A stretch of 62,239 nt of DNA, taken from contig NZ_AWTC01000016.1 in the NCBI RefSeq assembly GCF_000497245.1, positions 1 to 62,239 on the forward strand. The letters run 5' to 3'. The position numbers were made by a program, and so were the translations under genes. Origin of the DNA: Sporolactobacillus laevolacticus DSM 442 (GTDB taxonomy: Bacteria > Bacillota > Bacilli > Bacillales > Sporolactobacillaceae). The notes under the pieces were generated by a model. It had not been told where the DNA came from, searched no databases, and saw only the letters and a program-made list of their open reading frames with translations. This document shows, in pieces, positions 1 to 62,239 of this stretch. How positions within the stretch are numbered: the stretch's first letter is position 1; the number at the start of each line of letters is the position of its first letter.

Positions 1-4
1 TTTT

Positions 5-31
5 GTTCCTGCCGCCTTAGGCGGCAGGAAC
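5..31. repeat. Perfect 13-bp inverted repeat at the left edge
   Basis: Arms 5-17 and 19-31 are exact reverse complements around a single T, rich in G and C. The flanking bases give no U-run after the hairpin on either strand, so it does not look like a normal intrinsic terminator. It may be the end of a dispersed repeat or a protein-binding palindrome; the window edge hides its left context. Confidence 0.6.
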
Positions 32-70
32 ACCTAGTGGTACCGCCGGATGTTCAGAGTGGCTAATTTA

Positions 71-844
71 TTATTGCAATCTAGCAACACCTTTTTGATC
101 CATTAATTCAATAATTTCATGCGGGGATAATTTCAATTCTTTGATTACCTTATTAGCAATGGATTTAGCATTTGTGCGACAATCTTCCCTCTCTTTTAAA
201 ATTGCTTCGCATCCTTCTCGGAGCAATATCCATGAGCTATGCCGATCGCGTTTCAATTTTTTTAATTGATTCCACGTGCTACCCTCATTATCATTAGGGA
301 TTTCAGCTTCATCTTCTCTCGATAATTGATGTTCAATCATTGAATGACCCTTTTTGCTCAATAAAATAGGAGGACGACCATCTCTCATCGGGTGATGTAA
401 TTCCGACCGATCCCCAAGGGTTTCACCAGTAACAATGCAATGATCAACTGCTGAACGGCAGGTATCCCGTGCTGTACCACCTAATATGTATCGATCAGTC
501 GCAGCAGACTCTGCTGACACCCATTGTTTCAAAGCATTAAGAAGCAAAGAGAAAGCTCTAAATTCATCAGGCAATAAATCTTTCATTTGAGGAGGAAGTG
601 GGTTATCGTCTAAAAATTGTTTCACTTCCCCTTCTTCACTCGCCAACCTTTTCGCCTGCTCGTTTAAATATGTACCTATTTGATCTAATATTGGCTCAAA
701 CACTTCTCGCGGAAGTTTAATATTAAGAACTTCTATTCCTCTATCAGCGATTAAATCCTTGTAATATGAAATATACTGAGCGACTAATTCTTTCTTCTGT
801 TGTTTTGAAAGAGTTACATTACTTTTGTAGCGTTTGTAGGTCAT
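71..844 (-). CDS. HNH-endonuclease-like protein
   Basis: 257 aa; the ATG follows a GGAGAGAG ribosome site. Residues about 128-170 carry the only recognisable signature: a Cys pair (CRSAVDHC), then ELHHPMRDGRPP and KKGHSMIEHQ. This resembles the beta-beta-alpha metal fold of a group of small Bacillales HNH proteins. The N-terminal half is charged and helical with no clear family. No methylase or integrase lies beside it, so it is not part of a visible restriction system. Nuclease activity is inferred from the His-His and Gly-His motifs only. It sits at the window edge with the inverted repeat at 5-31 just downstream. Confidence 0.55.
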   Translation of the reverse strand: MTYKRYKSNVTLSKQQKKELVAQYISYYKDLIADRGIEVLNIKLPREVFEPILDQIGTYLNEQAKRLASEEGEVKQFLDDNPLPPQMKDLLPDEFRAFSLLLNALKQWVSAESAATDRYILGGTARDTCRSAVDHCIVTGETLGDRSELHHPMRDGRPPILLSKKGHSMIEHQLSREDEAEIPNDNEGSTWNQLKKLKRDRHSSWILLREGCEAILKEREDCRTNAKSIANKVIKELKLSPHEIIELMDQKGVARLQ

Positions 845-936
845 AATACTCTCTCCAATAAGAAACTATAGCTTTTACTTGAGCAAGAAGCAAAGATCCC
901 CTTAACAAAATAGTCAAGCATTTTTCAGGATCTACC

Positions 937-1557
937 TCAACTCACAACCAATGCCCTCTGTCCCATAGCATTATAGATTTGGATGAATTTATCTTTTTCT
1001 ACTTTTACATCTTTCCCGCTCAATTCAGTAGATTCACAGTCGTTGAAGTAAACATAGTTATTGTCGGAACCAGTGACGACGATGCAATGCAGCGGTCTTG
1101 GTGAGCTGATCTTTTTCCCTGCCGGTGTTTCCCAGAATCTTGGTGTGGGCATTTCATGTGAGATGGTGAACCAGACGAGAACGGGTTTCCCGCTTACCAC
1201 ATAGTCCTGGATGACGCTGAAGTCTTTTCCGTATAAGGCGATGCCGCCGCTGCGATATTGGTCAAGGACTTGCTTTAATGGATTGGGATTAATGGTGATC
1301 CCGTTGCCGTAGGGATCTCCAATGAAGCCGACTTCGGGATCGCCCCATGTGTTGACTGTGCCATCCGGATTCCGGTTTTCCGGTGTCGTGTCCAGAGGCA
1401 TTTGATCAACCACAGTTTTCTTATCCACGTTTACACCATAGTAGTGAAGCGCCATGGTTAAAGCAACGGCTTCACATCCTGTCGGTAGTTCCGGTCTCTG
1501 TTTGATTAATGGTACATCAAGTAGTTTTGCAGTATTTGAATGCTGGTTTTCGGTCAT
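937..1557 (-). CDS. C39-like cysteine protease family protein (YvpB-like)
   Basis: 206 aa, the usual size for the Peptidase_C39_2 family. The active-site segment is LPTGCEAVALTMAL with Cys28. The His loop is PLHCIVVTGSD and the third motif is YVYFNDCES, giving the Cys-His-Asx order of papain-like folds. There is no signal peptide or membrane segment at the N-terminus as read, so it is probably cytoplasmic or released non-classically. The start is supported by AAGGAAGA eight bases upstream. Substrate unknown; homologues are generally annotated only as C39 family. It is a single gene, about 165 bp from the GNAT gene transcribed the same way. Confidence 0.75.
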   Translation of the reverse strand: MTENQHSNTAKLLDVPLIKQRPELPTGCEAVALTMALHYYGVNVDKKTVVDQMPLDTTPENRNPDGTVNTWGDPEVGFIGDPYGNGITINPNPLKQVLDQYRSGGIALYGKDFSVIQDYVVSGKPVLVWFTISHEMPTPRFWETPAGKKISSPRPLHCIVVTGSDNNYVYFNDCESTELSGKDVKVEKDKFIQIYNAMGQRALVVS

Positions 1558-1722
1558 GTTTGTTCTTCCTTCTCTCTATTTTTTATTGATTCTAAAAATA
1601 GTTGCTGTTTCTCGTTTTCTTAGTTTGACAGTACCATCACTAAACTTGTCATCTATCCACGCATAGCGAGAGATTATACAAGGCTCTCTTTGGCTATTTC
1701 ATTTAATTGCTAATAAACGTGC

Positions 1723-2199
1723 TTATTTCCCGGGAGTAATACCAAACGGATAGAACGCCATGGCTGTCGGCGATTGTTCAAAGCCGTGTTTTTCATAAAG
1801 GCCCTTGCCCATATCCGTTGTATGAAGCAGGATACGCGCGCACTCATAGTTTTTGGCCTCATCGATCACCAATTGAAGCAAGCGGGACGCAATGCCCTTT
1901 TTTCTGAAGTCAGGTAAAGTGTACAGGTTCCCTATGTATGCTGTTTTCCCATTCGGACACCAATCATTTGGCGGTAAAGTAAAGAACGTGACACAACACA
2001 TGGTGACGATCAAATCCCCGGCCAATGCGACCCATAAGACACTACTGCCGTTTGTTAGTCCTTGCTCGATAAATTCCTTTGTATTGTCGAATAGGACCGT
2101 GTTAAATTGATAGGAATAGTCTTCGTCCTCGTTTAACATAGCGACCCTCAGCTGTGCTAGTCTATCACTATCAGATAAAACCGCCTTCCTATATTCCAT
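1723..2199 (-). CDS. GNAT-family N-acetyltransferase
   Basis: 158 aa. The acetyl-CoA binding motif A is visible as LYTLPDFRKKGIASRLL (about residues 92-108), followed by the usual YEKHGFEQ element near the C-terminus, so the domain is complete. An N-acetyl transfer from acetyl-CoA to an unknown amine is expected. AGAGGTG precedes the ATG at proper spacing. No partner gene is evident. The 360 bp to its right holds no gene apart from the promoter of the next operon. Confidence 0.8.
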   Translation of the reverse strand: MEYRKAVLSDSDRLAQLRVAMLNEDEDYSYQFNTVLFDNTKEFIEQGLTNGSSVLWVALAGDLIVTMCCVTFFTLPPNDWCPNGKTAYIGNLYTLPDFRKKGIASRLLQLVIDEAKNYECARILLHTTDMGKGLYEKHGFEQSPTAMAFYPFGITPGK

Positions 2200-2471
2200 C
2201 CCTGCACCTCTTCATTTAGTTCCCATTACCCAAATGTCACTCACCGCGGCTTTAAATCATACAGCAGATATGTCCATCATAACGGTAAAAGCAATATTTT
2301 GAAACGTTCTTTTTGCTGATTTAACGATCTCATCAACAATCGCCTCTTTCATACGGTAAACGGTGACCTTGCCACAGAGTGCTCATTGTAAATAAACGTT
2401 CCAATCATCAGAACTTTCTTAGCCGTATCGCTCTTGAATTTCTTTTTACAATTGCCATCAGTCTTTTTCTA

Positions 2472-2500
2472 TTGACAATGATCACTATCATTAATAAAGT
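2472..2500 (+). promoter_or_regulatory. Promoter with embedded palindromic operator for the toxin-antitoxin pair
   Basis: TTGACA (2472-2477) and TAAAGT (2495-2500) are separated by exactly 17 bp. Most of the spacer is the palindrome AATGATCACTATCATT (2477-2492, arms AATGAT/ATCATT). A repressor bound there would block RNA polymerase, as expected for autoregulation by an AbrB-type antitoxin. It also loosely resembles a Fur-type box. The rest of the 2200-2576 gap shows no gene I can support. Confidence 0.55.
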
Positions 2501-2576
2501 AAAATTAAGAAATAAAGAATCAAAAAAATAAAAATCTAAAAATCATGTATTTTTTTAAAAGGTGGTGGCATACTCT

Positions 2577-3014
2577 ATGGAAGCACAAGGGTTAAAGGAG
2601 CGTGCTTTGCTTATGGAAGTAGATAAGCCTACGAAACGAATGAAAATAAGTCCTAACCATCAAATGACCATACCAACTGAATTTTATGAAAAAGCAGGAT
2701 TTACCGATGAAGCGATCGTTCAGTTTGACCCAATCGGTCGACGACTCATTGTTAAACCTGCTATTCAAAATCCGGGCTTCGATTTCTCTGAAGACATTCT
2801 GCGTGATCTAATAAAAAAAGGTCTGCAAGGGGAAGAACTTCTGCATGCCTTCCAGAAAGCGAAACAAGAAGTGCCGAATGCTATGAAACAATTGCTTGCT
2901 GATGAACGAGAAATGGCACATAAGGCACCGCAAAAACCGGAAGACATGTCACTTGACGACTTCTTGGACTCCCTTCCGGATGATGAGGAACCCAGCGGAA
3001 AAAATGTTAAATGA
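2577..3014 (+). CDS. AbrB/MazE-type antitoxin
   Basis: 145 aa from the ATG at 2577, chosen because AAAAGGTGG ends about ten bases upstream. An upstream in-frame GTG at 2562 overlaps that ribosome site. Residues about 20-60 form a SpoVT/AbrB-like beta-hairpin DNA-binding unit (KISPNHQMTIPTEFYEKAGF, then a VQFDPIGRRLIVKP strand). The acidic C-terminal half (DMSLDDFLDSLPDDEE) would wrap the toxin. Its end overlaps the next ORF by 11 bp, so the two are translationally coupled. Role: neutralise the downstream RelE/ParE-like toxin and repress the operon. Family assignment is good; the specific partner is inferred from context. Confidence 0.75.
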   Translation: MEAQGLKERALLMEVDKPTKRMKISPNHQMTIPTEFYEKAGFTDEAIVQFDPIGRRLIVKPAIQNPGFDFSEDILRDLIKKGLQGEELLHAFQKAKQEVPNAMKQLLADEREMAHKAPQKPEDMSLDDFLDSLPDDEEPSGKNVK

Positions 3015-3312
3015 CCAATATACCCCACAAGCACTGAGAATATTAAAAAAGCTGCGAAAACATAACAAACCACTCTATCGATTGGTTTCTGATGCCATTT
3101 TAGAAATAAGATGCGATCCGACTATTGGTGATGAAAAAAACTATAATTTAGCCGGCGTACTTTCTCTTGATATTTATTATCAAAGGACAAATTATGAACT
3201 CGCCTATTCGGTCGAAATAGATAATGAGGGAAATGAGATCTTAGTTATTCTGTTCGGGTCGCGTGAAAATTTCTATGAGGAACTTAAACGGTATATGAAA
3301 TCTCTAAGATAG
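3004..3312 (+). CDS. RelE/ParE-superfamily toxin
   Basis: 102 aa starting at the ATG at 3004 inside the end of the antitoxin gene. A longer in-frame reading begins at 2896 but lies wholly in the antitoxin and is unlikely. The protein has the small RelE/ParE layout: basic N-terminal helices (YTPQALRILKKLRKHNKPLYR), a central DPTIGDEKNYNLAG loop, then strands with YYQRTNYELAYSVE and a C-terminal LFGSRENFYEEL. Expected to be an mRNA interferase or gyrase poison; which one cannot be told here. A terminator follows at 3320. Confidence 0.75.
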   Translation: MLNDQYTPQALRILKKLRKHNKPLYRLVSDAILEIRCDPTIGDEKNYNLAGVLSLDIYYQRTNYELAYSVEIDNEGNEILVILFGSRENFYEELKRYMKSLR

Positions 3313-3319
3313 ACATGCA

Positions 3320-3360
3320 AAACAGCGCTCAACCTTTATCAGGCTAAGTGCTGTTTCTTT
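3320..3360 (+). terminator. Intrinsic terminator of the toxin-antitoxin operon
   Basis: AAACAGC (3320-3326) pairs with GCTGTTT (3350-3356) with some extension into the loop, followed by a T-rich CTTTATT. It lies eight bases after the toxin stop codon. Confidence 0.65.
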
Positions 3361-3511
3361 ATTGATATGTCAATTTTAGGATTTTATCGGTGACCTTCAT
3401 TTCATCTTCACCTTGAATCATGTCTTTAAATATGGATTGTGTTTTCTCATTAGGTGAGCGTCGCCAAAAAAAGTTGAGCTTTTCCTTTGATCTTCATCGT
3501 GCTGTGTGGTA

Positions 3512-3527
3512 ATTTGTATATGCAAAT
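3512..3527. promoter_or_regulatory. MarR operator, copy 1
   Basis: ATTTGTATATGCAAAT is a near-perfect palindrome 19 bp upstream of the MarR start codon. Its exact reverse complement recurs at 3996-4011 just after the gene. Sites of this form are typical MarR-dimer targets, so the gene probably represses itself. Confidence 0.7.
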
Positions 3528-3546
3528 GAAATGAGGATTGAGAAAA

Positions 3547-3981
3547 ATGAATGAAGAGAATCAGCTTTTAACCCGTTGTCTTTATTTTACGGCCAGCAGG
3601 TTTGCCCGAAACATCACAAAATTAGCTGAGGAAACGTTCGATGCCGATGATCTCGCGCCGAGCTACCTGTATTTGATCATGACTGTCCGATTCCATCCGG
3701 ACATTACGCAAAAAGAACTGTGCCGCAAATTGTCCATTGCGCCTTCAACAAGTACGCGTTTTATTGATAAGCTGGAAAAACGAAAACTCGTCACACGAAC
3801 GCCAGGAGGAAAGGAAACCTTTATCGCTCTGACGGATGAGGGAGAAAAGGTCTACCAGCATTTCCGGCAGTCTCTTGAAGTCCTGTTTGAGCGTTATTCT
3901 GAGCTCTTAGGTCGTGAGTTCAGCAGGGATTTAAGCAAGATGCTTCATGAAGCGAGCAATAAGCTGGAACAGAACCATTAA
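3547..3981 (+). CDS. MarR-family transcriptional regulator
   Basis: 144 aa from the ATG at 3547; GAGG at 3533-3536 gives proper spacing, while the in-frame TTG at 3538 is too close to it. Residues 45-110 hold the winged helix: QKELCRKLSIAPSTSTRFID (recognition helix) and KRKLVTRTPGGKETFIALTDEG (wing). Flanking helices form the dimer interface. No conserved cysteine pair of the YodB/OhrR type is obvious, so the signal is unknown. The gene is bracketed by two copies of one operator and precedes a quinone-reductase-like flavoprotein. That suggests control of a reductive detoxification response. Confidence 0.85.
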   Translation: MNEENQLLTRCLYFTASRFARNITKLAEETFDADDLAPSYLYLIMTVRFHPDITQKELCRKLSIAPSTSTRFIDKLEKRKLVTRTPGGKETFIALTDEGEKVYQHFRQSLEVLFERYSELLGREFSRDLSKMLHEASNKLEQNH

Positions 3982-3995
3982 TTTTTTAACCCTTC

Positions 3996-4011
3996 ATTTG
4001 CATATACAAAT
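3996..4011. promoter_or_regulatory. MarR operator, copy 2
   Basis: ATTTGCATATACAAAT is the exact reverse complement of the 3512-3527 site. It lies 15 bp after the MarR stop and just before an AAGGAGG at 4019. It would control the downstream transcript (broken ORF plus flavoprotein). Confidence 0.7.
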
Positions 4012-4033
4012 ATAAATTAAGGAGGATTCCATC

Positions 4034-4174
4034 TTGTAGGATCTGGTGACTTTAATTCTCGGTACCGGTTCCCCAGGCACCTGTTTTACCACCAATAGGA
4101 TTGCCAATGTCTTTTATCAAACGTATAAGAATCGATCTGATTGTGAAATTATAGTTAAAGAGAAAGGATCTTAG
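4034..4174 (+). pseudogene. Short broken ORF between MarR and the flavoprotein gene
   Basis: A strong AAGGAGG (4019-4025) is followed at normal spacing by TTG at 4034, but the next codon is TAG. The same frame then stays open to 4174 and reads a coding-like peptide that includes LILGTGSPGT and later FYQTYKNRSDCEIIVKEKGS. The GTGSPG element recalls the N-terminus of metallo-beta-lactamase-fold proteins, and the ending could be the C-terminus of one, which would fit an internal deletion. The family assignment is speculative. The ribosome site without a usable start is the solid observation. Confidence 0.35.
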
Positions 4175-4178
4175 AATA

Positions 4179-4703
4179 ATGAAAATACTGGATATCGTCG
4201 CTCATCCCCACTTGGAACAGTCTGTGATCAACAAAGCCTGGATGAATCATTTACAACAAGACGCAGACATCACCGTTCATGACCTGTATGGTACGTATCC
4301 GAATGGAATCATCGATGTGAAAAAAGAACAGCAGCTTCTGTCGGATCATGACCGAATCGTTTTTCAATTCCCGATGTATTGGTACAGCAGTCCTTCTCTG
4401 CTCAAAGAATGGCAGGATGTTGTCCTTACATACGGTTGGGCTTACGGATCTGAAGGAACAAAATTAAAAGGAAAAGATTTCGTATTGGCTATATCGATCG
4501 GTGGGCCGGAAGCGAATTATCAAGCAGGCGGTTCAAACCAATTCAGCGTCAGTGAACTGATCAAACCTTTTCAGGCGATGGCCAACCTGACCGGCATGCG
4601 TTTCCTCCCTATTTTTAAAAAACATGGTGTCCGTCTGTTAACAAGTGGGGGCCTTCAAGAGAGCGCAGAAGAATTAGTTAAGCACCTTAAAGCAGCCTAT
4701 TGA
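4179..4703 (+). CDS. NAD(P)H quinone oxidoreductase, flavodoxin-2 family (YwrO/KefF-like)
   Basis: 174 aa. The N-terminus MKILDIVAHPHLEQSVINKA is the FMN-phosphate loop of the Flavodoxin_2 family. FQFPMYWYSSPSLLKEWQD and TYGWAYG are the conserved flavin and quinone pocket segments, and SIGGPEANYQAGG is the second flavin loop. The protein should be a cytoplasmic FMN dimer giving two-electron reduction of quinones or nitro compounds. AGAAAGGA lies ten bases upstream of the ATG. Downstream of a MarR gene and two operators, it is probably induced by electrophiles. A strong terminator follows at 4792. Confidence 0.85.
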   Translation: MKILDIVAHPHLEQSVINKAWMNHLQQDADITVHDLYGTYPNGIIDVKKEQQLLSDHDRIVFQFPMYWYSSPSLLKEWQDVVLTYGWAYGSEGTKLKGKDFVLAISIGGPEANYQAGGSNQFSVSELIKPFQAMANLTGMRFLPIFKKHGVRLLTSGGLQESAEELVKHLKAAY

Positions 4704-4791
4704 TTAGCATGGATCGTCGGCATTCACTTTTTTGAAGACAGATTACATGAACTTTTGGCATATTATCTTCATTTCAAATAGAGAACCTTCA

Positions 4792-4830
4792 ACAAGTGAC
4801 ACAAAGGTCAAGCTTTGTGTCACTTGTTTC
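4792..4830 (+). terminator. Strong intrinsic terminator
   Basis: Perfect 15-bp stem: 4792-4806 pairs with 4813-4827 around a six-base loop, followed by TTTC TT. It ends the MarR/flavoprotein unit. The remaining sequence to 5071 is AT-rich and holds no gene I can support. Confidence 0.85.
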
Positions 4831-5071
4831 TTATCACCTTCTTTCAAGCTTCAAAGGCTTGTCAATTTAATGAAACATCTTATATGTTTTTTTCGTACCT
4901 TCCATTATCAATTTCTATATGTTTTGCGTGCCCTTGATTTTTTTATCGATTAACGGTATAAAAAGTAGGACTCTATTCCTATTTACGATCTATCATAGGC
5001 ATGAAATTTGCGAGCTTGCTGCGCACGAATTTCAATTTTAAAAAGCTGTTATTTACTTGGGAGTGAATGTT

Positions 5072-6580
5072 TTGACATTACAAATACCGGATGATGTGAA
5101 TTTATTTGATGAAATGGTGAGGCAAGCGAAGGCACGCCCTAAAAAAGTGATTATTGAGGATCTATCGAATGCGTTAACCTACAATAAATTTCTGATTGCC
5201 GTGAACATCATGAGCCGAAAGATCAATGAAGTGGTCAAAAATGAAGACCGTGTCGGGATCTTTTTGCCTAATGTCGTTGCGCAAGTCATTGTTCTGTTTT
5301 CTTTGTTTAAAAATGAACAGAAACCATGCATTTTAAATTTCACGATGGGGACGCAGAACATCATCGATTGCATGGAAACGGCTTCTCTGAAGACGGTGCT
5401 CACGTCTAAAGAATTCATCAAAAAAGCGGATCTTGGGTATACGCTCGAAGAGATGGAGAAACAGGTGAAAATTATCTATCTTGAGGACTTGAGAGACGGC
5501 ATTTCTGCCTTTCACAAAGTATCGGGCTTGATCGAATCCAGAGTGTCCCGCTTTAAGAAAAGAGAAACATCTGAGGTGATCTTATTCACTTCCGGAACAG
5601 AATCAAAACCGAAGGGCGTTGTCCTGACCCATCGGAACATTTTTGCGAATATCAAACAAGTTTTTGCTCATATCGAAGTCAAGGAGACCGACCGGATTTT
5701 CAATCCGCTGCCGCTCTTCCATTCGTTTGGGATGACGGTTGGTTCCATTCTTCCTCTGGTCACCAATGTAAAAGTGTTCTTGTACCCCTCTCCACTTAGT
5801 TATCGAGAGATTCCAAAGGCGATTCACAAGGATAAGAGTACACTTTTTGTAGCGACCAACACATTCTTTAGCAATTACGCCAAATTTGCGACGAAAGAGC
5901 AGTTCCAAACATTAAGAATTGTCGTTGCGGGTGCGGAAAAATTAAAAGACGACGTCAGGGAGACCTATAAAAATAAATTTGGGATCACGATTTTAGAAGG
6001 GTACGGGGCTACGGAAACATCGCCGATTATTTCTCTTAATACTCATCAGCATTATAAGGAGGGAACGGTTGGTCAACTCATCCCGCTCATGGAAGCGAAG
6101 ATCGCCAAAGTCGAAGGCGTTGAAGAAGGCGGAAATCTGCTGCTCAAAGGCCCAAATGTCATGAAGGGCTATTTAATCCACGGAAAAGGCTTTGTGCCTT
6201 GCGGTGAATGGTACAATACTGGGGACATCGCTCAAATCGATCAAGACGGATTTATTCATCTCATAGCCAGATTAAAGCGGTTTGCGAAAATAGCCGGTGA
6301 AATGATCTCGCTGAATAAAGTGGAGGAATTAGCCTTGGAATGTTTTGGCGAATCTGCTTTCTACACCGTGAGCATTCCCGATAAGCGAAAAGGGGAACAA
6401 ATCGTCATGTTCACGACCAAGTCCAAGATTTCATCGCGAGAATTCAAAAAGTTTATCAAGAGCAAGAAAATGTCCATGCTTTATATGCCGTCAAGCATCG
6501 ACTACGTCGACGAAATCCCGCTCCTCGGCAGCGGGAAACCGAACTACTGGGCGTTGGAAAATTTGGCGAAAAACAAATAA
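5072..6580 (+). CDS. Acyl-CoA/acyl-ACP synthetase (AMP-forming ligase, Aas-like)
   Basis: About 502 aa from the TTG at 5072, which sits eight bases after GGAG; an in-frame TTG at 5057 precedes that site and is less likely. The ANL-superfamily signatures are present in order: the ATP loop LFTSGTESKPKGVVLTH, the YGATETSP adenylate motif, the WYNTGD hinge Asp, and RLKRFAKIAGEMIS. The last resembles the ligase half of 2-acyl-glycerophosphoethanolamine acyltransferase (Aas). It has no acyltransferase domain, so it should activate a fatty acid with ATP and load it on CoA or ACP. No beta-oxidation genes are nearby. Substrate length unknown. Confidence 0.8.
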   Translation: MTLQIPDDVNLFDEMVRQAKARPKKVIIEDLSNALTYNKFLIAVNIMSRKINEVVKNEDRVGIFLPNVVAQVIVLFSLFKNEQKPCILNFTMGTQNIIDCMETASLKTVLTSKEFIKKADLGYTLEEMEKQVKIIYLEDLRDGISAFHKVSGLIESRVSRFKKRETSEVILFTSGTESKPKGVVLTHRNIFANIKQVFAHIEVKETDRIFNPLPLFHSFGMTVGSILPLVTNVKVFLYPSPLSYREIPKAIHKDKSTLFVATNTFFSNYAKFATKEQFQTLRIVVAGAEKLKDDVRETYKNKFGITILEGYGATETSPIISLNTHQHYKEGTVGQLIPLMEAKIAKVEGVEEGGNLLLKGPNVMKGYLIHGKGFVPCGEWYNTGDIAQIDQDGFIHLIARLKRFAKIAGEMISLNKVEELALECFGESAFYTVSIPDKRKGEQIVMFTTKSKISSREFKKFIKSKKMSMLYMPSSIDYVDEIPLLGSGKPNYWALENLAKNK

Positions 6581-6648
6581 ACTTTATTATCATTAATCGA
6601 CTCATTTGTGAACAGTTCAAGCTTTTCACGGTGGGATTTTCACTAGAA

Positions 6649-6700
6649 AAGGGCTGCTTCAAAGTCAAAATGACTTATCAGGCAGCCCTTGCTTTTTAAT
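6649..6700 (+). terminator. Intrinsic terminator after the acyl synthetase
   Basis: AAGGGCTGC (6649-6657) pairs with GCAGCCCTT (6682-6690). An inner AAGTCA/TGACTT helix extends the structure, and a T-tract follows at 6693-6697. Confidence 0.8.
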
Positions 6701-6811
6701 CTTTTTGCGCAAACCATTCTCGGATGTCATTGTTTGCGCTCCTTATCTTTGAAGTTCAGAACAAAATCGGTGGTCAAAGTCCGAATGAATCGGATTTTAA
6801 CCTCCGAGCAA

Positions 6812-6840
6812 TTGAAAAAACGCTGACTAATTTTTAACGG
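6812..6840 (-). terminator. Probable terminator of the hydroxyacid dehydrogenase gene
   Basis: Read on the minus strand, a short CTGAC/GTCAG hairpin is followed by CGTTTTTT. It lies about 25 bp beyond the stop codon. The stem is short, so termination efficiency is uncertain. Confidence 0.45.
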
Positions 6841-6859
6841 TCAGGGGCATTTTGAAAGA

Positions 6860-7795
6860 TTAGTTAGGTTGCTTATCAAACGTTTGGAACTTTTCCTTAA
6901 TCGTATCCGCAGAATGTTTAAATTTGGCTTCCTCTTCAGCAGTTAACGGCAGAGTCGTTACTTCTTCTACCCCGTTCTTGCCAATGATCGCCGGCTGACC
7001 AACATAGGTGCCATACTTTTCATTATAGCAAGAACAAATGTAAGCAGCACGAGCATCAGAAAGAACGGCCTGGCTTAGTTTAACCGCACAGGTAGCAATT
7101 GCCCAGCTTGTGTAGCCCTTGCCTGAGTAAACTTCCCAGCCGCCGCGGCGCGCTGCTTCTTCCAGATCATCCAGATTTAAGTTTCGCTCCTTCGCAAGTT
7201 CCGTGATGTCCAATCCGTTCACGCGGACTGTTGACCATGCGGTGAATTGGGACTCACCATGTTCACCATAAACATAACCGGAAACATTTTTCGGATCACA
7301 GTCAAATTGATCCGAAACCACTTTTTGCATCCGAGCGGTGTCAAGGAACGTGCCTGTAGCAAATACTTGCTGCCTGCTGAGTCCGGTATTTTCCTGGAAA
7401 TATTGTGTGATCGCATCACATGGGTTCATCGTATCGATGGCAACGCCGTGGAAACCGGACGCTTTTACTTTAGGTGCAATGTCCTGCACAATATTCTTTG
7501 TGTATTCGAATTCAGCCCACCGGTTGCCGGCTGCGTCCTTCTCCGCATACGCAAGAATATTGCCGGCGGTAATGAACAAAATATCCGCATCTGCAAGCTC
7601 ACTATAATCATTGATTTTAATGATCGTTCGGGTCTCAATCCGTCCTTGCATGTCCTGCAGATCGAGCTGTTCGGCACGCGCGAGTCCCTCGTTCTTATCA
7701 ATGAGAATCAGTTCGTCCGCAATACCCTTGGTCACCAAAGTAAACGCAACTGCTGCGCCAACATGACCAACACCGATAATCGCAAATTTTCTCAT
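6860..7795 (-). CDS. L-2-hydroxyacid dehydrogenase (lactate / hydroxyisocaproate type)
   Basis: 311 aa, complete Ldh/Mdh fold. The NAD loop is IIGVGHVGAAVA. The substrate loop is AGNILAYAEKDAAGNRWAEF, with the catalytic Arg in NRW. FATGTFLDTARMQ carries the second Arg and YVYGEHGES the active-site His179. The substrate loop is longer than in ordinary L-lactate dehydrogenase, and the FATGT and YVYGEHGES segments resemble L-2-hydroxyisocaproate dehydrogenase of lactobacilli. It may therefore prefer bulkier 2-oxo acids than pyruvate. AAGGTGG lies ten bases before the ATG. Calling it a plain ldh would be unsafe. Single-gene unit. Confidence 0.8.
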   Translation of the reverse strand: MRKFAIIGVGHVGAAVAFTLVTKGIADELILIDKNEGLARAEQLDLQDMQGRIETRTIIKINDYSELADADILFITAGNILAYAEKDAAGNRWAEFEYTKNIVQDIAPKVKASGFHGVAIDTMNPCDAITQYFQENTGLSRQQVFATGTFLDTARMQKVVSDQFDCDPKNVSGYVYGEHGESQFTAWSTVRVNGLDITELAKERNLNLDDLEEAARRGGWEVYSGKGYTSWAIATCAVKLSQAVLSDARAAYICSCYNEKYGTYVGQPAIIGKNGVEEVTTLPLTAEEEAKFKHSADTIKEKFQTFDKQPN

Positions 7796-8040
7796 ATATC
7801 TGGTTCCACCTTATATTGAATTTAAATAGGTATATCCTGATCCTATCTTATCATAATGAGCGTTTACCGAATCAATCGCGTGCTATTAATATTTTGTGAT
7901 TTTTATTTAACTGTGACCCTGAAAATCTTATGATTGCTTATTTTTCATAATCACACAAGCAAACTATGAATTGTATTTAATTTTGTTTGATAAGCTTCAT
8001 AACATTCACCAACTAAGTTTTTCGATCAATGACATAGAAA

Positions 8041-8068
8041 AGACAGCGGAATGAGCGATTCGCTGTCT
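8041..8068 (-). terminator. Terminator of the MFS transporter gene
   Basis: AGACAGCG (8041-8048) pairs with CGCTGTCT (8061-8068); on the minus strand the hairpin is followed by TTTTC. It lies about 75 bp past the transporter stop. The rest of the 7796-8143 gap is AT-rich upstream sequence of the dehydrogenase, with no gene seen. Confidence 0.65.
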
Positions 8069-8143
8069 CTTCTCTTTTATATGTAGTTGCTGAATGACCG
8101 CATGCATCAAACACTTAGACGAGGTACTTAAAGCAGTTTCTGA

Positions 8144-9574
8144 TCAATTCGCTACTTGTTTTTGCTGCGCAATCACTTTTTGATGCGAAGGAAGCAGCAG
8201 CGATACAATCAGCGTGACGATGCCAATGAAGAAAACAAAGACAAAAACGAGATGAATGCCACTAGCCATTGCCGTATGGACAGCTGAACTGCTGGTAGAT
8301 TGCGTCTTTTCAGACGACAGCGCGTTGTTAAAGATTGTTCCGAACACCGCAATGCCAACCGTTTGCCCAAGTGATCGCATCAACATATTTGATGCAGTCG
8401 CTGCACCGCGCATTCCCCAGCCAACAGCCGATTGCACGAGCACGGTTGTCGGTGTCATCGCATACCCCATGCCAAAACCAATGACGACCATGATCCCGAC
8501 GAAATACCAGTAAGGCGATGCGAGCGATAGAGCCGCTAACCATATACCGCTAAGTGAGACGAGCACTGTGCCAATCACAGCGGTCAACTTCGATCCGATT
8601 CGATACATGTAGCGACCGGCAAGCGCTGCTCCGAGCGGCCAAGCAACCGACATCGGCATCAGCGTCAGCCCTGAACTCGTCGCGCTTTTTTCAAGAATCG
8701 TCTGGATCCATATTGGCAAATAAACAGTGACGGCAATAACAACACTGCTCGCGAGCAATGTCACAAGATTTGAGACGACAATAACCGGAATCCGGAATAA
8801 AGAAGGCGGCAACATCGGTTCTTTCACTCTCGTTTCCAGATAACCAAAGAGTACCATGAAAATTGCAAAAGCGGCAAAAAGGGCATAAACCGGCGCAGAA
8901 TTCCATGCAAAAGCTTGACCCGCGTTAAGCAGAACATACAGAAGCGATGAAAGTCCGAGTGTAAACGTGATCGCCCCAAGATAGTCAATCGAATGACTTT
9001 TTCCCTGCTCAAACGACTCGTGGAAACAAGCCACGATCAAAAGCAACGAAACCATACCAACAGGCAAATTAATAAAGAAGATCCAGCGCCAGCTAATTTG
9101 GTCAACAAGAAATCCGCCGACGAGCGGACCAAGCAAACCGGCAATACCCCAAACCGCGCTGAACATGCCCTGCATCTTTGCCCGCTGCTCACCGGGATAA
9201 AGATCACCGATAATTGTAAACGTAATGGGCATCACAGCTCCTGCACCAATCCCCTGAATGGCGCGAAAAATAATTAATTGCATCATCGTTTGCGACACAC
9301 CAGATAGAATTGATCCGCCGACAAACAAGATAACGCCAATGATGAAAATTTTCTTTCGACCAAACAGGTCGGCAAGTTTACCATAGATTGGTGTGGTTAC
9401 CGATGTCGTCAGCGTGTAAATGGCAAACACCCAGCTGATTAAATTTAAGCCATTTAGATCGCGAACTACTTTCGGCATCGCAGTACTAACAATCGTCACA
9501 TCAATCGCCACTAAAAGAATCGCGACGAGCATCGCTACGGTAACGAGTTTACGGTTTGTCTTTTTATCTGGCAT
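8144..9574 (-). CDS. MFS drug efflux transporter, DHA2 (14-TM) family
   Basis: 476 aa, about 14 hydrophobic segments. Motif D1-like AIDVTIVSTAMPKVV lies in TM1 and GKLADLFGRKKIF is motif A. GAGAVMPITFTIIGDLYP and GIAGLLGPLVGGFLVD (motif C, antiporter type) follow. It matches the EmrB/QacA/LmrB group, proton-driven exporters of lipophilic drugs at the cytoplasmic membrane. The start follows AAGGGGA. It diverges from a TetR gene across two operator-like repeats, so it is probably repressed by it. Substrate unknown. Confidence 0.9.
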   Translation of the reverse strand: MPDKKTNRKLVTVAMLVAILLVAIDVTIVSTAMPKVVRDLNGLNLISWVFAIYTLTTSVTTPIYGKLADLFGRKKIFIIGVILFVGGSILSGVSQTMMQLIIFRAIQGIGAGAVMPITFTIIGDLYPGEQRAKMQGMFSAVWGIAGLLGPLVGGFLVDQISWRWIFFINLPVGMVSLLLIVACFHESFEQGKSHSIDYLGAITFTLGLSSLLYVLLNAGQAFAWNSAPVYALFAAFAIFMVLFGYLETRVKEPMLPPSLFRIPVIVVSNLVTLLASSVVIAVTVYLPIWIQTILEKSATSSGLTLMPMSVAWPLGAALAGRYMYRIGSKLTAVIGTVLVSLSGIWLAALSLASPYWYFVGIMVVIGFGMGYAMTPTTVLVQSAVGWGMRGAATASNMLMRSLGQTVGIAVFGTIFNNALSSEKTQSTSSSAVHTAMASGIHLVFVFVFFIGIVTLIVSLLLPSHQKVIAQQKQVAN

Positions 9575-9658
9575 GATCTTGTCCCCTTAATTCATGAATC
9601 ACCGGCAGGCAGCAGGATTTCACTTGTATTGTTCCGCTTTTTTCTTTAAGCTATTATT

Positions 9659-9703
9659 AAGCGGAGAACTCTTCACTTATATTAAACGGAGAAATCTCCG
9701 CTT
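9659..9703. promoter_or_regulatory. Two TetR operator-like repeats between the MFS and tetR genes
   Basis: AAGCGGAGAACTCTTCACTT (9659-9678) and AAACGGAGAAATCTCCGCTT (9684-9703) are related 20-bp elements spaced 25 bp centre to centre. The second is a near-perfect palindrome and the first a degenerate copy. They lie in the divergent promoter region and fit cooperative binding of a TetR dimer controlling both genes. Confidence 0.6.
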
Positions 9704-9741
9704 GTCAAGTTCTTGGATTGCTTCGGAAAGGAGAACACTAA

Positions 9742-10365
9742 ATGGTTGAGGACAAATCGCTCTGGCAATACACGGAACGTCGTGATGCAGCGGAAAATCG
9801 TCAGCGTATTAAGTCTGCTGCGCTTAAGCTTTTTGAACATACGGCAGTTGAACAAGTCAGCATGAACCAAATCGCCGCTGAAGCAAAGGTCGGCGCTGGT
9901 ACACTCTACCGGCGCTACCGCAATAAAAGCGAATTGTGCATGGATTTAATTCGAGACAGCATCGCTCGTCTGTTCAGCGACATCGACACCTATTTAACCG
10001 ATCATCAATCCGAATCGCCAAGCGACCGGCTCAAGGGCGTTCTCCGCTTATTTATCGTGTTCAGAGAAAAAAAGAGTGCATTACTAAAAGGTGTGGACAG
10101 TTCAACGTTTACTAACAAAGCGTTCATCGGAAGTCCGCTTTATCAAAAATTGCATCCTATTTTCACCAGTCTTTTTCAGGAGATCATGGGCCATTCAACC
10201 ATAGATGCCAGCAGCACGTTCAAAGCCGATTTGCTGTTCAATGTATTTTCAGGCTCTTTCTATGCGCTCCAAAGAGAAGTCCGCGGTAACACGCCCGAAG
10301 CATTACTTGATGAAATCTGCAAACTCTTTGTTAATGAATCACTCGAAGGTTCAGGCAATGATTGA
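9742..10365 (+). CDS. TetR/AcrR-family repressor
   Basis: 207 aa. The N-terminal TetR helix-turn-helix is clear at about residues 20-65: RQRIKSAALKLFEHTAVEQVSMNQIAAEA, then GAGTLYRRYRNKSELCMDLI. The C-terminal domain (residues 75-207) is the variable ligand-binding part. AAAGGAG (9727-9733) precedes the ATG at good spacing. It is divergent from the DHA2 pump and most likely senses one of its substrates. Confidence 0.85.
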   Translation: MVEDKSLWQYTERRDAAENRQRIKSAALKLFEHTAVEQVSMNQIAAEAKVGAGTLYRRYRNKSELCMDLIRDSIARLFSDIDTYLTDHQSESPSDRLKGVLRLFIVFREKKSALLKGVDSSTFTNKAFIGSPLYQKLHPIFTSLFQEIMGHSTIDASSTFKADLLFNVFSGSFYALQREVRGNTPEALLDEICKLFVNESLEGSGND

Positions 10366-10589
10366 ATCACTGAACTTTTTTTTGCAGACGATCGCGCTTT
10401 GAACAGGCATGATTGATTCTCTTAAATTTTTCATCTATAGTTTAGAGTGAATATTGTGCCATTATTTTCATATGATTAATTGCCTGTCCCTATATAGATG
10501 AAAGATCCAGGGTTCATGAACAATGATTGATGTGTTGCCTCCCCGTTCCGCTTTCACTTATAGGATTGGTTATCTTTTCCTTCTTAATT

Positions 10590-10614
10590 GGGCTTCAGCC
10601 CTTGTTGTTTTTTT
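10590..10614 (+). terminator. Weak terminator/attenuator-like hairpin before the CrtO-like gene
   Basis: GGGC (10590-10593) and GCCC (10598-10601) with a UUCA loop are followed by TTGTTG and seven T. It sits about 25 bp before the next start codon, between the tetR gene and the CrtO-like cluster. The stem is short. The remaining sequence from 10366 shows no supported gene. Confidence 0.35.
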
Positions 10615-10637
10615 GCAAGTACTGATCGGAAAGAGAG

Positions 10638-11165
10638 ATGAGCATGATGCACTCACTTTTACTGATCCATCACTTGGTCGTTTTTTTAATCATCTCAATC
10701 GTTAATACAATTATTTCAATAAAACTTCCAATCTCTTTCTTCCATTATGACAACTGGTTTTTCAGAGGATGGGGATGGGAAAAGAATGGGCAAATCTATC
10801 AAGACTATATCGGCGTGAAAAAATGGAAGAATCGTTTGCCGGAGCTTAGTGATTTTCTCTCCTTCCTTTTTACAAAAAGACAGATGAAGCAGTCCGGTTC
10901 CGAATATTTGTATCGATTTGTTTTGGAAACGTGCCGTGCCGAGCTTGTCCATTGGTCCATCATCATCTGCTCATTTATTTATGCCCAACGGCATTATGCA
11001 AACGTTTCCATTGTTATCATCGTCATTGCTGTCGCACTCAATCTTCCTTATATTATCATTCAGCGTTATAACCGACCGAGAATTTTACGTCTTCTTGTTA
11101 ATAAGAAGACAACGATTAAACAAGTGACAATTAATGACTTAACAACTATTCATAAAGATGTGTAA
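10638..11165 (+). CDS. CrtO-like glycosyl-carotenoid/glycolipid acyltransferase family membrane protein
   Basis: 175 aa with hydrophobic segments at about 8-30 and two more at about 100-145. The segment GWGWEKNGQIYQDYIGVKKWKNRLPE and the later ETCRAELVHW resemble staphylococcal glycosyl-4,4'-diaponeurosporenoate acyltransferase (CrtO), about 165 aa. In that pathway it esterifies a sugar-bearing terpenoid at the membrane. No crtM, crtN, crtP or crtQ lies in the window. With the following glycosyltransferase and flippase-like gene, a glycolipid substrate is an alternative. ATG at 10638 after GGAAAGAGAG. It starts a three-gene plus-strand unit. Confidence 0.65.
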   Translation: MSMMHSLLLIHHLVVFLIISIVNTIISIKLPISFFHYDNWFFRGWGWEKNGQIYQDYIGVKKWKNRLPELSDFLSFLFTKRQMKQSGSEYLYRFVLETCRAELVHWSIIICSFIYAQRHYANVSIVIIVIAVALNLPYIIIQRYNRPRILRLLVNKKTTIKQVTINDLTTIHKDV

Positions 11166-11180
11166 AGGGGAAGCTTTGCT

Positions 11181-12309
11181 GTGAATCGAATCTTGTTTCT
11201 TTCATCTGAGTATACCGGAAGTGGACATAATAGTATCATCGAAGCGCTATGTGCACAGTTGCTGCGCCTTTCACCGGATACTCAGTTTATTGTCCTTGAT
11301 GGATTTGAGCTTGGCAACCGACTGCTCCGTTCCTCCAGTCGTAATTATGATTCGTTCGCAGTGAAATTCCCTTTATTATGGGGGCTGATCTATCAATTAA
11401 GCGCGCCTTTTAAATCAATTGTCAATCGGTTCGTTGCCCATAGCATCCGAAAGTCTTTATTAGATCAGATTTCTGCCTTTCATCCGGATCTCATCGTCTC
11501 CGTTCATAATCTGTTCGTCGGTTCTGTTCTAAACATCTTAAACCAGGCAAACCTGGATATACCCGTTATCTCGCTGATTGCCGACTTAGACAATGTCACA
11601 CCGCTCTGGGCTGACAAACGCGCAAAATATATCCTTTGCCCATCCGATGAGGCAAAGGAGCGAATGCTTCATGCAGGCATGAGACAAGATCAATTGGTTT
11701 TGAACGGATTCCCTGTGCGCAGCGAATTCAGTGACAAATACCTCCCTGATCCTCAAGAACGGTTTCGCGCACGCCTAAAAAATATTTCTATTCTTTTGAT
11801 TAGCGGGAGTCAAGGATCAACGCAAGTGATAAAAATTGCTAAAGCCCTGCTAAACGATAAACGGGTCCATTTGACAATTATTGCGGGACATAATACACGT
11901 CTGATCCAATTCATTAATCGAACGCTGTCCGCTTATGTTGGGAAACGAATTACTGTTTATGGGTTTACAAAGGAAATAAAGGCGCGCATGATGGAAGCTG
12001 ATCTTCTTATAATGCGGGCAAGCCCTAATGTATTAATGGAGGCGGTTCATCTATGCAAACCTGTCATTGTGACCGGCGCACTGCGAGGACAAGAGGCAAA
12101 AAATCCTAAAGTTAGGGCTTTATTGTAGAGACATCCGTCTTCTTCCGGAGATGATTGAGGAATTATGTGCCAACGGCGGAGAAAAACTTCTGCAAATCGC
12201 TCAGAATCAATACACCTTTAGAAAGCCTGACTCGGCTCTCGAAATCAGTGAGTTGCTTATACGGACAGCTAAGGAAACAAATACGTCTCAAAGTCGTCCG
12301 ATTGCTTAA
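11181..12309 (+). pseudogene. MGDG-synthase-like glycosyltransferase, frameshifted near the C-terminus
   Basis: From the GTG at 11181 the reading frame gives 315 aa of a GT28/MGDG-synthase-type protein: N-terminal SSEYTGSGHNSIIEALCAQL, mid-region HPDLIVSVHN, nucleotide-binding LLISGSQGSTQ, and EAVHLCKPVIVTGALRGQEAKN. It stops at TAG 12126-12128. The expected continuation is in the next frame (KLGLYCRDI and on to RPIA, stop 12307-12309), so about 65 residues are displaced. A few residues also seem missing at the junction near 12108-12115, so this is a small deletion rather than a single miscalled base. It may be inactive or read-error derived. It would add sugar to a lipid acceptor at the inner membrane face. 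Confidence 0.75.
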
Positions 12310-12354
12310 AAATCTCGATTGAATCGACCAGCACGTTCATCAAGGAGCAGTTAC

Positions 12355-13266
12355 ATGACGACAAAAACAAAAATAAAACTGCTATTCGGCATTCTCATAA
12401 CCCTTTTAATTATCTATTATTCTTTTAAGACGTTGAGCCATTTCGACCTAAAAACTACGCTTCACGCGAACATCAATTGGTTCCTCGTCTTTGTTTCTGT
12501 TATCATTACGCTCTATTCAAATTATGTACGCGGTTTGAGTTATACGCTGGGCATTGATCCGAATATTAATCGACTCACTGCTTTGCAAGTCGTTGTGATC
12601 GGCCATGCTGCAAACATGATCCTGCCACTTCACATTGGGGATGGCCTGCGCTTCGCTTTTTTTCCGAGCAATTATAGCGCGTTGCAACGAACAAAATTAG
12701 TGATGGTACCGGCAATCGCTGATTCAGTTGCGATTATCGTGCTCTCAATGCTTGCCGTTCCTTTTTCCGGATTTAAAGATCCGAGTATTGTAAGCGTACT
12801 ATGGATTCTTTTCTTTTCATGTGTTGCGCTTTCGTTGCTGCTTGTCGCTTGTGTTCTTTTTATCCCGCGCATTCGCAACTATGTTCGCAGCTACTTAACA
12901 GTTGGTCTATTGAACATGATGCTTTGGGTGCTTTTTTCGTATGTCCTGCTTCTTCTTGCCACATGGCTAGGCCTCGCGGCTTGTGGATTCGGGTTTGCTG
13001 CGTCCTTTCCTCTGTCGCTGGCGGTATTTGCCGTAACGAATCTTATTAGCTTTATCCCCTCCTCTCCCGGTGCCATTGGCTTATTTGAATACGGCGTCAT
13101 TGTTGGTTTAGCCGGATTAGGCATCAATCAAGGTGAAGCGCTGCTGGCCGGCCTAGTGCTTCATTTGATCCTCTATGCCGCGCTGCTTCCTCAAGGCTTG
13201 GTCCTTTATCTAATAGCCCTTCACGGTAAATATGGCGAAGCGGTTAAGAAGATACTGCGTCATTAG
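12355..13266 (+). CDS. Flippase-like / LPG-synthase-TM (UPF0104) membrane protein
   Basis: 303 aa from the ATG at 12355, seven bases after AAGGAG. An in-frame upstream codon at 12319 lacks a ribosome site. About eight hydrophobic helices. The signature ISFIPSSPGAIGLFEYGVIVGLAGLG near residue 225 matches the family containing the flippase half of MprF and the AglD/YbhN proteins. It probably moves or remodels a glycolipid across the cytoplasmic membrane. It follows the frameshifted glycosyltransferase by 45 bp and completes the cluster. Confidence 0.75.
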   Translation: MTTKTKIKLLFGILITLLIIYYSFKTLSHFDLKTTLHANINWFLVFVSVIITLYSNYVRGLSYTLGIDPNINRLTALQVVVIGHAANMILPLHIGDGLRFAFFPSNYSALQRTKLVMVPAIADSVAIIVLSMLAVPFSGFKDPSIVSVLWILFFSCVALSLLLVACVLFIPRIRNYVRSYLTVGLLNMMLWVLFSYVLLLLATWLGLAACGFGFAASFPLSLAVFAVTNLISFIPSSPGAIGLFEYGVIVGLAGLGINQGEALLAGLVLHLILYAALLPQGLVLYLIALHGKYGEAVKKILRH

Positions 13267-13346
13267 GGGATTTAGCTGATCGTTTTGCCTCACTCTACGA
13301 CCATATGAATGTCTTTTTTGGTTAGGGTGCATGATGTCTATGGTAA

Positions 13347-14405
<1,059 letters not shown>

Positions 14406-14469
14406 TTTTACCCACTGCAAGCTTAGTCTCAATGGGCACTAAAAACTGCGTTCTTTAAAAATTAAAAAG

Positions 14470-14506
14470 AAAGGCGTTGAACCGTTTAGGATTCATCGCC
14501 TTTTTT
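14470..14506 (+). terminator. Bidirectional terminator between galR and lacZ
   Basis: AAAGGCG and TTGAA pair with TTCA and CGCCTTT across one mismatch, followed by six T on the plus strand. The minus strand also runs into a T-rich tract (CTTTCTTTTTAATT), so it can serve both convergent units. Confidence 0.8.
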
Positions 14507-14561
14507 GGTTTATAACATTTAAATTTTTCGGTTGTGAAGGAAAATCCACCTTTAACTCATA

Positions 14562-17701
<3,140 letters not shown>

Positions 17702-17805
17702 TAAATAGCAGCGCTGCCTCCCTAATTTAGTTAGATTTCGTTAACCGTACTGTCTCATCGAAAGTTGATCGAAAAACGACCTTTGTGAATCATTACGGTA
17801 TATTT

Positions 17806-19731
17806 TCACTTTATTATTTTCGCAATGATTTCATTATGGTGAACGTCGTGTTTCTGCTCAATAGTGATCGATTGATAAGAATCCGAATTGGTAAAGACAG
17901 TAATAACGACGTCATCATATCCGTTTTCCGCAATGATTTCCGGAGAAAATTCGATTAATAATTCCCCTCTCTTTACTTCTTTTCCTCGATCGAAATATGT
18001 GATAAAGCCTTCACCTTTTAAGTTAACCGTTCCCAGCCCAACATGAATCAGTGCAACCGCTCCGGATTTAGAAACGATTCCAACTGCATGCCGTGTGGAG
18101 AAGGTCATGCGAACCAAGCCATCAAATGGCGCATAAACTTTATTGCCTTTCGGTTTAATGGCAAATCCCTTGCCCATCTTGCCGCTAGAGAACACATCAT
18201 CATTGACCGCTTCGAGTGGAACGAGTGCTCCGTCGACTGGTGCATAGATATTCAATACCGATTCGTCGGATTGGTCGCTGATTGGCTGTTCAATGAACCC
18301 ATCGTCTTCTGTTGAGCCGAAGTTCTTGCCCCACTTTTTCTCCAATTCATCAACAATCTCTGCATGCATCTTCTCATTAAGCTTAACTTTTTTGAAGAAA
18401 ACAAAAGTTCCAATGATGACGAATAAAAATGGGATACCGAGCATCATGAATTTAAAAGTCAGTCTCCCCGCACTTGTAATACTGCTGGCTGAGGCGCCTG
18501 TCGTCATGCCCACCCATACGGCGGTCAACCCAACAACACCATTGGAGACGGCGCCGGCAAGTTTATCCAGTAAAGGACGGACCGAAAGAGTCAAACTCTC
18601 ATCGCGATGTCCTTCTTTTAACTGGCCGTATTCAACAGCATCCGTAATCGTCATCAGCACGACGAGGAAGATCAGTGGCTGAGGAATGAAGAACAAGACC
18701 GCAGCCGCAATGACGAGTGGAAGAGACGTATCAGCAAAACTGAACAGCAGCAATCCAAGAACCATAATCGCGATTGAGATAAAGAATACATTTTTTCGTT
18801 TCCATCTTTTAGCCAGTGATGGAAAGACTGAAACTGCAAACAAACCAACGATTGTGTTTAAGATTGCCAGAATTGAAAACTTGCTGGCGTCTCCGAGAAT
18901 AAAAGAAAAGTAGTAGAGCTCCATGGAATTCGTTAAGGTTACACCGATCGTGTAGAGTCCGTAGGACAAGGACAACCACATGAGCTGATCATTTTTGATC
19001 AATACTTTAAATACGTCCTTGAACTTTGTCTGCTCTTTATTTTTACGAAGTGCCGAATCAACTTCTTTTGTACCAAAGCCGACTATAACAGCAGTTATAA
19101 ATGAAATTGTTCCTACAATAACCGCGAACCAGAACCAGCCGCGACTATCACCGGTTCCATGATTCGAGCTGATCGAAAATAACAGAACTAGTGGCATGAC
19201 GACAACGCCGACAATATTACCACCAATCGTCGAACCGATTCGAGCAAATGTAGCCGTCTTCTCTCTTTCATGGGAATCAAACGATAATGCAGGTATCATT
19301 GACCAATAAGCGATATCCTTAAATGAATAAAACATATCCATTAAAATATAGACGATCGCAAACAGAACAAGATACAAGACCGGATTATTTTTCGTCAATC
19401 CGCCAAAATCAGTAAACAAGCAGATCAGTGAAATCGATCCTACTCCGCCGCCAATAACAACCCAAGGTTTAAATTTACCCCACCGTGTTCTCGTGTTATC
19501 GATCGCATTTCCAATTAACGGATCCACAGCTAATTCGACAAAGCGAAGCAGAAAGATAATTAAAGTAATAATAGAAATCATCATATCATTTTGAGACGTG
19601 CTGCCCGTATTAAAGAGGTGAGTCGTAACAAACATGATAAAGTACGTGCTTAATGTAGCAAAAAACATATCGTGTCCAAAGGCACCAAAGGCATAAGATA
19701 TTCGCGATGTTATCGAATGTTTAGTATTCAT
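17806..19731 (-). CDS. lacS: Lactose/galactoside permease LacS (GPH family with C-terminal EIIA domain)
   Basis: 641 aa from the ATG at 19731, just after TGGAGG; the frame is open further upstream but has no better start. The first about 460 residues form the 12-TM GPH symporter (RISYAFGAFGHDMFFATLSTYF, DPLIGNAIDNTRTRWGKFKPWV). A hydrophilic C-terminal EIIA-Glc-like domain follows: YAPVDGALVPLEAV, TRHAVGIVSKSG and ALIHVGLGTVNLKG, with both conserved His residues (the second is the HPr phosphorylation site). It imports lactose or melibiose with a cation or in exchange for galactose. Phosphorylation by HPr would tune uptake. It lies 31 bp after the alpha-galactosidase stop. Confidence 0.9.
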   Translation of the reverse strand: MNTKHSITSRISYAFGAFGHDMFFATLSTYFIMFVTTHLFNTGSTSQNDMMISIITLIIFLLRFVELAVDPLIGNAIDNTRTRWGKFKPWVVIGGGVGSISLICLFTDFGGLTKNNPVLYLVLFAIVYILMDMFYSFKDIAYWSMIPALSFDSHEREKTATFARIGSTIGGNIVGVVVMPLVLLFSISSNHGTGDSRGWFWFAVIVGTISFITAVIVGFGTKEVDSALRKNKEQTKFKDVFKVLIKNDQLMWLSLSYGLYTIGVTLTNSMELYYFSFILGDASKFSILAILNTIVGLFAVSVFPSLAKRWKRKNVFFISIAIMVLGLLLFSFADTSLPLVIAAAVLFFIPQPLIFLVVLMTITDAVEYGQLKEGHRDESLTLSVRPLLDKLAGAVSNGVVGLTAVWVGMTTGASASSITSAGRLTFKFMMLGIPFLFVIIGTFVFFKKVKLNEKMHAEIVDELEKKWGKNFGSTEDDGFIEQPISDQSDESVLNIYAPVDGALVPLEAVNDDVFSSGKMGKGFAIKPKGNKVYAPFDGLVRMTFSTRHAVGIVSKSGAVALIHVGLGTVNLKGEGFITYFDRGKEVKRGELLIEFSPEIIAENGYDDVVITVFTNSDSYQSITIEQKHDVHHNEIIAKIIK

Positions 19732-19762
19732 AATGGCCTCCAAAATAAACTTAGTAAGTGAT

Positions 19763-21979
19763 TTATTGCAATTCCTCAAAATAACGAATGCTTGATACAA
19801 AATCCCTTTGCTGAATCGGATAATGATACAGTCCAACATTCATTAATTCATCACCGCCATAAATGACCGATGTTTCAGGCTCGATATAATCCTTATCCGG
19901 TTTAAGCCCTTTTAACTTTGTTATTGGTATTTCCGGCTGGGCTTCAGACAGTATATTAAAGTTAAAAAGTAACACTTGTTTCTGATCTTCAGAGATAAAT
20001 GCCCAAGACGCTGAGTTGTGTTCAAAAGGGCTGTCTAAACGAACAAAATTTCCATATTGAATTAATTTCCTGTGCTTTTTATAAAACTTAATTTGTTGCT
20101 TGACTTGCTCGATTTCAGCCTCCGGTAACTCATCAAGATTAAGTTCATACCCAAACACACCACTCATGGCGACATCACCACGTATTGCTAATGATGTATT
20201 CCGCCCTGTTTGCTGGTTCGGCGATTCAGATATATGAGAAGTCATATTCGAAATCGGATAAGCTAAACTCGTACCATACTGTATTTTCAATCGAGCGACT
20301 GCATCCGTGTTATCTGAAGTCCACGTTTGCGGGAAATAATACAAAATGCCTGCATCAAATCGTCCTCCGCCCCCGGAGCAACCTTCCCACAGAATATTCG
20401 GATAACGATCAACCAAGCGTCCCATTAAATCGTATAAGCCTAACACATAACGATGATAAATCTCCCCTTGTTGCGCTGGTGAGTAAGCGCTGGACCAGAC
20501 TTCGGTCAAATGTCTATTCATATCCCACTTGATATAATCAATAGGAATACGGTCCAAAATTTTAATCATCTGTTGATAAATCGTATCAACGATTTCCGAT
20601 CTGGAAAAATCCAAGACATATTGACTTCTCGATAGCGTCATTTCACGATTGGGTACTTGCAAAGCAAAGTCAGGGTGTTGGCGAAACAGATCCGAATCTC
20701 TTGAAATCATTTCCGGTTCAAACCATAATCCAAATTTCAGGCCTTTTTCATGTGTATAGTCCGCAATGCCACCAAGTCCATTCTCAAACTTAGTCTTATA
20801 TTCATACCAGTCGCCTAATGAGGACGTGTCGTCATCGCGATAGCCGAACCATCCGTCGTCTAATACAAACATTTCAACGCCAACTTCAGCAGCCTTATCA
20901 ATAATTGATTTTAGTTTCTTCGTATCGAAATCCATAAATGTTGCTTCCCAGTTATTGATCACAATCGGCCGTTCAGCAAATTTATGCTTGCCCCTTGCTA
21001 CTCTTTCTCTCAAGAGATGATGAAAGGTATGAGACATATCATTTAATCCGTTATGTGTATATACCATAATAACTTCCGGCGTTTGGAATTCAGCATTCCC
21101 TTTTAACTGCCACGAGAAGTTATAGTCGTTAATGCCAACAATCAATCGCGTTTGATCAATGTAATCTTTACTAAGGCTAAAGAGGTGATTTCCAGAGTAA
21201 ACAAGCTGCACGCCAAAGGCTTCACCTTGATGTTCTGTCGTATCAGGATGAACTAATGCGATAAACGGATTCATATGATGGGAAGAAGTACCTCGGCGAC
21301 TTTCAAATCGATACGTGCCATGCTTGATTTTTTGCCGTTCAATTTGCCTCTCCCGTACATGTGCGCCTGGCAAACTAATGACTTCTAAATCTTGTTTTGG
21401 GAAATCAATTTGAGCACTGGCGATCTTTTCTAGGTAGTAAGTGGCTGATGATTTGTTGATCATCTTGACTGATCTTGTGATTACGGATCGGTCAGCGTAA
21501 ATGGTATAGGTTAAAACTGCGTCTACTTTTAATACTGTATCCTCTAACGTGATATTCAGCGTGGTCGCTTCATCATTCGATTCAACATAACTGTGTGGCA
21601 GCTTCGTTAAGCTCGGCTTGCCTTCAATAATTTCATAGCCTTTGTATCGCCAATCCACAGTCACCGAACCATTATCCGATCGAATAATGCTCCCAGCTTC
21701 TCGATAATCTCCGGTTTGGTTTCCGGAATATTCTTGTAGGATCAAGTCCTTTGAATACGTTCGATCCGGTTGTTCATCAAGACTTGCTGAAGGAACATTA
21801 CCGGAAAATCCGCGATCACTTCCGGGATAACTTCTTCCATCATGATAGTTTCGTATTCGTTTTCCAAAATATAAATGCTGTAATAAACCATGCTCATCAA
21901 CCTGCATCAGATAACTGAGAAACGGATTGGACAGATGAAAGACTTGCTTTTGTTTGTCATAGGTTATCTCTGCTGCCAT
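19763..21979 (-). CDS. Alpha-galactosidase, GH36
   Basis: 738 aa from the ATG at 21979, preceded by AAAGGTGG; the reading frame extends 17 codons further without a ribosome site. The beta-supersandwich N-domain is followed by a TIM barrel with EMFVLDDGWFGYRDDD, the nucleophile Asp in IDYIKWDMNRHLTE, and the acid/base Asp in WEGCSGGGGRFDAGILYYFPQ. It matches bacterial AgaA/MelA/RafA-type enzymes. It splits melibiose or raffinose-family sugars in the cytoplasm, giving galactose to the divergent gal operon. It is first gene of the minus-strand unit, so expression is governed by the cre-bearing promoter region. Confidence 0.95.
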   Translation of the reverse strand: MAAEITYDKQKQVFHLSNPFLSYLMQVDEHGLLQHLYFGKRIRNYHDGRSYPGSDRGFSGNVPSASLDEQPDRTYSKDLILQEYSGNQTGDYREAGSIIRSDNGSVTVDWRYKGYEIIEGKPSLTKLPHSYVESNDEATTLNITLEDTVLKVDAVLTYTIYADRSVITRSVKMINKSSATYYLEKIASAQIDFPKQDLEVISLPGAHVRERQIERQKIKHGTYRFESRRGTSSHHMNPFIALVHPDTTEHQGEAFGVQLVYSGNHLFSLSKDYIDQTRLIVGINDYNFSWQLKGNAEFQTPEVIMVYTHNGLNDMSHTFHHLLRERVARGKHKFAERPIVINNWEATFMDFDTKKLKSIIDKAAEVGVEMFVLDDGWFGYRDDDTSSLGDWYEYKTKFENGLGGIADYTHEKGLKFGLWFEPEMISRDSDLFRQHPDFALQVPNREMTLSRSQYVLDFSRSEIVDTIYQQMIKILDRIPIDYIKWDMNRHLTEVWSSAYSPAQQGEIYHRYVLGLYDLMGRLVDRYPNILWEGCSGGGGRFDAGILYYFPQTWTSDNTDAVARLKIQYGTSLAYPISNMTSHISESPNQQTGRNTSLAIRGDVAMSGVFGYELNLDELPEAEIEQVKQQIKFYKKHRKLIQYGNFVRLDSPFEHNSASWAFISEDQKQVLLFNFNILSEAQPEIPITKLKGLKPDKDYIEPETSVIYGGDELMNVGLYHYPIQQRDFVSSIRYFEELQ

Positions 21980-22094
21980 AAAAAAATCCACCTTTCTTTT
22001 TAATAGATACTTGGATACTTGGCGAAACAATGGGAACGCCTTTTCGAGTTATTTCTCTATCTTCAGATAAACAACAAAGTAAAAATCATTATAT

Positions 22095-22108
22095 TGTTAC
22101 CGCTTACA
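22095..22108. promoter_or_regulatory. cre site (CcpA) in the divergent promoter region
   Basis: TGTTACCGCTTACA; its complement TGTAAGCGGTAACA fits the CcpA consensus TGWNANCGNTNWCA at every position. It lies about 115 bp upstream of the alpha-galactosidase start, next to candidate -10 elements. This implies carbon catabolite repression of the alpha-galactosidase-lacS-lacZ unit and perhaps galK. A GalR-type protein could also use it. Confidence 0.75.
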
Positions 22109-22116
22109 TTTATGAT

Positions 22117-22143
22117 GTTATACGCCATGTCATTAACTGTCAA
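22117..22143 (-). promoter_or_regulatory. Candidate promoter of the alpha-galactosidase operon
   Basis: On the minus strand TTGACA (22143-22138) is followed after 15 bp by TATAAC (22122-22117), just upstream of the cre site. The spacer is short. A second TATAAT lies beyond the cre site at about 22089-22094 but has a poor -35. The cre would then sit at or just after the transcription start. Confidence 0.4.
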
Positions 22144-22281
22144 TACTTTTTTAGTAAAATTTATCGAGACCATTTTTTTATTTTTTCATGAATCTATGTA
22201 TATATAACCTTTCTATCTATATACTTTGGTATTATAAGGTTATTGTAAGCACATAAGTAATAAATTTTATTATGAAAGGGC

Positions 22282-22310
22282 TTGCATAAAACTAAATGAT
22301 CAAGTATGCT
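22282..22310 (+). promoter_or_regulatory. Promoter of the galKETM operon
   Basis: TTGCAT (22282-22287), 17-bp spacer, TATGCT (22305-22310), placed 39 bp before the galK start codon. Confidence 0.55.
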
Positions 22311-22348
22311 TTAGATGTTAATTTTAGTAAAATAAGGTGGTAATTGAT

Positions 22349-23518
22349 ATGGATTTAACTAAGCTTAAGCAATCGTACGCGACTCTTTTCGGCGATGATC
22401 ATCCATCGGCCTATTTTGCTCCCGGACGCATTAATTTGATCGGCGAGCACACCGATTATAACGGCGGACACGTTTTTCCCTGTGCTATTACACTTGGAAC
22501 CTATGGCATTGCCCAGAAAAGAAATGACACGAAAATCAACGTATTCTCTGAGAACTTTAGAAAATTAGGCATCATTTCTTTTGATCTCAACAATTTGTCC
22601 TACGATAAGAAGGATAATTGGGCAAACTTCCCGAAAGGTGTGCTTCATTTTCTCAAGGAGAAGGGCTACTCAATTGACAAGGGATTAAATATTTATTTCT
22701 ACGGTAATATTCCGAACGGTGCCGGGCTCTCCTCTTCCGCGTCAATTGAATTGCTCACCGGTGTCATTATCAACGATTTATTCGACTTGAATTGCGATCG
22801 CGTTGAACTGGTGAAAATAGGGAAGCAAGTTGAAAATAACTTTATTGGTGTAAACTCAGGCATTATGGATCAGTTTGCTGTCGGAATGGGGAAAGCAGAT
22901 CATGCCCTTTTGCTCGATACCAACACATTGGACTACGATCGGATTCCCATCAAACTTGACGATCATGTGATCATTATCATGAACACGAACAAGCGGCGTG
23001 AGCTTGCCGACTCAAAGTACAATGAACGACGCAGCGAATGTGAAGAAGCGCTGGCTGAGCTGCAAACACAGCTGCCTATCCATTCACTTGGCGATCTGGA
23101 TAATGATACATTCGACCAAAATGCTTATTTAATCAGTAAAGAAAACTTGCTCAAGCGTGCGCGCCATGCCGTATCCGAGAACCAGCGGACAATCAAGGCT
23201 AGAAAAGCACTGATCCAAAACGATCTCGTGACATTCGGTAAATTGGTCAATGCCTCGCATGTATCCTTAAAGTACGATTACGAAGTGACCGGAAATGAAC
23301 TGGATACACTTGTTGAAGCGGCTTGGCAGGAAAAGGGCGTCCTCGGCGCACGCATGACGGGAGCCGGTTTTGGCGGATGTGCGATTGCTCTTGTTGAGAA
23401 GTCACAGGTTGATGCGTTCACCAAACATGTCGGAGAAACCTATGAAAAGAAAATTGGCTATGCGCCATCGTTCTATATTGCTGAAATCGCTGACGGTGCA
23501 AAAAGATTAGCAGAATAA
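22349..23518 (+). CDS. galK: Galactokinase
   Basis: 389 aa from the ATG at 22349, after AAGGTGG; the frame also opens at a GTG inside the ribosome site, which is unlikely. GHMP-kinase signatures are complete: [15 protein letters not shown] (galactokinase motif, residues about 27-41), [11 protein letters not shown] (ATP loop) and [15 protein letters not shown] near the C-terminus. It phosphorylates galactose to galactose-1-phosphate. First gene of galK-galE-galT-galM with gaps of only 11-18 bp, so a single operon is likely. Confidence 0.95.
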
Positions 23519-23533
23519 TAGGAGGAACCATTT

Positions 23534-24523
23534 ATGTCCATTTTGGTTGTAGGCGGAGCCGGCTACATCGGCTCCCATACCGTCGATCGTCTGATTGAAA
23601 AAGGCTATTCCGTGGTTGTTGTTGATAATCTGGTGACCGGCCACCGTGCAGCTGTTCATCCGCAGGCCGCTTTTTACGAAGGCGACATCCGCGACAAAAA
23701 ATTCCTTACCGATGTTTTCGAAAAAGAACCGATCGATACGGTCATCCATTTCGCCGCCTTCTCACTCGTCGGCGAGTCTATGGAAAAACCGTTAAAGTAC
23801 TTCGATAATAATATCGGTGGCATGATCACACTTCTGGAAGTGATGAATCAATTCGATGTCAAGCGAATCGTTTTCTCTTCCACCGCCGCTACCTATGGCA
23901 TTCCGAAAAAGGTGCTGATCGAAGAAACCGACCCGCAAGTACCGATCAATCCATATGGCGAAAGCAAGCTAACCATGGAAAAAATGATCCGCTGGGCAGA
24001 TCAAGCGTACGGCATTCATTTTGTTGCGTTGCGCTATTTCAATGTTGCCGGAGCGAAAGCGGATGGAAGCATCGGTGAAGATCATCACCCAGAAACACAT
24101 TTAATTCCTGTCGTTCTTCAAGTGGCCGTTGGAAAGCGCCCAAAGCTGACCATCTTTGGCGACGATTACCACACAGCGGATGGAACAAATGTCCGGGACT
24201 ATGTGCATGTGGTCGATTTAGCCGACGCACACATCCTTGCTGCCAACTATTTGAAAAACGGTGGAAAAAGCGACTGCTTCAATTTGGGTTCTGCCACCGG
24301 TTTCTCCAACAAGCAGATTCTTGAAGCCGCGCGTGAAGCAACCGGCAGAGACATTCCTGCTGAAATCGGTCCAAGACGTCCCGGCGATCCGGATACCCTA
24401 ATCGCCGCCAGCGATAAGGCACGCAAAATTCTAAATTGGAAGCCACAATATGACAATATTCATGAAATCATTCGCACTGCCTGGACATGGCATGAAAAAC
24501 ATCCTGATGGCTATAAGGAATAG
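23534..24523 (+). CDS. galE: UDP-glucose 4-epimerase
   Basis: 329 aa. Rossmann loop [16 protein letters not shown], the catalytic Ser/Thr segment [10 protein letters not shown], YxxxK as NPYGESK, and the RYFNVAGA substrate loop are all present. AGGAGG precedes the ATG. It interconverts UDP-galactose and UDP-glucose with bound NAD. It starts 15 bp after galK and ends 11 bp before galT. Confidence 0.95.
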
Positions 24524-24534
24524 GAGTTATTCCA

Positions 24535-26016
24535 ATGAATTATAAAGAAGAAATTATTCATTTTATTGACCAAGTGATTGCGCAAAGTCATTATGAGCGC
24601 ATGGACCAGGGCTATTTATTTAATCAAATTCTGGGACTCGTTGGCGAGGAACATGTTGACGACATAGCTAAAGCAAGCGACGACCAACTGATTTCACTTA
24701 AAGACGATCTCGTTGAACTCGCGGTTCAGAATCAGCGGATTGACAATAACCAAGGAGCACGCGACATACTTGGCGCCCGGCTTATGAATTTCATCACGCC
24801 GCCTCCGTCGGAAGTGAATCGAACCTTTTGGCAATTTTCTGAGGATCAGGGAACGGAAGCAGCCACCGACTATTTTTATCGGTTATGCCAAGAGAACGAC
24901 TACATTAAAACGAAAGCGATCGCGAAGAACATCATTTTTTCTTCACCGACTGAATACGGCGACTTGGAAATCACCATTAATCTTTCTAAACCGGAAAAAG
25001 ATCCAAAACAGATTGCATTGGCAAAAAAAATGCCAAGCAGCGGTTATCCACTTTGTCAGTTATGCATGGAAAACGAGGGTTATTTCGGTCGGGTCAACCA
25101 TCCGGCCCGCAGCAATCATCGGATCATTCGTCTGAATTTGGCTAATGAAGAATGGGGATTCCAATATTCCCCTTACGCTTACTTTAACGAACATTGCATT
25201 TTCCTTGATTGCGCGCATGAGCCAATGGTCATCAACCGCAACACGTTTATCCGGCTGCTGACCATCATTGATCGCTTCCCGCATTATTTTGTCGGAAGCA
25301 ATGCCGACCTGCCAATCGTTGGCGGATCCATTTTGTCACACGAACATTATCAAGGCGGACGCCATGACTTTCCAATGGCCAAAGCGCCAATTGAAACGCC
25401 AGTCTCGTTTAAACATTTTGAAGAGATCCAAGCCGGCATCGTTAAATGGCCGATGTCGGTCATCCGACTAACCGGAGCAGACAAGGAAAAATTAATTGAA
25501 CTGTCAGCAATAATTCTCGATAAATGGCGTCATTATTCTGATGAGTCTGTTGGCGTGAGAGCGGAAACCAATGGCGAATCGCACCATACCATTACGCCAA
25601 TCGCTCGTCGGCGCGGACAGCTCTATGAACTTGATCTTGTGTTGCGTGACAATCAGACATCAGAAAGCTATCCGCTCGGCATCTTTCATCCGCATCCAGA
25701 CGTCCAGCACATTAAGAAGGAAAACATCGGTTTAATCGAAGTGATGGGCCTGGCAATCCTACCTCCACGGTTGAAGCCGGAATTGAAGGAAGTTGTTGCT
25801 TATGTGCTTGGAAGGAAAAATCAGATGATGGACTATCATCGTGACTGGGCGGATCAGATCAAGCAGCGCCATCCGGAGCTGAACGCGGACAATGCTGAAC
25901 AGATCGTGAATCAGGAAGTTGGCAAAGTCTTCGGTCGCGTGCTTGAAGATGCTGGGGTTTATAAACGTGACGAAAAGGGCCAGGCAGCTTTTCTGCACTT
26001 TCTTCAGTCGATTTGA
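24535..26016 (+). CDS. galT: Galactose-1-phosphate uridylyltransferase, class II
   Basis: 493 aa, the long Firmicute form (about 490 aa) rather than the 350-aa enterobacterial form. Family segments include CQLCMENEGYFGRVNHPARSNHR and the GGSILSHEHYQGGRHDFPM histidine motif, whose middle His should carry the uridylyl group. TAGGAG precedes the ATG. It transfers UMP from UDP-glucose to galactose-1-phosphate. Confidence 0.95.
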   Translation: MNYKEEIIHFIDQVIAQSHYERMDQGYLFNQILGLVGEEHVDDIAKASDDQLISLKDDLVELAVQNQRIDNNQGARDILGARLMNFITPPPSEVNRTFWQFSEDQGTEAATDYFYRLCQENDYIKTKAIAKNIIFSSPTEYGDLEITINLSKPEKDPKQIALAKKMPSSGYPLCQLCMENEGYFGRVNHPARSNHRIIRLNLANEEWGFQYSPYAYFNEHCIFLDCAHEPMVINRNTFIRLLTIIDRFPHYFVGSNADLPIVGGSILSHEHYQGGRHDFPMAKAPIETPVSFKHFEEIQAGIVKWPMSVIRLTGADKEKLIELSAIILDKWRHYSDESVGVRAETNGESHHTITPIARRRGQLYELDLVLRDNQTSESYPLGIFHPHPDVQHIKKENIGLIEVMGLAILPPRLKPELKEVVAYVLGRKNQMMDYHRDWADQIKQRHPELNADNAEQIVNQEVGKVFGRVLEDAGVYKRDEKGQAAFLHFLQSI

Positions 26017-26034
26017 AAAGGAGGTCGTCTCGGT

Positions 26035-27087
26035 ATGGAAGTCTCTAAGACTGAGTTCGGTTTATTTCATAATCAAACCATTTGGCAATACACACTGGCG
26101 AACGACAACGGACTGAAGTTGAACGTGATGAACTACGGAGCAACGCTTACCGACATTGAAATGCCCGATAAGCATGGAAAAATCGCTCACATTGTCATCG
26201 GATCCGGTCGCTTTCAAGATTATCTGGAAGAAGATGCTTATTTTGGAGCGACCGTCGGCCGAGTAGCCGGTCGAATCACTGCAGGCAAGTTTTCAATAGA
26301 TGGAGCGAATTATCAATTGCCTCTCAATGACGGCAATAATACCAATCATGGCGGTCCTAATAGCTTTGAACGATTGATTTGGGAAAGCCACCCGTTCAAA
26401 AAAGCGGAGCAAGTCGGCGTTCGTTTCGATCTCTTCAGTCCCGATGGAACGAACGGTTTTCCCGGTAATCTTAACGCTTCTGTTACCTATAGTTTAAACC
26501 AGAAAAATGAGTGGCAGCTGCACTATGAAGCGACGACAGATAAGCCGACATTGTTCAACCCGACCAATCATGTCTACTTCAATTTGTCCGGCGAGCTTGA
26601 ACGAACCGTCGATAATCACCTGCTTCAACTGGCAAGTCACCGATTCGGTGAGATACATGAAGATGGCACACCGACAGGCAGACTAATCGATATAACGGGA
26701 ACACCATTTAACTTTATAAAAAGCACAGCTATAAAAAACGGATTTGACTCTGATCATCCGCAAAATAAATTGGTAACCGGCTACGATCATCCTTTCTTCC
26801 TTGATAAGCGCGGAGATGGGCCCAACGCGATACTGGAAGAACCGCTGAGCGGAAGACGAGTCACCATGTCAACGACAAACAACGCCGTCGTTGTCTACTC
26901 AGGAAACGCGCTTTCCGACAAGATCATTATGGATGGCAAACCATTGAAGCCCCATTGCGGCATAACACTCGAAGCACAGATGATGCCCGATGCGATTCAC
27001 CACGAAGGCTTCGGCAATATTATTCTGCGTCCCGGCACAATGTATGAAGCCGATACCGTTTATCACTTTGAGTGTGTCCATGATTAA
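26035..27087 (+). CDS. galM: Aldose 1-epimerase (galactose mutarotase)
   Basis: 350 aa. GATVGRVAGRITAGKF, NHGGPNSFERLIW, the catalytic His in NPTNHVYFNLSG, GYDHPFFLD and the catalytic Glu in GITLEAQMMPDA give a complete GalM. AGGAGG lies about ten bases before the ATG. It converts beta- to alpha-galactose for galK, fitting galactose released by LacZ. Last gene of the operon; a terminator follows 20 bp later. Confidence 0.93.
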   Translation: MEVSKTEFGLFHNQTIWQYTLANDNGLKLNVMNYGATLTDIEMPDKHGKIAHIVIGSGRFQDYLEEDAYFGATVGRVAGRITAGKFSIDGANYQLPLNDGNNTNHGGPNSFERLIWESHPFKKAEQVGVRFDLFSPDGTNGFPGNLNASVTYSLNQKNEWQLHYEATTDKPTLFNPTNHVYFNLSGELERTVDNHLLQLASHRFGEIHEDGTPTGRLIDITGTPFNFIKSTAIKNGFDSDHPQNKLVTGYDHPFFLDKRGDGPNAILEEPLSGRRVTMSTTNNAVVVYSGNALSDKIIMDGKPLKPHCGITLEAQMMPDAIHHEGFGNIILRPGTMYEADTVYHFECVHD

Positions 27088-27106
27088 TGAGGGTGAAAAT
27101 AATCCA

Positions 27107-27153
27107 AAAAGTGTCTCAAAGTCAAAAAGGGCTTTGAGACACTTTTCTGTTTT
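27107..27153 (+). terminator. Terminator of the gal operon
   Basis: A perfect 15-bp stem (27107-27121 with 27132-27146) is followed by CTGTTTT. The U-run is interrupted but the stem is very stable. Confidence 0.75.
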
Positions 27154-27234
27154 AATGAGGCTTGTAGAACGTTCCTAATAAATTCCAATGGAGCTGTTCC
27201 GGAAGCGGTGATCCACTGATGCTGGGTCTTACAT

Positions 27235-27876
27235 TTAAAACATATCCTTCAGTCCCAATATAAATTCGTAGCCAAAGTATAAGGCAAAACCAAGGAGTAT
27301 AATGCCCGCAATCACCGATGTCCATTTAATCACTATTCGATTCATAAACCTTCTACTGATTTGGACGATTATTAACAAGCCCAGATCATGAATTAAAATC
27401 CCGGAGAGAATTCCCGCGGCCACCAAGAAGAACCCAATACCATGCACTCTCCCTAAAGAAGTAGCCAATGCCGTTCCAAATATTCCTAGCCAAAAAACGA
27501 TATTTGCTGGGGAAACGGCAATCATTAACCCACTCATATACGCATTGAAGAATGAGCGTTTTACCGCTTCTCCTTTTCCATTAGTTAAAATGTCTTTATT
27601 AGCATTTTTGATGCTGTCATATCCAATGTACAGCAAAAAGAAAAAACCAATAAACCACATGATCATTTTTATATAAGGCTGCGTTAAAAAAGGAGAGAAT
27701 CCTAAATAAATTAAAATGATCAACGTTAAATCGATGGTCATGCCGCCAATACCAACAAACCATCCACGAAAAAATCCATTTTTTAATCCTTGTTTCATCA
27801 TTTCGACAGTCATTGCCCCTGCAGGTAGAGCCAATGAGAGTCCTAACAGGGTGTATGTAAAATAGGTACCAATCAT
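27235..27876 (-). CDS. LysE/RhtB-family amino-acid exporter
   Basis: 213 aa from the ATG at 27876; an in-frame GTG three codons earlier is also possible because the ribosome site is weak. Six hydrophobic helices. The family start TYTLLGLSLALPAGAMTVEMMKQG with the conserved Pro-x-Pro-like turn, and MIAVSPANIVFWLGIFG mid-protein, identify a LysE translocator. It exports an unknown amino acid across the membrane. No regulator is adjacent. It is convergent with the gal operon. The roughly 300 bp to its right hold the VOC terminator and otherwise no gene I can support. Confidence 0.8.
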   Translation of the reverse strand: MIGTYFTYTLLGLSLALPAGAMTVEMMKQGLKNGFFRGWFVGIGGMTIDLTLIILIYLGFSPFLTQPYIKMIMWFIGFFFLLYIGYDSIKNANKDILTNGKGEAVKRSFFNAYMSGLMIAVSPANIVFWLGIFGTALATSLGRVHGIGFFLVAAGILSGILIHDLGLLIIVQISRRFMNRIVIKWTSVIAGIILLGFALYFGYEFILGLKDMF

Positions 27877-28166
27877 TTTTCTCACTCATTTCTTTACTAT
27901 TGAAACGGGTACTCCCCTGTTTCTAAATTTGTGATATTCATAGGCTGGTGCATTTTCAGAGACAAACATTTGAGCACCGTGAAAAAGCAAATGCTCATTG
28001 AGGGTGTTGGTCAGTTATAAGGCCAGGAGGCAGACATAACTATTTACAAAAATAATTAAGGGAATCAAACAGAAGTAGTTTCTATAGTAGATAATGTTCT
28101 TAACTTGGTCAAGTCTTATTTATGGGGTTATAAGAACGGATTATGATGATCCTGATTATAAATGAC

Positions 28167-28219
28167 CCAAAAAAGAATCCGACTCAAATTGTTTTTTTAC
28201 AAACAATTTGAATCGGATT
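28167..28219 (-). terminator. Terminator overlapping the 3' end of the VOC gene
   Basis: A 19-bp stem (28176-28194 with 28201-28219, one G-U type mismatch) encloses the last codons and the stop of the VOC gene. On the minus strand it runs into six T (28174-28169). Stop codon and terminator arm share the same bases. Confidence 0.85.
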
Positions 28220-28573
28220 TCCATCTGGATCTTGTACCCAGCCGGCTCGAAGACGGTGATCCAGAAAATCGTGGGGCTCCGACAAAAGCGCAGCACCTTT
28301 TTCCATTAAATAATGGATGGCTGTATCCGTATTTTTTACCCAAAAGACAAGCTCACTTCCCGAATTTTTGCCCGGCGTTAAACCATGGATTTCCTTTGTG
28401 GACTCTTTCGTCGCAATGCCAAGTGTGAATCCATCCAATAACAACTCGTGATGCACCGCATTACCGTCAATTTCAGCTGTAAAATTCACCTTAAAACCAA
28501 GATGTTCATAAAACGCTCTCGATGCCTCCAAGTCGTCAACATAAAGATTGATTTGAGGTGCCTTGAACTCCAT
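28184..28573 (-). CDS. VOC/glyoxalase-family protein
   Basis: 129 aa, one full vicinal-oxygen-chelate module pair: INLYVDDLEASRAFYEHLGF at the N-terminus and AGWVQDPDGNPIQIVCK at the C-terminus, with a HELLLDGFTLGIA strand between. Metal-ligand candidates are visible but not the full glyoxalase I set. It could be a lyase, a dioxygenase or a drug-binding protein. GGAGG precedes the ATG. Its last codons are part of its own terminator. Confidence 0.8.
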   Translation of the reverse strand: MEFKAPQINLYVDDLEASRAFYEHLGFKVNFTAEIDGNAVHHELLLDGFTLGIATKESTKEIHGLTPGKNSGSELVFWVKNTDTAIHYLMEKGAALLSEPHDFLDHRLRAGWVQDPDGNPIQIVCKKTI

Positions 28574-28684
28574 ACGATGCCTCCTACGTTAGAATAATAT
28601 CCGAAGATTGGACTTAAAGCTGGTACGGCATTGGCAGCCCTATCATTGCGATAAGGTAACAGATCTATCTTGATCTTGCGTGTA

Positions 28685-29452
28685 CTACCATTCATTCACA
28701 GCATAAAGCGTCGCTAAAGTCATCTGTCTATATAATTCCATAGATAAATCTTCATATTGCTTGGCCAAATTTTTTTCATGAGCCATATAAGGCGGAGAAT
28801 CATTCCAAGAACTCATAGCACCAAAAACATCTGCAATACTGGCTGCCCGAAAAAGTTTCAAATTTTTCTCCGGCAAAGCGATCGTCATTTTCGTTTCTTC
28901 CGTAAACTCTCCCGTTGCAGCAAGAGCGGCTTTATGAAAAAGCTCTGCAAAAGAATCACAATCAATGATCCGTGCAAATCCCTCTATTTCATTTAAAATC
29001 TTTACAAAGTCGTCTGTGTTATCATCAAAGCTTGGTTTTTCTCGAGGTGGATTAGGATTATCCCAGGGATGTTCTGTATAGGTGATGTTCCATAATTGCT
29101 TTTCTCTCTGGAAATCCCAATGAGCTGTAAAAAAAGTTACATGACCATTTTTATAAAAACAAACCAATAGTTTTTGTTTTGCATTTGAGAATCCAAGCAA
29201 ATTTCTGCTTTTTACATTCACCGGCGTTAAGAGTTTGATATCTTCCAACCCACGCTTCCTACATTCATCATACCATTCTACAACGTTATTTGCTTTGAAA
29301 GCTTTTTTCCCAAGCCATGTTTTTTTCTCAATAAATTGAAAAATAATGACGTTTTCATATTTGAAAGGCTCAAAGACAATGTTCTTGTTCTCTTTTAGCG
29401 CTTTTTTTGTGCTTGCAACTATCTTACATACCTGATGCAGTTCTCCATTCAT
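28685..29452 (-). CDS. Uncharacterised protein, 255 aa
   Basis: I do not recognise the family. The ATG at 29452 is chosen because GGGAG lies ten bases upstream; an in-frame GTG four codons earlier overlaps that site. The protein is soluble, Lys/Glu/Trp-rich, with FFTAHWDFQREKQLWNITYTEHPWDNP in the middle and a helical C-terminus with AHEKNLAKQYEDLSMELYRQ. There is no signal peptide or membrane segment. It is transcribed alone, about 110 bp upstream of the VOC gene. Confidence 0.6.
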   Translation of the reverse strand: MNGELHQVCKIVASTKKALKENKNIVFEPFKYENVIIFQFIEKKTWLGKKAFKANNVVEWYDECRKRGLEDIKLLTPVNVKSRNLLGFSNAKQKLLVCFYKNGHVTFFTAHWDFQREKQLWNITYTEHPWDNPNPPREKPSFDDNTDDFVKILNEIEGFARIIDCDSFAELFHKAALAATGEFTEETKMTIALPEKNLKLFRAASIADVFGAMSSWNDSPPYMAHEKNLAKQYEDLSMELYRQMTLATLYAVNEW

Positions 29453-29676
29453 TTTTGTTTGCACTCCCTTCAGTTTTGTTTGTTCGTATCGTTTTGTTCA
29501 CGAACATATATAGCAACTTACGTGACACAGCGCATCACAAAATATAGTCCTTGATTCCATCAATGCTGGTGCGGAAATCCATGCAATACATCATCACCTA
29601 GCCGCAATTTAATACTAATAGAACAGTTCTAATCATATGCTTTTATAAGAAAAAATAAAAAGGACGGTAAAGTTCG

Positions 29677-31092
29677 TTGAGAAAAGTTAAAGTGAGTTTG
29701 CGGCCTATTGTTAGTAGGATAAATCTACCCACTGTTTTGAAAACAACGATACTTCCGGGTGACTCAACCGAAAGTTTATTTATTGCAACCCAGGTAGGAG
29801 AGATCTTTTGTGTAAGAAATGGAGTTATAGATATTTTTTTAGATATTCGCTCGCAAATCTTAAAACTAGGTACTTCTAGTGGTGGCTATGATGAACGGGG
29901 ATTGCTAGGGTTAGCCTTTCATCCCGAATTTTATTATAACGGTCTATTCTATCTTCATTATTCAGTAGCTGGAACACAAGGTTCAGGTGCTCTTACTAAA
30001 CCTTTTATGCCTAACCCGTGTGATTCCAGCACCTTAAACCTAAAATGGATAAATAGAGACATTCACTATGATCATATTGATACAGTTGAAGAATGGAGCT
30101 TACAATCGAATGGTCAATCTCTAAAACGGCGAACATTAATGAATTTAAGAAGACCCTTTTTAAATCATAATGGGGTCAATAGCTTAAACTTTTCACCTGA
30201 AACAGGAAAACTTGTTTTAACAACCGGAGATGGTGGATCAGGCTATGATCCATTTAATTTAAGCCAGGATGATATGGAAATCGCCGGTAAAATCATTGAA
30301 ATTGATGTAACTAAGCATACATTCATCGATAATCCACCTGTAGTTACACGTTTTAATGAATTTCCCGTACCTATTCAAGAAACGCTTACGGTAATTGCCA
30401 AAGGGGTTCGCAATATACCAGGCATTGCATTTCAAAGGTTTTATAAACAGTATATAAAATACGTGGGAAATGTCGGACAGGATCTGGCAGAAACTATTTT
30501 TTCATTCGTTCATTATAAACCCATACCAGTTACTCAGCTTACTCAAGCCTTTTCAATGAATTCTGAACCGGACCAAGAAGGATTTATTAACTTTGGCTGG
30601 AGAGGTTGGGAAGGTACTTTTCCTACTTCGATAATAAAGGAGTGCTCTGCAAATCCGACTTTGGAAGAGCGAACAATTGCTTATTACGATGAAGCAGTAA
30701 AAACGTCAGTGCCACGTCTTCAGCCTCTAACGAGTTATTTTCATGAAGATCCCCGCCCCGATAAGTTTGGAGCAACTGCACTTACAGGAGTCCAGCCATA
30801 TATGGGGAATGAAATCCCCGATTTAACGGGAAGCCTTGTGTTTACCGATCTCGCTCGAAATGAAGAATCTCAACCGCCCGTTAGAGGGGTTTTAGCCTAC
30901 ACCAGGGCAAGCGCAGATTGTAAACTAAATGATTTTAGTGTTATTGAAACCAATTATAATTTTGGGTCTCAATCCGCTTATTATGTTAGTTTAGGAACAA
31001 ATCTGGAGCAAACCAAACTCTATCTAGGGGTTTATGGATCTATGAAAGTGGCTGATTTTAACCAAGGCACTATTTTTGAAATTGTTCCATGA
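29677..31092 (+). CDS. Glucose/sorbosone dehydrogenase-like beta-propeller (PQQ-dependent family)
   Basis: 471 aa from a TTG start with AAAAGGAC about ten bases before. Family signatures are present: GDSTESLFIATQVGEIFCV, FLDIRSQILKLG, YDERGLLGLAFHPEFYYNGLF, LVLTTGDGGSGYDPFNLSQ and a FGWRGWEG element. They match the soluble GSDH propeller. The usual Sec or lipoprotein signal is absent, which is odd for a family mostly exported to the periplasm or cell surface. No PQQ biosynthesis genes are nearby. The function may differ from sugar oxidation. AT content is high compared with the gal operon. Confidence 0.7.
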   Translation: MRKVKVSLRPIVSRINLPTVLKTTILPGDSTESLFIATQVGEIFCVRNGVIDIFLDIRSQILKLGTSSGGYDERGLLGLAFHPEFYYNGLFYLHYSVAGTQGSGALTKPFMPNPCDSSTLNLKWINRDIHYDHIDTVEEWSLQSNGQSLKRRTLMNLRRPFLNHNGVNSLNFSPETGKLVLTTGDGGSGYDPFNLSQDDMEIAGKIIEIDVTKHTFIDNPPVVTRFNEFPVPIQETLTVIAKGVRNIPGIAFQRFYKQYIKYVGNVGQDLAETIFSFVHYKPIPVTQLTQAFSMNSEPDQEGFINFGWRGWEGTFPTSIIKECSANPTLEERTIAYYDEAVKTSVPRLQPLTSYFHEDPRPDKFGATALTGVQPYMGNEIPDLTGSLVFTDLARNEESQPPVRGVLAYTRASADCKLNDFSVIETNYNFGSQSAYYVSLGTNLEQTKLYLGVYGSMKVADFNQGTIFEIVP

Positions 31093-31160
31093 ATAAAATT
31101 CGATTAACTCTTAGATAAATCCCATTCCAGAATCTATTGACCACAATTCGTCAACAAAAC

Positions 31161-31307
31161 TTAGGTGATAGCCCTACGATGTGCTTGCCAGAACTGTTTG
31201 ATTTGCTTAAAGACTTCGGAAGAATATTTTTGGTAGACAAAATAAAAAAGTCGATTCGTTACAGTATAAACTGACTTTGTTAAATCAACTGATTTCACAA
31301 AATGCAT
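31161..31307 (-). pseudogene. Short coding-like remnant (48 codons)
   Basis: An ATG at 31307 opens 48 codons ending at TAA 31161-31163. The peptide includes TKSVYTVTNRLFYFVYQKYS and ends QFWQAHRRAIT, amphipathic and basic. No ribosome site is visible and I do not recognise the family. It looks like the tail of a decayed gene or a chance ORF. It lies just after the LysE gene on the same strand. Confidence 0.25.
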
Positions 31308-31345
31308 ATGAGAAATACAAATGCTGATAAAAAAGGGCAAAAAAT

Positions 31346-31951
31346 TTAGTTGTGCTCAAAGAAAACTAAAATGGCTGAAATAATCATTGCTAAACCACCA
31401 ATTTTAGCTGCAACATATGATGCATTTTCCCCCAATAATTTACCAACATAAAAGGCAAATGTACTATATGTAAAATCATTTACTAAGCCGATTACAAGAT
31501 AGATTCCACCAAGCAAAGCAACTTGAAAAAGGTAATCGCTGTGCGGACTAATGAATTGTGGGATAAATGATGAGAAAAATAATATAGTCTTAGGATTTGA
31601 AAAAGTTAGCAAAAATCCAGTTTTCCAATTTTTTTGAGCAGACTTCTCTTGATTATTAGAATTTTCGATTTTTCTAAAAATGCTTTTTAGCCCTAAATAT
31701 ATAAGATAAGCAATACCAAATAATTTAAATAAGTTATAGAAAACAGGAAAATTTATAATTAAAAGTCCTACTCCTGCAAAAGAAAGAATCATAGCTGAAA
31801 GATCACCCAAAAAAATACCTGGTATTGTACGATAGGCACTTATCTTCCCTTTAGAAATACTAGTAGTAATCAAGTAAGTAACTGATGGTCCAGGAGCACA
31901 GATGATGAAAATACAAGCAATGATATAAGTGCTTAATATTTGTAAATTCAA
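31346..31951 (-). CDS. LysE/RhtB-family amino-acid exporter (second)
   Basis: 201 aa, six predicted helices. IICAPGPSVTYLITTSISKG is the family N-terminal motif, followed by IPGIFLGDLSAMILSFAGVG and LTFSNPKTILFFSSFIPQF, the classic LysE internal motif. It is closer to the RhtB type than the copy at 27235. GAGG lies directly before the ATG. Very AT-rich. It overlaps in reverse the region carrying a serine-hydrolase remnant, suggesting insertion beside a decaying gene. Confidence 0.85.
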   Translation of the reverse strand: MNLQILSTYIIACIFIICAPGPSVTYLITTSISKGKISAYRTIPGIFLGDLSAMILSFAGVGLLIINFPVFYNLFKLFGIAYLIYLGLKSIFRKIENSNNQEKSAQKNWKTGFLLTFSNPKTILFFSSFIPQFISPHSDYLFQVALLGGIYLVIGLVNDFTYSTFAFYVGKLLGENASYVAAKIGGLAMIISAILVFFEHN

Positions 31952-31996
31952 TTCATTTCCTCACTAACACAAAAATTTCGATTTCGCAACTCAAAA

Positions 31997-32122
31997 TCTT
32001 TTATTCCGAATACTGACAAGGGTGTGGTAGTATTTACAAATAATTTGGGAGTAAAAGAAGATGGTAAATCATTACTGAATTTGAGTAAATTATCTTTGCT
32101 ATTTGAAGCAATAACTGTATAA
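31997..32122 (+). pseudogene. C-terminal remnant of a serine hydrolase (beta-lactamase-like) gene
   Basis: An open frame of 41 codons ends at TAA 32120. It reads SFIPNTDKGVVVFTNNLGVK and continues to FEAITV. The FIPNTDKGVVVFTNN segment matches the conserved C-terminal strand of class-C beta-lactamase-like hydrolases. No N-terminal part remains upstream, where the divergent LysE gene begins. Confidence 0.5.
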
Positions 32123-32161
32123 AAATTACCAGAATTCCATCTCCGTTGGCAAGGTTCCCCG

Positions 32162-32512
32162 TCAGCTTCTCAAAATCTTCTCCATTTGCTTGCCTTTTGC
32201 TAATTCGTCAACCAGTTTGTCAAGCCACCTGATTTTCTGCATGAGCGGGTCTTCGATTTCCTCAACACGATGCCCGCAAATCACGCCTGAAATTTTGGAG
32301 GCGTTCGGGTTTATCCGTGGCGCTTCGCTAAAGAAGGTTTCGTAATCAATATTCTTCACAATTTGCGCTTGCAAGCCCGAATCGTCATATCCTGTCAGCC
32401 AACAAATCACAGTATCAACATCTAATTTGGTGCGTCCTTTGCGCTCCGCCTTTTGGACGAGTAGCGGGTAGACACTCGAAAACGCCATCTTGTACACGCG
32501 CTCATTTTTCAT
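32162..32512 (-). CDS. DUF2200 protein, copy 1
   Basis: 116 aa, full length for DUF2200. Recognised by [32 protein letters not shown], the NIDYETFF block and [20 protein letters not shown]. Function unknown. A second gene at 33873 encodes a protein differing at 10 of 116 positions (about 91% identity). The two flank a tRNA-dihydrouridine synthase in the same orientation, pointing to a local duplication or repeated acquisition. Confidence 0.85.
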
Positions 32513-32692
32513 AAAGTGTCACCCCCTTTTGCTTTTCGCTATTCCCTCCACCTCACAATGTCGGTGATGAAAGACTTGGTTTCCATTAAAATAGATATAT
32601 TTCATTAGATTATTTCGTCCTCTGGATACCATGATCCGAAAAAATCTTCTACCAAACCCTAGATCATAGTTAAATTAAGCTAATGTGTCTCG

Positions 32693-33652
32693 TTACCTAA
32701 CAAAGTTATCAAGCAATGCACGCACTTCATTTGTTGACTTTGTGCTCATCAATTGATTTCTTAATTCACTTGCCCCTCGGAAACCACGGACATAGATCTT
32801 AAAAAAGCGATGAAGAGCTGTAAACGGACGTAGCTCTAATTTTTCCGAATATTGATCATGGAGATCCAAATGCAACCTTAAGAGTTCAAGCAGTTCCTTA
32901 CTATTATGATCTTTCGGTTCCTTTTCAAAGGCGAATGGATTTGTAAAAATACCACGCCCAATCATAATTCCATCAACACCATATTGATCAGCGAGTTTCA
33001 AGCCGGTTTGACGGTCAGGGACATCGCCGTTGATCGTCAAAAGTGTATCTGGTGCCACCTGGTCACGAAGTTTCTTAATTTCCGGGATTAGTTCCCAATG
33101 AGCATCTACTTGGCTCATTTCCTTTTTTGTACGTAGATGAATGGTAAGATTAGCAATGTCTTGTTTCAATATGTGTGTTAGCCAGTTGTGCCATTCGTCT
33201 ACATCAGTGTAACCAAGCCTTGTCTTCACACTTACGGGCAATCCCCCTGCTTTGGATGCTTGTATTAAGTCTGCTGCGACTTCGGGACGTAGGATAAGGC
33301 CGCTTCCCTTCCCATTCGCCGTCACATTAGGCACCGGGCAGCCCATATTGATATCCACACCGCTAAACCCTTGCTTCGCCAGACCAATACTCATCTGTCG
33401 AAAGCATTCAGGCTTATCCCCCCATATTTGGGCTACAATAGGCTGTTCGTCCTCTGTAAAAGTCAGACGCCCGCGCACACTATTGATCCCCTCTGGGTGA
33501 CAATAACTCTCCGTGTTTGTAAACTCTGTAAAAAACACATCAGGTCTAGCTGCTGCACTCACTACATGGCGAAAAACAACATCAGTCACCTCTTCCATTG
33601 GTGCCAGTACAAAAAAAGGTCGTGATAAATCACGCCAAAAATTATCGATCAT
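32693..33652 (-). CDS. tRNA-dihydrouridine synthase family protein
   Basis: About 319 aa from the ATG at 33652; a TTG four codons earlier is an alternative because the AGAGG site falls between them awkwardly. FMN TIM barrel with [18 protein letters not shown] at the N-terminus. [13 protein letters not shown] carries the Cys that donates the proton, with [18 protein letters not shown] and [13 protein letters not shown]. It reduces uridine in tRNA using NADPH. It is not the dusB linked to folate genes in Bacillus but an additional paralogue. It sits between two DUF2200 copies. Confidence 0.85.
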
Positions 33653-33699
33653 ATTTAAATTCAAATCCTCTCATGGGATACCCGATCAAAAACTTTATC

Positions 33700-33865
33700 C
33701 CCCAAATTGCTTTTTTAACACTTATCGCATGCTTAAAGTGCTGTTCGGAGTAGTCGATACACCACCTGCATACAGTCGCATTGCTCTGGCTTTCAATAAG
33801 TCGGAGTAACCGGCTGTGTCATGCTGCATCTTTGTCACCGAGCATCTTGCGAAGTTTATTGCCGT
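33700..33865 (-). pseudogene. Remnant resembling a putative immunity-protein gene
   Basis: Between the second DUF2200 gene and the Dus gene, one minus-strand frame reads KLRKMLGDKDAA, then a stop. It continues LLRLIESQSNATVCRWCIDY and SEQHFKHAI. The RLIE-Q-S-WCIDYSE pattern recalls the small family annotated as putative immunity protein. Start, end and an internal part are missing, so it is not functional. Confidence 0.35.
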
Positions 33866-33872
33866 TCCGCCC

Positions 33873-34223
33873 TCAGCTCCTCAAGACTTTCTCCATTGGC
33901 TTGCCTTTTGCTAATTCGTCAACCAATTTATCAAGCCACCTGATTTTCTGCATAAGAGGATCTTCGATTTCTTCGACGCGATGCCCACAAATCACGCCTG
34001 AAATTTTGGCGGCATTCGGATTTATCTGTGGGGCTTCGTCAAAGAACGTTTCGTAATCAATATTCTTCACAATTTGTGCTTGCAAGCTGAAATGATCATA
34101 CCCCGTCAGCCAACAAATCACAGTATCGACATCAAATTTGGTGCGCCCTTTTCGCTCCGCCTTTTGGACGAGTAGCGGGTAGACCCTCGAAAATGCCATC
34201 TTATACACACGCTCGTTTTTCAT
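33873..34223 (-). CDS. DUF2200 protein, copy 2
   Basis: 116 aa, the same length as copy 1. Substitutions cluster at residues 44-46 and 62-72 (for example Asp44 to His, Ser62 to Asp), while the [21 protein letters not shown] core is identical. Both copies look intact, so divergence with retained function is possible. Function unknown. It lies about 105 bp after the small ORF ending the DUF262 operon. Confidence 0.85.
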   Translation of the reverse strand: MKNERVYKMAFSRVYPLLVQKAERKGRTKFDVDTVICWLTGYDHFSLQAQIVKNIDYETFFDEAPQINPNAAKISGVICGHRVEEIEDPLMQKIRWLDKLVDELAKGKPMEKVLRS

Positions 34224-34329
34224 AACGCGTCACTCCCTTTGGGCTGTGGTTATCCAAAGTATTGACAGGAATTCACGAGTTTTTTCATGCCCGAAACTAT
34301 TTACATTTCACAGAAAATGACGAAGAGCC

Positions 34330-34500
34330 TTAATGTTTAATGATTACACCACTTTGTGCGTTCTTCATTATCCCTTGTTGCCACATCGCTTGCACTCCTT
34401 TTAACATACTCTGCCGAATACTCGCAGCGAGAGATTTCCTTTTCGTCCGAGATAATGTACTTTCAATGGGCGAGAGCCACTCGGAAATCGGCAAAATCAT
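34330..34500 (-). CDS. Small ORF (56 aa) overlapping the DUF262 gene end
   Basis: The ATG at 34500 overlaps the stop of the DUF262 gene as ATGA, the usual sign of translational coupling. The frame runs 56 codons to TAA 34330-34332. The peptide is basic (SRTKRKSLAASIRQSMLKG) with a Trp-containing N-terminus (ISEWLSPIES). I do not recognise a family. It could be a third component of the operon or the remnant of a larger gene. The overlap is seen directly; function is unknown. Confidence 0.45.
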   Translation of the reverse strand: MILPISEWLSPIESTLSRTKRKSLAASIRQSMLKGVQAMWQQGIMKNAQSGVIIKH

Positions 34501-36524
34501 TTAGATAGAAATTCTGCCGTTTCGGAAATAGGGTCATCTGATTGTGATTCAAATACAATTTTATTAGCTCCATTTGTAACGTTGAATTTCCCATTACTAA
34601 AACTTATGGTATACCCATTTACATAAAGGTAGTGTTGAACATAAATTCCCAATTCGCCATCAAATAGTGACTCTAAGTTACGGTTTTTCAATTCCTCGTG
34701 CAATGCTGAAAGAAAAAGTACATAATTATAGCCGTTTGACCATTTATTTTGTATGAGGTGCATTTCGTTTTGAAGGACGCGTAGTCGCAAGTGAGACACA
34801 CTCATCCATTTAAACAACTGTGGATAGTGTATTAAACAATACCTCCAATCTTTTTTAGACACCGACAATTTTGCAATGATCCCTTTCAGTTGTGCTTGTA
34901 TATCAGTATTAGGGTTAAGTGTGTCAAGTAGTTGTCTAACAACATTACCACAATTAGCAAACAATGATTTCAAACTTGGAGTGTTTGCAGCTTCGTTTGG
35001 ATCATCAACACACAATGTTTTAAATTGACTTACTGGGAGTGTGTAATCACCAAAAGTAAGTAGTGCACAGCGTAATAAATGCCCATGTCTTGGTTTGGCA
35101 TCGTCAAATAAGGCAGATATTTTGTCCCAATATTTTATAAATTGTTCTTTTTCATATTTGCCGTCATTACTCTTTGCAAGGTAAAGTGCGGAACGAATCT
35201 GCCCACTGAAATAACGGTGTTGTTCTGCTTTGTAGATTTCTTGCGCAAAACTCATATCAACTATAATTATCTGTGCCTTTTCTTGCTCCTCTGCTATTTG
35301 TTGTTGATTAAAACCTATAACTTTACCCTTAGTCGAGAAATATGCGAGCAAGGTATCCCAGTTTTCAGCAAGGACATTAATGCTTTCAATTGTATTGCGG
35401 TATAAGTTGGAAACATCTATTGTGCTGTTAAGCGTGAGGTTTTTAATTATCCGTAGCCATTGTTTCAATGAACCGTTATCTATACCCTTTGCCTTAAACA
35501 AATACGTTGTTACAGCATGAAACAAAACACGATTAGCATAAGTTCGACCTTCAGTTAACGCACTAAAAATCAAAGGGCTTACATCTTTATAATTATGATT
35601 TTCACATAAGAAGTTAAGTGTATAAAATGCCGTTTCAAACACCTCTGCACTAATTTTGCTATAGTCAAGGGTGTTCGCCCAATTCTTGTCGTCCTGAATT
35701 ATTCCATTGTTCATTAACAGAACACCGAAGAAAGCATAATACGTTTGGTCAAAATCTTCTTTGTGTTCGGCCCAAAAAAGGTCAGTCCAATCGCGGTCAA
35801 AACAAAGCTCGAACTTATCAATATATGATAATTCCAACTTTTTCATTCTGCTTAATAATCGTGCTTTGAAATTCTCAAATTCTGTCAGCGGTTTCCCACG
35901 AGCATTCAATTTAATATATAAGCTGTCCTCCATACCAAGATCCTGCATTTCAAAAAACTTAAAAACAAGCGGTTCACTCCCCACGCCAATCATTTTTTCA
36001 GCAAGGTGGTCTATATCACCAAATGTTGCCTGTATATCATCGAGCATAACAAGAGCGGATCTGATCGTCGGATCATGCATCCAGTCTGAAACAAACCACT
36101 CCGAATCCTCAATCTCCTCGGATGGACTTGTTCCAGCCGCAAAAACATCAGCACGGTTCTCAATCAGCTTTTTCAAAAATTCACGGGATGTTATACGAGT
36201 TTCATATGTAAATTTATGTAAGATAGGAGTTTTGGTTTCGTCATTGCGAAAAGCATATAAATGTAACAAAAAGAGTGTTGTTAGCCGCTGTTGTCCATCA
36301 ATTGGTATGAATTTTTTACCTTCAGCTTTTCCATATACGAAGTTAAGGTCAAGTGGTTGTGTTTCCTCCAAAATAGCGGCTCGCATATCAATAAGCAAAT
36401 TCGAACGCACAGTTTCTGCATGGGTATCTTGTCGTCCTTGGGCATAATCCCGCTGGACAATTGGCACTTCAACCTGATATTCATCAAGTAATTCAAATAG
36501 GGTATCAAGTGTTTGTTCGCTCAT
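34497..36524 (-). CDS. DUF262-domain protein (GmrS-like), defence-operon component
   Basis: 675 aa from the ATG at 36524, which overlaps the previous stop as TAATG. The frame is open further upstream only within the previous gene. The DUF262 domain occupies about residues 1-250: VEVPIVQRDYAQGR and FIPIDGQQRLTTLFLLH are the conserved QR and DGQQR nucleotide motifs, followed by LYIKLNARGKPLTEFENFKA. The remaining 400 residues are a helical region of unknown type with no DUF1524 nuclease. The partner upstream has both. In GmrSD/SspE/BrxU-like systems DUF262 hydrolyses NTP to drive DNA cleavage; a role against modified phage DNA is inference. Confidence 0.75.
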   Translation of the reverse strand: MSEQTLDTLFELLDEYQVEVPIVQRDYAQGRQDTHAETVRSNLLIDMRAAILEETQPLDLNFVYGKAEGKKFIPIDGQQRLTTLFLLHLYAFRNDETKTPILHKFTYETRITSREFLKKLIENRADVFAAGTSPSEEIEDSEWFVSDWMHDPTIRSALVMLDDIQATFGDIDHLAEKMIGVGSEPLVFKFFEMQDLGMEDSLYIKLNARGKPLTEFENFKARLLSRMKKLELSYIDKFELCFDRDWTDLFWAEHKEDFDQTYYAFFGVLLMNNGIIQDDKNWANTLDYSKISAEVFETAFYTLNFLCENHNYKDVSPLIFSALTEGRTYANRVLFHAVTTYLFKAKGIDNGSLKQWLRIIKNLTLNSTIDVSNLYRNTIESINVLAENWDTLLAYFSTKGKVIGFNQQQIAEEQEKAQIIIVDMSFAQEIYKAEQHRYFSGQIRSALYLAKSNDGKYEKEQFIKYWDKISALFDDAKPRHGHLLRCALLTFGDYTLPVSQFKTLCVDDPNEAANTPSLKSLFANCGNVVRQLLDTLNPNTDIQAQLKGIIAKLSVSKKDWRYCLIHYPQLFKWMSVSHLRLRVLQNEMHLIQNKWSNGYNYVLFLSALHEELKNRNLESLFDGELGIYVQHYLYVNGYTISFSNGKFNVTNGANKIVFESQSDDPISETAEFLSK

Positions 36525-38038
36525 TATACTGACCTCTCGTTGAAGAATGTATCTAGTGTTTGTTTTATAGCGGAAACATACTCTGTTTTGTCTTTTTCGT
36601 TCCATAAATCCATATCATTAAGATTTTTCGAATACACTTTCAAGAAAACGTTTTTTGTACACAGTGGCACAAAAAGACCCTTGGATTCACGTTCAATGAT
36701 TATCTTACGTTTGTCTATGAATTGTGCTTCCTTATAACTGCGATTTGTGTGACAGTCGAGCAGGGCAAGGTTACCTAGGCTATCATCTGCGTCATCTGTT
36801 TCATCTGCAGTTGCATGGATATGTTCAATATCCCATTGTTCACGCTTATAAATATCAAACGGAAAGCGATATTGTTTTTCACTTTTACATACAAGTGTTG
36901 CGATGTTAAAAAGTAAGAGCAACTGGCGGATTCTTTTCTTATGGGCAGTTGTATCAAGAGCGAGCATATTTAAATCATCGTACTTAATTTTAGACTTTGC
37001 GAGCAACGCTGTGTTAACCGCATTTTTTCGTTTACCGCGTGTAAGTGAAAAAATCTCGGTAATCGTTGTGCCATTAGCTATTAGATAACCAATTATGTGA
37101 TATTTGTTTAAGTCATTATACCAATCGCGGAATTCAGCATACAATTTTTCAACATCACTCCAAAGGGCATTGACAAATTCTTCTTTTTCTTTTGCGTTTT
37201 TTAGAGCTGCTGAGAAAACCAAAAACGGGAAGTAGTTTTGACTGGTAGATATCGGATTCTGTGCAATTGCGTTATAGTCCTTTGCAAGCAAATCAAACAG
37301 CATATCAATGCGAGTGCCGCTTTGTTCTTTTTCGTTGAGGAAATACCAAAAGGAATCATCACGCAACCCTTGCTCTATCCTGTCCCACGCTATGGAAATC
37401 TCAGTTTGCCGCTTGCTTGCATCTGTGCCGAAATTATCTTGGTTAAGAATCAAGGCTTTAATGAGTTCCGCGTTGGTGAGGGGGATTTTTCCCAGATTCA
37501 CTTTTGTGAACATTGCAATCGGGTCAATATCATGTAGGAGCTCGTACCATATAAAGAACACACTTTTCCTAATTTTGGTATTAAGTTCTTGAATAGCAAC
37601 AGACTTATCAGGTTGGGATTCAAGCCATTTATTCATATTGCTATAGGCCCGACCCATATAATAGAAATCAATATTTGAATCATCAAAGTTGGTTTCATCC
37701 GATAAAGTCTTTAAAAAGGAACCACTATTTTTACGTGTTTCGTAGTTCAATTCAAAAGGAGGCACTGCAGAGCGAATTTCTTGTGCAGCAATTTTCATAA
37801 AAATATAAATAGTAGTAAGGCGCTGCTGGCCGTCTACCACTTCGAACGAGCCATCATCGCGTTTCTTCACTATAAGTGCCTGAATACAGTATCTTTTATC
37901 GCCTTCGACGGAAAATTCAGCCACATCATCAAGTAAAGCTGATACGTCAAATTCTGTCCAACGATACCCTCGTTGGTATGAAGGTACGAAAAACCTAAGG
38001 CCTTTCAGGTCTCCTATTGTCTTTTTTTCAATCGCTAT
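36524..38038 (-). CDS. DUF262-DUF1524 protein (GmrSD-like) with apparent ATA start
   Basis: The first canonical start in frame (GTG 37924) would cut off the DUF262 signature. Upstream the frame continues through KTIGDLKGLRFFVPSYQRGY to a codon ATA at 38038, exactly seven bases after GGAGG (38050-38046). A true N-terminus there gives 504 aa. DUF262 then reads SYQRGYRWTEFD, VVDGQQRLTTIYIFM and VNLGKIPLTNAELIKALIL. The C-terminal DUF1524 has EQWDIEHIHA and SLGNLALLDCHTN with an HNH-type Asp/His set. So either ATG mutated to ATA (possible silencing) or initiation is unusual. Coupled to the second DUF262 gene. A type IV restriction-like role is inferred. Confidence 0.75.
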   Translation of the reverse strand: MAIEKKTIGDLKGLRFFVPSYQRGYRWTEFDVSALLDDVAEFSVEGDKRYCIQALIVKKRDDGSFEVVDGQQRLTTIYIFMKIAAQEIRSAVPPFELNYETRKNSGSFLKTLSDETNFDDSNIDFYYMGRAYSNMNKWLESQPDKSVAIQELNTKIRKSVFFIWYELLHDIDPIAMFTKVNLGKIPLTNAELIKALILNQDNFGTDASKRQTEISIAWDRIEQGLRDDSFWYFLNEKEQSGTRIDMLFDLLAKDYNAIAQNPISTSQNYFPFLVFSAALKNAKEKEEFVNALWSDVEKLYAEFRDWYNDLNKYHIIGYLIANGTTITEIFSLTRGKRKNAVNTALLAKSKIKYDDLNMLALDTTAHKKRIRQLLLLFNIATLVCKSEKQYRFPFDIYKREQWDIEHIHATADETDDADDSLGNLALLDCHTNRSYKEAQFIDKRKIIIERESKGLFVPLCTKNVFLKVYSKNLNDMDLWNEKDKTEYVSAIKQTLDTFFNERSV

Positions 38039-38041
38039 ATC

Positions 38042-38283
38042 TTAACCTCCAATCCTACTCATATTACTTATTTTTATTTGAACACCTTCTGGTAAAGTAA
38101 AAGCTTGTTCATAGGTAATACCTAATGCATCTGCTATTGCTAGTAGTTCCTCTAACGAAACAGTCTCTCGTTTTTTAATTTCTTATTGAAATTCTGCGAT
38201 GTCTGACCAACGCGTCTGGATAACTCTGCAATACTTATATTCAATTGCCTGCATAATTCTTTAATCATATCAGACGTTGTCAT
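38042..38283 (-). CDS. XRE-family regulator requiring a -1 frameshift
   Basis: The ATG at 38283 follows GGAGGTG. Frame 0 gives 43 aa (IKELCRQLNISIAELSRRVG, then SQNFNKKLKN) and stops at 38152-38154. The expected XRE ending (RETVSLEELLAIADALGI, to RIGG) is in the -1 frame and stops at 38042-38044. The junction is A AAA AAC (38176-38170) in exactly the phase of a slippery heptamer, with a weak GUUUC/GGAAC hairpin eight bases further on. The combined product is 80 aa. Either programmed frameshifting, or a one-base loss in a poly-A run (or read error). It overlaps the ribosome site of the DUF262-DUF1524 gene and likely regulates it. Confidence 0.6.
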
Positions 38284-38389
38284 ACAGCACCTCCATAATA
38301 ACCCATATTATAAACCATTCAAAATATTACCTTATAAAGTCATAAAGCCTCCCACAAGTTCATTCAGAACCTATAGAAGGCTTGTCTAT

Positions 38390-39775
38390 TTACTTTTCTA
38401 TATCCACCCTAGACATCAATACCACGCACTCGACGTGCATTGTCTGCGGAAACATATCCACAGGCTGTACTTTCTTCACCTGGTACCCGCCTGCAGTAAG
38501 CAGTTTGAGATCGCGCGCGAGTGTTGCCGGATTACAGGAAACGTAGACAATCCGCTCTGGCTGCATGGCGATCATGGTGCCGATGAGCGATGCGTCGCAC
38601 CCTTTGCGCGGTGGATCGACGACGATGACATTTGGTTCAATGCCCTGGTCACGCCAGTTTGGGATAACATCTTCCGATTTGCCAACTTCGAAGGTGGCGT
38701 TTGTGATTTTGTTGAGCTCGGCGTTCTTTTTTGCGTCTTCGATGGCCTCGGGGACAATTTCGACGCCATAAACGTGTTTTGCTTGTTTGGCAAGGAACAG
38801 GGAAATTGTACCGATGCCGCAGTATGCGTCAATCACGGTTTCTTTTCCGGTGAGCCCGGCGAATTCGAGTGCTTTGCCGTACAGCACTTCGGTTTGGGTC
38901 GGGTTGACTTGGAAGAAGGAGCGCGCGGAGATTGCGAAGGTGACGTCACCAATTTGGTCGTAGATCACGTCACGGCCCCAGAGCGTTTTCGTTGTGTCGC
39001 CAAAAATCGCGTTTGTGCGCTTTGTATTGATATTCTGAGCGATCGACTTGATCTGCGGATAGCGCTCAGTCAGTTCCCGGATCAGCGTCTTGCGGTGCGG
39101 GAGTTCTTCAGTACGTGTGACGAAGACGACCATGACTTCGCCAGTCTTCTTACCGACGCGGGCCATGACGTGACGGAGCACACCGCGATTTTTGACTTCG
39201 TCATAAGGCACGATGCTGTTTTCTTCAGCAACCTTGCGTGCGGTTTGCACGATGTCGTCGATGAGCAGATCGGTGATCATGCAGTGTTCCATGTCGACAA
39301 TGTCATGGCTACGCTTTTTATAAAATCCGAAGGCGAATTTGCCGTTTTGCATGGCAACGGGGACTTGAATCTTGTTGCGGTAGCTCCACGGTTCGTCCAT
39401 ACCAAGGGTTGGTTCGACAGGGATATCGCTCAATCCGCCGATACGTTCGAGTGCGTCGCGCACGATTTCCCGTTTGTAGGCAAGCTGACCTTCTGCGCTG
39501 ATATGCTGGATGGCGCAACCACCGCATTGGTCATAATATGGACAAGGCGGTTCGGCGCGTCGATCGCTGCTCTCGGTCAATTCAAGCAGCCGGCCATAGC
39601 CGTAGCCTTTTTTTGTTTTGATGACTTGGATCTTCGCTTTTTCTCCAGGCAGTCCGCCTGGTATGAACAAGGTATAGCCGTCCACCTTGGCAACGCCGGA
39701 ACCGTCCTGAGTTAGATCGGTGAAGGTGACTTCGAGTTGTTGGTTTTTCGCTACAGGTGTGGTGGATTCGGACAT
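38390..39775 (-). CDS. rlmCD: 23S rRNA (uracil-C5)-methyltransferase, RlmCD/RlmD type
   Basis: 461 aa. N-terminal TRAM domain, then the iron-sulfur Cys cluster CPYYDQCGGCAIQH. The SAM-dependent half has FFQVNPTQTEVLYGKALEFA, VIDAYCGIGTISLFLA and VVDPPRKGCD, and the catalytic Cys in VYVSCNPATLARDL. It methylates uridine 747 and/or 1939 of 23S rRNA in Bacillales. In Bacillus it follows dgkB directly; here about 9 kb intervenes. AGGAG before the ATG. The upstream side is the first 21-bp array. Confidence 0.92.
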   Translation of the reverse strand: MSESTTPVAKNQQLEVTFTDLTQDGSGVAKVDGYTLFIPGGLPGEKAKIQVIKTKKGYGYGRLLELTESSDRRAEPPCPYYDQCGGCAIQHISAEGQLAYKREIVRDALERIGGLSDIPVEPTLGMDEPWSYRNKIQVPVAMQNGKFAFGFYKKRSHDIVDMEHCMITDLLIDDIVQTARKVAEENSIVPYDEVKNRGVLRHVMARVGKKTGEVMVVFVTRTEELPHRKTLIRELTERYPQIKSIAQNINTKRTNAIFGDTTKTLWGRDVIYDQIGDVTFAISARSFFQVNPTQTEVLYGKALEFAGLTGKETVIDAYCGIGTISLFLAKQAKHVYGVEIVPEAIEDAKKNAELNKITNATFEVGKSEDVIPNWRDQGIEPNVIVVDPPRKGCDASLIGTMIAMQPERIVYVSCNPATLARDLKLLTAGGYQVKKVQPVDMFPQTMHVECVVLMSRVDIEK

Positions 39776-39840
39776 GTTTTCGTACTCCTAATGATTGTTT
39801 GGTTTGCCTGCGTGTGCTTGATGCAGATGGAGCAGGGGTT

Positions 39841-39966
39841 ATCGGTCTGTTTTTTATTTTTATCGATCTTATTGAAAGTTTTATCGGTCTCTTTGAAAAA
39901 AATATCGGTCTGTTTCGCAGATTTATCGGTCACTTTTTAAAATTTATCGGTCTATTTGCGAAAGTA
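39841..39966. repeat. 21-bp periodic array 1 (six units)
   Basis: Cores ATCGGTCT/ATCGATCT/ATCGGTCA begin at 39841, 39862, 39883, 39904, 39925 and 39946, always 21 bp apart, with T/A-rich spacers (TTT...AAA). The left flank (from about 39792, TTTGGTTTGCCTGC) is shared with array 2 at 48500. On the minus strand it reads heptads of the form TDKxxKQ. The rest of the 39776-40310 gap holds an MFS remnant and a terminator. Confidence 0.9.
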
Positions 39967-40018
39967 AACGTACTGCGTTAGCTTATCTCTTTATAAGATA
40001 GCGGTAAAATGACAATAA

Positions 40019-40183
40019 TACAAGCTGCCACATGCGCCGCGTTTTTCGTTGCTCGGAAGCTTATTATCGCTCGCTATGCCTCTTGATCTAATTTTTTCAG
40101 GATTATTTGCGGAACAGCTCGGTGTGCACCACTGGTTACTCATTTCCGGCATCGCTATTATTTTGATTACTTTGCTCGTGTAG
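40019..40183 (+). pseudogene. C-terminal remnant of an MFS transporter
   Basis: 54 codons open to TAG 40181, reading FSLLGSLLSLAMPLDLIFSG, then LFAEQLGVHHWLLISGIAII and LITLLV. This is the last two membrane helices of an MFS permease (PL-x-x-GPLAE-like loop and WFLISGI-like helix). No upstream part survives; array 1 lies immediately to its left. Confidence 0.6.
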
Positions 40184-40224
40184 CGGTGGCTTTCGATTCG
40201 GTCCTAGATTAATCAATAGTAAGT

Positions 40225-40263
40225 AAAGTGCTATGAACTTGATCAAATTCATAGCACTTTTTT
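40225..40263 (+). terminator. Terminator-like hairpin, locus 1
   Basis: AAAGTGCTATGAA (40225-40237) pairs perfectly with TTCATAGCACTTT (40248-40260), followed by more T on the plus strand; the minus strand has only TTTACTT. A related hairpin at 48653 has a compensatory base-pair change, so the two are homologous. Confidence 0.85.
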
Positions 40264-40310
40264 ATCTCCGCATCAACTTAGATTTACATGAGCTCTCATT
40301 TCTTAATAGA

Positions 40311-41393
40311 TTATAAACTAAGATAATCCTTCTCAAAGTCTTTCAGTGACGAATAATTTTTTATTGGTTTATGTACTTTAACATATTCGTTAGCGTACAC
40401 ATCCATCATTCGATCAAAAGCTTCTGCAAATTCTTCGAGATTGCAGGGATCGAACGCTTTCATCAAATTAATTGCTGCAGTTCCATATTCCTCATGCATC
40501 TCATTATAAAATTGCTGACAACACATAGCTGTCATTAGTGATAAATGCACATCATTTCTTTTAGCTGCAGAATACACCTTGTTTCTCCAGTTAGAATATA
40601 TTTCTTCGTACGTACCTGTTAAAGCGTCCGCCGTTGGTATCGGCGGCTGATCTTTAAATGACTTACCCACTTCACGATGAAGCTGTCTAACCGATTTGAT
40701 CATGTCGGTTGCAACTGCTTTAATATCCTGTATACTCGGTGCATGAATCAAATCATTGAACTGTCTTTCAAAGTTATCTGGTACTTTCTCCATTTCCATT
40801 ATCTCATGTAAATGCTCTTTAACACCGAATCGGAAATAGCTGTGGTTCAATAAACAGATCACTTGCTTGACACAATCAAGAATGGTTGCAGAATAATATC
40901 TACACTGACTCATTTCATCAGCCAGCATAAGATTAGCATATTCTAGCATGGCTTCTTGCAATTGAGACCCTGCTTTGTCATAGATCTCCAGAGTCAAAGG
41001 TGCTTTCAAAACTGCGAGTGCCTGCTGTTTCAACTTTTCAAAGCGTTCCTTATACTCTGCTGCAGCGCAATAAACAATATCAACATCGATCACATGAGAT
41101 ACAAGTACGTGCTCGTAGGATGCCATCCGTTCTAATTTCTCCCACGGTGAACAATAAATATCATAACCGATATCCTCCATAATAAAGCAGGACGCGATTT
41201 CCCAAGCCTTTTCATCATTGATGACAATCAGCAAATCAAGATCTGATTTTTCATAAAATTGCCCTGTATAAAATGAACCGCACACGCCAATTAATGCAAC
41301 CGTATCAGGACAATCGCGTTTCACTCGTTCAATGACAATCTCAATAATTTTCCTATTTCTTTCAAATAATTGTTCTTTTATATGATTCTTCAT
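40311..41393 (-). CDS. Nucleotidyltransferase-domain protein
   Basis: 360 aa from the ATG at 41393, after a G-rich ribosome site. Residues 35-60 hold the polymerase-beta-type motif GVCGSFYTGQFYEKSDLDLLIV (GS...G, then DxD), with a third acidic residue in SHVIDVDIVY. The C-terminal 200 residues are helical, as in aminoglycoside nucleotidyltransferases. The substrate could be an antibiotic, a tRNA or a protein. It occupies the place where a second dgkB copy seems to have stood, since a dgkB 5' remnant lies 90 bp upstream and a dgkB-type terminator lies downstream. Confidence 0.75.
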   Translation of the reverse strand: MKNHIKEQLFERNRKIIEIVIERVKRDCPDTVALIGVCGSFYTGQFYEKSDLDLLIVINDEKAWEIASCFIMEDIGYDIYCSPWEKLERMASYEHVLVSHVIDVDIVYCAAAEYKERFEKLKQQALAVLKAPLTLEIYDKAGSQLQEAMLEYANLMLADEMSQCRYYSATILDCVKQVICLLNHSYFRFGVKEHLHEIMEMEKVPDNFERQFNDLIHAPSIQDIKAVATDMIKSVRQLHREVGKSFKDQPPIPTADALTGTYEEIYSNWRNKVYSAAKRNDVHLSLMTAMCCQQFYNEMHEEYGTAAINLMKAFDPCNLEEFAEAFDRMMDVYANEYVKVHKPIKNYSSLKDFEKDYLSL

Positions 41394-41479
41394 CTTCAAT
41401 TCCCCCCATCACCATTATATCTCTACTACTTTTACACTCGTCCAATACATGCGTCACAACAAAAAATTACTTTTTCCCA

Positions 41480-41563
41480 AGACAATCCAGAATGTAGGCG
41501 ATATTTTTCTTCGCCAGATTGCGTCCTGACGTTATATTATAAATTAATCTTGCCTTCCTTTGG
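41480..41563 (-). pseudogene. 5' remnant of a second dgkB gene
   Basis: About 84 bp closely match the first codons of dgkB at 49556-49638. Read on the minus strand it gives KARLIYNITSGRNLAKKNIA and YILD; dgkB has KARLIYNPTSGRELAKRNIA. Several differences are synonymous, so the copy diverged as a coding gene before being lost. Its start codon is destroyed and nothing downstream remains. Confidence 0.75.
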
Positions 41564-41636
41564 AAAAAAAGCAGAAGTGTTCATTTTTACTTGACGGCTA
41601 CAACGTTTTTAATTGCATACTCCAAAGCCAAATTGA

Positions 41637-42176
41637 TTACCTCGTTCCTTGAGCGATAGCTTTCGTTTCATGAACTGTACCATACGGATGCTCAGGTGGG
41701 GCATAGACAACGTAAACTTTAAGGGGGCGATTACCTGTATTGGTTAAATTGTGCCATTTTCCTGCAGGTATCATAATTGCATAGTCATCGTACGCCATAA
41801 CTTGAAAATCTAAGTTATCTCTGCTATCACCCATTTGAACAAGCCCCTGACCTTCTTCAATCCGTATGAACTGGTCAGTTGTTGGATGGACTTCCAAACC
41901 TATGTCTTCACCAACATTAATACTCATCAAAGTTACTTGAAAATATTTACCTGTCCATAAAGCGGTGCGGTAATTGTTGTTTTGTTTGGTTGCTTGGTCA
42001 ATATTCACTACGAATGGTCTTGTTCCATAATCTTGTAATAGGATGTTTCCATATGGATTATAGTTGTGGTTGTTCCAGTCGTAATAGTGGGGATTCCAAT
42101 CATAATTCCAGTTATTATTCCAGTGGCATTGCATTGGATTATGCAATTGATGGTGATGGCATGAATTAGGGTACAT
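41637..42176 (-). CDS. Cupin-domain protein with His/Asn/Trp/Tyr-rich N-terminus
   Basis: About 179 aa from the ATG at 42176 (GAGAGG nine bases upstream; a nearer ATG at 42182 is possible). Residues 1-45 are a low-complexity stretch rich in His, Asn, Tyr and Trp, such as YPNSCHHHQLHNPMQCHW and NYDWNPHYYDWNNHNYNP. The rest is a single cupin: VGEDIGLEVHPTTDQFIRIEEGQG and MIPAGKWHNLTNTGN, with metal-ligand His residues. The make-up is reminiscent of Bacillus spore-coat-associated cupins. Location and function are inferred. Confidence 0.7.
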   Translation of the reverse strand: MYPNSCHHHQLHNPMQCHWNNNWNYDWNPHYYDWNNHNYNPYGNILLQDYGTRPFVVNIDQATKQNNNYRTALWTGKYFQVTLMSINVGEDIGLEVHPTTDQFIRIEEGQGLVQMGDSRDNLDFQVMAYDDYAIMIPAGKWHNLTNTGNRPLKVYVVYAPPEHPYGTVHETKAIAQGTR

Positions 42177-42384
42177 ACACATGTTCCTCTCAGTGATTTT
42201 CTTATTGACCATTTATCCTATGCAACTACCTAGTTACAGGTAAGCAAAATGGGTGAAAGTCCACTTGAACCTACACATGAGACAATTCGGACAGCCTTGA
42301 GACCGCTTTTGCTATTAAAAGAACCACCATCTCCGTAGAAAGAAGAGAAGAGGGATAGAAGTGTTTATTAAATGAATTTCGTCT

Positions 42385-42430
42385 CCATAAAAAATAAAAT
42401 AGCCGGACAGATCCTGGCTTTCCCTGTCCG
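42385..42430 (-). terminator. Terminator of the CoA-disulfide reductase gene
   Basis: CGGACAG (42404-42410) pairs with CTGTCCG (42424-42430). On the minus strand it runs into TATTTTATTTTTTATGG. It lies about 75 bp after the reductase stop. The remaining sequence back to 42213 shows no supported gene. Confidence 0.75.
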
Positions 42431-42502
42431 ACAACCCATAATTTTGTCCTTCACTTTCATAACACTAATTCAATCGAACTGATCGTTAACCTTTTGTATT
42501 GG

Positions 42503-44149
42503 TTACTTTACTATTTCTGGAAAAACGCTACTGTACAGTTTATAGCCTCCATCCAGATTCTTTACCGAATAACCGTTCTGAGCAAGAATACGCGCCGCAA
42601 GATAGCCGCGAAGACCCACCTGACACGTCACAATCAGATCGCGATTTTTCGGAATCTCACTTAACCGCTCACGAAGATCGTCTAAAGGGATATTCACAGC
42701 CCCTTGGATAGTTCCGTTCCCATATTCCTGTTCTGTCCGAACATCAATAAGCATTTCGCCTTGTTGTACCAGTTGATCGACTTCGTTCCACTGAACATTC
42801 TGCACATTGCCGTCCAACAGATTTTCTGAAGCATAGCCGATCAAATTAACCGGAGCCTTGGCCGAGTTAAATGGCGGAGCGTAGGCAAGTTCAAGTTCGG
42901 TCAGATCATTGACAGTCATTTGTCCATGAATCGCTGTGGCAAGTACATCAATGGTCTTATCAACTCCCTTCTTGCCAACCGCCTGAGCACCTAGCACCTT
43001 CCCAGATTCAGGGTCAAAGAGCAGTTTGAGTGTCATCTGTGCACTACCTGGATAATAGGACGCATGATCCGGCGGACTCGTGTGCAGTGCCTCGTAAGGG
43101 ATATTGAATCGCTGCAATAGTTTCTCACTCAATCCAGTGACAGCCGCAGACAAATCAAAGGCTTTCACTATTGATGTACCCAGAGTTCCCTTGTAACTGC
43201 GTTTCATTCCGCTAAGAATATCGGCAACCATGCGTCCTTGGCGATTTGCCGGAGAAGCGAGCGGAATGACCGCTGGTCGACCACCGACAGTTTGAGCAAC
43301 CTCTATTGCATCTCCAATGGCATAGATGTTTGAATCGCTGGTCTGCAGATGATCATTCACTGATATACTTCGGCGTATGCCAAGCGCTAAGCCTGCTTGC
43401 TCAGCTAAGGATGATTCTGGAACAACACCGACCGACAAAAGGGTCAAATCTGTCTTTTTGCGCATGCCATCATCGAGAACCAGAATCGCTCCATTTTCAT
43501 CGAAGCCAGTGACGGTTTTCCCTTTAAGCACTTCAATGCCGTGCTTTTTCAGTTCTGCTTCTACCACAATAGCCATTTCTGGATCAAGTGGAGGAAGGAC
43601 TTGGTGCTCTCGTTCAACGATCGTCACTTTAAGTCCGTGTTCCGCCAGATTCTCGGCCATTTCAATGCCGATAAAGCCGGCACCGATGATTACCGCGTGA
43701 TCCACTTTATGCTGCTGCAGGTACTGAACAATGTGTTCAGCATCCGGAACATCGCGCAGCGTGAACAAATGATCGGCTTGGTCGATCCCTTCAATTGGCG
43801 GTCGCATCGGACGCGCTCCTGTTGAGAGAATCAGTACGTCGTAGGTCTCTTCATAAGATTTTCCATTATGATCAATGAGCACCTTCTTTTGTTCTCGATC
43901 AATACGGGTGACTTCGCTTTTCGTCCGCACATCCAGACGAAAACGCTGATACAGCTTTTCTGCCGTCTGCACAAGCAGCTTCGACCGTTCTTTAATCACA
44001 CCACCAATAAAATAAGGAAGCCCGCAATTGGCAAAAGAAACATAAGGACCGCGTTCCAAGACAATAATTTCTGCCTCTTCATTCAACCGGCGAAGCCGCG
44101 TTGCTGCCGACATACCGCCGGCCACCCCTCCAATAATTACATATTTCAT
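42503..44149 (-). CDS. cdr: CoA-disulfide reductase with C-terminal rhodanese domain
   Basis: 548 aa. FAD loop IIGGVAGGMSAATRLRRL, active-site Cys42 in SFANCGLPYF, NAD loop IIGAGFIGIEMAENL, and FAD site YAIGDAIEV. The rhodanese domain at about 455-548 has LIDVRTEQEYGNGTIQGAVN and the catalytic Cys in TCQVGLRGYLAARI. The enzyme should reduce CoA disulfide or CoA persulfide with NADPH and handle sulfane sulfur. It is third gene of an operon with two rhodaneses (13 bp gap) under the operator at 44520. Confidence 0.9.
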   Translation of the reverse strand: MKYVIIGGVAGGMSAATRLRRLNEEAEIIVLERGPYVSFANCGLPYFIGGVIKERSKLLVQTAEKLYQRFRLDVRTKSEVTRIDREQKKVLIDHNGKSYEETYDVLILSTGARPMRPPIEGIDQADHLFTLRDVPDAEHIVQYLQQHKVDHAVIIGAGFIGIEMAENLAEHGLKVTIVEREHQVLPPLDPEMAIVVEAELKKHGIEVLKGKTVTGFDENGAILVLDDGMRKKTDLTLLSVGVVPESSLAEQAGLALGIRRSISVNDHLQTSDSNIYAIGDAIEVAQTVGGRPAVIPLASPANRQGRMVADILSGMKRSYKGTLGTSIVKAFDLSAAVTGLSEKLLQRFNIPYEALHTSPPDHASYYPGSAQMTLKLLFDPESGKVLGAQAVGKKGVDKTIDVLATAIHGQMTVNDLTELELAYAPPFNSAKAPVNLIGYASENLLDGNVQNVQWNEVDQLVQQGEMLIDVRTEQEYGNGTIQGAVNIPLDDLRERLSEIPKNRDLIVTCQVGLRGYLAARILAQNGYSVKNLDGGYKLYSSVFPEIVK

Positions 44150-44162
44150 TGAGTTTCCCTCC

Positions 44163-44465
44163 TTAAAATTCGATCGGTCCGTGCCAGTTCATCATCCCGC
44201 CAACCATATTCTTCACCTTAAATCCACTTGCGGATAAGATGGCAGAAGCCACACCGCTTCTGCTTCCAGAATGACAAACAATAATGTGCTCTTGATTTTT
44301 GTTGATTTCATCAAGACGATTCTGGATTTTATTAACCGAAATATTCTTGGCACCAGGAATATGCCCCTCAGCAAATTCAAAAGGTTCGCGAACGTCAATA
44401 ATACTTACAGGCGCATGACTGCGTATCCGTTGCTCGACCTCTTCGGGTGTCCACTCTTCATACAT
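44163..44465 (-). CDS. Single-domain rhodanese (sulfurtransferase)
   Basis: 100 aa. SIIDVREPFEFAEGHIPGAKN and the active-site loop VCHSGSRSGVAS contain the catalytic Cys. It moves sulfane sulfur between thiols (persulfide intermediates). Strong AGGAGG. A CstR-type operator lies 55 bp upstream and the reductase follows 13 bp downstream. Confidence 0.9.
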   Translation of the reverse strand: MYEEWTPEEVEQRIRSHAPVSIIDVREPFEFAEGHIPGAKNISVNKIQNRLDEINKNQEHIIVCHSGSRSGVASAILSASGFKVKNMVGGMMNWHGPIEF

Positions 44466-44519
44466 GCTGTTTTCCTCCTTGGAACAACTTTTTATTTTTT
44501 ATCAAAAACTGCGCATCTA

Positions 44520-44537
44520 TATACCCATATGGGTATA
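44520..44537. promoter_or_regulatory. CstR operator 1
   Basis: TATACCCATATGGGTATA, a perfect 18-bp palindrome between the two rhodanese genes. It belongs to a set of four (also 45201, 47869, 48340) with the form TATACC(C) N4-6 (G)GGTATA typical of CsoR/CstR repressors. Confidence 0.85.
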
Positions 44538-44554
44538 TTTTTTCCCATAAAAAA

Positions 44555-44875
44555 TTAAAACCAGCGATTCATTCCGCCACGCACATTAGTCACTTTTTCA
44601 TAACCTGCTTTTTTCAAAAGCTTACAGGCCACCGAGCTTCTCATACCGCTTTGACAAATGACAACCACTTCTTTTTCTTTCGGAATCTTATTGAGATGAT
44701 TGCTCAGGGTTTGCAGTGGAATATTGACAAAACCCGGAATTGACCGACCGCTGAATTCTGCTTTTGTACGTACGTCAAGAAAATAGTTACCCTTTTTACT
44801 CGGCAGATAGACTTCCTTTAGCTCTGAAGTGCTTATCTTCTTAATTTTGGGTTTGCAAAAGAACATGCATCTCAT
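44555..44875 (-). CDS. Single-domain rhodanese (second)
   Basis: 106 aa, with a short basic N-terminus containing two Cys (MRCMFFCKPKIKK) and then a rhodanese fold: YFLDVRTKAEFSGRSIPGFVN and the catalytic loop VICQSGMRSSVACKLL. AGGAGG before the ATG. It lies 47 bp downstream of cstR, so it is likely co-transcribed with the repressor. The Cys-rich N-terminus is not part of the domain and might bind metal. Confidence 0.9.
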   Translation of the reverse strand: MRCMFFCKPKIKKISTSELKEVYLPSKKGNYFLDVRTKAEFSGRSIPGFVNIPLQTLSNHLNKIPKEKEVVVICQSGMRSSVACKLLKKAGYEKVTNVRGGMNRWF

Positions 44876-44922
44876 GATTGATTTCCTCCTTACGCCGTTG
44901 GACTCACTTCATCTTGATCCCT

Positions 44923-45186
44923 TTAACGGCTTTTCACCAGCATTTGAACCGCTTCGTTTATGATTGATTCAGCTGACCCTTCACCGTTTTCAATCTGTTG
45001 CCGCAAGCAACTCTCGAGATTCTTTCCAATAACCAAACCTAGTGCACGGTCCATTGCCGACCGTGCAGCCGTCATCTGGGTGACCACGCTGCGGCAGTCT
45101 TCTCCCTGTTCCATCATGTGAATAATTCCGCGGATTTGCCCATCAATCCGTTTCAATCGATTGGTCATTTGCGATGTATACTCCAT
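44923..45186 (-). CDS. cstR: Persulfide-sensing repressor CstR (CsoR family)
   Basis: 87 aa. The all-helical CsoR fold is clear: TNRLKRIDGQIRGIIHMMEQ, then CRSVVTQMTAARSAMDRALG. The Cys residues fall at positions 31 and 60, as in CstR of Staphylococcus aureus. The CsoR copper-ligand His is replaced by Asn in GKNLESC, which argues for persulfide rather than Cu(I) sensing. Every neighbour handles sulfane sulfur, and the promoter overlaps an operator of the matching type. Persulfides should cross-link Cys31 and Cys60 and release DNA. Confidence 0.9.
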   Translation of the reverse strand: MEYTSQMTNRLKRIDGQIRGIIHMMEQGEDCRSVVTQMTAARSAMDRALGLVIGKNLESCLRQQIENGEGSAESIINEAVQMLVKSR

Positions 45187-45200
45187 AAGCGGCCTCCTTT

Positions 45201-45244
45201 TATACCGATACAGGTATATTATTCAACTTATTTTTTGAAGTCAA
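45201..45244 (-). promoter_or_regulatory. cstR promoter and CstR operator 2
   Basis: On the minus strand TTGACT (45244-45239), 17 bp, TAATAT (45221-45216). The operator TATACCGATACAGGTATA (45201-45218, plus reading) overlaps the -10, giving tight autorepression. Confidence 0.8.
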
Positions 45245-45341
45245 GCAAATAGGAACAGTCCCGCAGTAGTTTCGCACCTACGCGCTTAATCTATAACCTA
45301 CCCTTATCAAGAGGGGGGGCTTATTCAATGTTTTGATCTGA

Positions 45342-47810
45342 TTAAATAAATAGATTCACATTTGATTTTGCTGCTTCGCCTAAATAGCTGGCCACACCGC
45401 CGAATTCAACACCATCGATAATTTCTTCACGTGCAACGCCCATGAGATCCATACTCATCGTGCAGGCAACCATTTTCACGCCAAGCTGTTTTGCACGCTC
45501 GATCATAACAGCAAGACTGTCAACATTCTTGTCAGCCATGACCTTTTTTATCATTTTCGGCCCTATGCCACCCATATTCATCCGTGAGAGCGGCAGATGA
45601 TCCGCGCTCTTCGGCAGCATCATACTGAACAGTTTGTCGGTTCCCGACTTGCTAATTTTTGTATTGGCATGCCTCTTAATAATATTTAGCCCCCAGAAGG
45701 TGAAGAAAAGCGTGACTGGCTTGCCCATCGCAGCCGATCCAGTCGCAATAATAAACGTTGCGATTGCTTTATCCAAATCGCCGTCAAAAACCACCATCGT
45801 CGTTGCACCGCCAGATTCTGGGGAAGCTTGCAACGCATGAGCAGCATCGTCATGGCTAGCCTTAACTCCCTTCACCAGCGTCGCAACCACCTTATTGCCG
45901 ACAATATCATTCGTCAGCAATTGATTACCTGTCGCATTTGCCCAAGCAACAATATCCTTGTGAAAACCAAAATCAGAGGCCTGCACTTGCAGGACGTCTC
46001 CTTTATTCATCTTCTCCATGGATTGCTTGACCTTGAGAATAGGACCTGGGCACTGCAGCCCGCAAGCATCTACTTCAATTTTTGTACATTGCGATGCTTG
46101 CTGCGTAGTTGTTGAAGCCGACTCACTTTGGGCTGCCAGATGGGGCTGCGTTTTCATCTGACCCGTCTCATACTTTGCTTGTTCATAAGTTTTTAAACCG
46201 CCGTCAAGATTATAGACTTCAAAACCATTTAGTGCCAAAATGCGCGCGGCATTATAACCACGAAGTCCTACAGAGCAATAAACGTAAATCGGCTGTTCCT
46301 TGGGAAGCTCCGCCATCCGCCCTCTTAGTTCGCCTCGTGGAATATGATGACTGCCAGGAAGTTTTCCGGCAGCAAGCTCGAAGGATTCGCGAACATCCAA
46401 GAAATACGCCTGTTTCTCAATCAGTGCATCGACCTCATGCCATTCAATCGTCTTCACTAATCCTTGCCGCTGATCCGCAGCGATATAACCAGCATAGTTG
46501 ATCGGATCTTTTGCCGATGCATACGGCGGCGCATACGCTACTTCAATCAACTGAAGATCCTCAACCGATCCGTTTAAACGCATCACTGCTGAAATCATGT
46601 CAATGCGTTTGTCCACGCCTTCCGTACCAATGGCTTGCGCACTGAGAATTTTCCCATGTTCATCATAGATCACTTTCAATTCAATCGGTGCTGCGCCGGG
46701 ATAATAGCCGGCATGGGAATTGGGATGTAAATGAACTACCTGATAGTCAATGCCTGTCTGATTCAAAAGGCGTTCATTTTTCCCTGTGGTTGCCACGGTG
46801 AGCGCAAAAACCTTAGCCACAGCTGTTCCCTGCACAGGCGGATTCTTCGCATCTAATCCGTTTAGATAGTCTGCGAGAAACCGTCCTTGCCTATTTGCCG
46901 GGCCAGCAAGTGGAATTAACGTTGGTGTGCCAGTGATAAAATCTTTAACTTCGATCACATCGCCAATCGCAAAAATATCCGGAACACTTGTTTCAAAGTG
47001 CTCGTTAACAACAATCGCACCTTTAATGCCCGTCTTCACACCAGCTTTTTGCGCCAATGTACTGTCGGGTAAGACACCGATCGCCATCACGGTCAGGTCG
47101 GTGTCTATTTCTTTGCCGCTGCTAAGCACTACCGTATGCCCGTTGTCGGAAAAACGCGCTACACCATCATTTAAAATGAGTTGAACACCATGAAGTTCAA
47201 TTTGCTCATGAACAAATTGCGCCATTTCAAAGTCAAGCGGAGCCATCACTTGCGGACTCGCTTCAACCAGTGTGACCTCCAAGCCGAGATCGGCAAGGTT
47301 TTCAGTCATTTCCAGCCCAATAAAGCCGCCACCGATCACCGCAGCTTTGTGCACTGTATGAGCATCGATATAATTTTTTATACGTTCAACATCCGGTATA
47401 TTCCGTACGGAAAAGACATTATCTGCGTGATCAAGTCCCTGGATCTTAGGGACAATCGGTTTTGCGCCAGTAGAAAGGATTAAACGGTCGTAATGATCCG
47501 TTGCCTCTTCCCCGTTCAACACATTTTTTACCGTAATGACGTGTTTTTCCGGATCTACATCAACCACTTCTGTGTTGTTGTGCACCTCAATATTGAATTC
47601 CTTGACCATGTTCTCAACCGATTCGACAAGCAGCGCGTCTTTTTCACGGATGGTACCGCCGACATAATACGGCAGCCCGCAATTAGCAAAAGAAATGTAA
47701 GTACCTTTTTCATACATGACAATTTCATTTTCTTCACTTAATCGCCTGAGCCGTGTCGCTACACTTGCACCGCCGGCAACGCCGCCAACAATAATGATTC
47801 GCTGTTTCAC
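45342..47810 (-). CDS. CoADR-rhodanese-TusA-DsrE multidomain sulfur-transfer enzyme
   Basis: 822 aa from a GTG start after GGAGGG. Order of domains: FAD/NAD disulfide reductase (1-about 450, VGGVAGGASVATRLRRL, Cys44 in SFANCGLPYY, GGGFIGLEMTENLADLG). Next a rhodanese (about 460-555, Cys in VYCSVGLRGYNAARI). Then a TusA/SirA domain (about 578-645, DACGLQCPGPILKVKQSM), and last a DsrE/F-like domain (about 655-822, MVVFDGDLDKAIATFIIATG, Cys in VACTMSMDLMG). A sulfane sulfur could be relayed from reductase or rhodanese to TusA and DsrE thiols within one chain. It is transcribed under operator 3. Confidence 0.9.
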   Translation of the reverse strand: MKQRIIIVGGVAGGASVATRLRRLSEENEIVMYEKGTYISFANCGLPYYVGGTIREKDALLVESVENMVKEFNIEVHNNTEVVDVDPEKHVITVKNVLNGEEATDHYDRLILSTGAKPIVPKIQGLDHADNVFSVRNIPDVERIKNYIDAHTVHKAAVIGGGFIGLEMTENLADLGLEVTLVEASPQVMAPLDFEMAQFVHEQIELHGVQLILNDGVARFSDNGHTVVLSSGKEIDTDLTVMAIGVLPDSTLAQKAGVKTGIKGAIVVNEHFETSVPDIFAIGDVIEVKDFITGTPTLIPLAGPANRQGRFLADYLNGLDAKNPPVQGTAVAKVFALTVATTGKNERLLNQTGIDYQVVHLHPNSHAGYYPGAAPIELKVIYDEHGKILSAQAIGTEGVDKRIDMISAVMRLNGSVEDLQLIEVAYAPPYASAKDPINYAGYIAADQRQGLVKTIEWHEVDALIEKQAYFLDVRESFELAAGKLPGSHHIPRGELRGRMAELPKEQPIYVYCSVGLRGYNAARILALNGFEVYNLDGGLKTYEQAKYETGQMKTQPHLAAQSESASTTTQQASQCTKIEVDACGLQCPGPILKVKQSMEKMNKGDVLQVQASDFGFHKDIVAWANATGNQLLTNDIVGNKVVATLVKGVKASHDDAAHALQASPESGGATTMVVFDGDLDKAIATFIIATGSAAMGKPVTLFFTFWGLNIIKRHANTKISKSGTDKLFSMMLPKSADHLPLSRMNMGGIGPKMIKKVMADKNVDSLAVMIERAKQLGVKMVACTMSMDLMGVAREEIIDGVEFGGVASYLGEAAKSNVNLFI

Positions 47811-47868
47811 AATGAGCCCTCCTGGTGCATGTATTCATGGCGATGAATTCGCCAATGTTCAGCCTTAT

Positions 47869-47886
47869 TATACCCTATGGGGTATA
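47869..47886. promoter_or_regulatory. CstR operator 3
   Basis: TATACCCTATGGGGTATA; on the minus strand it lies between TTGTAA and a TATAAT (18-bp spacing), about 60 bp before the multidomain enzyme start. Confidence 0.8.
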
Positions 47887-47989
47887 TAGTTTACAATCTT
47901 TTCTCAATACCCAAAAAATGAGAAGGGGGTTTCCTGTTCTCTTTTTGGTCAATTATTGATTTCTTCAACCTATTGCTGGTCAAGCAAGA

Positions 47990-48223
47990 TTATGCATGAA
48001 CAAAACTCATGATTCGATTAGGATCAAATCCGAGTACCCATTGACCATTAACATTTGTTTGTGGCACACCCATTTGTCCGGTTGTTTCCACAAGACGTTG
48101 ACCAGCAACTGGATCTTGTTGCACATTGACTTCTTTAAATGGCAATCCTTGTTTTTCAAGAAAATTCTTCACCATATGGCAATAAGGACAAGTATTGGTC
48201 GTGTACACAGTAATTTCATTCAT
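47990..48223 (-). CDS. Glutaredoxin-like protein
   Basis: 77 aa. The thioredoxin-fold active site is TTNTCPYCHMVK with Cys12 and Cys15, followed by the cis-Pro element MGVPQTNVNG and GFDPNRI. Size fits NrdH/YruB-type glutaredoxins. Under CstR control it probably reduces persulfidated or mixed-disulfide proteins. AAGGAG before the ATG; operator 4 lies about 120 bp upstream. Confidence 0.88.
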   Translation of the reverse strand: MNEITVYTTNTCPYCHMVKNFLEKQGLPFKEVNVQQDPVAGQRLVETTGQMGVPQTNVNGQWVLGFDPNRIMSFVHA

Positions 48224-48339
48224 CGCTAATAACTCCTTTAAAATGTTTTTTCAATCTTAAAGTCAAAAGTTTAATTGCTTATCACTAGCGAGCCGATATC
48301 CTCAAAACCTAACATGAGATTCCGACTACAATTGCAGTA

Positions 48340-48357
48340 TATACCCATACGGGTATT
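48340..48357. promoter_or_regulatory. CstR operator 4
   Basis: TATACCCATACGGGTATT, one mismatch from a perfect palindrome; on the minus strand it overlaps a TATACT -10 for the glutaredoxin gene. Confidence 0.75.
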
Positions 48358-48499
48358 CAGGGAACTATTTTGCTCATAAATTTTCTTCATCCTTATTAAT
48401 CACATACACGTCACGGCGGAGTGCGGAGAAGTGATCATTTTTACGTTGACGTTTTGTTTGGTTTGCCTGCATGTGCTTTATACGGATGGCACAGGGTTT

Positions 48500-48583
48500 A
48501 TCGGTCTGTTTTTTGTTTTTATCGGTCGCTTCGAAAAAAATATCGATCTGTTTCGCAGATTTATCGGTCTTATCGTAAAATCC
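48500..48583. repeat. 21-bp periodic array 2 (four units)
   Basis: Cores at 48500, 48521, 48542 and 48563 (ATCGGTCT, ATCGGTCG, ATCGATCT, ATCGGTCT), exactly 21 bp apart. From about 48452 to 48600 the sequence is closely related to the array 1 region, including the TTTGGTTTGCCTGC flank. The 48224-48699 gap otherwise holds operator 4 and the hairpin at 48653. Confidence 0.9.
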
Positions 48584-48652
48584 ACGTACAGAGTTGGTTC
48601 ATCTCTTTGTAAAAGAGCAATAAATTACACAAATCGCTTGCACACGCATGCG

Positions 48653-48692
48653 AAAGTGCCATGAACCCCATTGAGTTCATGGCACTTTTTTC
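48653..48692 (+). terminator. Terminator-like hairpin after dgkB, locus 2
   Basis: AAAGTGCCATGAA (48653-48665) pairs with TTCATGGCACTTT (48676-48688). Six T follow on the plus strand; on the minus (dgkB) strand only TTTCGC follows. Homologous to 40225-40263 with a compensatory C-G for T-A change in the stem. Confidence 0.85.
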
Positions 48693-48699
48693 AGCCTGT

Positions 48700-49638
48700 T
48701 TACTGGAGCTGTTTCACTTCCTGCTCAATGTTCAGCAGATGCGCATCCTGCGTTTCTTTCGGGACCATCAAATGCAAGTGGTGATAGAGATTGACGATTT
48801 CGCCGGGCAAATCACCGCCATATTCACCATCGATATTCAGCTGCATTTTTTCTTGGGATTCGATCTTGATGCGGCTTGCTTGAGCATAGATGACTTTCTC
48901 ATCTTTCATATGCTCACCGCGAGTGGCCATGGATGCGAGGCGGATGAACTCCGCCAGGTTGGCCGCCTTCAAAATGATCAGGTCGAAAAGGCCGTCATTC
49001 ATCTTCGCCTCGGGGGCAAGCTTTTCGAATCCGCCGACTGAATTGCTATTGGATACGAGAAACAGCATGATGTCGCCTTCAAAGGTGCGGTCGTCATAAT
49101 TAATTTTCACTTTGATTGGCCGGATTGACGGGAGCATTTCAATGCCCTTGATAAAATAGGCCATCTGGCCAAGCATGGTTTTCAGCTTACTCGGTACATC
49201 ATAGGTCAATTCCGTTAGCTTGCCACCGCCAGCGATGTTAACGAAATAATTGTCGTTGACTTTGCCAATATCAATCGGCATCTCATGCCCATTGCAAAGC
49301 ACATCACAAGCTTTGACAATGTCACGGGGAATGCCAACGGCGCGGGCGAAATCATTGGTCGTTCCTAAAGGCAGGATGCCGAGCTTCGGGCGATAATCCA
49401 TTTCCGCAAGTCCATTGATCACCTCATTAATGGTGCCGTCACCGCCTGCCGCCACTACCAGGTCAAATTTTCGCTTGACTGCTTTGCGCGCGCCTTTCGT
49501 TGCATCTCCCTCGGCTTTGGTCGCATAGGCTGATGCTTCATAACCTGCATCCTCAAGACGATCCAGAATGTAGGCGATATTTCTTTTCGCCAGTTCGCGG
49601 CCTGACGTTGGATTGTAGATTAATCTTGCCTTCTTCAT
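48700..49638 (-). CDS. dgkB: Diacylglycerol kinase DgkB (YerQ-like)
   Basis: 312 aa from the ATG at 49638, after GGGTGA. Lipid-kinase signatures: YNPTSGRELAKRN at the N-terminus, VAAGGDGTINEVINGLA (nucleotide loop) and LGILPLGTTNDFARA. NIDGEYGGDLPG is near the C-terminus. A soluble diacylglycerol kinase returning diacylglycerol from lipoteichoic-acid synthesis to phosphatidate. It follows gatB as in Bacillus, but array 3 lies between them and rlmCD has been moved away. Confidence 0.92.
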   Translation of the reverse strand: MKKARLIYNPTSGRELAKRNIAYILDRLEDAGYEASAYATKAEGDATKGARKAVKRKFDLVVAAGGDGTINEVINGLAEMDYRPKLGILPLGTTNDFARAVGIPRDIVKACDVLCNGHEMPIDIGKVNDNYFVNIAGGGKLTELTYDVPSKLKTMLGQMAYFIKGIEMLPSIRPIKVKINYDDRTFEGDIMLFLVSNSNSVGGFEKLAPEAKMNDGLFDLIILKAANLAEFIRLASMATRGEHMKDEKVIYAQASRIKIESQEKMQLNIDGEYGGDLPGEIVNLYHHLHLMVPKETQDAHLLNIEQEVKQLQ

Positions 49639-50018
49639 GATTATCACCCAATCAAACTCTATATATAAATATCTACGTTCAAAAGTGGAAAAAGGAGTCT
49701 TCCTTATCGGCTTAAATTTAAGATGTCATATGTCATGGTACGATTTATCGGACGCTTTTGATTGTTTTTATTCATTGTTTCCGATCTCACTTACTGCTAA
49801 TCAGCGATTGGAACAAATCAATTGTTTCTGAGACAATCATGGATGCGTTTACGTAAAACTGCAACTGCACACAGTTCGCTCTCTTATCGCGAACTTCCTT
49901 ATTTTATTATATTGTAAACAATTTTTAAAATCAAAATCGATCACGTGAACGTTTCAATGGTTCGGTTTCCAATGCAGTCGGCATTTGCCGTGGCAAATGC
50001 CTGCCGATTTAAAGCTTT

Positions 50019-50277
50019 ATCAGTCAGTTCTACGAATTTATCGATCAGTTTCAAAATATTATCGATCAGCTTGGAAAAAGTATCGATCACTTTCAAAAAT
50101 TTATCGATCAGTTTGGAAAAAATATCGATCATTTCAGTGGTGGCCGGCAGTCAATCCGGTTTTGATCACTAATAATCCGGTCGTTGCGGCATTTCATTCG
50201 GTCGTCGCAAGATTAATCCGGTCGTTACCGAAAATAATTCGGTCGTCGTCACGAATAATCCGGTCTAGTGCCAAATA
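50019..50277. repeat. 21-bp periodic array 3, two blocks of six units
   Basis: Block a: cores ATCAGTCA or ATCGATCA at 50019, 50040, 50061, 50082, 50103 and 50124. Block b: AATCCGGTCGT-type cores whose GG pairs fall at 50158, 50179, 50200, 50220, 50241 and 50262 (one step is 20). The two blocks share period but differ in core, as if each was homogenised separately. On the minus strand block a reads heptads of the form IDKFLKL. The remaining 49648-50018 sequence shows no gene. Confidence 0.88.
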
Positions 50278-50306
50278 TGGTAGCGAATTCGGCGTTTTAC
50301 CGCAAA

Positions 50307-50344
50307 AAAAGCGGGATCCCTACACAATTAGGGGTCCCGCTTTT
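50307..50344. terminator. Bidirectional terminator of the gatCAB operon
   Basis: AAAAGCGGGATCCCT (50307-50321) pairs with AGGGGTCCCGCTTTT (50330-50344) with one G-T; the minus strand has seven T after it. It lies 13 bp past the gatB stop and just right of array 3. Confidence 0.88.
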
Positions 50345-50356
50345 ACAGCGTTATTT

Positions 50357-51793
50357 TTACAGCTTGTCAATTTCTTCGAGAATGATCTTGTTGACCATCT
50401 TTGGATTGGCTTTGCCGTGTGTTTGTTTCATGACTTGGCCGACAAGGAAGCCGAGGGCGCGATCCTTACCGTTCTTGTAGTCAATCATGGACTGCTTGTT
50501 GGCTTCAAGAATTGGCGCCAGCATCTCGCGAAGTGCGCCTTCGTCGGAGATCTGAACAAGACCCTTGGCTTTGACAATTTCTTCCGGATCGCCGCCTTTT
50601 TCAATCAGGTCTTTGAAGACCTTCTTGGCGATCTTGCTGGAAATCGTGCCTTTTTCAATCAGCTGTACCAGTTTGGCCAAGCCTTTGGCGGTCATCGGTA
50701 CTTGATCGATGGTTTTGTACTTGCTGTTCAGGTACGCAGACACATCGCCCATCAGCCAGTTGGACACGAGTTTGGCATCGGCACCTTCAGCAACGGCATC
50801 CTGGAAGAAGTCGGACATCGTCTTCGCCTGTGTAAGCACCATTGCGTCGTACTCCGGAAGACCGAATTCTTCGACGTAGCGTTTTTGACGAGAATCCGGA
50901 AGCTCTGGAATTTCCGCTTCGATCCGGTCGATCCATTCCTGGTCGATCTTCAGCTTGATGATATCCGGTTCCGGGAAGTAACGGTAGTCTTCGGAGCCTT
51001 CTTTACCACGCATTACGGTTGTCGCTTTAGTTGCGTCATTATAACGGCGCGTTTCCTGAACGACTTCGCCACCGGAAAGCAGAACCTTTTCCTGACGTTT
51101 TTCTTCGTAAGCGAGCCCTTTTTCAACAAATGTGAATGAGTTCAGGTTCTTCAATTCGGTCTTTGTGCCAAATGTCGTCTGGCCGAAAGGACGGATGGAA
51201 ATGTTGGCGTCACAGCGAAGTGAGCCTTCTTCCATCTTGACGTCGGAAACATCAATGTATTGCATGATCGCTTTCAATTTTTCCAGGTAAAGATAAGCTT
51301 CATGCGGGTCGCGCATATCTGCTTCGGAAACGATTTCGATCAGCGGTGTACCGACACGGTTGAAGTCGACAAGCGAACCGGAACCGTCTTCCAAGTGGTT
51401 CAGCTTTCCGGCATCTTCTTCGAGGTGCAGACGGTGCACGCCGATCCGTTTCTTTTCGCCATCGAGTTCGATTTCAATATAGCCGTTGCGTCCAATTGGC
51501 TGATCGAACTGTGAAATCTGGTAGGCTTTCGGATTATCCGGATAGAAATAGTTTTTGCGGTCGAATTTGGTCTCACGTGAGATTTCACAATTCAGCGCGA
51601 GCGCTGCTTTAATTGCATAATCAACGGCTTCGTGATTCAAAATCGGCAGAACACCAGGATGTCCGAGACAGATCGGGCATGTGTTGGTGTTCGGTTCGGC
51701 ACCGAATTGGTTAGCGCAGCCGCAGAATGCTTTCGTTTTTGTTTTCAGTTCGACATGGACTTCAAGTCCGATGACTGTTTCAAAGTTGCTCAT
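50357..51793 (-). CDS. gatB: Asp/Glu-tRNA(Asn/Gln) amidotransferase subunit B
   Basis: 478 aa. [20 protein letters not shown] at the N-terminus, Zn-site [22 protein letters not shown] and the C-terminal YqeY-like helices ([19 protein letters not shown]). It activates Glu-tRNA(Gln) with ATP and receives ammonia from GatA. Its ATG overlaps the gatA stop by four bases (ATGA). Confidence 0.96.
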
Positions 51794-53250
51794 TTATTCA
51801 TCGCCCCTTTGGCAGGCGTTAGTGTAAACCCGGCAGTTTGTTCATAGGCGTGAGCCGCGCGATACAGTGTTTCTTCACCGAATGGTCGGCCGATCATCTG
51901 CAGGCCGACCGGAAGTCCGTCAGCGAGACCGCATGGAAGGCTGATCGCAGGAATGCCGGCAAGGTTGACTGGAATCGTTAAAAGGTCGTTTGCATACATC
52001 GTCAGCGGATCATCGATATTTTCACCGATCTTGAAGGCAGTGGTTGGTGTCGTTGGTCCGACAATGATGTCGTGATCCTTGAACACTTTCTCAAAGTCTT
52101 GCTTGATCAGCGTGCGCACTTGCTGCGCCTTTTTATAGTAAGCATCATAATAGCCGGAACTCAATGCGAAGGTACCAAGCATAATTCGGCGCTTCACTTC
52201 ATCGCCGAAGCCTTCGCTTCTCGATTTGTTGTACATGTCGATCAAATCGTTTGTTTCCGCGCGGACGCCGTAACGGACACCGTCAAAACGTGCGAGGTTA
52301 GCCGACGCTTCAGATGAAGCAATAATATAGTAAGCAGGCACCGCATATTTCGAATGCGGCAAGGACACTTCGTCCACAACCGCACCCAGTGATTCGAGCT
52401 GCTTAATGGCTGCACGGATATTTGCTTTTACCAATTCATCGATACCTTCACCGAGGTATTCTTTCGGAACAGCCACTCGAAGGCCTTTGATGTCGCCGGT
52501 CAAAGCTGCGGCATAATGAGGCACAGCTAAATCGGCACTTGTTGAATCGTGGCGATCCAGTCCGGAAATGGTTTCAAGCAGGTACGCGTTATCTTCGACA
52601 GTACGTGTAATTGGTCCTGCCTGATCCAATGATGACGCAAAAGCAACCAATCCATAACGGGATACACGTCCATAAGTCGGTTTCATGCCGACAACGCCGC
52701 AGAATGCGGATGGCTGGCGGATGGAACCGCCTGTGTCGGTACCCAGCGCAAAAAGCACTTCGCCCGCAGCGACAGCCGCTGCGGAACCGCCGCTGGATCC
52801 ACCTGGTACGCGTTCGAGATCCCATGGATTTTTCGTAATCGCAAAAGACGATGTTTCAGTTGATGAACCCATCGCAAACTCGTCCATGTTTAATTTTCCA
52901 ATGGTAATCGCCTTTTGTGCTTTTACCTTCTCAACTACGGTAGCGTCATAGAGCGGATCGTAGTTTTCAAGAATATGGCTGGCACAAGTGGTTTTCAATC
53001 CCTTTGTGACCATGTTATCTTTAATTCCGATCGGCATGCCTGAGAGAATCGCATCTTCAGCGGATCCGTTTTCGTCAATGGCCTTTGCTTCTTCTCTGGC
53101 TGCTTCTTCATTCAAGGTCAGAAACGCCTGCACATCACCATCGACATCATGAATACGCGTGAACGCTTCGTCGACAAGATCGGATGCCTTGATTTCCTTG
53201 CTATGTAACTTTTGAGACAAAGACACAAGGCCTTCTTCAAAAAGTGGCAT
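51790..53250 (-). CDS. gatA: Asp/Glu-tRNA(Asn/Gln) amidotransferase subunit A
   Basis: 486 aa from the ATG at 53250, after AAGGAGG. Amidase-signature protein with the Lys of [10 protein letters not shown] and the Ser pair of [16 protein letters not shown] and [16 protein letters not shown] forming the Ser-cisSer-Lys triad. It releases ammonia from glutamine. It lies 24 bp after gatC. Confidence 0.96.
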
Positions 53251-53274
53251 CACTATTTCCTCCTTCAGCTTCAA

Positions 53275-53568
53275 TCAATCCGCTTCCATAATCAGCGGTA
53301 CTTTAACTTGTCCATCTTCCTGGAGCGGTGCGTTCTTGAGCGCTTCTTCGCGCGGCAATGATGGTTCAACAACATCCTCGCGCATCACATTATACATGTC
53401 CAGCACGTGGGTGGTCGGCTCAATGCCTTCTGTATCCAGTTCATTAAGCTGTTCTGCGAAACCAATGATATCATCGAGCTGCGTCGTGAACGTCTTAATT
53501 TCCTCATCATTAAAAGACAGCCGCGCCAAATTAGCGACATATCTTACCTGTTCCTCGTTGATTCTGCT
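53275..53568 (-). CDS. gatC: Asp/Glu-tRNA(Asn/Gln) amidotransferase subunit C
   Basis: 97 aa from the ATG at 53568, with GGAGGTG six bases upstream; longer in-frame reading lacks a ribosome site. [19 protein letters not shown], then [18 protein letters not shown], is the usual GatC sequence. It wraps around GatA and GatB to hold the complex together. First gene of the operon. Confidence 0.95.
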
Positions 53569-53720
53569 CATCTTTTTCACCTCCGCCAATCGGCTTCATT
53601 TGCCACCTCTTGGCAAATTCCAACAATGCTTTAATCATATCAAATACCATTGACTATATGCAATAACAGCGGCATCTAAATAGCGAAATGGATCGTAAAA
53701 TGTTTCCTTAACCCAACACA

Positions 53721-54338
53721 TTAATTCATTGCCTGGTATAATGCAAAAACCCCAAAACCCAACATAATTATTGCAGAGAAACGATTGATCCATCCTAACA
53801 GCTTTGTGTCCATCTTTTCCCGAAAATGACCGACACATACGCTGAGCAGCAGCCACCATAGCGCAGAACCGCAAAAAACGCCGAACACGATCAGCATGGA
53901 TGCGACATGACTTCCAGCAGCGATGCCCATCCCGGCGAATATACTTACAAACGAGATAATGGTCATGGGATTCGTCAGGGTTAATGCCAAGGTTGATGTA
54001 TAGGCACCGAGAAGCTTTCTCGCCTTTCCCGCACCTTGCGGGGGTGAATCAGCTGCTTTTGACCGCCATGTCCGAATTCCAAGATAACAAAGAAAGCAGC
54101 CACCGATGACCTGAAGCCACAGCTGCTGGCCAACCAAAAAGCGAGACACAACAGTAAGGCCAAAGGCGGCAATTGATCCATATACAGCATCAGCAGTAGC
54201 TGCGCCGATACCCGATAGCAGCCCGTAAAGCCGACCTGCCGTCAAAGTACGTCGAATGCAAAGCACACCGATCGGACCGACCGGTGCGGCAATCGCAAGA
54301 CCCAAGATCATTCCTCTCAGGTACACAAGTAGGTCCAT
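53721..54338 (-). CDS. LysE-family amino-acid exporter (third)
   Basis: 205 aa, six helices. GLAIAAPVGPIGVLCIRRTL is the LysE N-terminal motif and LTLTNPMTIISFVSIFAGMG the internal one. It lies 10 bp downstream of an Lrp-family gene on the same strand, so the two form an operon in which the regulator probably senses the exported amino acid. Confidence 0.88.
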   Translation of the reverse strand: MDLLVYLRGMILGLAIAAPVGPIGVLCIRRTLTAGRLYGLLSGIGAATADAVYGSIAAFGLTVVSRFLVGQQLWLQVIGGCFLCYLGIRTWRSKAADSPPQGAGKARKLLGAYTSTLALTLTNPMTIISFVSIFAGMGIAAGSHVASMLIVFGVFCGSALWWLLLSVCVGHFREKMDTKLLGWINRFSAIIMLGFGVFALYQAMN

Positions 54339-54348
54339 AGGCGGTACC

Positions 54349-54810
54349 TCATGAAAAACGATCTGAATGAATTGGGAGCTGAGTTGTTTCCTTCAGTGAA
54401 TTCATCACAATTGTCGTTCTTGTCTTAACGCCGGGTAATTTTTTCAATTCACAACTGATGACGCGATCCAAGTCTTTGGTGTCCCGGCTGCGCACTTTCA
54501 ACAAGTAATCATAGTCACCGGCAATATGATGACATTCCTGAACTTCAGCAAGGTTCGAAACCAAATCTAAAAATGCTGAACGCTGTTCTGTTTTTTCAAG
54601 GGTTACCGCAACAAATGCCGTACATGTATTGCCAACATGTTCCGGATCAATCACTGCCCCATAACCTTTAATCACCCCTTTTTCCTCCAGTCTCCGCACG
54701 CGTTCGGCCACCGCAGGGGATGACATATCAACTTCAGCAGCCAAGTCGGACCATGTCGCCCTACCATGCTTCATTAAAATGCGCAGCATCTTCAGATCAA
54801 GTTTATCCAA
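54349..54810 (-). CDS. Lrp/AsnC-family regulator
   Basis: 153 aa from a TTG start with AAGGACG upstream. N-terminal HTH: KLDLKMLRILMKHGRATWSD and AAEVDMSSPAVAERVRRLEE. C-terminal RAM domain: TAFVAVTLEKTEQ, HHIAGDYDYLLKVRSRDTKD and LPGVKTRTTIVMNSLKET. Directly upstream of a LysE exporter it probably works like the LysG/Lrp partner of such transporters. The AT-rich upstream region (54835-54900) is the likely binding area. Confidence 0.88.
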   Translation of the reverse strand: MDKLDLKMLRILMKHGRATWSDLAAEVDMSSPAVAERVRRLEEKGVIKGYGAVIDPEHVGNTCTAFVAVTLEKTEQRSAFLDLVSNLAEVQECHHIAGDYDYLLKVRSRDTKDLDRVISCELKKLPGVKTRTTIVMNSLKETTQLPIHSDRFS

Positions 54811-55015
54811 GTCATCACGTCCTTTAATTATTAAGTATTAATTATCTATTATTAAATATACCATGTTTTTATGCTTATTTCCATTATATTATTAAATGTA
54901 GTCACTGAATAATTAATTTTGTTAATCTCTTACGTACCGTTCCGTGCGCTCTCATCTACAGGTGCGGCCGCAGGCGAACAGCGCACCTTCCGCTCCAATT
55001 AACATAGCCAAATTA

Positions 55016-55054
55016 AAAAGAGCGAAACTGCCGTAAAGCAGTTTCACTCTCTTT
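55016..55054. terminator. Terminator of the pcrA-ligA-camS operon
   Basis: AAAGAG and GAAACTGC pair with GCAGTTTC and CTCTTT around CGTAAA, with one mismatch and a small bulge, about 30 bp past the camS stop. T-rich on both sides. The remaining 54811-55083 sequence contains no supported gene. Confidence 0.7.
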
Positions 55055-55083
55055 ATCATTTATTGTTTTGCGTGCTTGACTAA

Positions 55084-56286
55084 TCAGTGCTGGAAAATGT
55101 GGACATAGGGTTCATCCATATCCGCTGTCCGTTCAATCAGTGCTTCAGGTGTACTTCCTGTTGTGATGTAAACATGAATCGGTACATTCCGTGAAAACGC
55201 AGTTCTGTTTTTCACGATTGAGGTCACATAATTTGTGAAGCCGAGCATTTCCGTTTCATCAATAAATTTATTAAAGTCGATGTCCAGTGTGATGTCACTC
55301 AGCTCTTTATTCCGATAAAAGGCTTTGCCGATAACGCCTACATAATCCGGATAATATTTCTGGACATCACTCTTGAACTGATTGAATTTCTGAAGATCGC
55401 CCTTATAGCTGTTGGTGGCGGTGTTTGATGGGAACAATACATGGTGTTCGTCCACATTCGTCCATCCATTAATGCTTCCCGATCCGCTGCCGACTTCTGT
55501 CTTGGCAACAAAGTCTCCGGGCACATAGGACTGGGGAGCCGCTGTTATATAAAGCGTAATAAATACCGGCACCTGCCCCAGCCCACTTTTGTTTCTCACC
55601 CGTTGAAGGATCTGCTGTGCCTGCTTTTTCCCCCATGAGATGACCTTGGATCGATTTAAATTAACAGAGACCGGATACATTTTATTGTTATAGGTGATCG
55701 TGTCTGCATAAACAGAATTAAGTGAAACCGCCAGTGAGACGCCGCCCACACTGTATTTGCCGTTCTTGCCTTTCTTTAAATAGTCCTGTTCGACCACATA
55801 ATTAATATATTTCGGACTGTTTTTTGATTGATCGACAACCGTCTTGCCTTTTCCAAGCGGCGGATTCAAACCAGGTACCACCGGTAATTTTTTCTTATTA
55901 GCATCATACTGCACAGGCTCTTGTCCCCGTCTGTGGAGAATGTTGTTAATGTCTGATTCTTTTAGATACTGGCCACTCTGAAAGACGTAGTCATTTGGAC
56001 TGAACACACTTTTTGACAAATCCATCAGGCCAAGCTCCAACTGATCCATGTCGACACGGTTCTTCGGTCCATATTGTATGTAGCCGCGCGTGCTGTCGCT
56101 TTCCTTTGGACGGATCGACTGATAGTCCGATGTATTCGCACTTGGGATCAGGCTGGCCGTTCCTGATTTGCCATTGTTATCTGTCCCCACTTTATTATCA
56201 GGTGTCGTGTTGAACCAGCATCCTGATAGGATAAGCTGCAAGGCAAGAAGCACCGATCCCGCAGCTGCTGTTTTTTTCCAGTTCAT
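55084..56286 (-). CDS. camS: CamS-family lipoprotein (YerH-like, sex-pheromone precursor family)
   Basis: 400 aa from the ATG at 56286, nine bases after AGGAG; the ATG three codons earlier is too close to it. Signal peptide with lipobox LILSGC, Cys23 being the lipid-modified residue. Mature domain segments: YIQYGPKNRVDMDQLELGLM, PVQYDANKKKLPVVPGLNPP and SVSLNSVYADTITYNNKMYPVSVNL. CamS yields the cAM373-type peptide in staphylococci from its leader; the physiological role of the mature protein is unknown. It sits 12 bp after ligA, as in Bacillus. Confidence 0.9.
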   Translation of the reverse strand: MNWKKTAAAGSVLLALQLILSGCWFNTTPDNKVGTDNNGKSGTASLIPSANTSDYQSIRPKESDSTRGYIQYGPKNRVDMDQLELGLMDLSKSVFSPNDYVFQSGQYLKESDINNILHRRGQEPVQYDANKKKLPVVPGLNPPLGKGKTVVDQSKNSPKYINYVVEQDYLKKGKNGKYSVGGVSLAVSLNSVYADTITYNNKMYPVSVNLNRSKVISWGKKQAQQILQRVRNKSGLGQVPVFITLYITAAPQSYVPGDFVAKTEVGSGSGSINGWTNVDEHHVLFPSNTATNSYKGDLQKFNQFKSDVQKYYPDYVGVIGKAFYRNKELSDITLDIDFNKFIDETEMLGFTNYVTSIVKNRTAFSRNVPIHVYITTGSTPEALIERTADMDEPYVHIFQH

Positions 56287-56298
56287 CTGGAACATCTC

Positions 56299-58362
<2,064 letters not shown>

Positions 58363-58376
58363 TTATTATTGCCTTT

Positions 58377-60605
58377 TCATACTTTCTCAATCGGGGCAAA
58401 CGCGCCGAGCAGTCGTTTCAAACCAACGGGACTAGGGAAAACAATATCCAGTTCGACACTGTCTCCATTTCCGCGCGTGCTCACAATCGTGCCCTGGCCC
58501 CACTTTTTATGCAAAACCTTATCACCGGCTGCCCACGCTTCAGTATTATGGGTTTTCTTTTGAAGGACCGGTGTCTGACGGACTTGCGGTGATGAAAATC
58601 TGCGTTCGAATGGAGAGCCGGACCTTGATTTTGATGAGAAGCCCCCAGAGATTTCGCGTTCCTCCGAGTCTTCCAGTTCCAGCAATTCATTAGGGATCTC
58701 TTTAATGAATCGTGACGCTGGATTAGCTATTGTTTTACCAAACAGCATTCGAATCTGGGCACTCGTTAGAAAAAGCTGCTGCTTAGCCCTTGTGATACCG
58801 ACATAGGCCAGACGCCGCTCCTCTTCCATTTCCTCTTCATCATCCAATGCACGAAGATGAGGGAAAATGCCTTCTTCCATACCCACAAGGAAAACAATAG
58901 GGAATTCCAGACCTTTGGCGGAGTGAAGGGTCATGAGCGTCACCGAATCCTGAACAGCCTGATCCTCTTCCTCGTCAATATCGGAATCCAGTGCCAACTC
59001 GGTCAGAAAATTAATCAGCGATTTATCTTCATGTGTGCTTTCAAATTCCTTTGTTACCGACAACAATTCATCAAGGTTTTCAAGGCGGCTTTGCGCTTCG
59101 ATCGTCCGTTCGGATTTTAACGCTTCGCGATAGCCGGACTTGTCGAGCACTTCTTCAACGAGCTCGGTTACTGACAAGAATTCCTGCATCTTGGACCAGT
59201 TCATAATCATGTCTGCAAAGGCTTCCATCTTGTTTGCAGTCCGCGCAGCGATTCCCGTCTGCTCAACATCCCCAATTGCCTGCATCAAAGAGAGATCCGC
59301 CGTAATCGCGTAATCAGCCAGTTTATCCATAGACGAAGCGCCAATGCCGCGTTTCGGTTCATTGATGACACGTGCCAGACTGATTTCGTCGTTCGGATTA
59401 GCGATCAGTCGGAGATAGGCGAGTATATCCTTAATTTCCTTGCGATCGTAGAACTTAATACTTCCGACCATCCGATATGGAATATTCGACTTAACGAGTG
59501 TTTCTTCAATGACACGAGATTGAGCGTTCGTTCTATAGAGCACCGCAAAATCCGAATAGTTGAATCCGTCTTTAAACAGCTCGCGCATTTTTCCAGCGAC
59601 ATAGTAACCTTCCTCGCGCTCGGTTGCACCTCGGTAATAAGCGATTTTCTTTCCGTCGGCATTTTCCGTCCACAGATTCTTCGGCTTACGGTCGTGATTA
59701 TTTTCAATAACATGATTGGCAGCCTCAAGAATTTTCTTTGTCGATCGGTAGTTTTGTTCTAGTTTAATAACTTCAGCGTTCGGATAATCTTCCTCGAAGG
59801 ATAGGATGTTATGAATGTCAGCTCCGCGCCATCCATAGATCGACTGATCGGAGTCACCAACGACGCACAGGTTTTTAAATCGGTCGGCCAGCATGCGCAC
59901 AAGCAGATACTGCGCTCGGTTGGTGTCCTGATATTCATCCACATGAATGTATTGAAACTTCTTTTGGTAATAATCCAAAGCCTCCGGTACACGCTGGAAA
60001 AGGTGGACGGTCGTCATGATTAAGTCGTCAAAATCGAGTGATTGGTTCTGCAGCAGCTTCTTCTCGTAATCTTTATAAACATCGCGAACCACTTCGTCAT
60101 ATGGGCCTTGAGCGCTTTTTGCAAAATCAGCAGCCGTCTTCAACTCATTCTTTGCTGCGCTGATTTTCCCAAGAATGCCGCGTGGTGTAAATTTTTTCGG
60201 ATCAAGATTTTGATCTTTTAGAATCTGCTTCACAACAGACAACTGATCGGTTGAGTCAAGGATCGTAAAATTACGGCTGACACCCATCCGGTCAATATCA
60301 CGGCGCAGGATCCGCACGCACATTGAGTGGAATGTAGAAACCCATGCGTCATCAACCAGCGGGCCTGCCAGATTGGCGAGACGTTCCTTCATTTCTTTAG
60401 CCGCTTTATTGGTAAATGTGATAGCGAGAATATTCCAAGGCGCCACATCACGCTCAATCATCATATATGCCATGCGGTGCGTCAGCACGCGCGTCTTACC
60501 GCTTCCCGCGCCTGCCATAATCAGCAGGGGCCCTTCATGATGCTTGACCGCCTTTAATTGTTCCGAATTCAGTCCTTCAAGCAATTCCTGTGAAAGCCGG
60601 TCCAT
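58377..60605 (-). CDS. pcrA: ATP-dependent DNA helicase PcrA (UvrD/Rep family)
   Basis: 742 aa. Walker [15 protein letters not shown] (about 31-44), motif [10 protein letters not shown], motif [17 protein letters not shown], motif IV EQNYRST, motif [20 protein letters not shown] and motif [12 protein letters not shown]. The C-terminal tudor-like segment ([18 protein letters not shown]) binds RNA polymerase in Bacillus PcrA. A 3'-5' helicase for replication and repair. The pcrB gene usually found just upstream is absent here. Confidence 0.97.
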
Positions 60606-60629
60606 TTAATCACTTCCTAAACTAGAGTT

Positions 60630-60745
60630 GCTGCGCAGCGTGAAGAACAAAAAAGCACACAAACACAAAGCCGGCGTATTCTGAATGCACTTGTCCCCAG
60701 AACACCGCCGTCTCAATGAAATCTCTTGTTCTTCATGCAACGAGA
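60630..60745 (-). ncRNA. Possible structured RNA between the yerC-like gene and pcrA
   Basis: On the minus strand an outer helix GCRTGAAGAACAA (two 13-base arms about 95 bases apart) encloses a hairpin with arms GGCGGTGTTCTG and CAGAATACGCC (one bulge, 13-base loop). A T-rich stretch including six T follows the inner hairpin. It could be a terminator for the upstream gene or an attenuator for pcrA. No known riboswitch class recognised. Confidence 0.4.
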
Positions 60746-60753
60746 ACAATTCT

Positions 60754-61050
60754 TTATTTATTTTCTTCTAATCGATCAATGGTCATTTTATAGCCGTCCG
60801 CACCGAAGTTGATGCAGCGTTTGACTCTGGATATCGTAGCTGTGCTGGCACCTGTATCTTCCTCGATCTGATGATACGTTTGTCCCGCCATCAGCATTCT
60901 CGCCACTTCAAGACGTTGCGATAATGACTGCACCTCGCCCATCGTGCATAGGTCATCAAAAAAGCGATAGCATTCCTCGCGATCTTTCAATGTCAGGATG
61001 GCGTCAAACAGCTGATCAAGAGATTTGCCTCTTAATTTATCAATTTGCAA
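60754..61050 (-). CDS. YerC/TrpR-family regulator
   Basis: 98 aa from a TTG start with AAGGAATGG upstream. LFDAILTLKDREECYRFFDD, LCTMGEVQSLSQRLEVARML and YHQIEEDTGASTATISRVKR match the TrpR-like YerC/YecD family (MerR-unrelated, all-helical with a C-terminal HTH). In Bacillus the homologue lies near pcrB-pcrA. Target genes unknown. Confidence 0.88.
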   Translation of the reverse strand: MQIDKLRGKSLDQLFDAILTLKDREECYRFFDDLCTMGEVQSLSQRLEVARMLMAGQTYHQIEEDTGASTATISRVKRCINFGADGYKMTIDRLEENK

Positions 61051-61427
61051 CCTTGTCCATTCCTTTCTCGTGGTTAATCCGCAACTTCATCACTTTTTAT
61101 GTTTTACGAATGTACAAATAAAAAGATGTTCTGATGCGTCAGGCGGAATCTTATGCCCTTGTTCAGACACATCCTAGTTCTTTTCTCAAGTTTGAACACG
61201 ATCTCGTCTTACAAACTCGCATAAATACTCTTTATAACATCTTACATCAATTATGGCGAGTGATAAAGTCAGAGCGAAAAATGTTTTCGCCCAGCACAGC
61301 GCGAAAATAATTTCACCTTGCAAATAACCCTTGTTGCAGCTATTTCTATTTCCATCTGTTTTCGGTTTCATCCTGTACACGTTTGTGGTAGCCTAAGATT
61401 GTATTGCTTACAAGACGTTTAAGGGAT

Positions 61428-62000
61428 GTGACGACAATTAATATTTTATGGGACTTTGACGGTACTCTTTTTGATACTTACCCCATTTATGCCAACCTCT
61501 TTAAGCGCACGCTTCATACTGATGTCTCTGAAGAGGACATATTTTCTAAAATAAAAATATCATTCTCAGAAGCGTTCTCCTATTTTGATATGACTGAAGA
61601 ACAAATCGGCGAGTTCAAACAGCTGATCAGACAGTACCCGGCGAGCGGGTTTAAGCCGTTTGATTCCGTTGAAAAAGTGCTTGACTCTGCAGACAAGAAT
61701 GTGATCATGACGCATAATAATCGCGAAGATCTTGTCCGTATTCTGCGGCACTATGATATGGAACACTATTTTACAGAAATGGTAACCGGTGATGATGGCT
61801 TTCCGCGCAAACCAGACCCGGCTTCCTACATTTATCTCGATGACCGCCATGGAATTGATTTAGCGGTTGGTGATCGAACACTCGATATTATTCCGGCAAA
61901 GAAGCTCGGCAAGAAAACTTGTCTCTTCCAGAACAAAGAAGCCGGAGCGGATTTTTATGTAGATCGCTACGATGAATTCTTTGATCGGGTATATGTCTAA
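61428..62000 (+). CDS. HAD-family hydrolase (phosphoglycolate phosphatase-like)
   Basis: About 190 aa from the GTG at 61428, but the start is uncertain because AAGGGA lies almost against it; an in-frame TTG at 61404 is the alternative. HAD motifs: WDFDGTLFDTYP (nucleophile and acid Asp), VIMTHNNRE (motif II), KPDPASYIYL (motif III Lys) and AVGDRTLDIIPAKKLG (motif IV). The cap is a small helical C1 type. It removes phosphate from an unknown small metabolite. Array 4 begins 17 bp past the stop. Confidence 0.8.
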   Translation: MTTINILWDFDGTLFDTYPIYANLFKRTLHTDVSEEDIFSKIKISFSEAFSYFDMTEEQIGEFKQLIRQYPASGFKPFDSVEKVLDSADKNVIMTHNNREDLVRILRHYDMEHYFTEMVTGDDGFPRKPDPASYIYLDDRHGIDLAVGDRTLDIIPAKKLGKKTCLFQNKEAGADFYVDRYDEFFDRVYV

Positions 62001-62017
62001 GCTAGTTTTGGCGTGAT

Positions 62018-62059
62018 ATCGGTCTGTTTCGGGAATTAATCGGTCTCTCTCCTAAAATG
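62018..62059. repeat. 21-bp periodic array 4 (two units)
   Basis: ATCGGTCT at 62018 and again at 62039, 21 bp apart, with the same TGTTTCGGGAATT-type spacer as arrays 1 and 2. Terminator-like hairpin immediately to the right. Confidence 0.75.
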
Positions 62060-62065
62060 CCGATT

Positions 62066-62088
62066 CAGAAAAACCGGGCAAGCCCGGT
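62066..62088 (-). terminator. Minus-strand terminator at the right edge
   Basis: ACCGGGC (62073-62079) pairs with GCCCGGT (62082-62088). On the minus strand the hairpin is followed by TTTTTC. It should end a transcript entering from beyond the window. Confidence 0.75.
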
Positions 62089-62138
62089 CCTTGACTATCG
62101 CTTTTTATGCGGCTTTAATTCACCAAACTTGTGCTTAA

Positions 62139-62239
62139 ACGACACTTCAGTTGCTCGCTTGCCGCGGGCGATCCGTGAGCCTCCTCAAACAAGCAGTAAT
62201 CTGCGGGGTCTCACTTGGCTCGCGATTCCCGCAGGCGTC
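62139..62239. repeat. GC-rich Bacillaceae-type intergenic repeat, truncated by the window
   Basis: The segment GCTCGCTTGCCGCGGGCGAT, later GTGAGCCTCCTC, CTGCGGGGTCTCACTTGG and GATTCCCGCAGGCGTC, resembles a sequence I have seen repeated between genes in many Bacillaceae genomes. It is GC-rich compared with its surroundings and has no coding frame I can support. Confidence 0.5.

Follow-up and report, generated by a model that had tools for sequence, protein, structure and literature searches.

Four gaps between genes in a 62,239-nucleotide stretch of Sporolactobacillus laevolacticus DSM 442 (contig NZ_AWTC01000016.1, positions 1 to 62,239; hereafter, the window) contain short sequence cores that recur every 21 bp, which raises the question of what such arrays are and what holds their pitch.

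Arrays in the window

All arrays lie on the forward strand. Array 1 (39841-39966) consists of six 21-bp units starting at 39841, 39862, 39883, 39904, 39925 and 39946, with the core ATCGGTC (ATCGATC in unit 2), and is flanked by genes for a TRAM-domain RlmD/TrmA-like RNA methyltransferase (38390-39775, reverse strand) and a nucleotidyltransferase (40311-41399, reverse strand). Array 2 (48500-48583) has two units fewer, at 48500, 48521, 48542 and 48563, and lies downstream of dgkB, the gene for diacylglycerol kinase (48700-49647, reverse strand), beyond its 3′ end and hairpin. Array 3a (50019-50144), between dgkB and gatB, includes six 21-bp units, with the core ATCAGTC at 50019 and ATCGATC at 50040, 50061, 50082, 50103 and 50124; its spacers alternate, yielding a 42-bp dimer (89% matches in Tandem Repeats Finder). 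Between array 3a and the gatB hairpin lies array 3b (50153-50275), the six units of which represent a second core family in the window (AATYCGGTCGT), with the ATCCGG word at 50154, 50175, 50196 (ATTCGG), 50216, 50237 (ATTCGG) and 50258 and a single 20-bp step. Array 4 (62018-62059) has two 21-bp units (62018 and 62039) and starts 18 bp past the stop codon of a HAD-hydrolase gene (61404-62000, forward strand). The array neighbours in the window are thus the RNA methyltransferase, the nucleotidyltransferase, DagK, GatB, a disulphide reductase and the HAD hydrolase. The places, unit numbers and steps of the arrays at these four loci, including the 20-bp step, are as an earlier, sequence-only reading of the window had described them.

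The forward strand of the window carries 38 copies of ATCGRTC, with 13 pairs at a distance of 21 bp, nine at 42 bp and six at 63 bp, and no other distance below 130 bp is represented by more than three pairs; the eight copies on the reverse strand form no pair at distances of this 21-bp series. Arrays 3a, 3b and 1 are the three top-scoring places of Tandem Repeats Finder in the window, and arrays 2 and 4 are absent from its output. Judging from a common duplicated flank (117 nt, 79% alike), located near an 80-nt kinase gene remnant at 41478-41557, arrays 1 and 2 are not independent of each other.

A terminator-like hairpin had been claimed on the right of every array. For arrays 2 and 3, this is plain: hairpins read by eye are located on the reverse strand at about 48653-48690, between dgkB (3′ side) and array 2, and at about 50305-50345, between gatB (3′ side) and array 3b; the hairpin scan of the window listed neither. 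By contrast, the nearest strong hairpin in that scan to array 1 (40225-40260) is some 260 bp away, and the hairpin next to array 4, although present, forms the left edge of a distinct dispersed repeat, the left part of which occupies 62067-62239. This repeat has 46 matches in the genome, its own copy included, and none of the other 45 alignments extends into array 4.

Distribution, core dialects and genomic position

The pattern suggested for a genome-wide search, ATCGRTC-N13-ATCGRTC, has zero matches, the correct spacing for a 21-bp step being N14. In the latter form, it yields 30 matches in the window's genome, and the second core, ATYCGGTC, yields 21, compared with none for the reversed patterns. 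Further arrays, on which the sequence-only reading had made a functional family depend, thus exist and form a family dispersed over the chromosome and located largely in intergenic DNA. Sporosarcina thermotolerans contains 64 matches (reversed-pattern control, 0), and of its 27 pattern clusters, all but three isolated pairs (24 clusters) were included in the analysis. At least one array pair is present in 13 of 15 genomes of the window's genus under a broader core pattern (control, 0), and the ATCGRTC triple occurs in 4 of 299 sampled Bacilli genomes, including that of the window, although all such counts come from patterns that name the core and hence select for it. Array presence across Bacilli is patchy; in one Sporolactobacillus genome (G014), 400 kb contain no non-coding array of at least four units. 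Loci outside Bacillales and 26 viral stretches that match the triple pattern are mostly coding or simple repeats and, for this reason, were not used as relatives.

The arrays of relatives share the pitch but differ in their cores, that is, they come in dialects, and in the two gaps checked, the relatives' dialect arrays occupy the same site in the same orientation. Several core families can share one genome: S. thermotolerans carries ATCGGTC, ATCGATC and a 20-bp TTTATGCG family, the last found with a pattern that permitted steps of 20 and 21 bp only.

A scan that presupposed neither the core nor the period (13-45 bp; homogeneous repeats excluded; outside frames of at least 150 aa) was run on 60 Bacilli stretches totalling 1.115 Mb. 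Rows of at least four units were found only at 20 bp (7), 21 bp (10) and 40 bp (3), in a sample that is non-random and in which most rows come from four genomes; the exclusion of homogeneous repeats removed one of 41 bp (92% alike). The window yielded three rows, all at 21 bp, and neither 250 kb of Escherichia coli nor block-shuffled sequence yielded any. The rows come from few places: ten stretches (L392, L393, L399, L439 and L420-L425) from genomes already known or suspected to carry arrays account for 18 of the 20, and several come from a single long array in L399. The remaining 50 stretches (929 kb), picked without prior knowledge, contain two arrays, both at 21 bp; at three units, they yield single rows at many periods and three rows each at 20 and 21 bp.

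The position of the arrays is non-random, too. In S. thermotolerans, 9 of 21 array-bearing gaps are convergent compared with 6 of 82 other gaps (Fisher p = 0.0003, from simple open-frame calls and 21 gaps). Orientation tied to strand or replication direction, the other relationship that had been proposed for plotting, does not show in S. thermotolerans, where 32 are forward and 32 reverse, though in the window's genome the first core is split 30 forward to 0 reverse and the second 17 to 4. Relative to the adjoining gene, orientation varies from locus to locus, and all orthologous neighbour pairs compared (at least 62% alike as proteins) keep the orientation of the array to the gene. At the orthologous Sporosarcina sites compared, the arrays are retained in both location and orientation. 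No cognate gene beside the arrays emerged, since the 63 neighbour proteins from S. thermotolerans include three paralogue pairs only and no family found at more than two loci.

Several familiar classes could be set aside. In CRISPR arrays, the repeats are identical and span about 21 bp or more, and the spacers between them are of comparable length or longer, whereas here the entire unit is 21 bp and only some 13 bp of it are conserved. Repeats within coding sequence, where 21 bp would equal seven codons, were rejected for the Bacillales loci, with 4 of 64 arrays inside frames longer than 150 aa. An origin from plasmids or phages was not borne out either, with three array queries lacking matches in plasmids and two in phages.

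Cores, spacers and candidate explanations

Arrays in Sporosarcina terminate in a conserved module, which allowed us to find elements independently of their cores. The module search, a strict one that missed, for example, the genome of L077, produced 28 matches (control, 0). At least three units, with up to two of the seven core letters allowed to differ, precede the module in 27 of these elements, and exactly five in 17, whereas under the same unit test three units were found at 0 of 5600 random positions. Of the steps in the module-found elements, 125 of 133 are exactly 21 bp; array spacing is therefore non-random in elements defined by a feature outside the repeats. The same elements, rather than those found by core pattern, supplied the column statistics. 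Between neighbouring units, identity is 87-95% at columns 0-3, 5-7 and 20, 69-79% at columns 9, 10 and 19, 64% at the R position and 26-55% across the spacer (columns 11-18), so that conservation peaks at the ATCG.TCA word and the last T. Where a flanking gene is orthologous, the paired sites are 91.5% alike in core columns and 49.2% in spacer columns (18 site pairs, 54 unit pairs; the pair L325/L129, with arrays on different sides of the gene, was left out), compared with 88.7% and 42.2% for unrelated sites. All 81 steps in the aligned site pairs are 21 bp, but this figure is biased by the placement rule, which needs two of three cores at exact 21-bp steps, and 125 of 133 is the fair one. As judged from these alignments, the length of the spacer is kept while its sequence is nearly random, and the cores are conserved.

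This pattern bears on turnover within arrays. Ordinary slippage of a functionless tandem repeat would account for the differences in unit number among loci and, at arrays 1 and 2, between the window and S. kofuensis, as well as for the higher-order duplications in Jeotgalibacillus and Sporosarcina luteola. However, slippage homogenises whole units, contrary to the column-wise conservation of cores but not spacers, and leaves the one pitch common to unlike cores unexplained; we consider it the least probable of the explanations weighed here. A simple tandem repeat (VNTR) was rejected given that whole units are not alike, as is evident from the spacer columns. Local homogenisation, which the sequence-only reading had suggested for the arrays, is weak and finds no support as the main force: adjacent units resemble each other more in the core than in the spacer.

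The same reading had offered two physical explanations for the pitch, an intrinsic bend and a polymerising or bridging DNA-binding protein. If the T-tracts, which occur as TT or TTT in each half of the unit (at columns 9-10 and 19-20), were phased with the helix, they might curve the gap without any sequence-specific protein. Using a wedge table, array 1 is predicted to be slightly more curved than single-base shuffles (p 0.055), but arrays 2, 3a and 3b are not (p 0.15, 0.155 and 0.725, respectively). Furthermore, the T-tract at columns 9-10 is not among the top-conserved columns, and the second tract is absent from dialects such as TTTATCGGTCGTCAGCTCGA. The bend thus fared poorly, and curvature as the reason for the arrays is very improbable.

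Conserved cores with free, length-locked spacers fit the protein half of that proposal, namely, binding every two helical turns. With nearly even confidence, we favour the explanation that the arrays are phased rows of sites bound by a sequence-specific protein, which would form a nucleoprotein patch between genes. Copies (or dimers) of the protein would read the cores and dock next to one another, one per two helical turns and presumably with cooperativity, and might thereby cover one face of the intergenic DNA with the patch. Acting between transcription units, such a patch could form a boundary, topological or transcriptional, that resembles the BIMEs of enteric bacteria to some extent, and the dialects might shift along with the specificity of the protein. 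The coexistence of different core families in a genome would call for more than one such protein or for a single tolerant one. Counting against binding are the failure to find a cognate protein, the patchy presence of the arrays and some spread that resembles the copying of larger repeats.

The latter observation comes from the Sporolactobacillus genome G013, in which copies of a repeat similar to 62067-62239 contain an array, 10 of the 21 clusters read start with a letter-for-letter identical unit, and several have additional spacers in common, identically ordered, within the larger dispersed repeat. This would be expected of a largely selfish, REP- or MITE-like family that copies itself between gaps, with the cores as targets of its own recombinase, which would act from another place in the genome. 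The genome-wide dialects, as after the spread of one master copy, the preference for convergent gaps and the stereotyped Sporosarcina elements, most often five units plus the terminal module, point in the same direction. Yet, the Sporosarcina spacers are nearly random between loci, unlike in recent copies, orientation is kept beside the orthologous neighbours compared, and no gene family is common to more than two sets of neighbours. Nor was a target duplication or terminal inverted repeat established: opposite their conserved right end, the Sporosarcina elements show no clear left end, and the composite copies aligned in G013 show no clear ends. A selfish family is therefore, in our view, unlikely but deserving of serious consideration.

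Alternatively, the boundary could operate at the level of read-through RNA at gene ends, by structure or through a repeated RNA-protein site. The arrays lie near gene 3′ ends and hairpins (13 of 24 have one within 300 bp, according to a home-made finder without a control), and among 12 folded strands of six arrays (z -2.9 to +0.6), four fold somewhat better than shuffles (z -1.9 to -2.9). However, the other eight are close to shuffles (z -0.9 to +0.6), no structure common to the better folds was seen, and orientation relative to the gene is variable. Rfam has no match in the window, and in 20 array loci it detects a single SAM riboswitch, away from the array. A structured RNA thus finds little support, and, the exact 21-bp locking of free spacers having no obvious reason in RNA, we regard an RNA-level boundary as improbable.

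Significance and comparison with known systems

It is possible, though on balance doubtful, that the arrays represent a previously undescribed class of chromosomal elements of Bacillales, in which helically phased site rows with a lineage-specific core but constant pitch, place and orientation are read by a fast-changing family of DNA-binding proteins that builds intergenic boundary complexes. Protein binding by the arrays would mean that, in some Bacillales, an unnamed factor organises tens of loci on each chromosome. Core and pitch being separable from the spacer, the idea can be tested directly by a half-turn change in spacing, and the dialects, as a naturally occurring series of matched sites, would help in finding the protein and in studying the co-change of factor and site.

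In the open-access papers searched, we found no description of such arrays; they resemble several known systems in part. The partition heptads bound by omega are contiguous, whereas the present arrays have one core per 20-21 bp with free spacers; in the heptads, as is proposed for the arrays, a repeated short core is read by many protein copies. The omega system is a plasmid one from Firmicutes (PMC4498918). In Deinococcus radiodurans, rows of direct repeats upstream of parAB have origin- and parS-like function, with poor affinity tabulated for two repeats and none for one (PMC7671480). There, however, one region with 18-bp and 14-bp repeats lies beside parAB in each secondary replicon, whereas the present arrays are found at tens of loci, without parAB-type neighbours.

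The enteric REP and BIME elements are likewise short, dispersed and intergenic, with an internal repeat structure, and BIME-2 are described as intergenic gyrase sites (PMC6379681). REPs are palindromic, whereas the present arrays, equally intergenic and dispersed, repeat directly, have free spacers and showed neither a consistent hairpin nor a folding unit (the z-scores above). A precedent for the importance of helical phase comes from the iterons of plasmid and phage replication origins, which form a row of sites for one protein, as is proposed for the arrays. Plasmid iterons are generally in phase with the helix, and disturbing that phase can inactivate the origin (PMC5043065). Unlike iterons, the arrays occur at many chromosomal loci per genome, with no common initiator gene adjoining them among the neighbours in S. 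thermotolerans and the window; as in iterons, whose direct repeats measure about 17-22 bp, their units follow the helical phase, both in the window and in the module-found Sporosarcina elements.

The 21-bp arrays and their core dialects in Sporolactobacillus

The sequence-only reading had described arrays stepping by 21 bp at four intergenic loci, and each is present in the window at its position: arrays 1 (39841), 2 (48500), 3a with its variant 3b (50019 and 50153) and 4 (62018). On the + strand, ATCGRTC occurs 38 times, with pair distances of 21 bp (13), 42 bp (9) and 63 bp (6), every other distance below 130 bp being represented by at most three pairs. The genome-wide search suggested in that reading, with a 13-base gap between cores, returned no matches in the 3.59-Mb genome, in which the window belongs to contig 16, because a 21-bp step needs a 14-base gap. 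With the latter, further arrays were indeed found: ATCGRTC-N14-ATCGRTC matches 30 times, spread over 12 loci and eight contigs, and the reversed pattern, used as the control, never. A second core, ATYCGGTC, seen in array 3b, has 21 more matches in this genome (control 0).

Across the genus, 13 of 15 genomes contain pairs of the broader core TTTAYCRRYC (1 to 89 each; controls 0), and its wording varies from genome to genome: TTTATCG[AG]TC in the window and Sporolactobacillus kofuensis, TTTATCAACC/TTTATCAGTC in G007, TTTACCGGTC in G013 and, at a single G010 site, TTTACCAGCCG. A further member, G001, has no such pair; instead, TTCGGTCTAACTT and TTCGGTGCGACTTT units, mostly of 21 bp, are set in rows over roughly 0.9 kb of the sequence inspected, between genes at 2600-3500 of its stretch L206. 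Downstream of the diacylglycerol kinase gene, an array occupies the gap in 7 of the 15 genomes, antisense to the kinase in all seven; five of these arrays have the core ATCGGTC, one has TTTACCAGCC and one TATCAGCC (three units, by eye). On the gatB side, the gap carries ATCGATC in two genomes; in G003 it carries TTTATCGAG. Thus, a change of core can leave site and orientation unaltered.

In the window and S. kofuensis, the kinase gap is interrupted by an 8.6-kb segment (window 39795-48570). It lies between arrays 1 and 2, which have a common duplicated flank, encodes pyridine-nucleotide-disulphide reductases with rhodanese, TusA and DsrE domains, and includes an 80-nt remnant of the kinase gene (41478-41557). 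Identity to S. kofuensis is 96.6% over 41510-52000 versus 84% over 38393-40545, a jump resembling the outcome of recent transfer or recombination. Near array 1, a possible defence gene encodes GmrSD-type restriction endonuclease domains (36524-37924). Elsewhere in the window, a 300-nt stretch occurs twice (32159-32458 and 33870-34169), its copies 88% alike and 1.7 kb apart. At 62067-62239, a dispersed repeat opens with a hairpin (AAAAACCGGGC...GCCCGGT) together with a GC-rich tract; it has 46 matches in the genome, its own included, and the other 45 alignments all stop short of the array. In G013, modules of a similar kind are joined into longer composites that contain an array.

Sporosarcina elements, their end module and genomic position

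The complete chromosome of S. thermotolerans contains 64 pair matches, 32 per strand (control 0); for comparison, all 30 first-core matches over eight contigs of the window's genome and all 34 in G007 are in forward orientation on their contigs, which contig orientation or a true polarity might explain, and the second core in the window's genome splits 17 to 4. At the right end of all 22 S. thermotolerans arrays listed stands a related module, TATCGTCRTTTCnnnACCTTTGACCYAC (by eye, with variants). Its strict form alone gave 28 matches in four of five Sporosarcina genomes (control 0); at least three units precede 27 of them and exactly five precede 17, whereas three units preceded none of 5600 random positions. 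Among the unit steps of these elements, 125 of 133 are 21 bp. Since the elements were selected without the core, the agreement between adjacent units can be judged fairly, column by column: it is 87-95% in columns 0-3, 5-7 and 20, 69-79% in columns 9, 10 and 19, 64% at the R position and 26-55% in columns 11-18. At 18 site pairs with an orthologous flanking gene, core columns are 91.5% alike and spacer columns 49.2%, the latter little above the 42.2% of unrelated sites. Array-to-gene orientation is kept in every orthologous neighbour pair printed; in the pair L325/L129, the arrays lie on opposite sides of the gene. In ATCGATC-type elements (loci L323, L340, L349, L359, L321, L338 and L077), the third-from-end unit tends, by eye, to deviate, with a spacer lacking TTTCCC, and units of this type may not all be interchangeable.

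By gap reading, 24 S. thermotolerans arrays occupy 11 convergent, 12 co-directional and one divergent gap. When genes were called more strictly, 9 of 21 gaps with an array are convergent versus 6 of 82 others (p = 0.0003), and divergent gaps are rarer, not significantly so (1 of 21 versus 15 of 82; p = 0.18). A terminator-like hairpin lies within 300 bp of 13 of the 24 arrays (home-made finder, no shuffle control), suggesting from sequence that many arrays may be positioned between transcripts. No family is common to the array-neighbour genes, with three paralogue pairs among 63 proteins, so a putative binding protein would act from elsewhere.

A second family, TTTATGCG, forms 115 pairs in the Sporosarcina genome G344 (control 1) and 71 in S. 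thermotolerans (control 0); among the pairs listed, two steps are 21 and all others 20, the pattern permitting just these two. Such arrays at times form head-to-head pairs, one on each strand, separated by a few tens of bases (G058 near 327, 330, 403 and 716 kb; G344 near 766 and 2307 kb).

Periods recovered without a preset core

In a further scan, any 8-mer qualified that came back at least four times at a fixed period of 13 to 45, a single change being tolerated per step; homogeneous tandem repeats were excluded, and rows were counted outside frames of at least 150 aa. In 60 Bacilli stretches (1.115 Mb), all rows had a period of 20 (7), 21 (10) or 40 (3). The sample is less strong than these totals suggest, since 18 of the 20 rows come from just ten stretches, whose genomes had been known or suspected beforehand to carry arrays; the remaining 50 stretches yielded two arrays, each at 21. 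The window gave three rows, all of period 21, and no row of four or more units appeared in E. coli (250 kb), the Sporolactobacillus genome G014 (400 kb) or block-shuffled sequence. At a three-unit threshold, other periods show up too, one row each. Cores new from the scan include TTCGGTAA in genome G053 and TGGTCGAT and GTTATAGT in G145.

Proposed phased binding rows and known systems

Free spacer letters combined with a spacer length fixed at two helical turns are what side-by-side protein docks require, and we take the arrays on this ground to be, most likely, phased binding rows for a putative protein. Several observations count against this reading, however: several core families coexist within one genome; the distribution is patchy, an ATCGRTC triple occurring in 4 of 299 Bacilli genomes, the window's own included; the 400 kb of G014 contain no non-coding array of four units; and the G013 arrays are carried within a larger dispersed repeat and have spacers in common. 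The main rival is that the arrays arose as selfish elements and were later put to use, or are purely selfish. Under the binding-row reading, the protein would dock once per two helical turns, side by side, and the docked rows might act on intergenic DNA, perhaps by forming topological or transcriptional boundaries. The weakest link of this proposal is the move from a row of sites to a boundary role.

We found no earlier description of such arrays in the open-access papers searched. Dispersed intergenic elements and phased site rows are already known in kind; what looks new is the variety in which the two occur together with dialects that differ by lineage and, in one genus, a conserved end module. 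The two-turn pitch can be likened to the phase-dependent repeats of plasmid iterons, a known case, according to an excerpt of PMC5043065, in which helix phase matters. For a boundary role, the model would be the BIME-2 elements of E. coli, which are intergenic and, as a passage of PMC6379681 states, attract gyrase.
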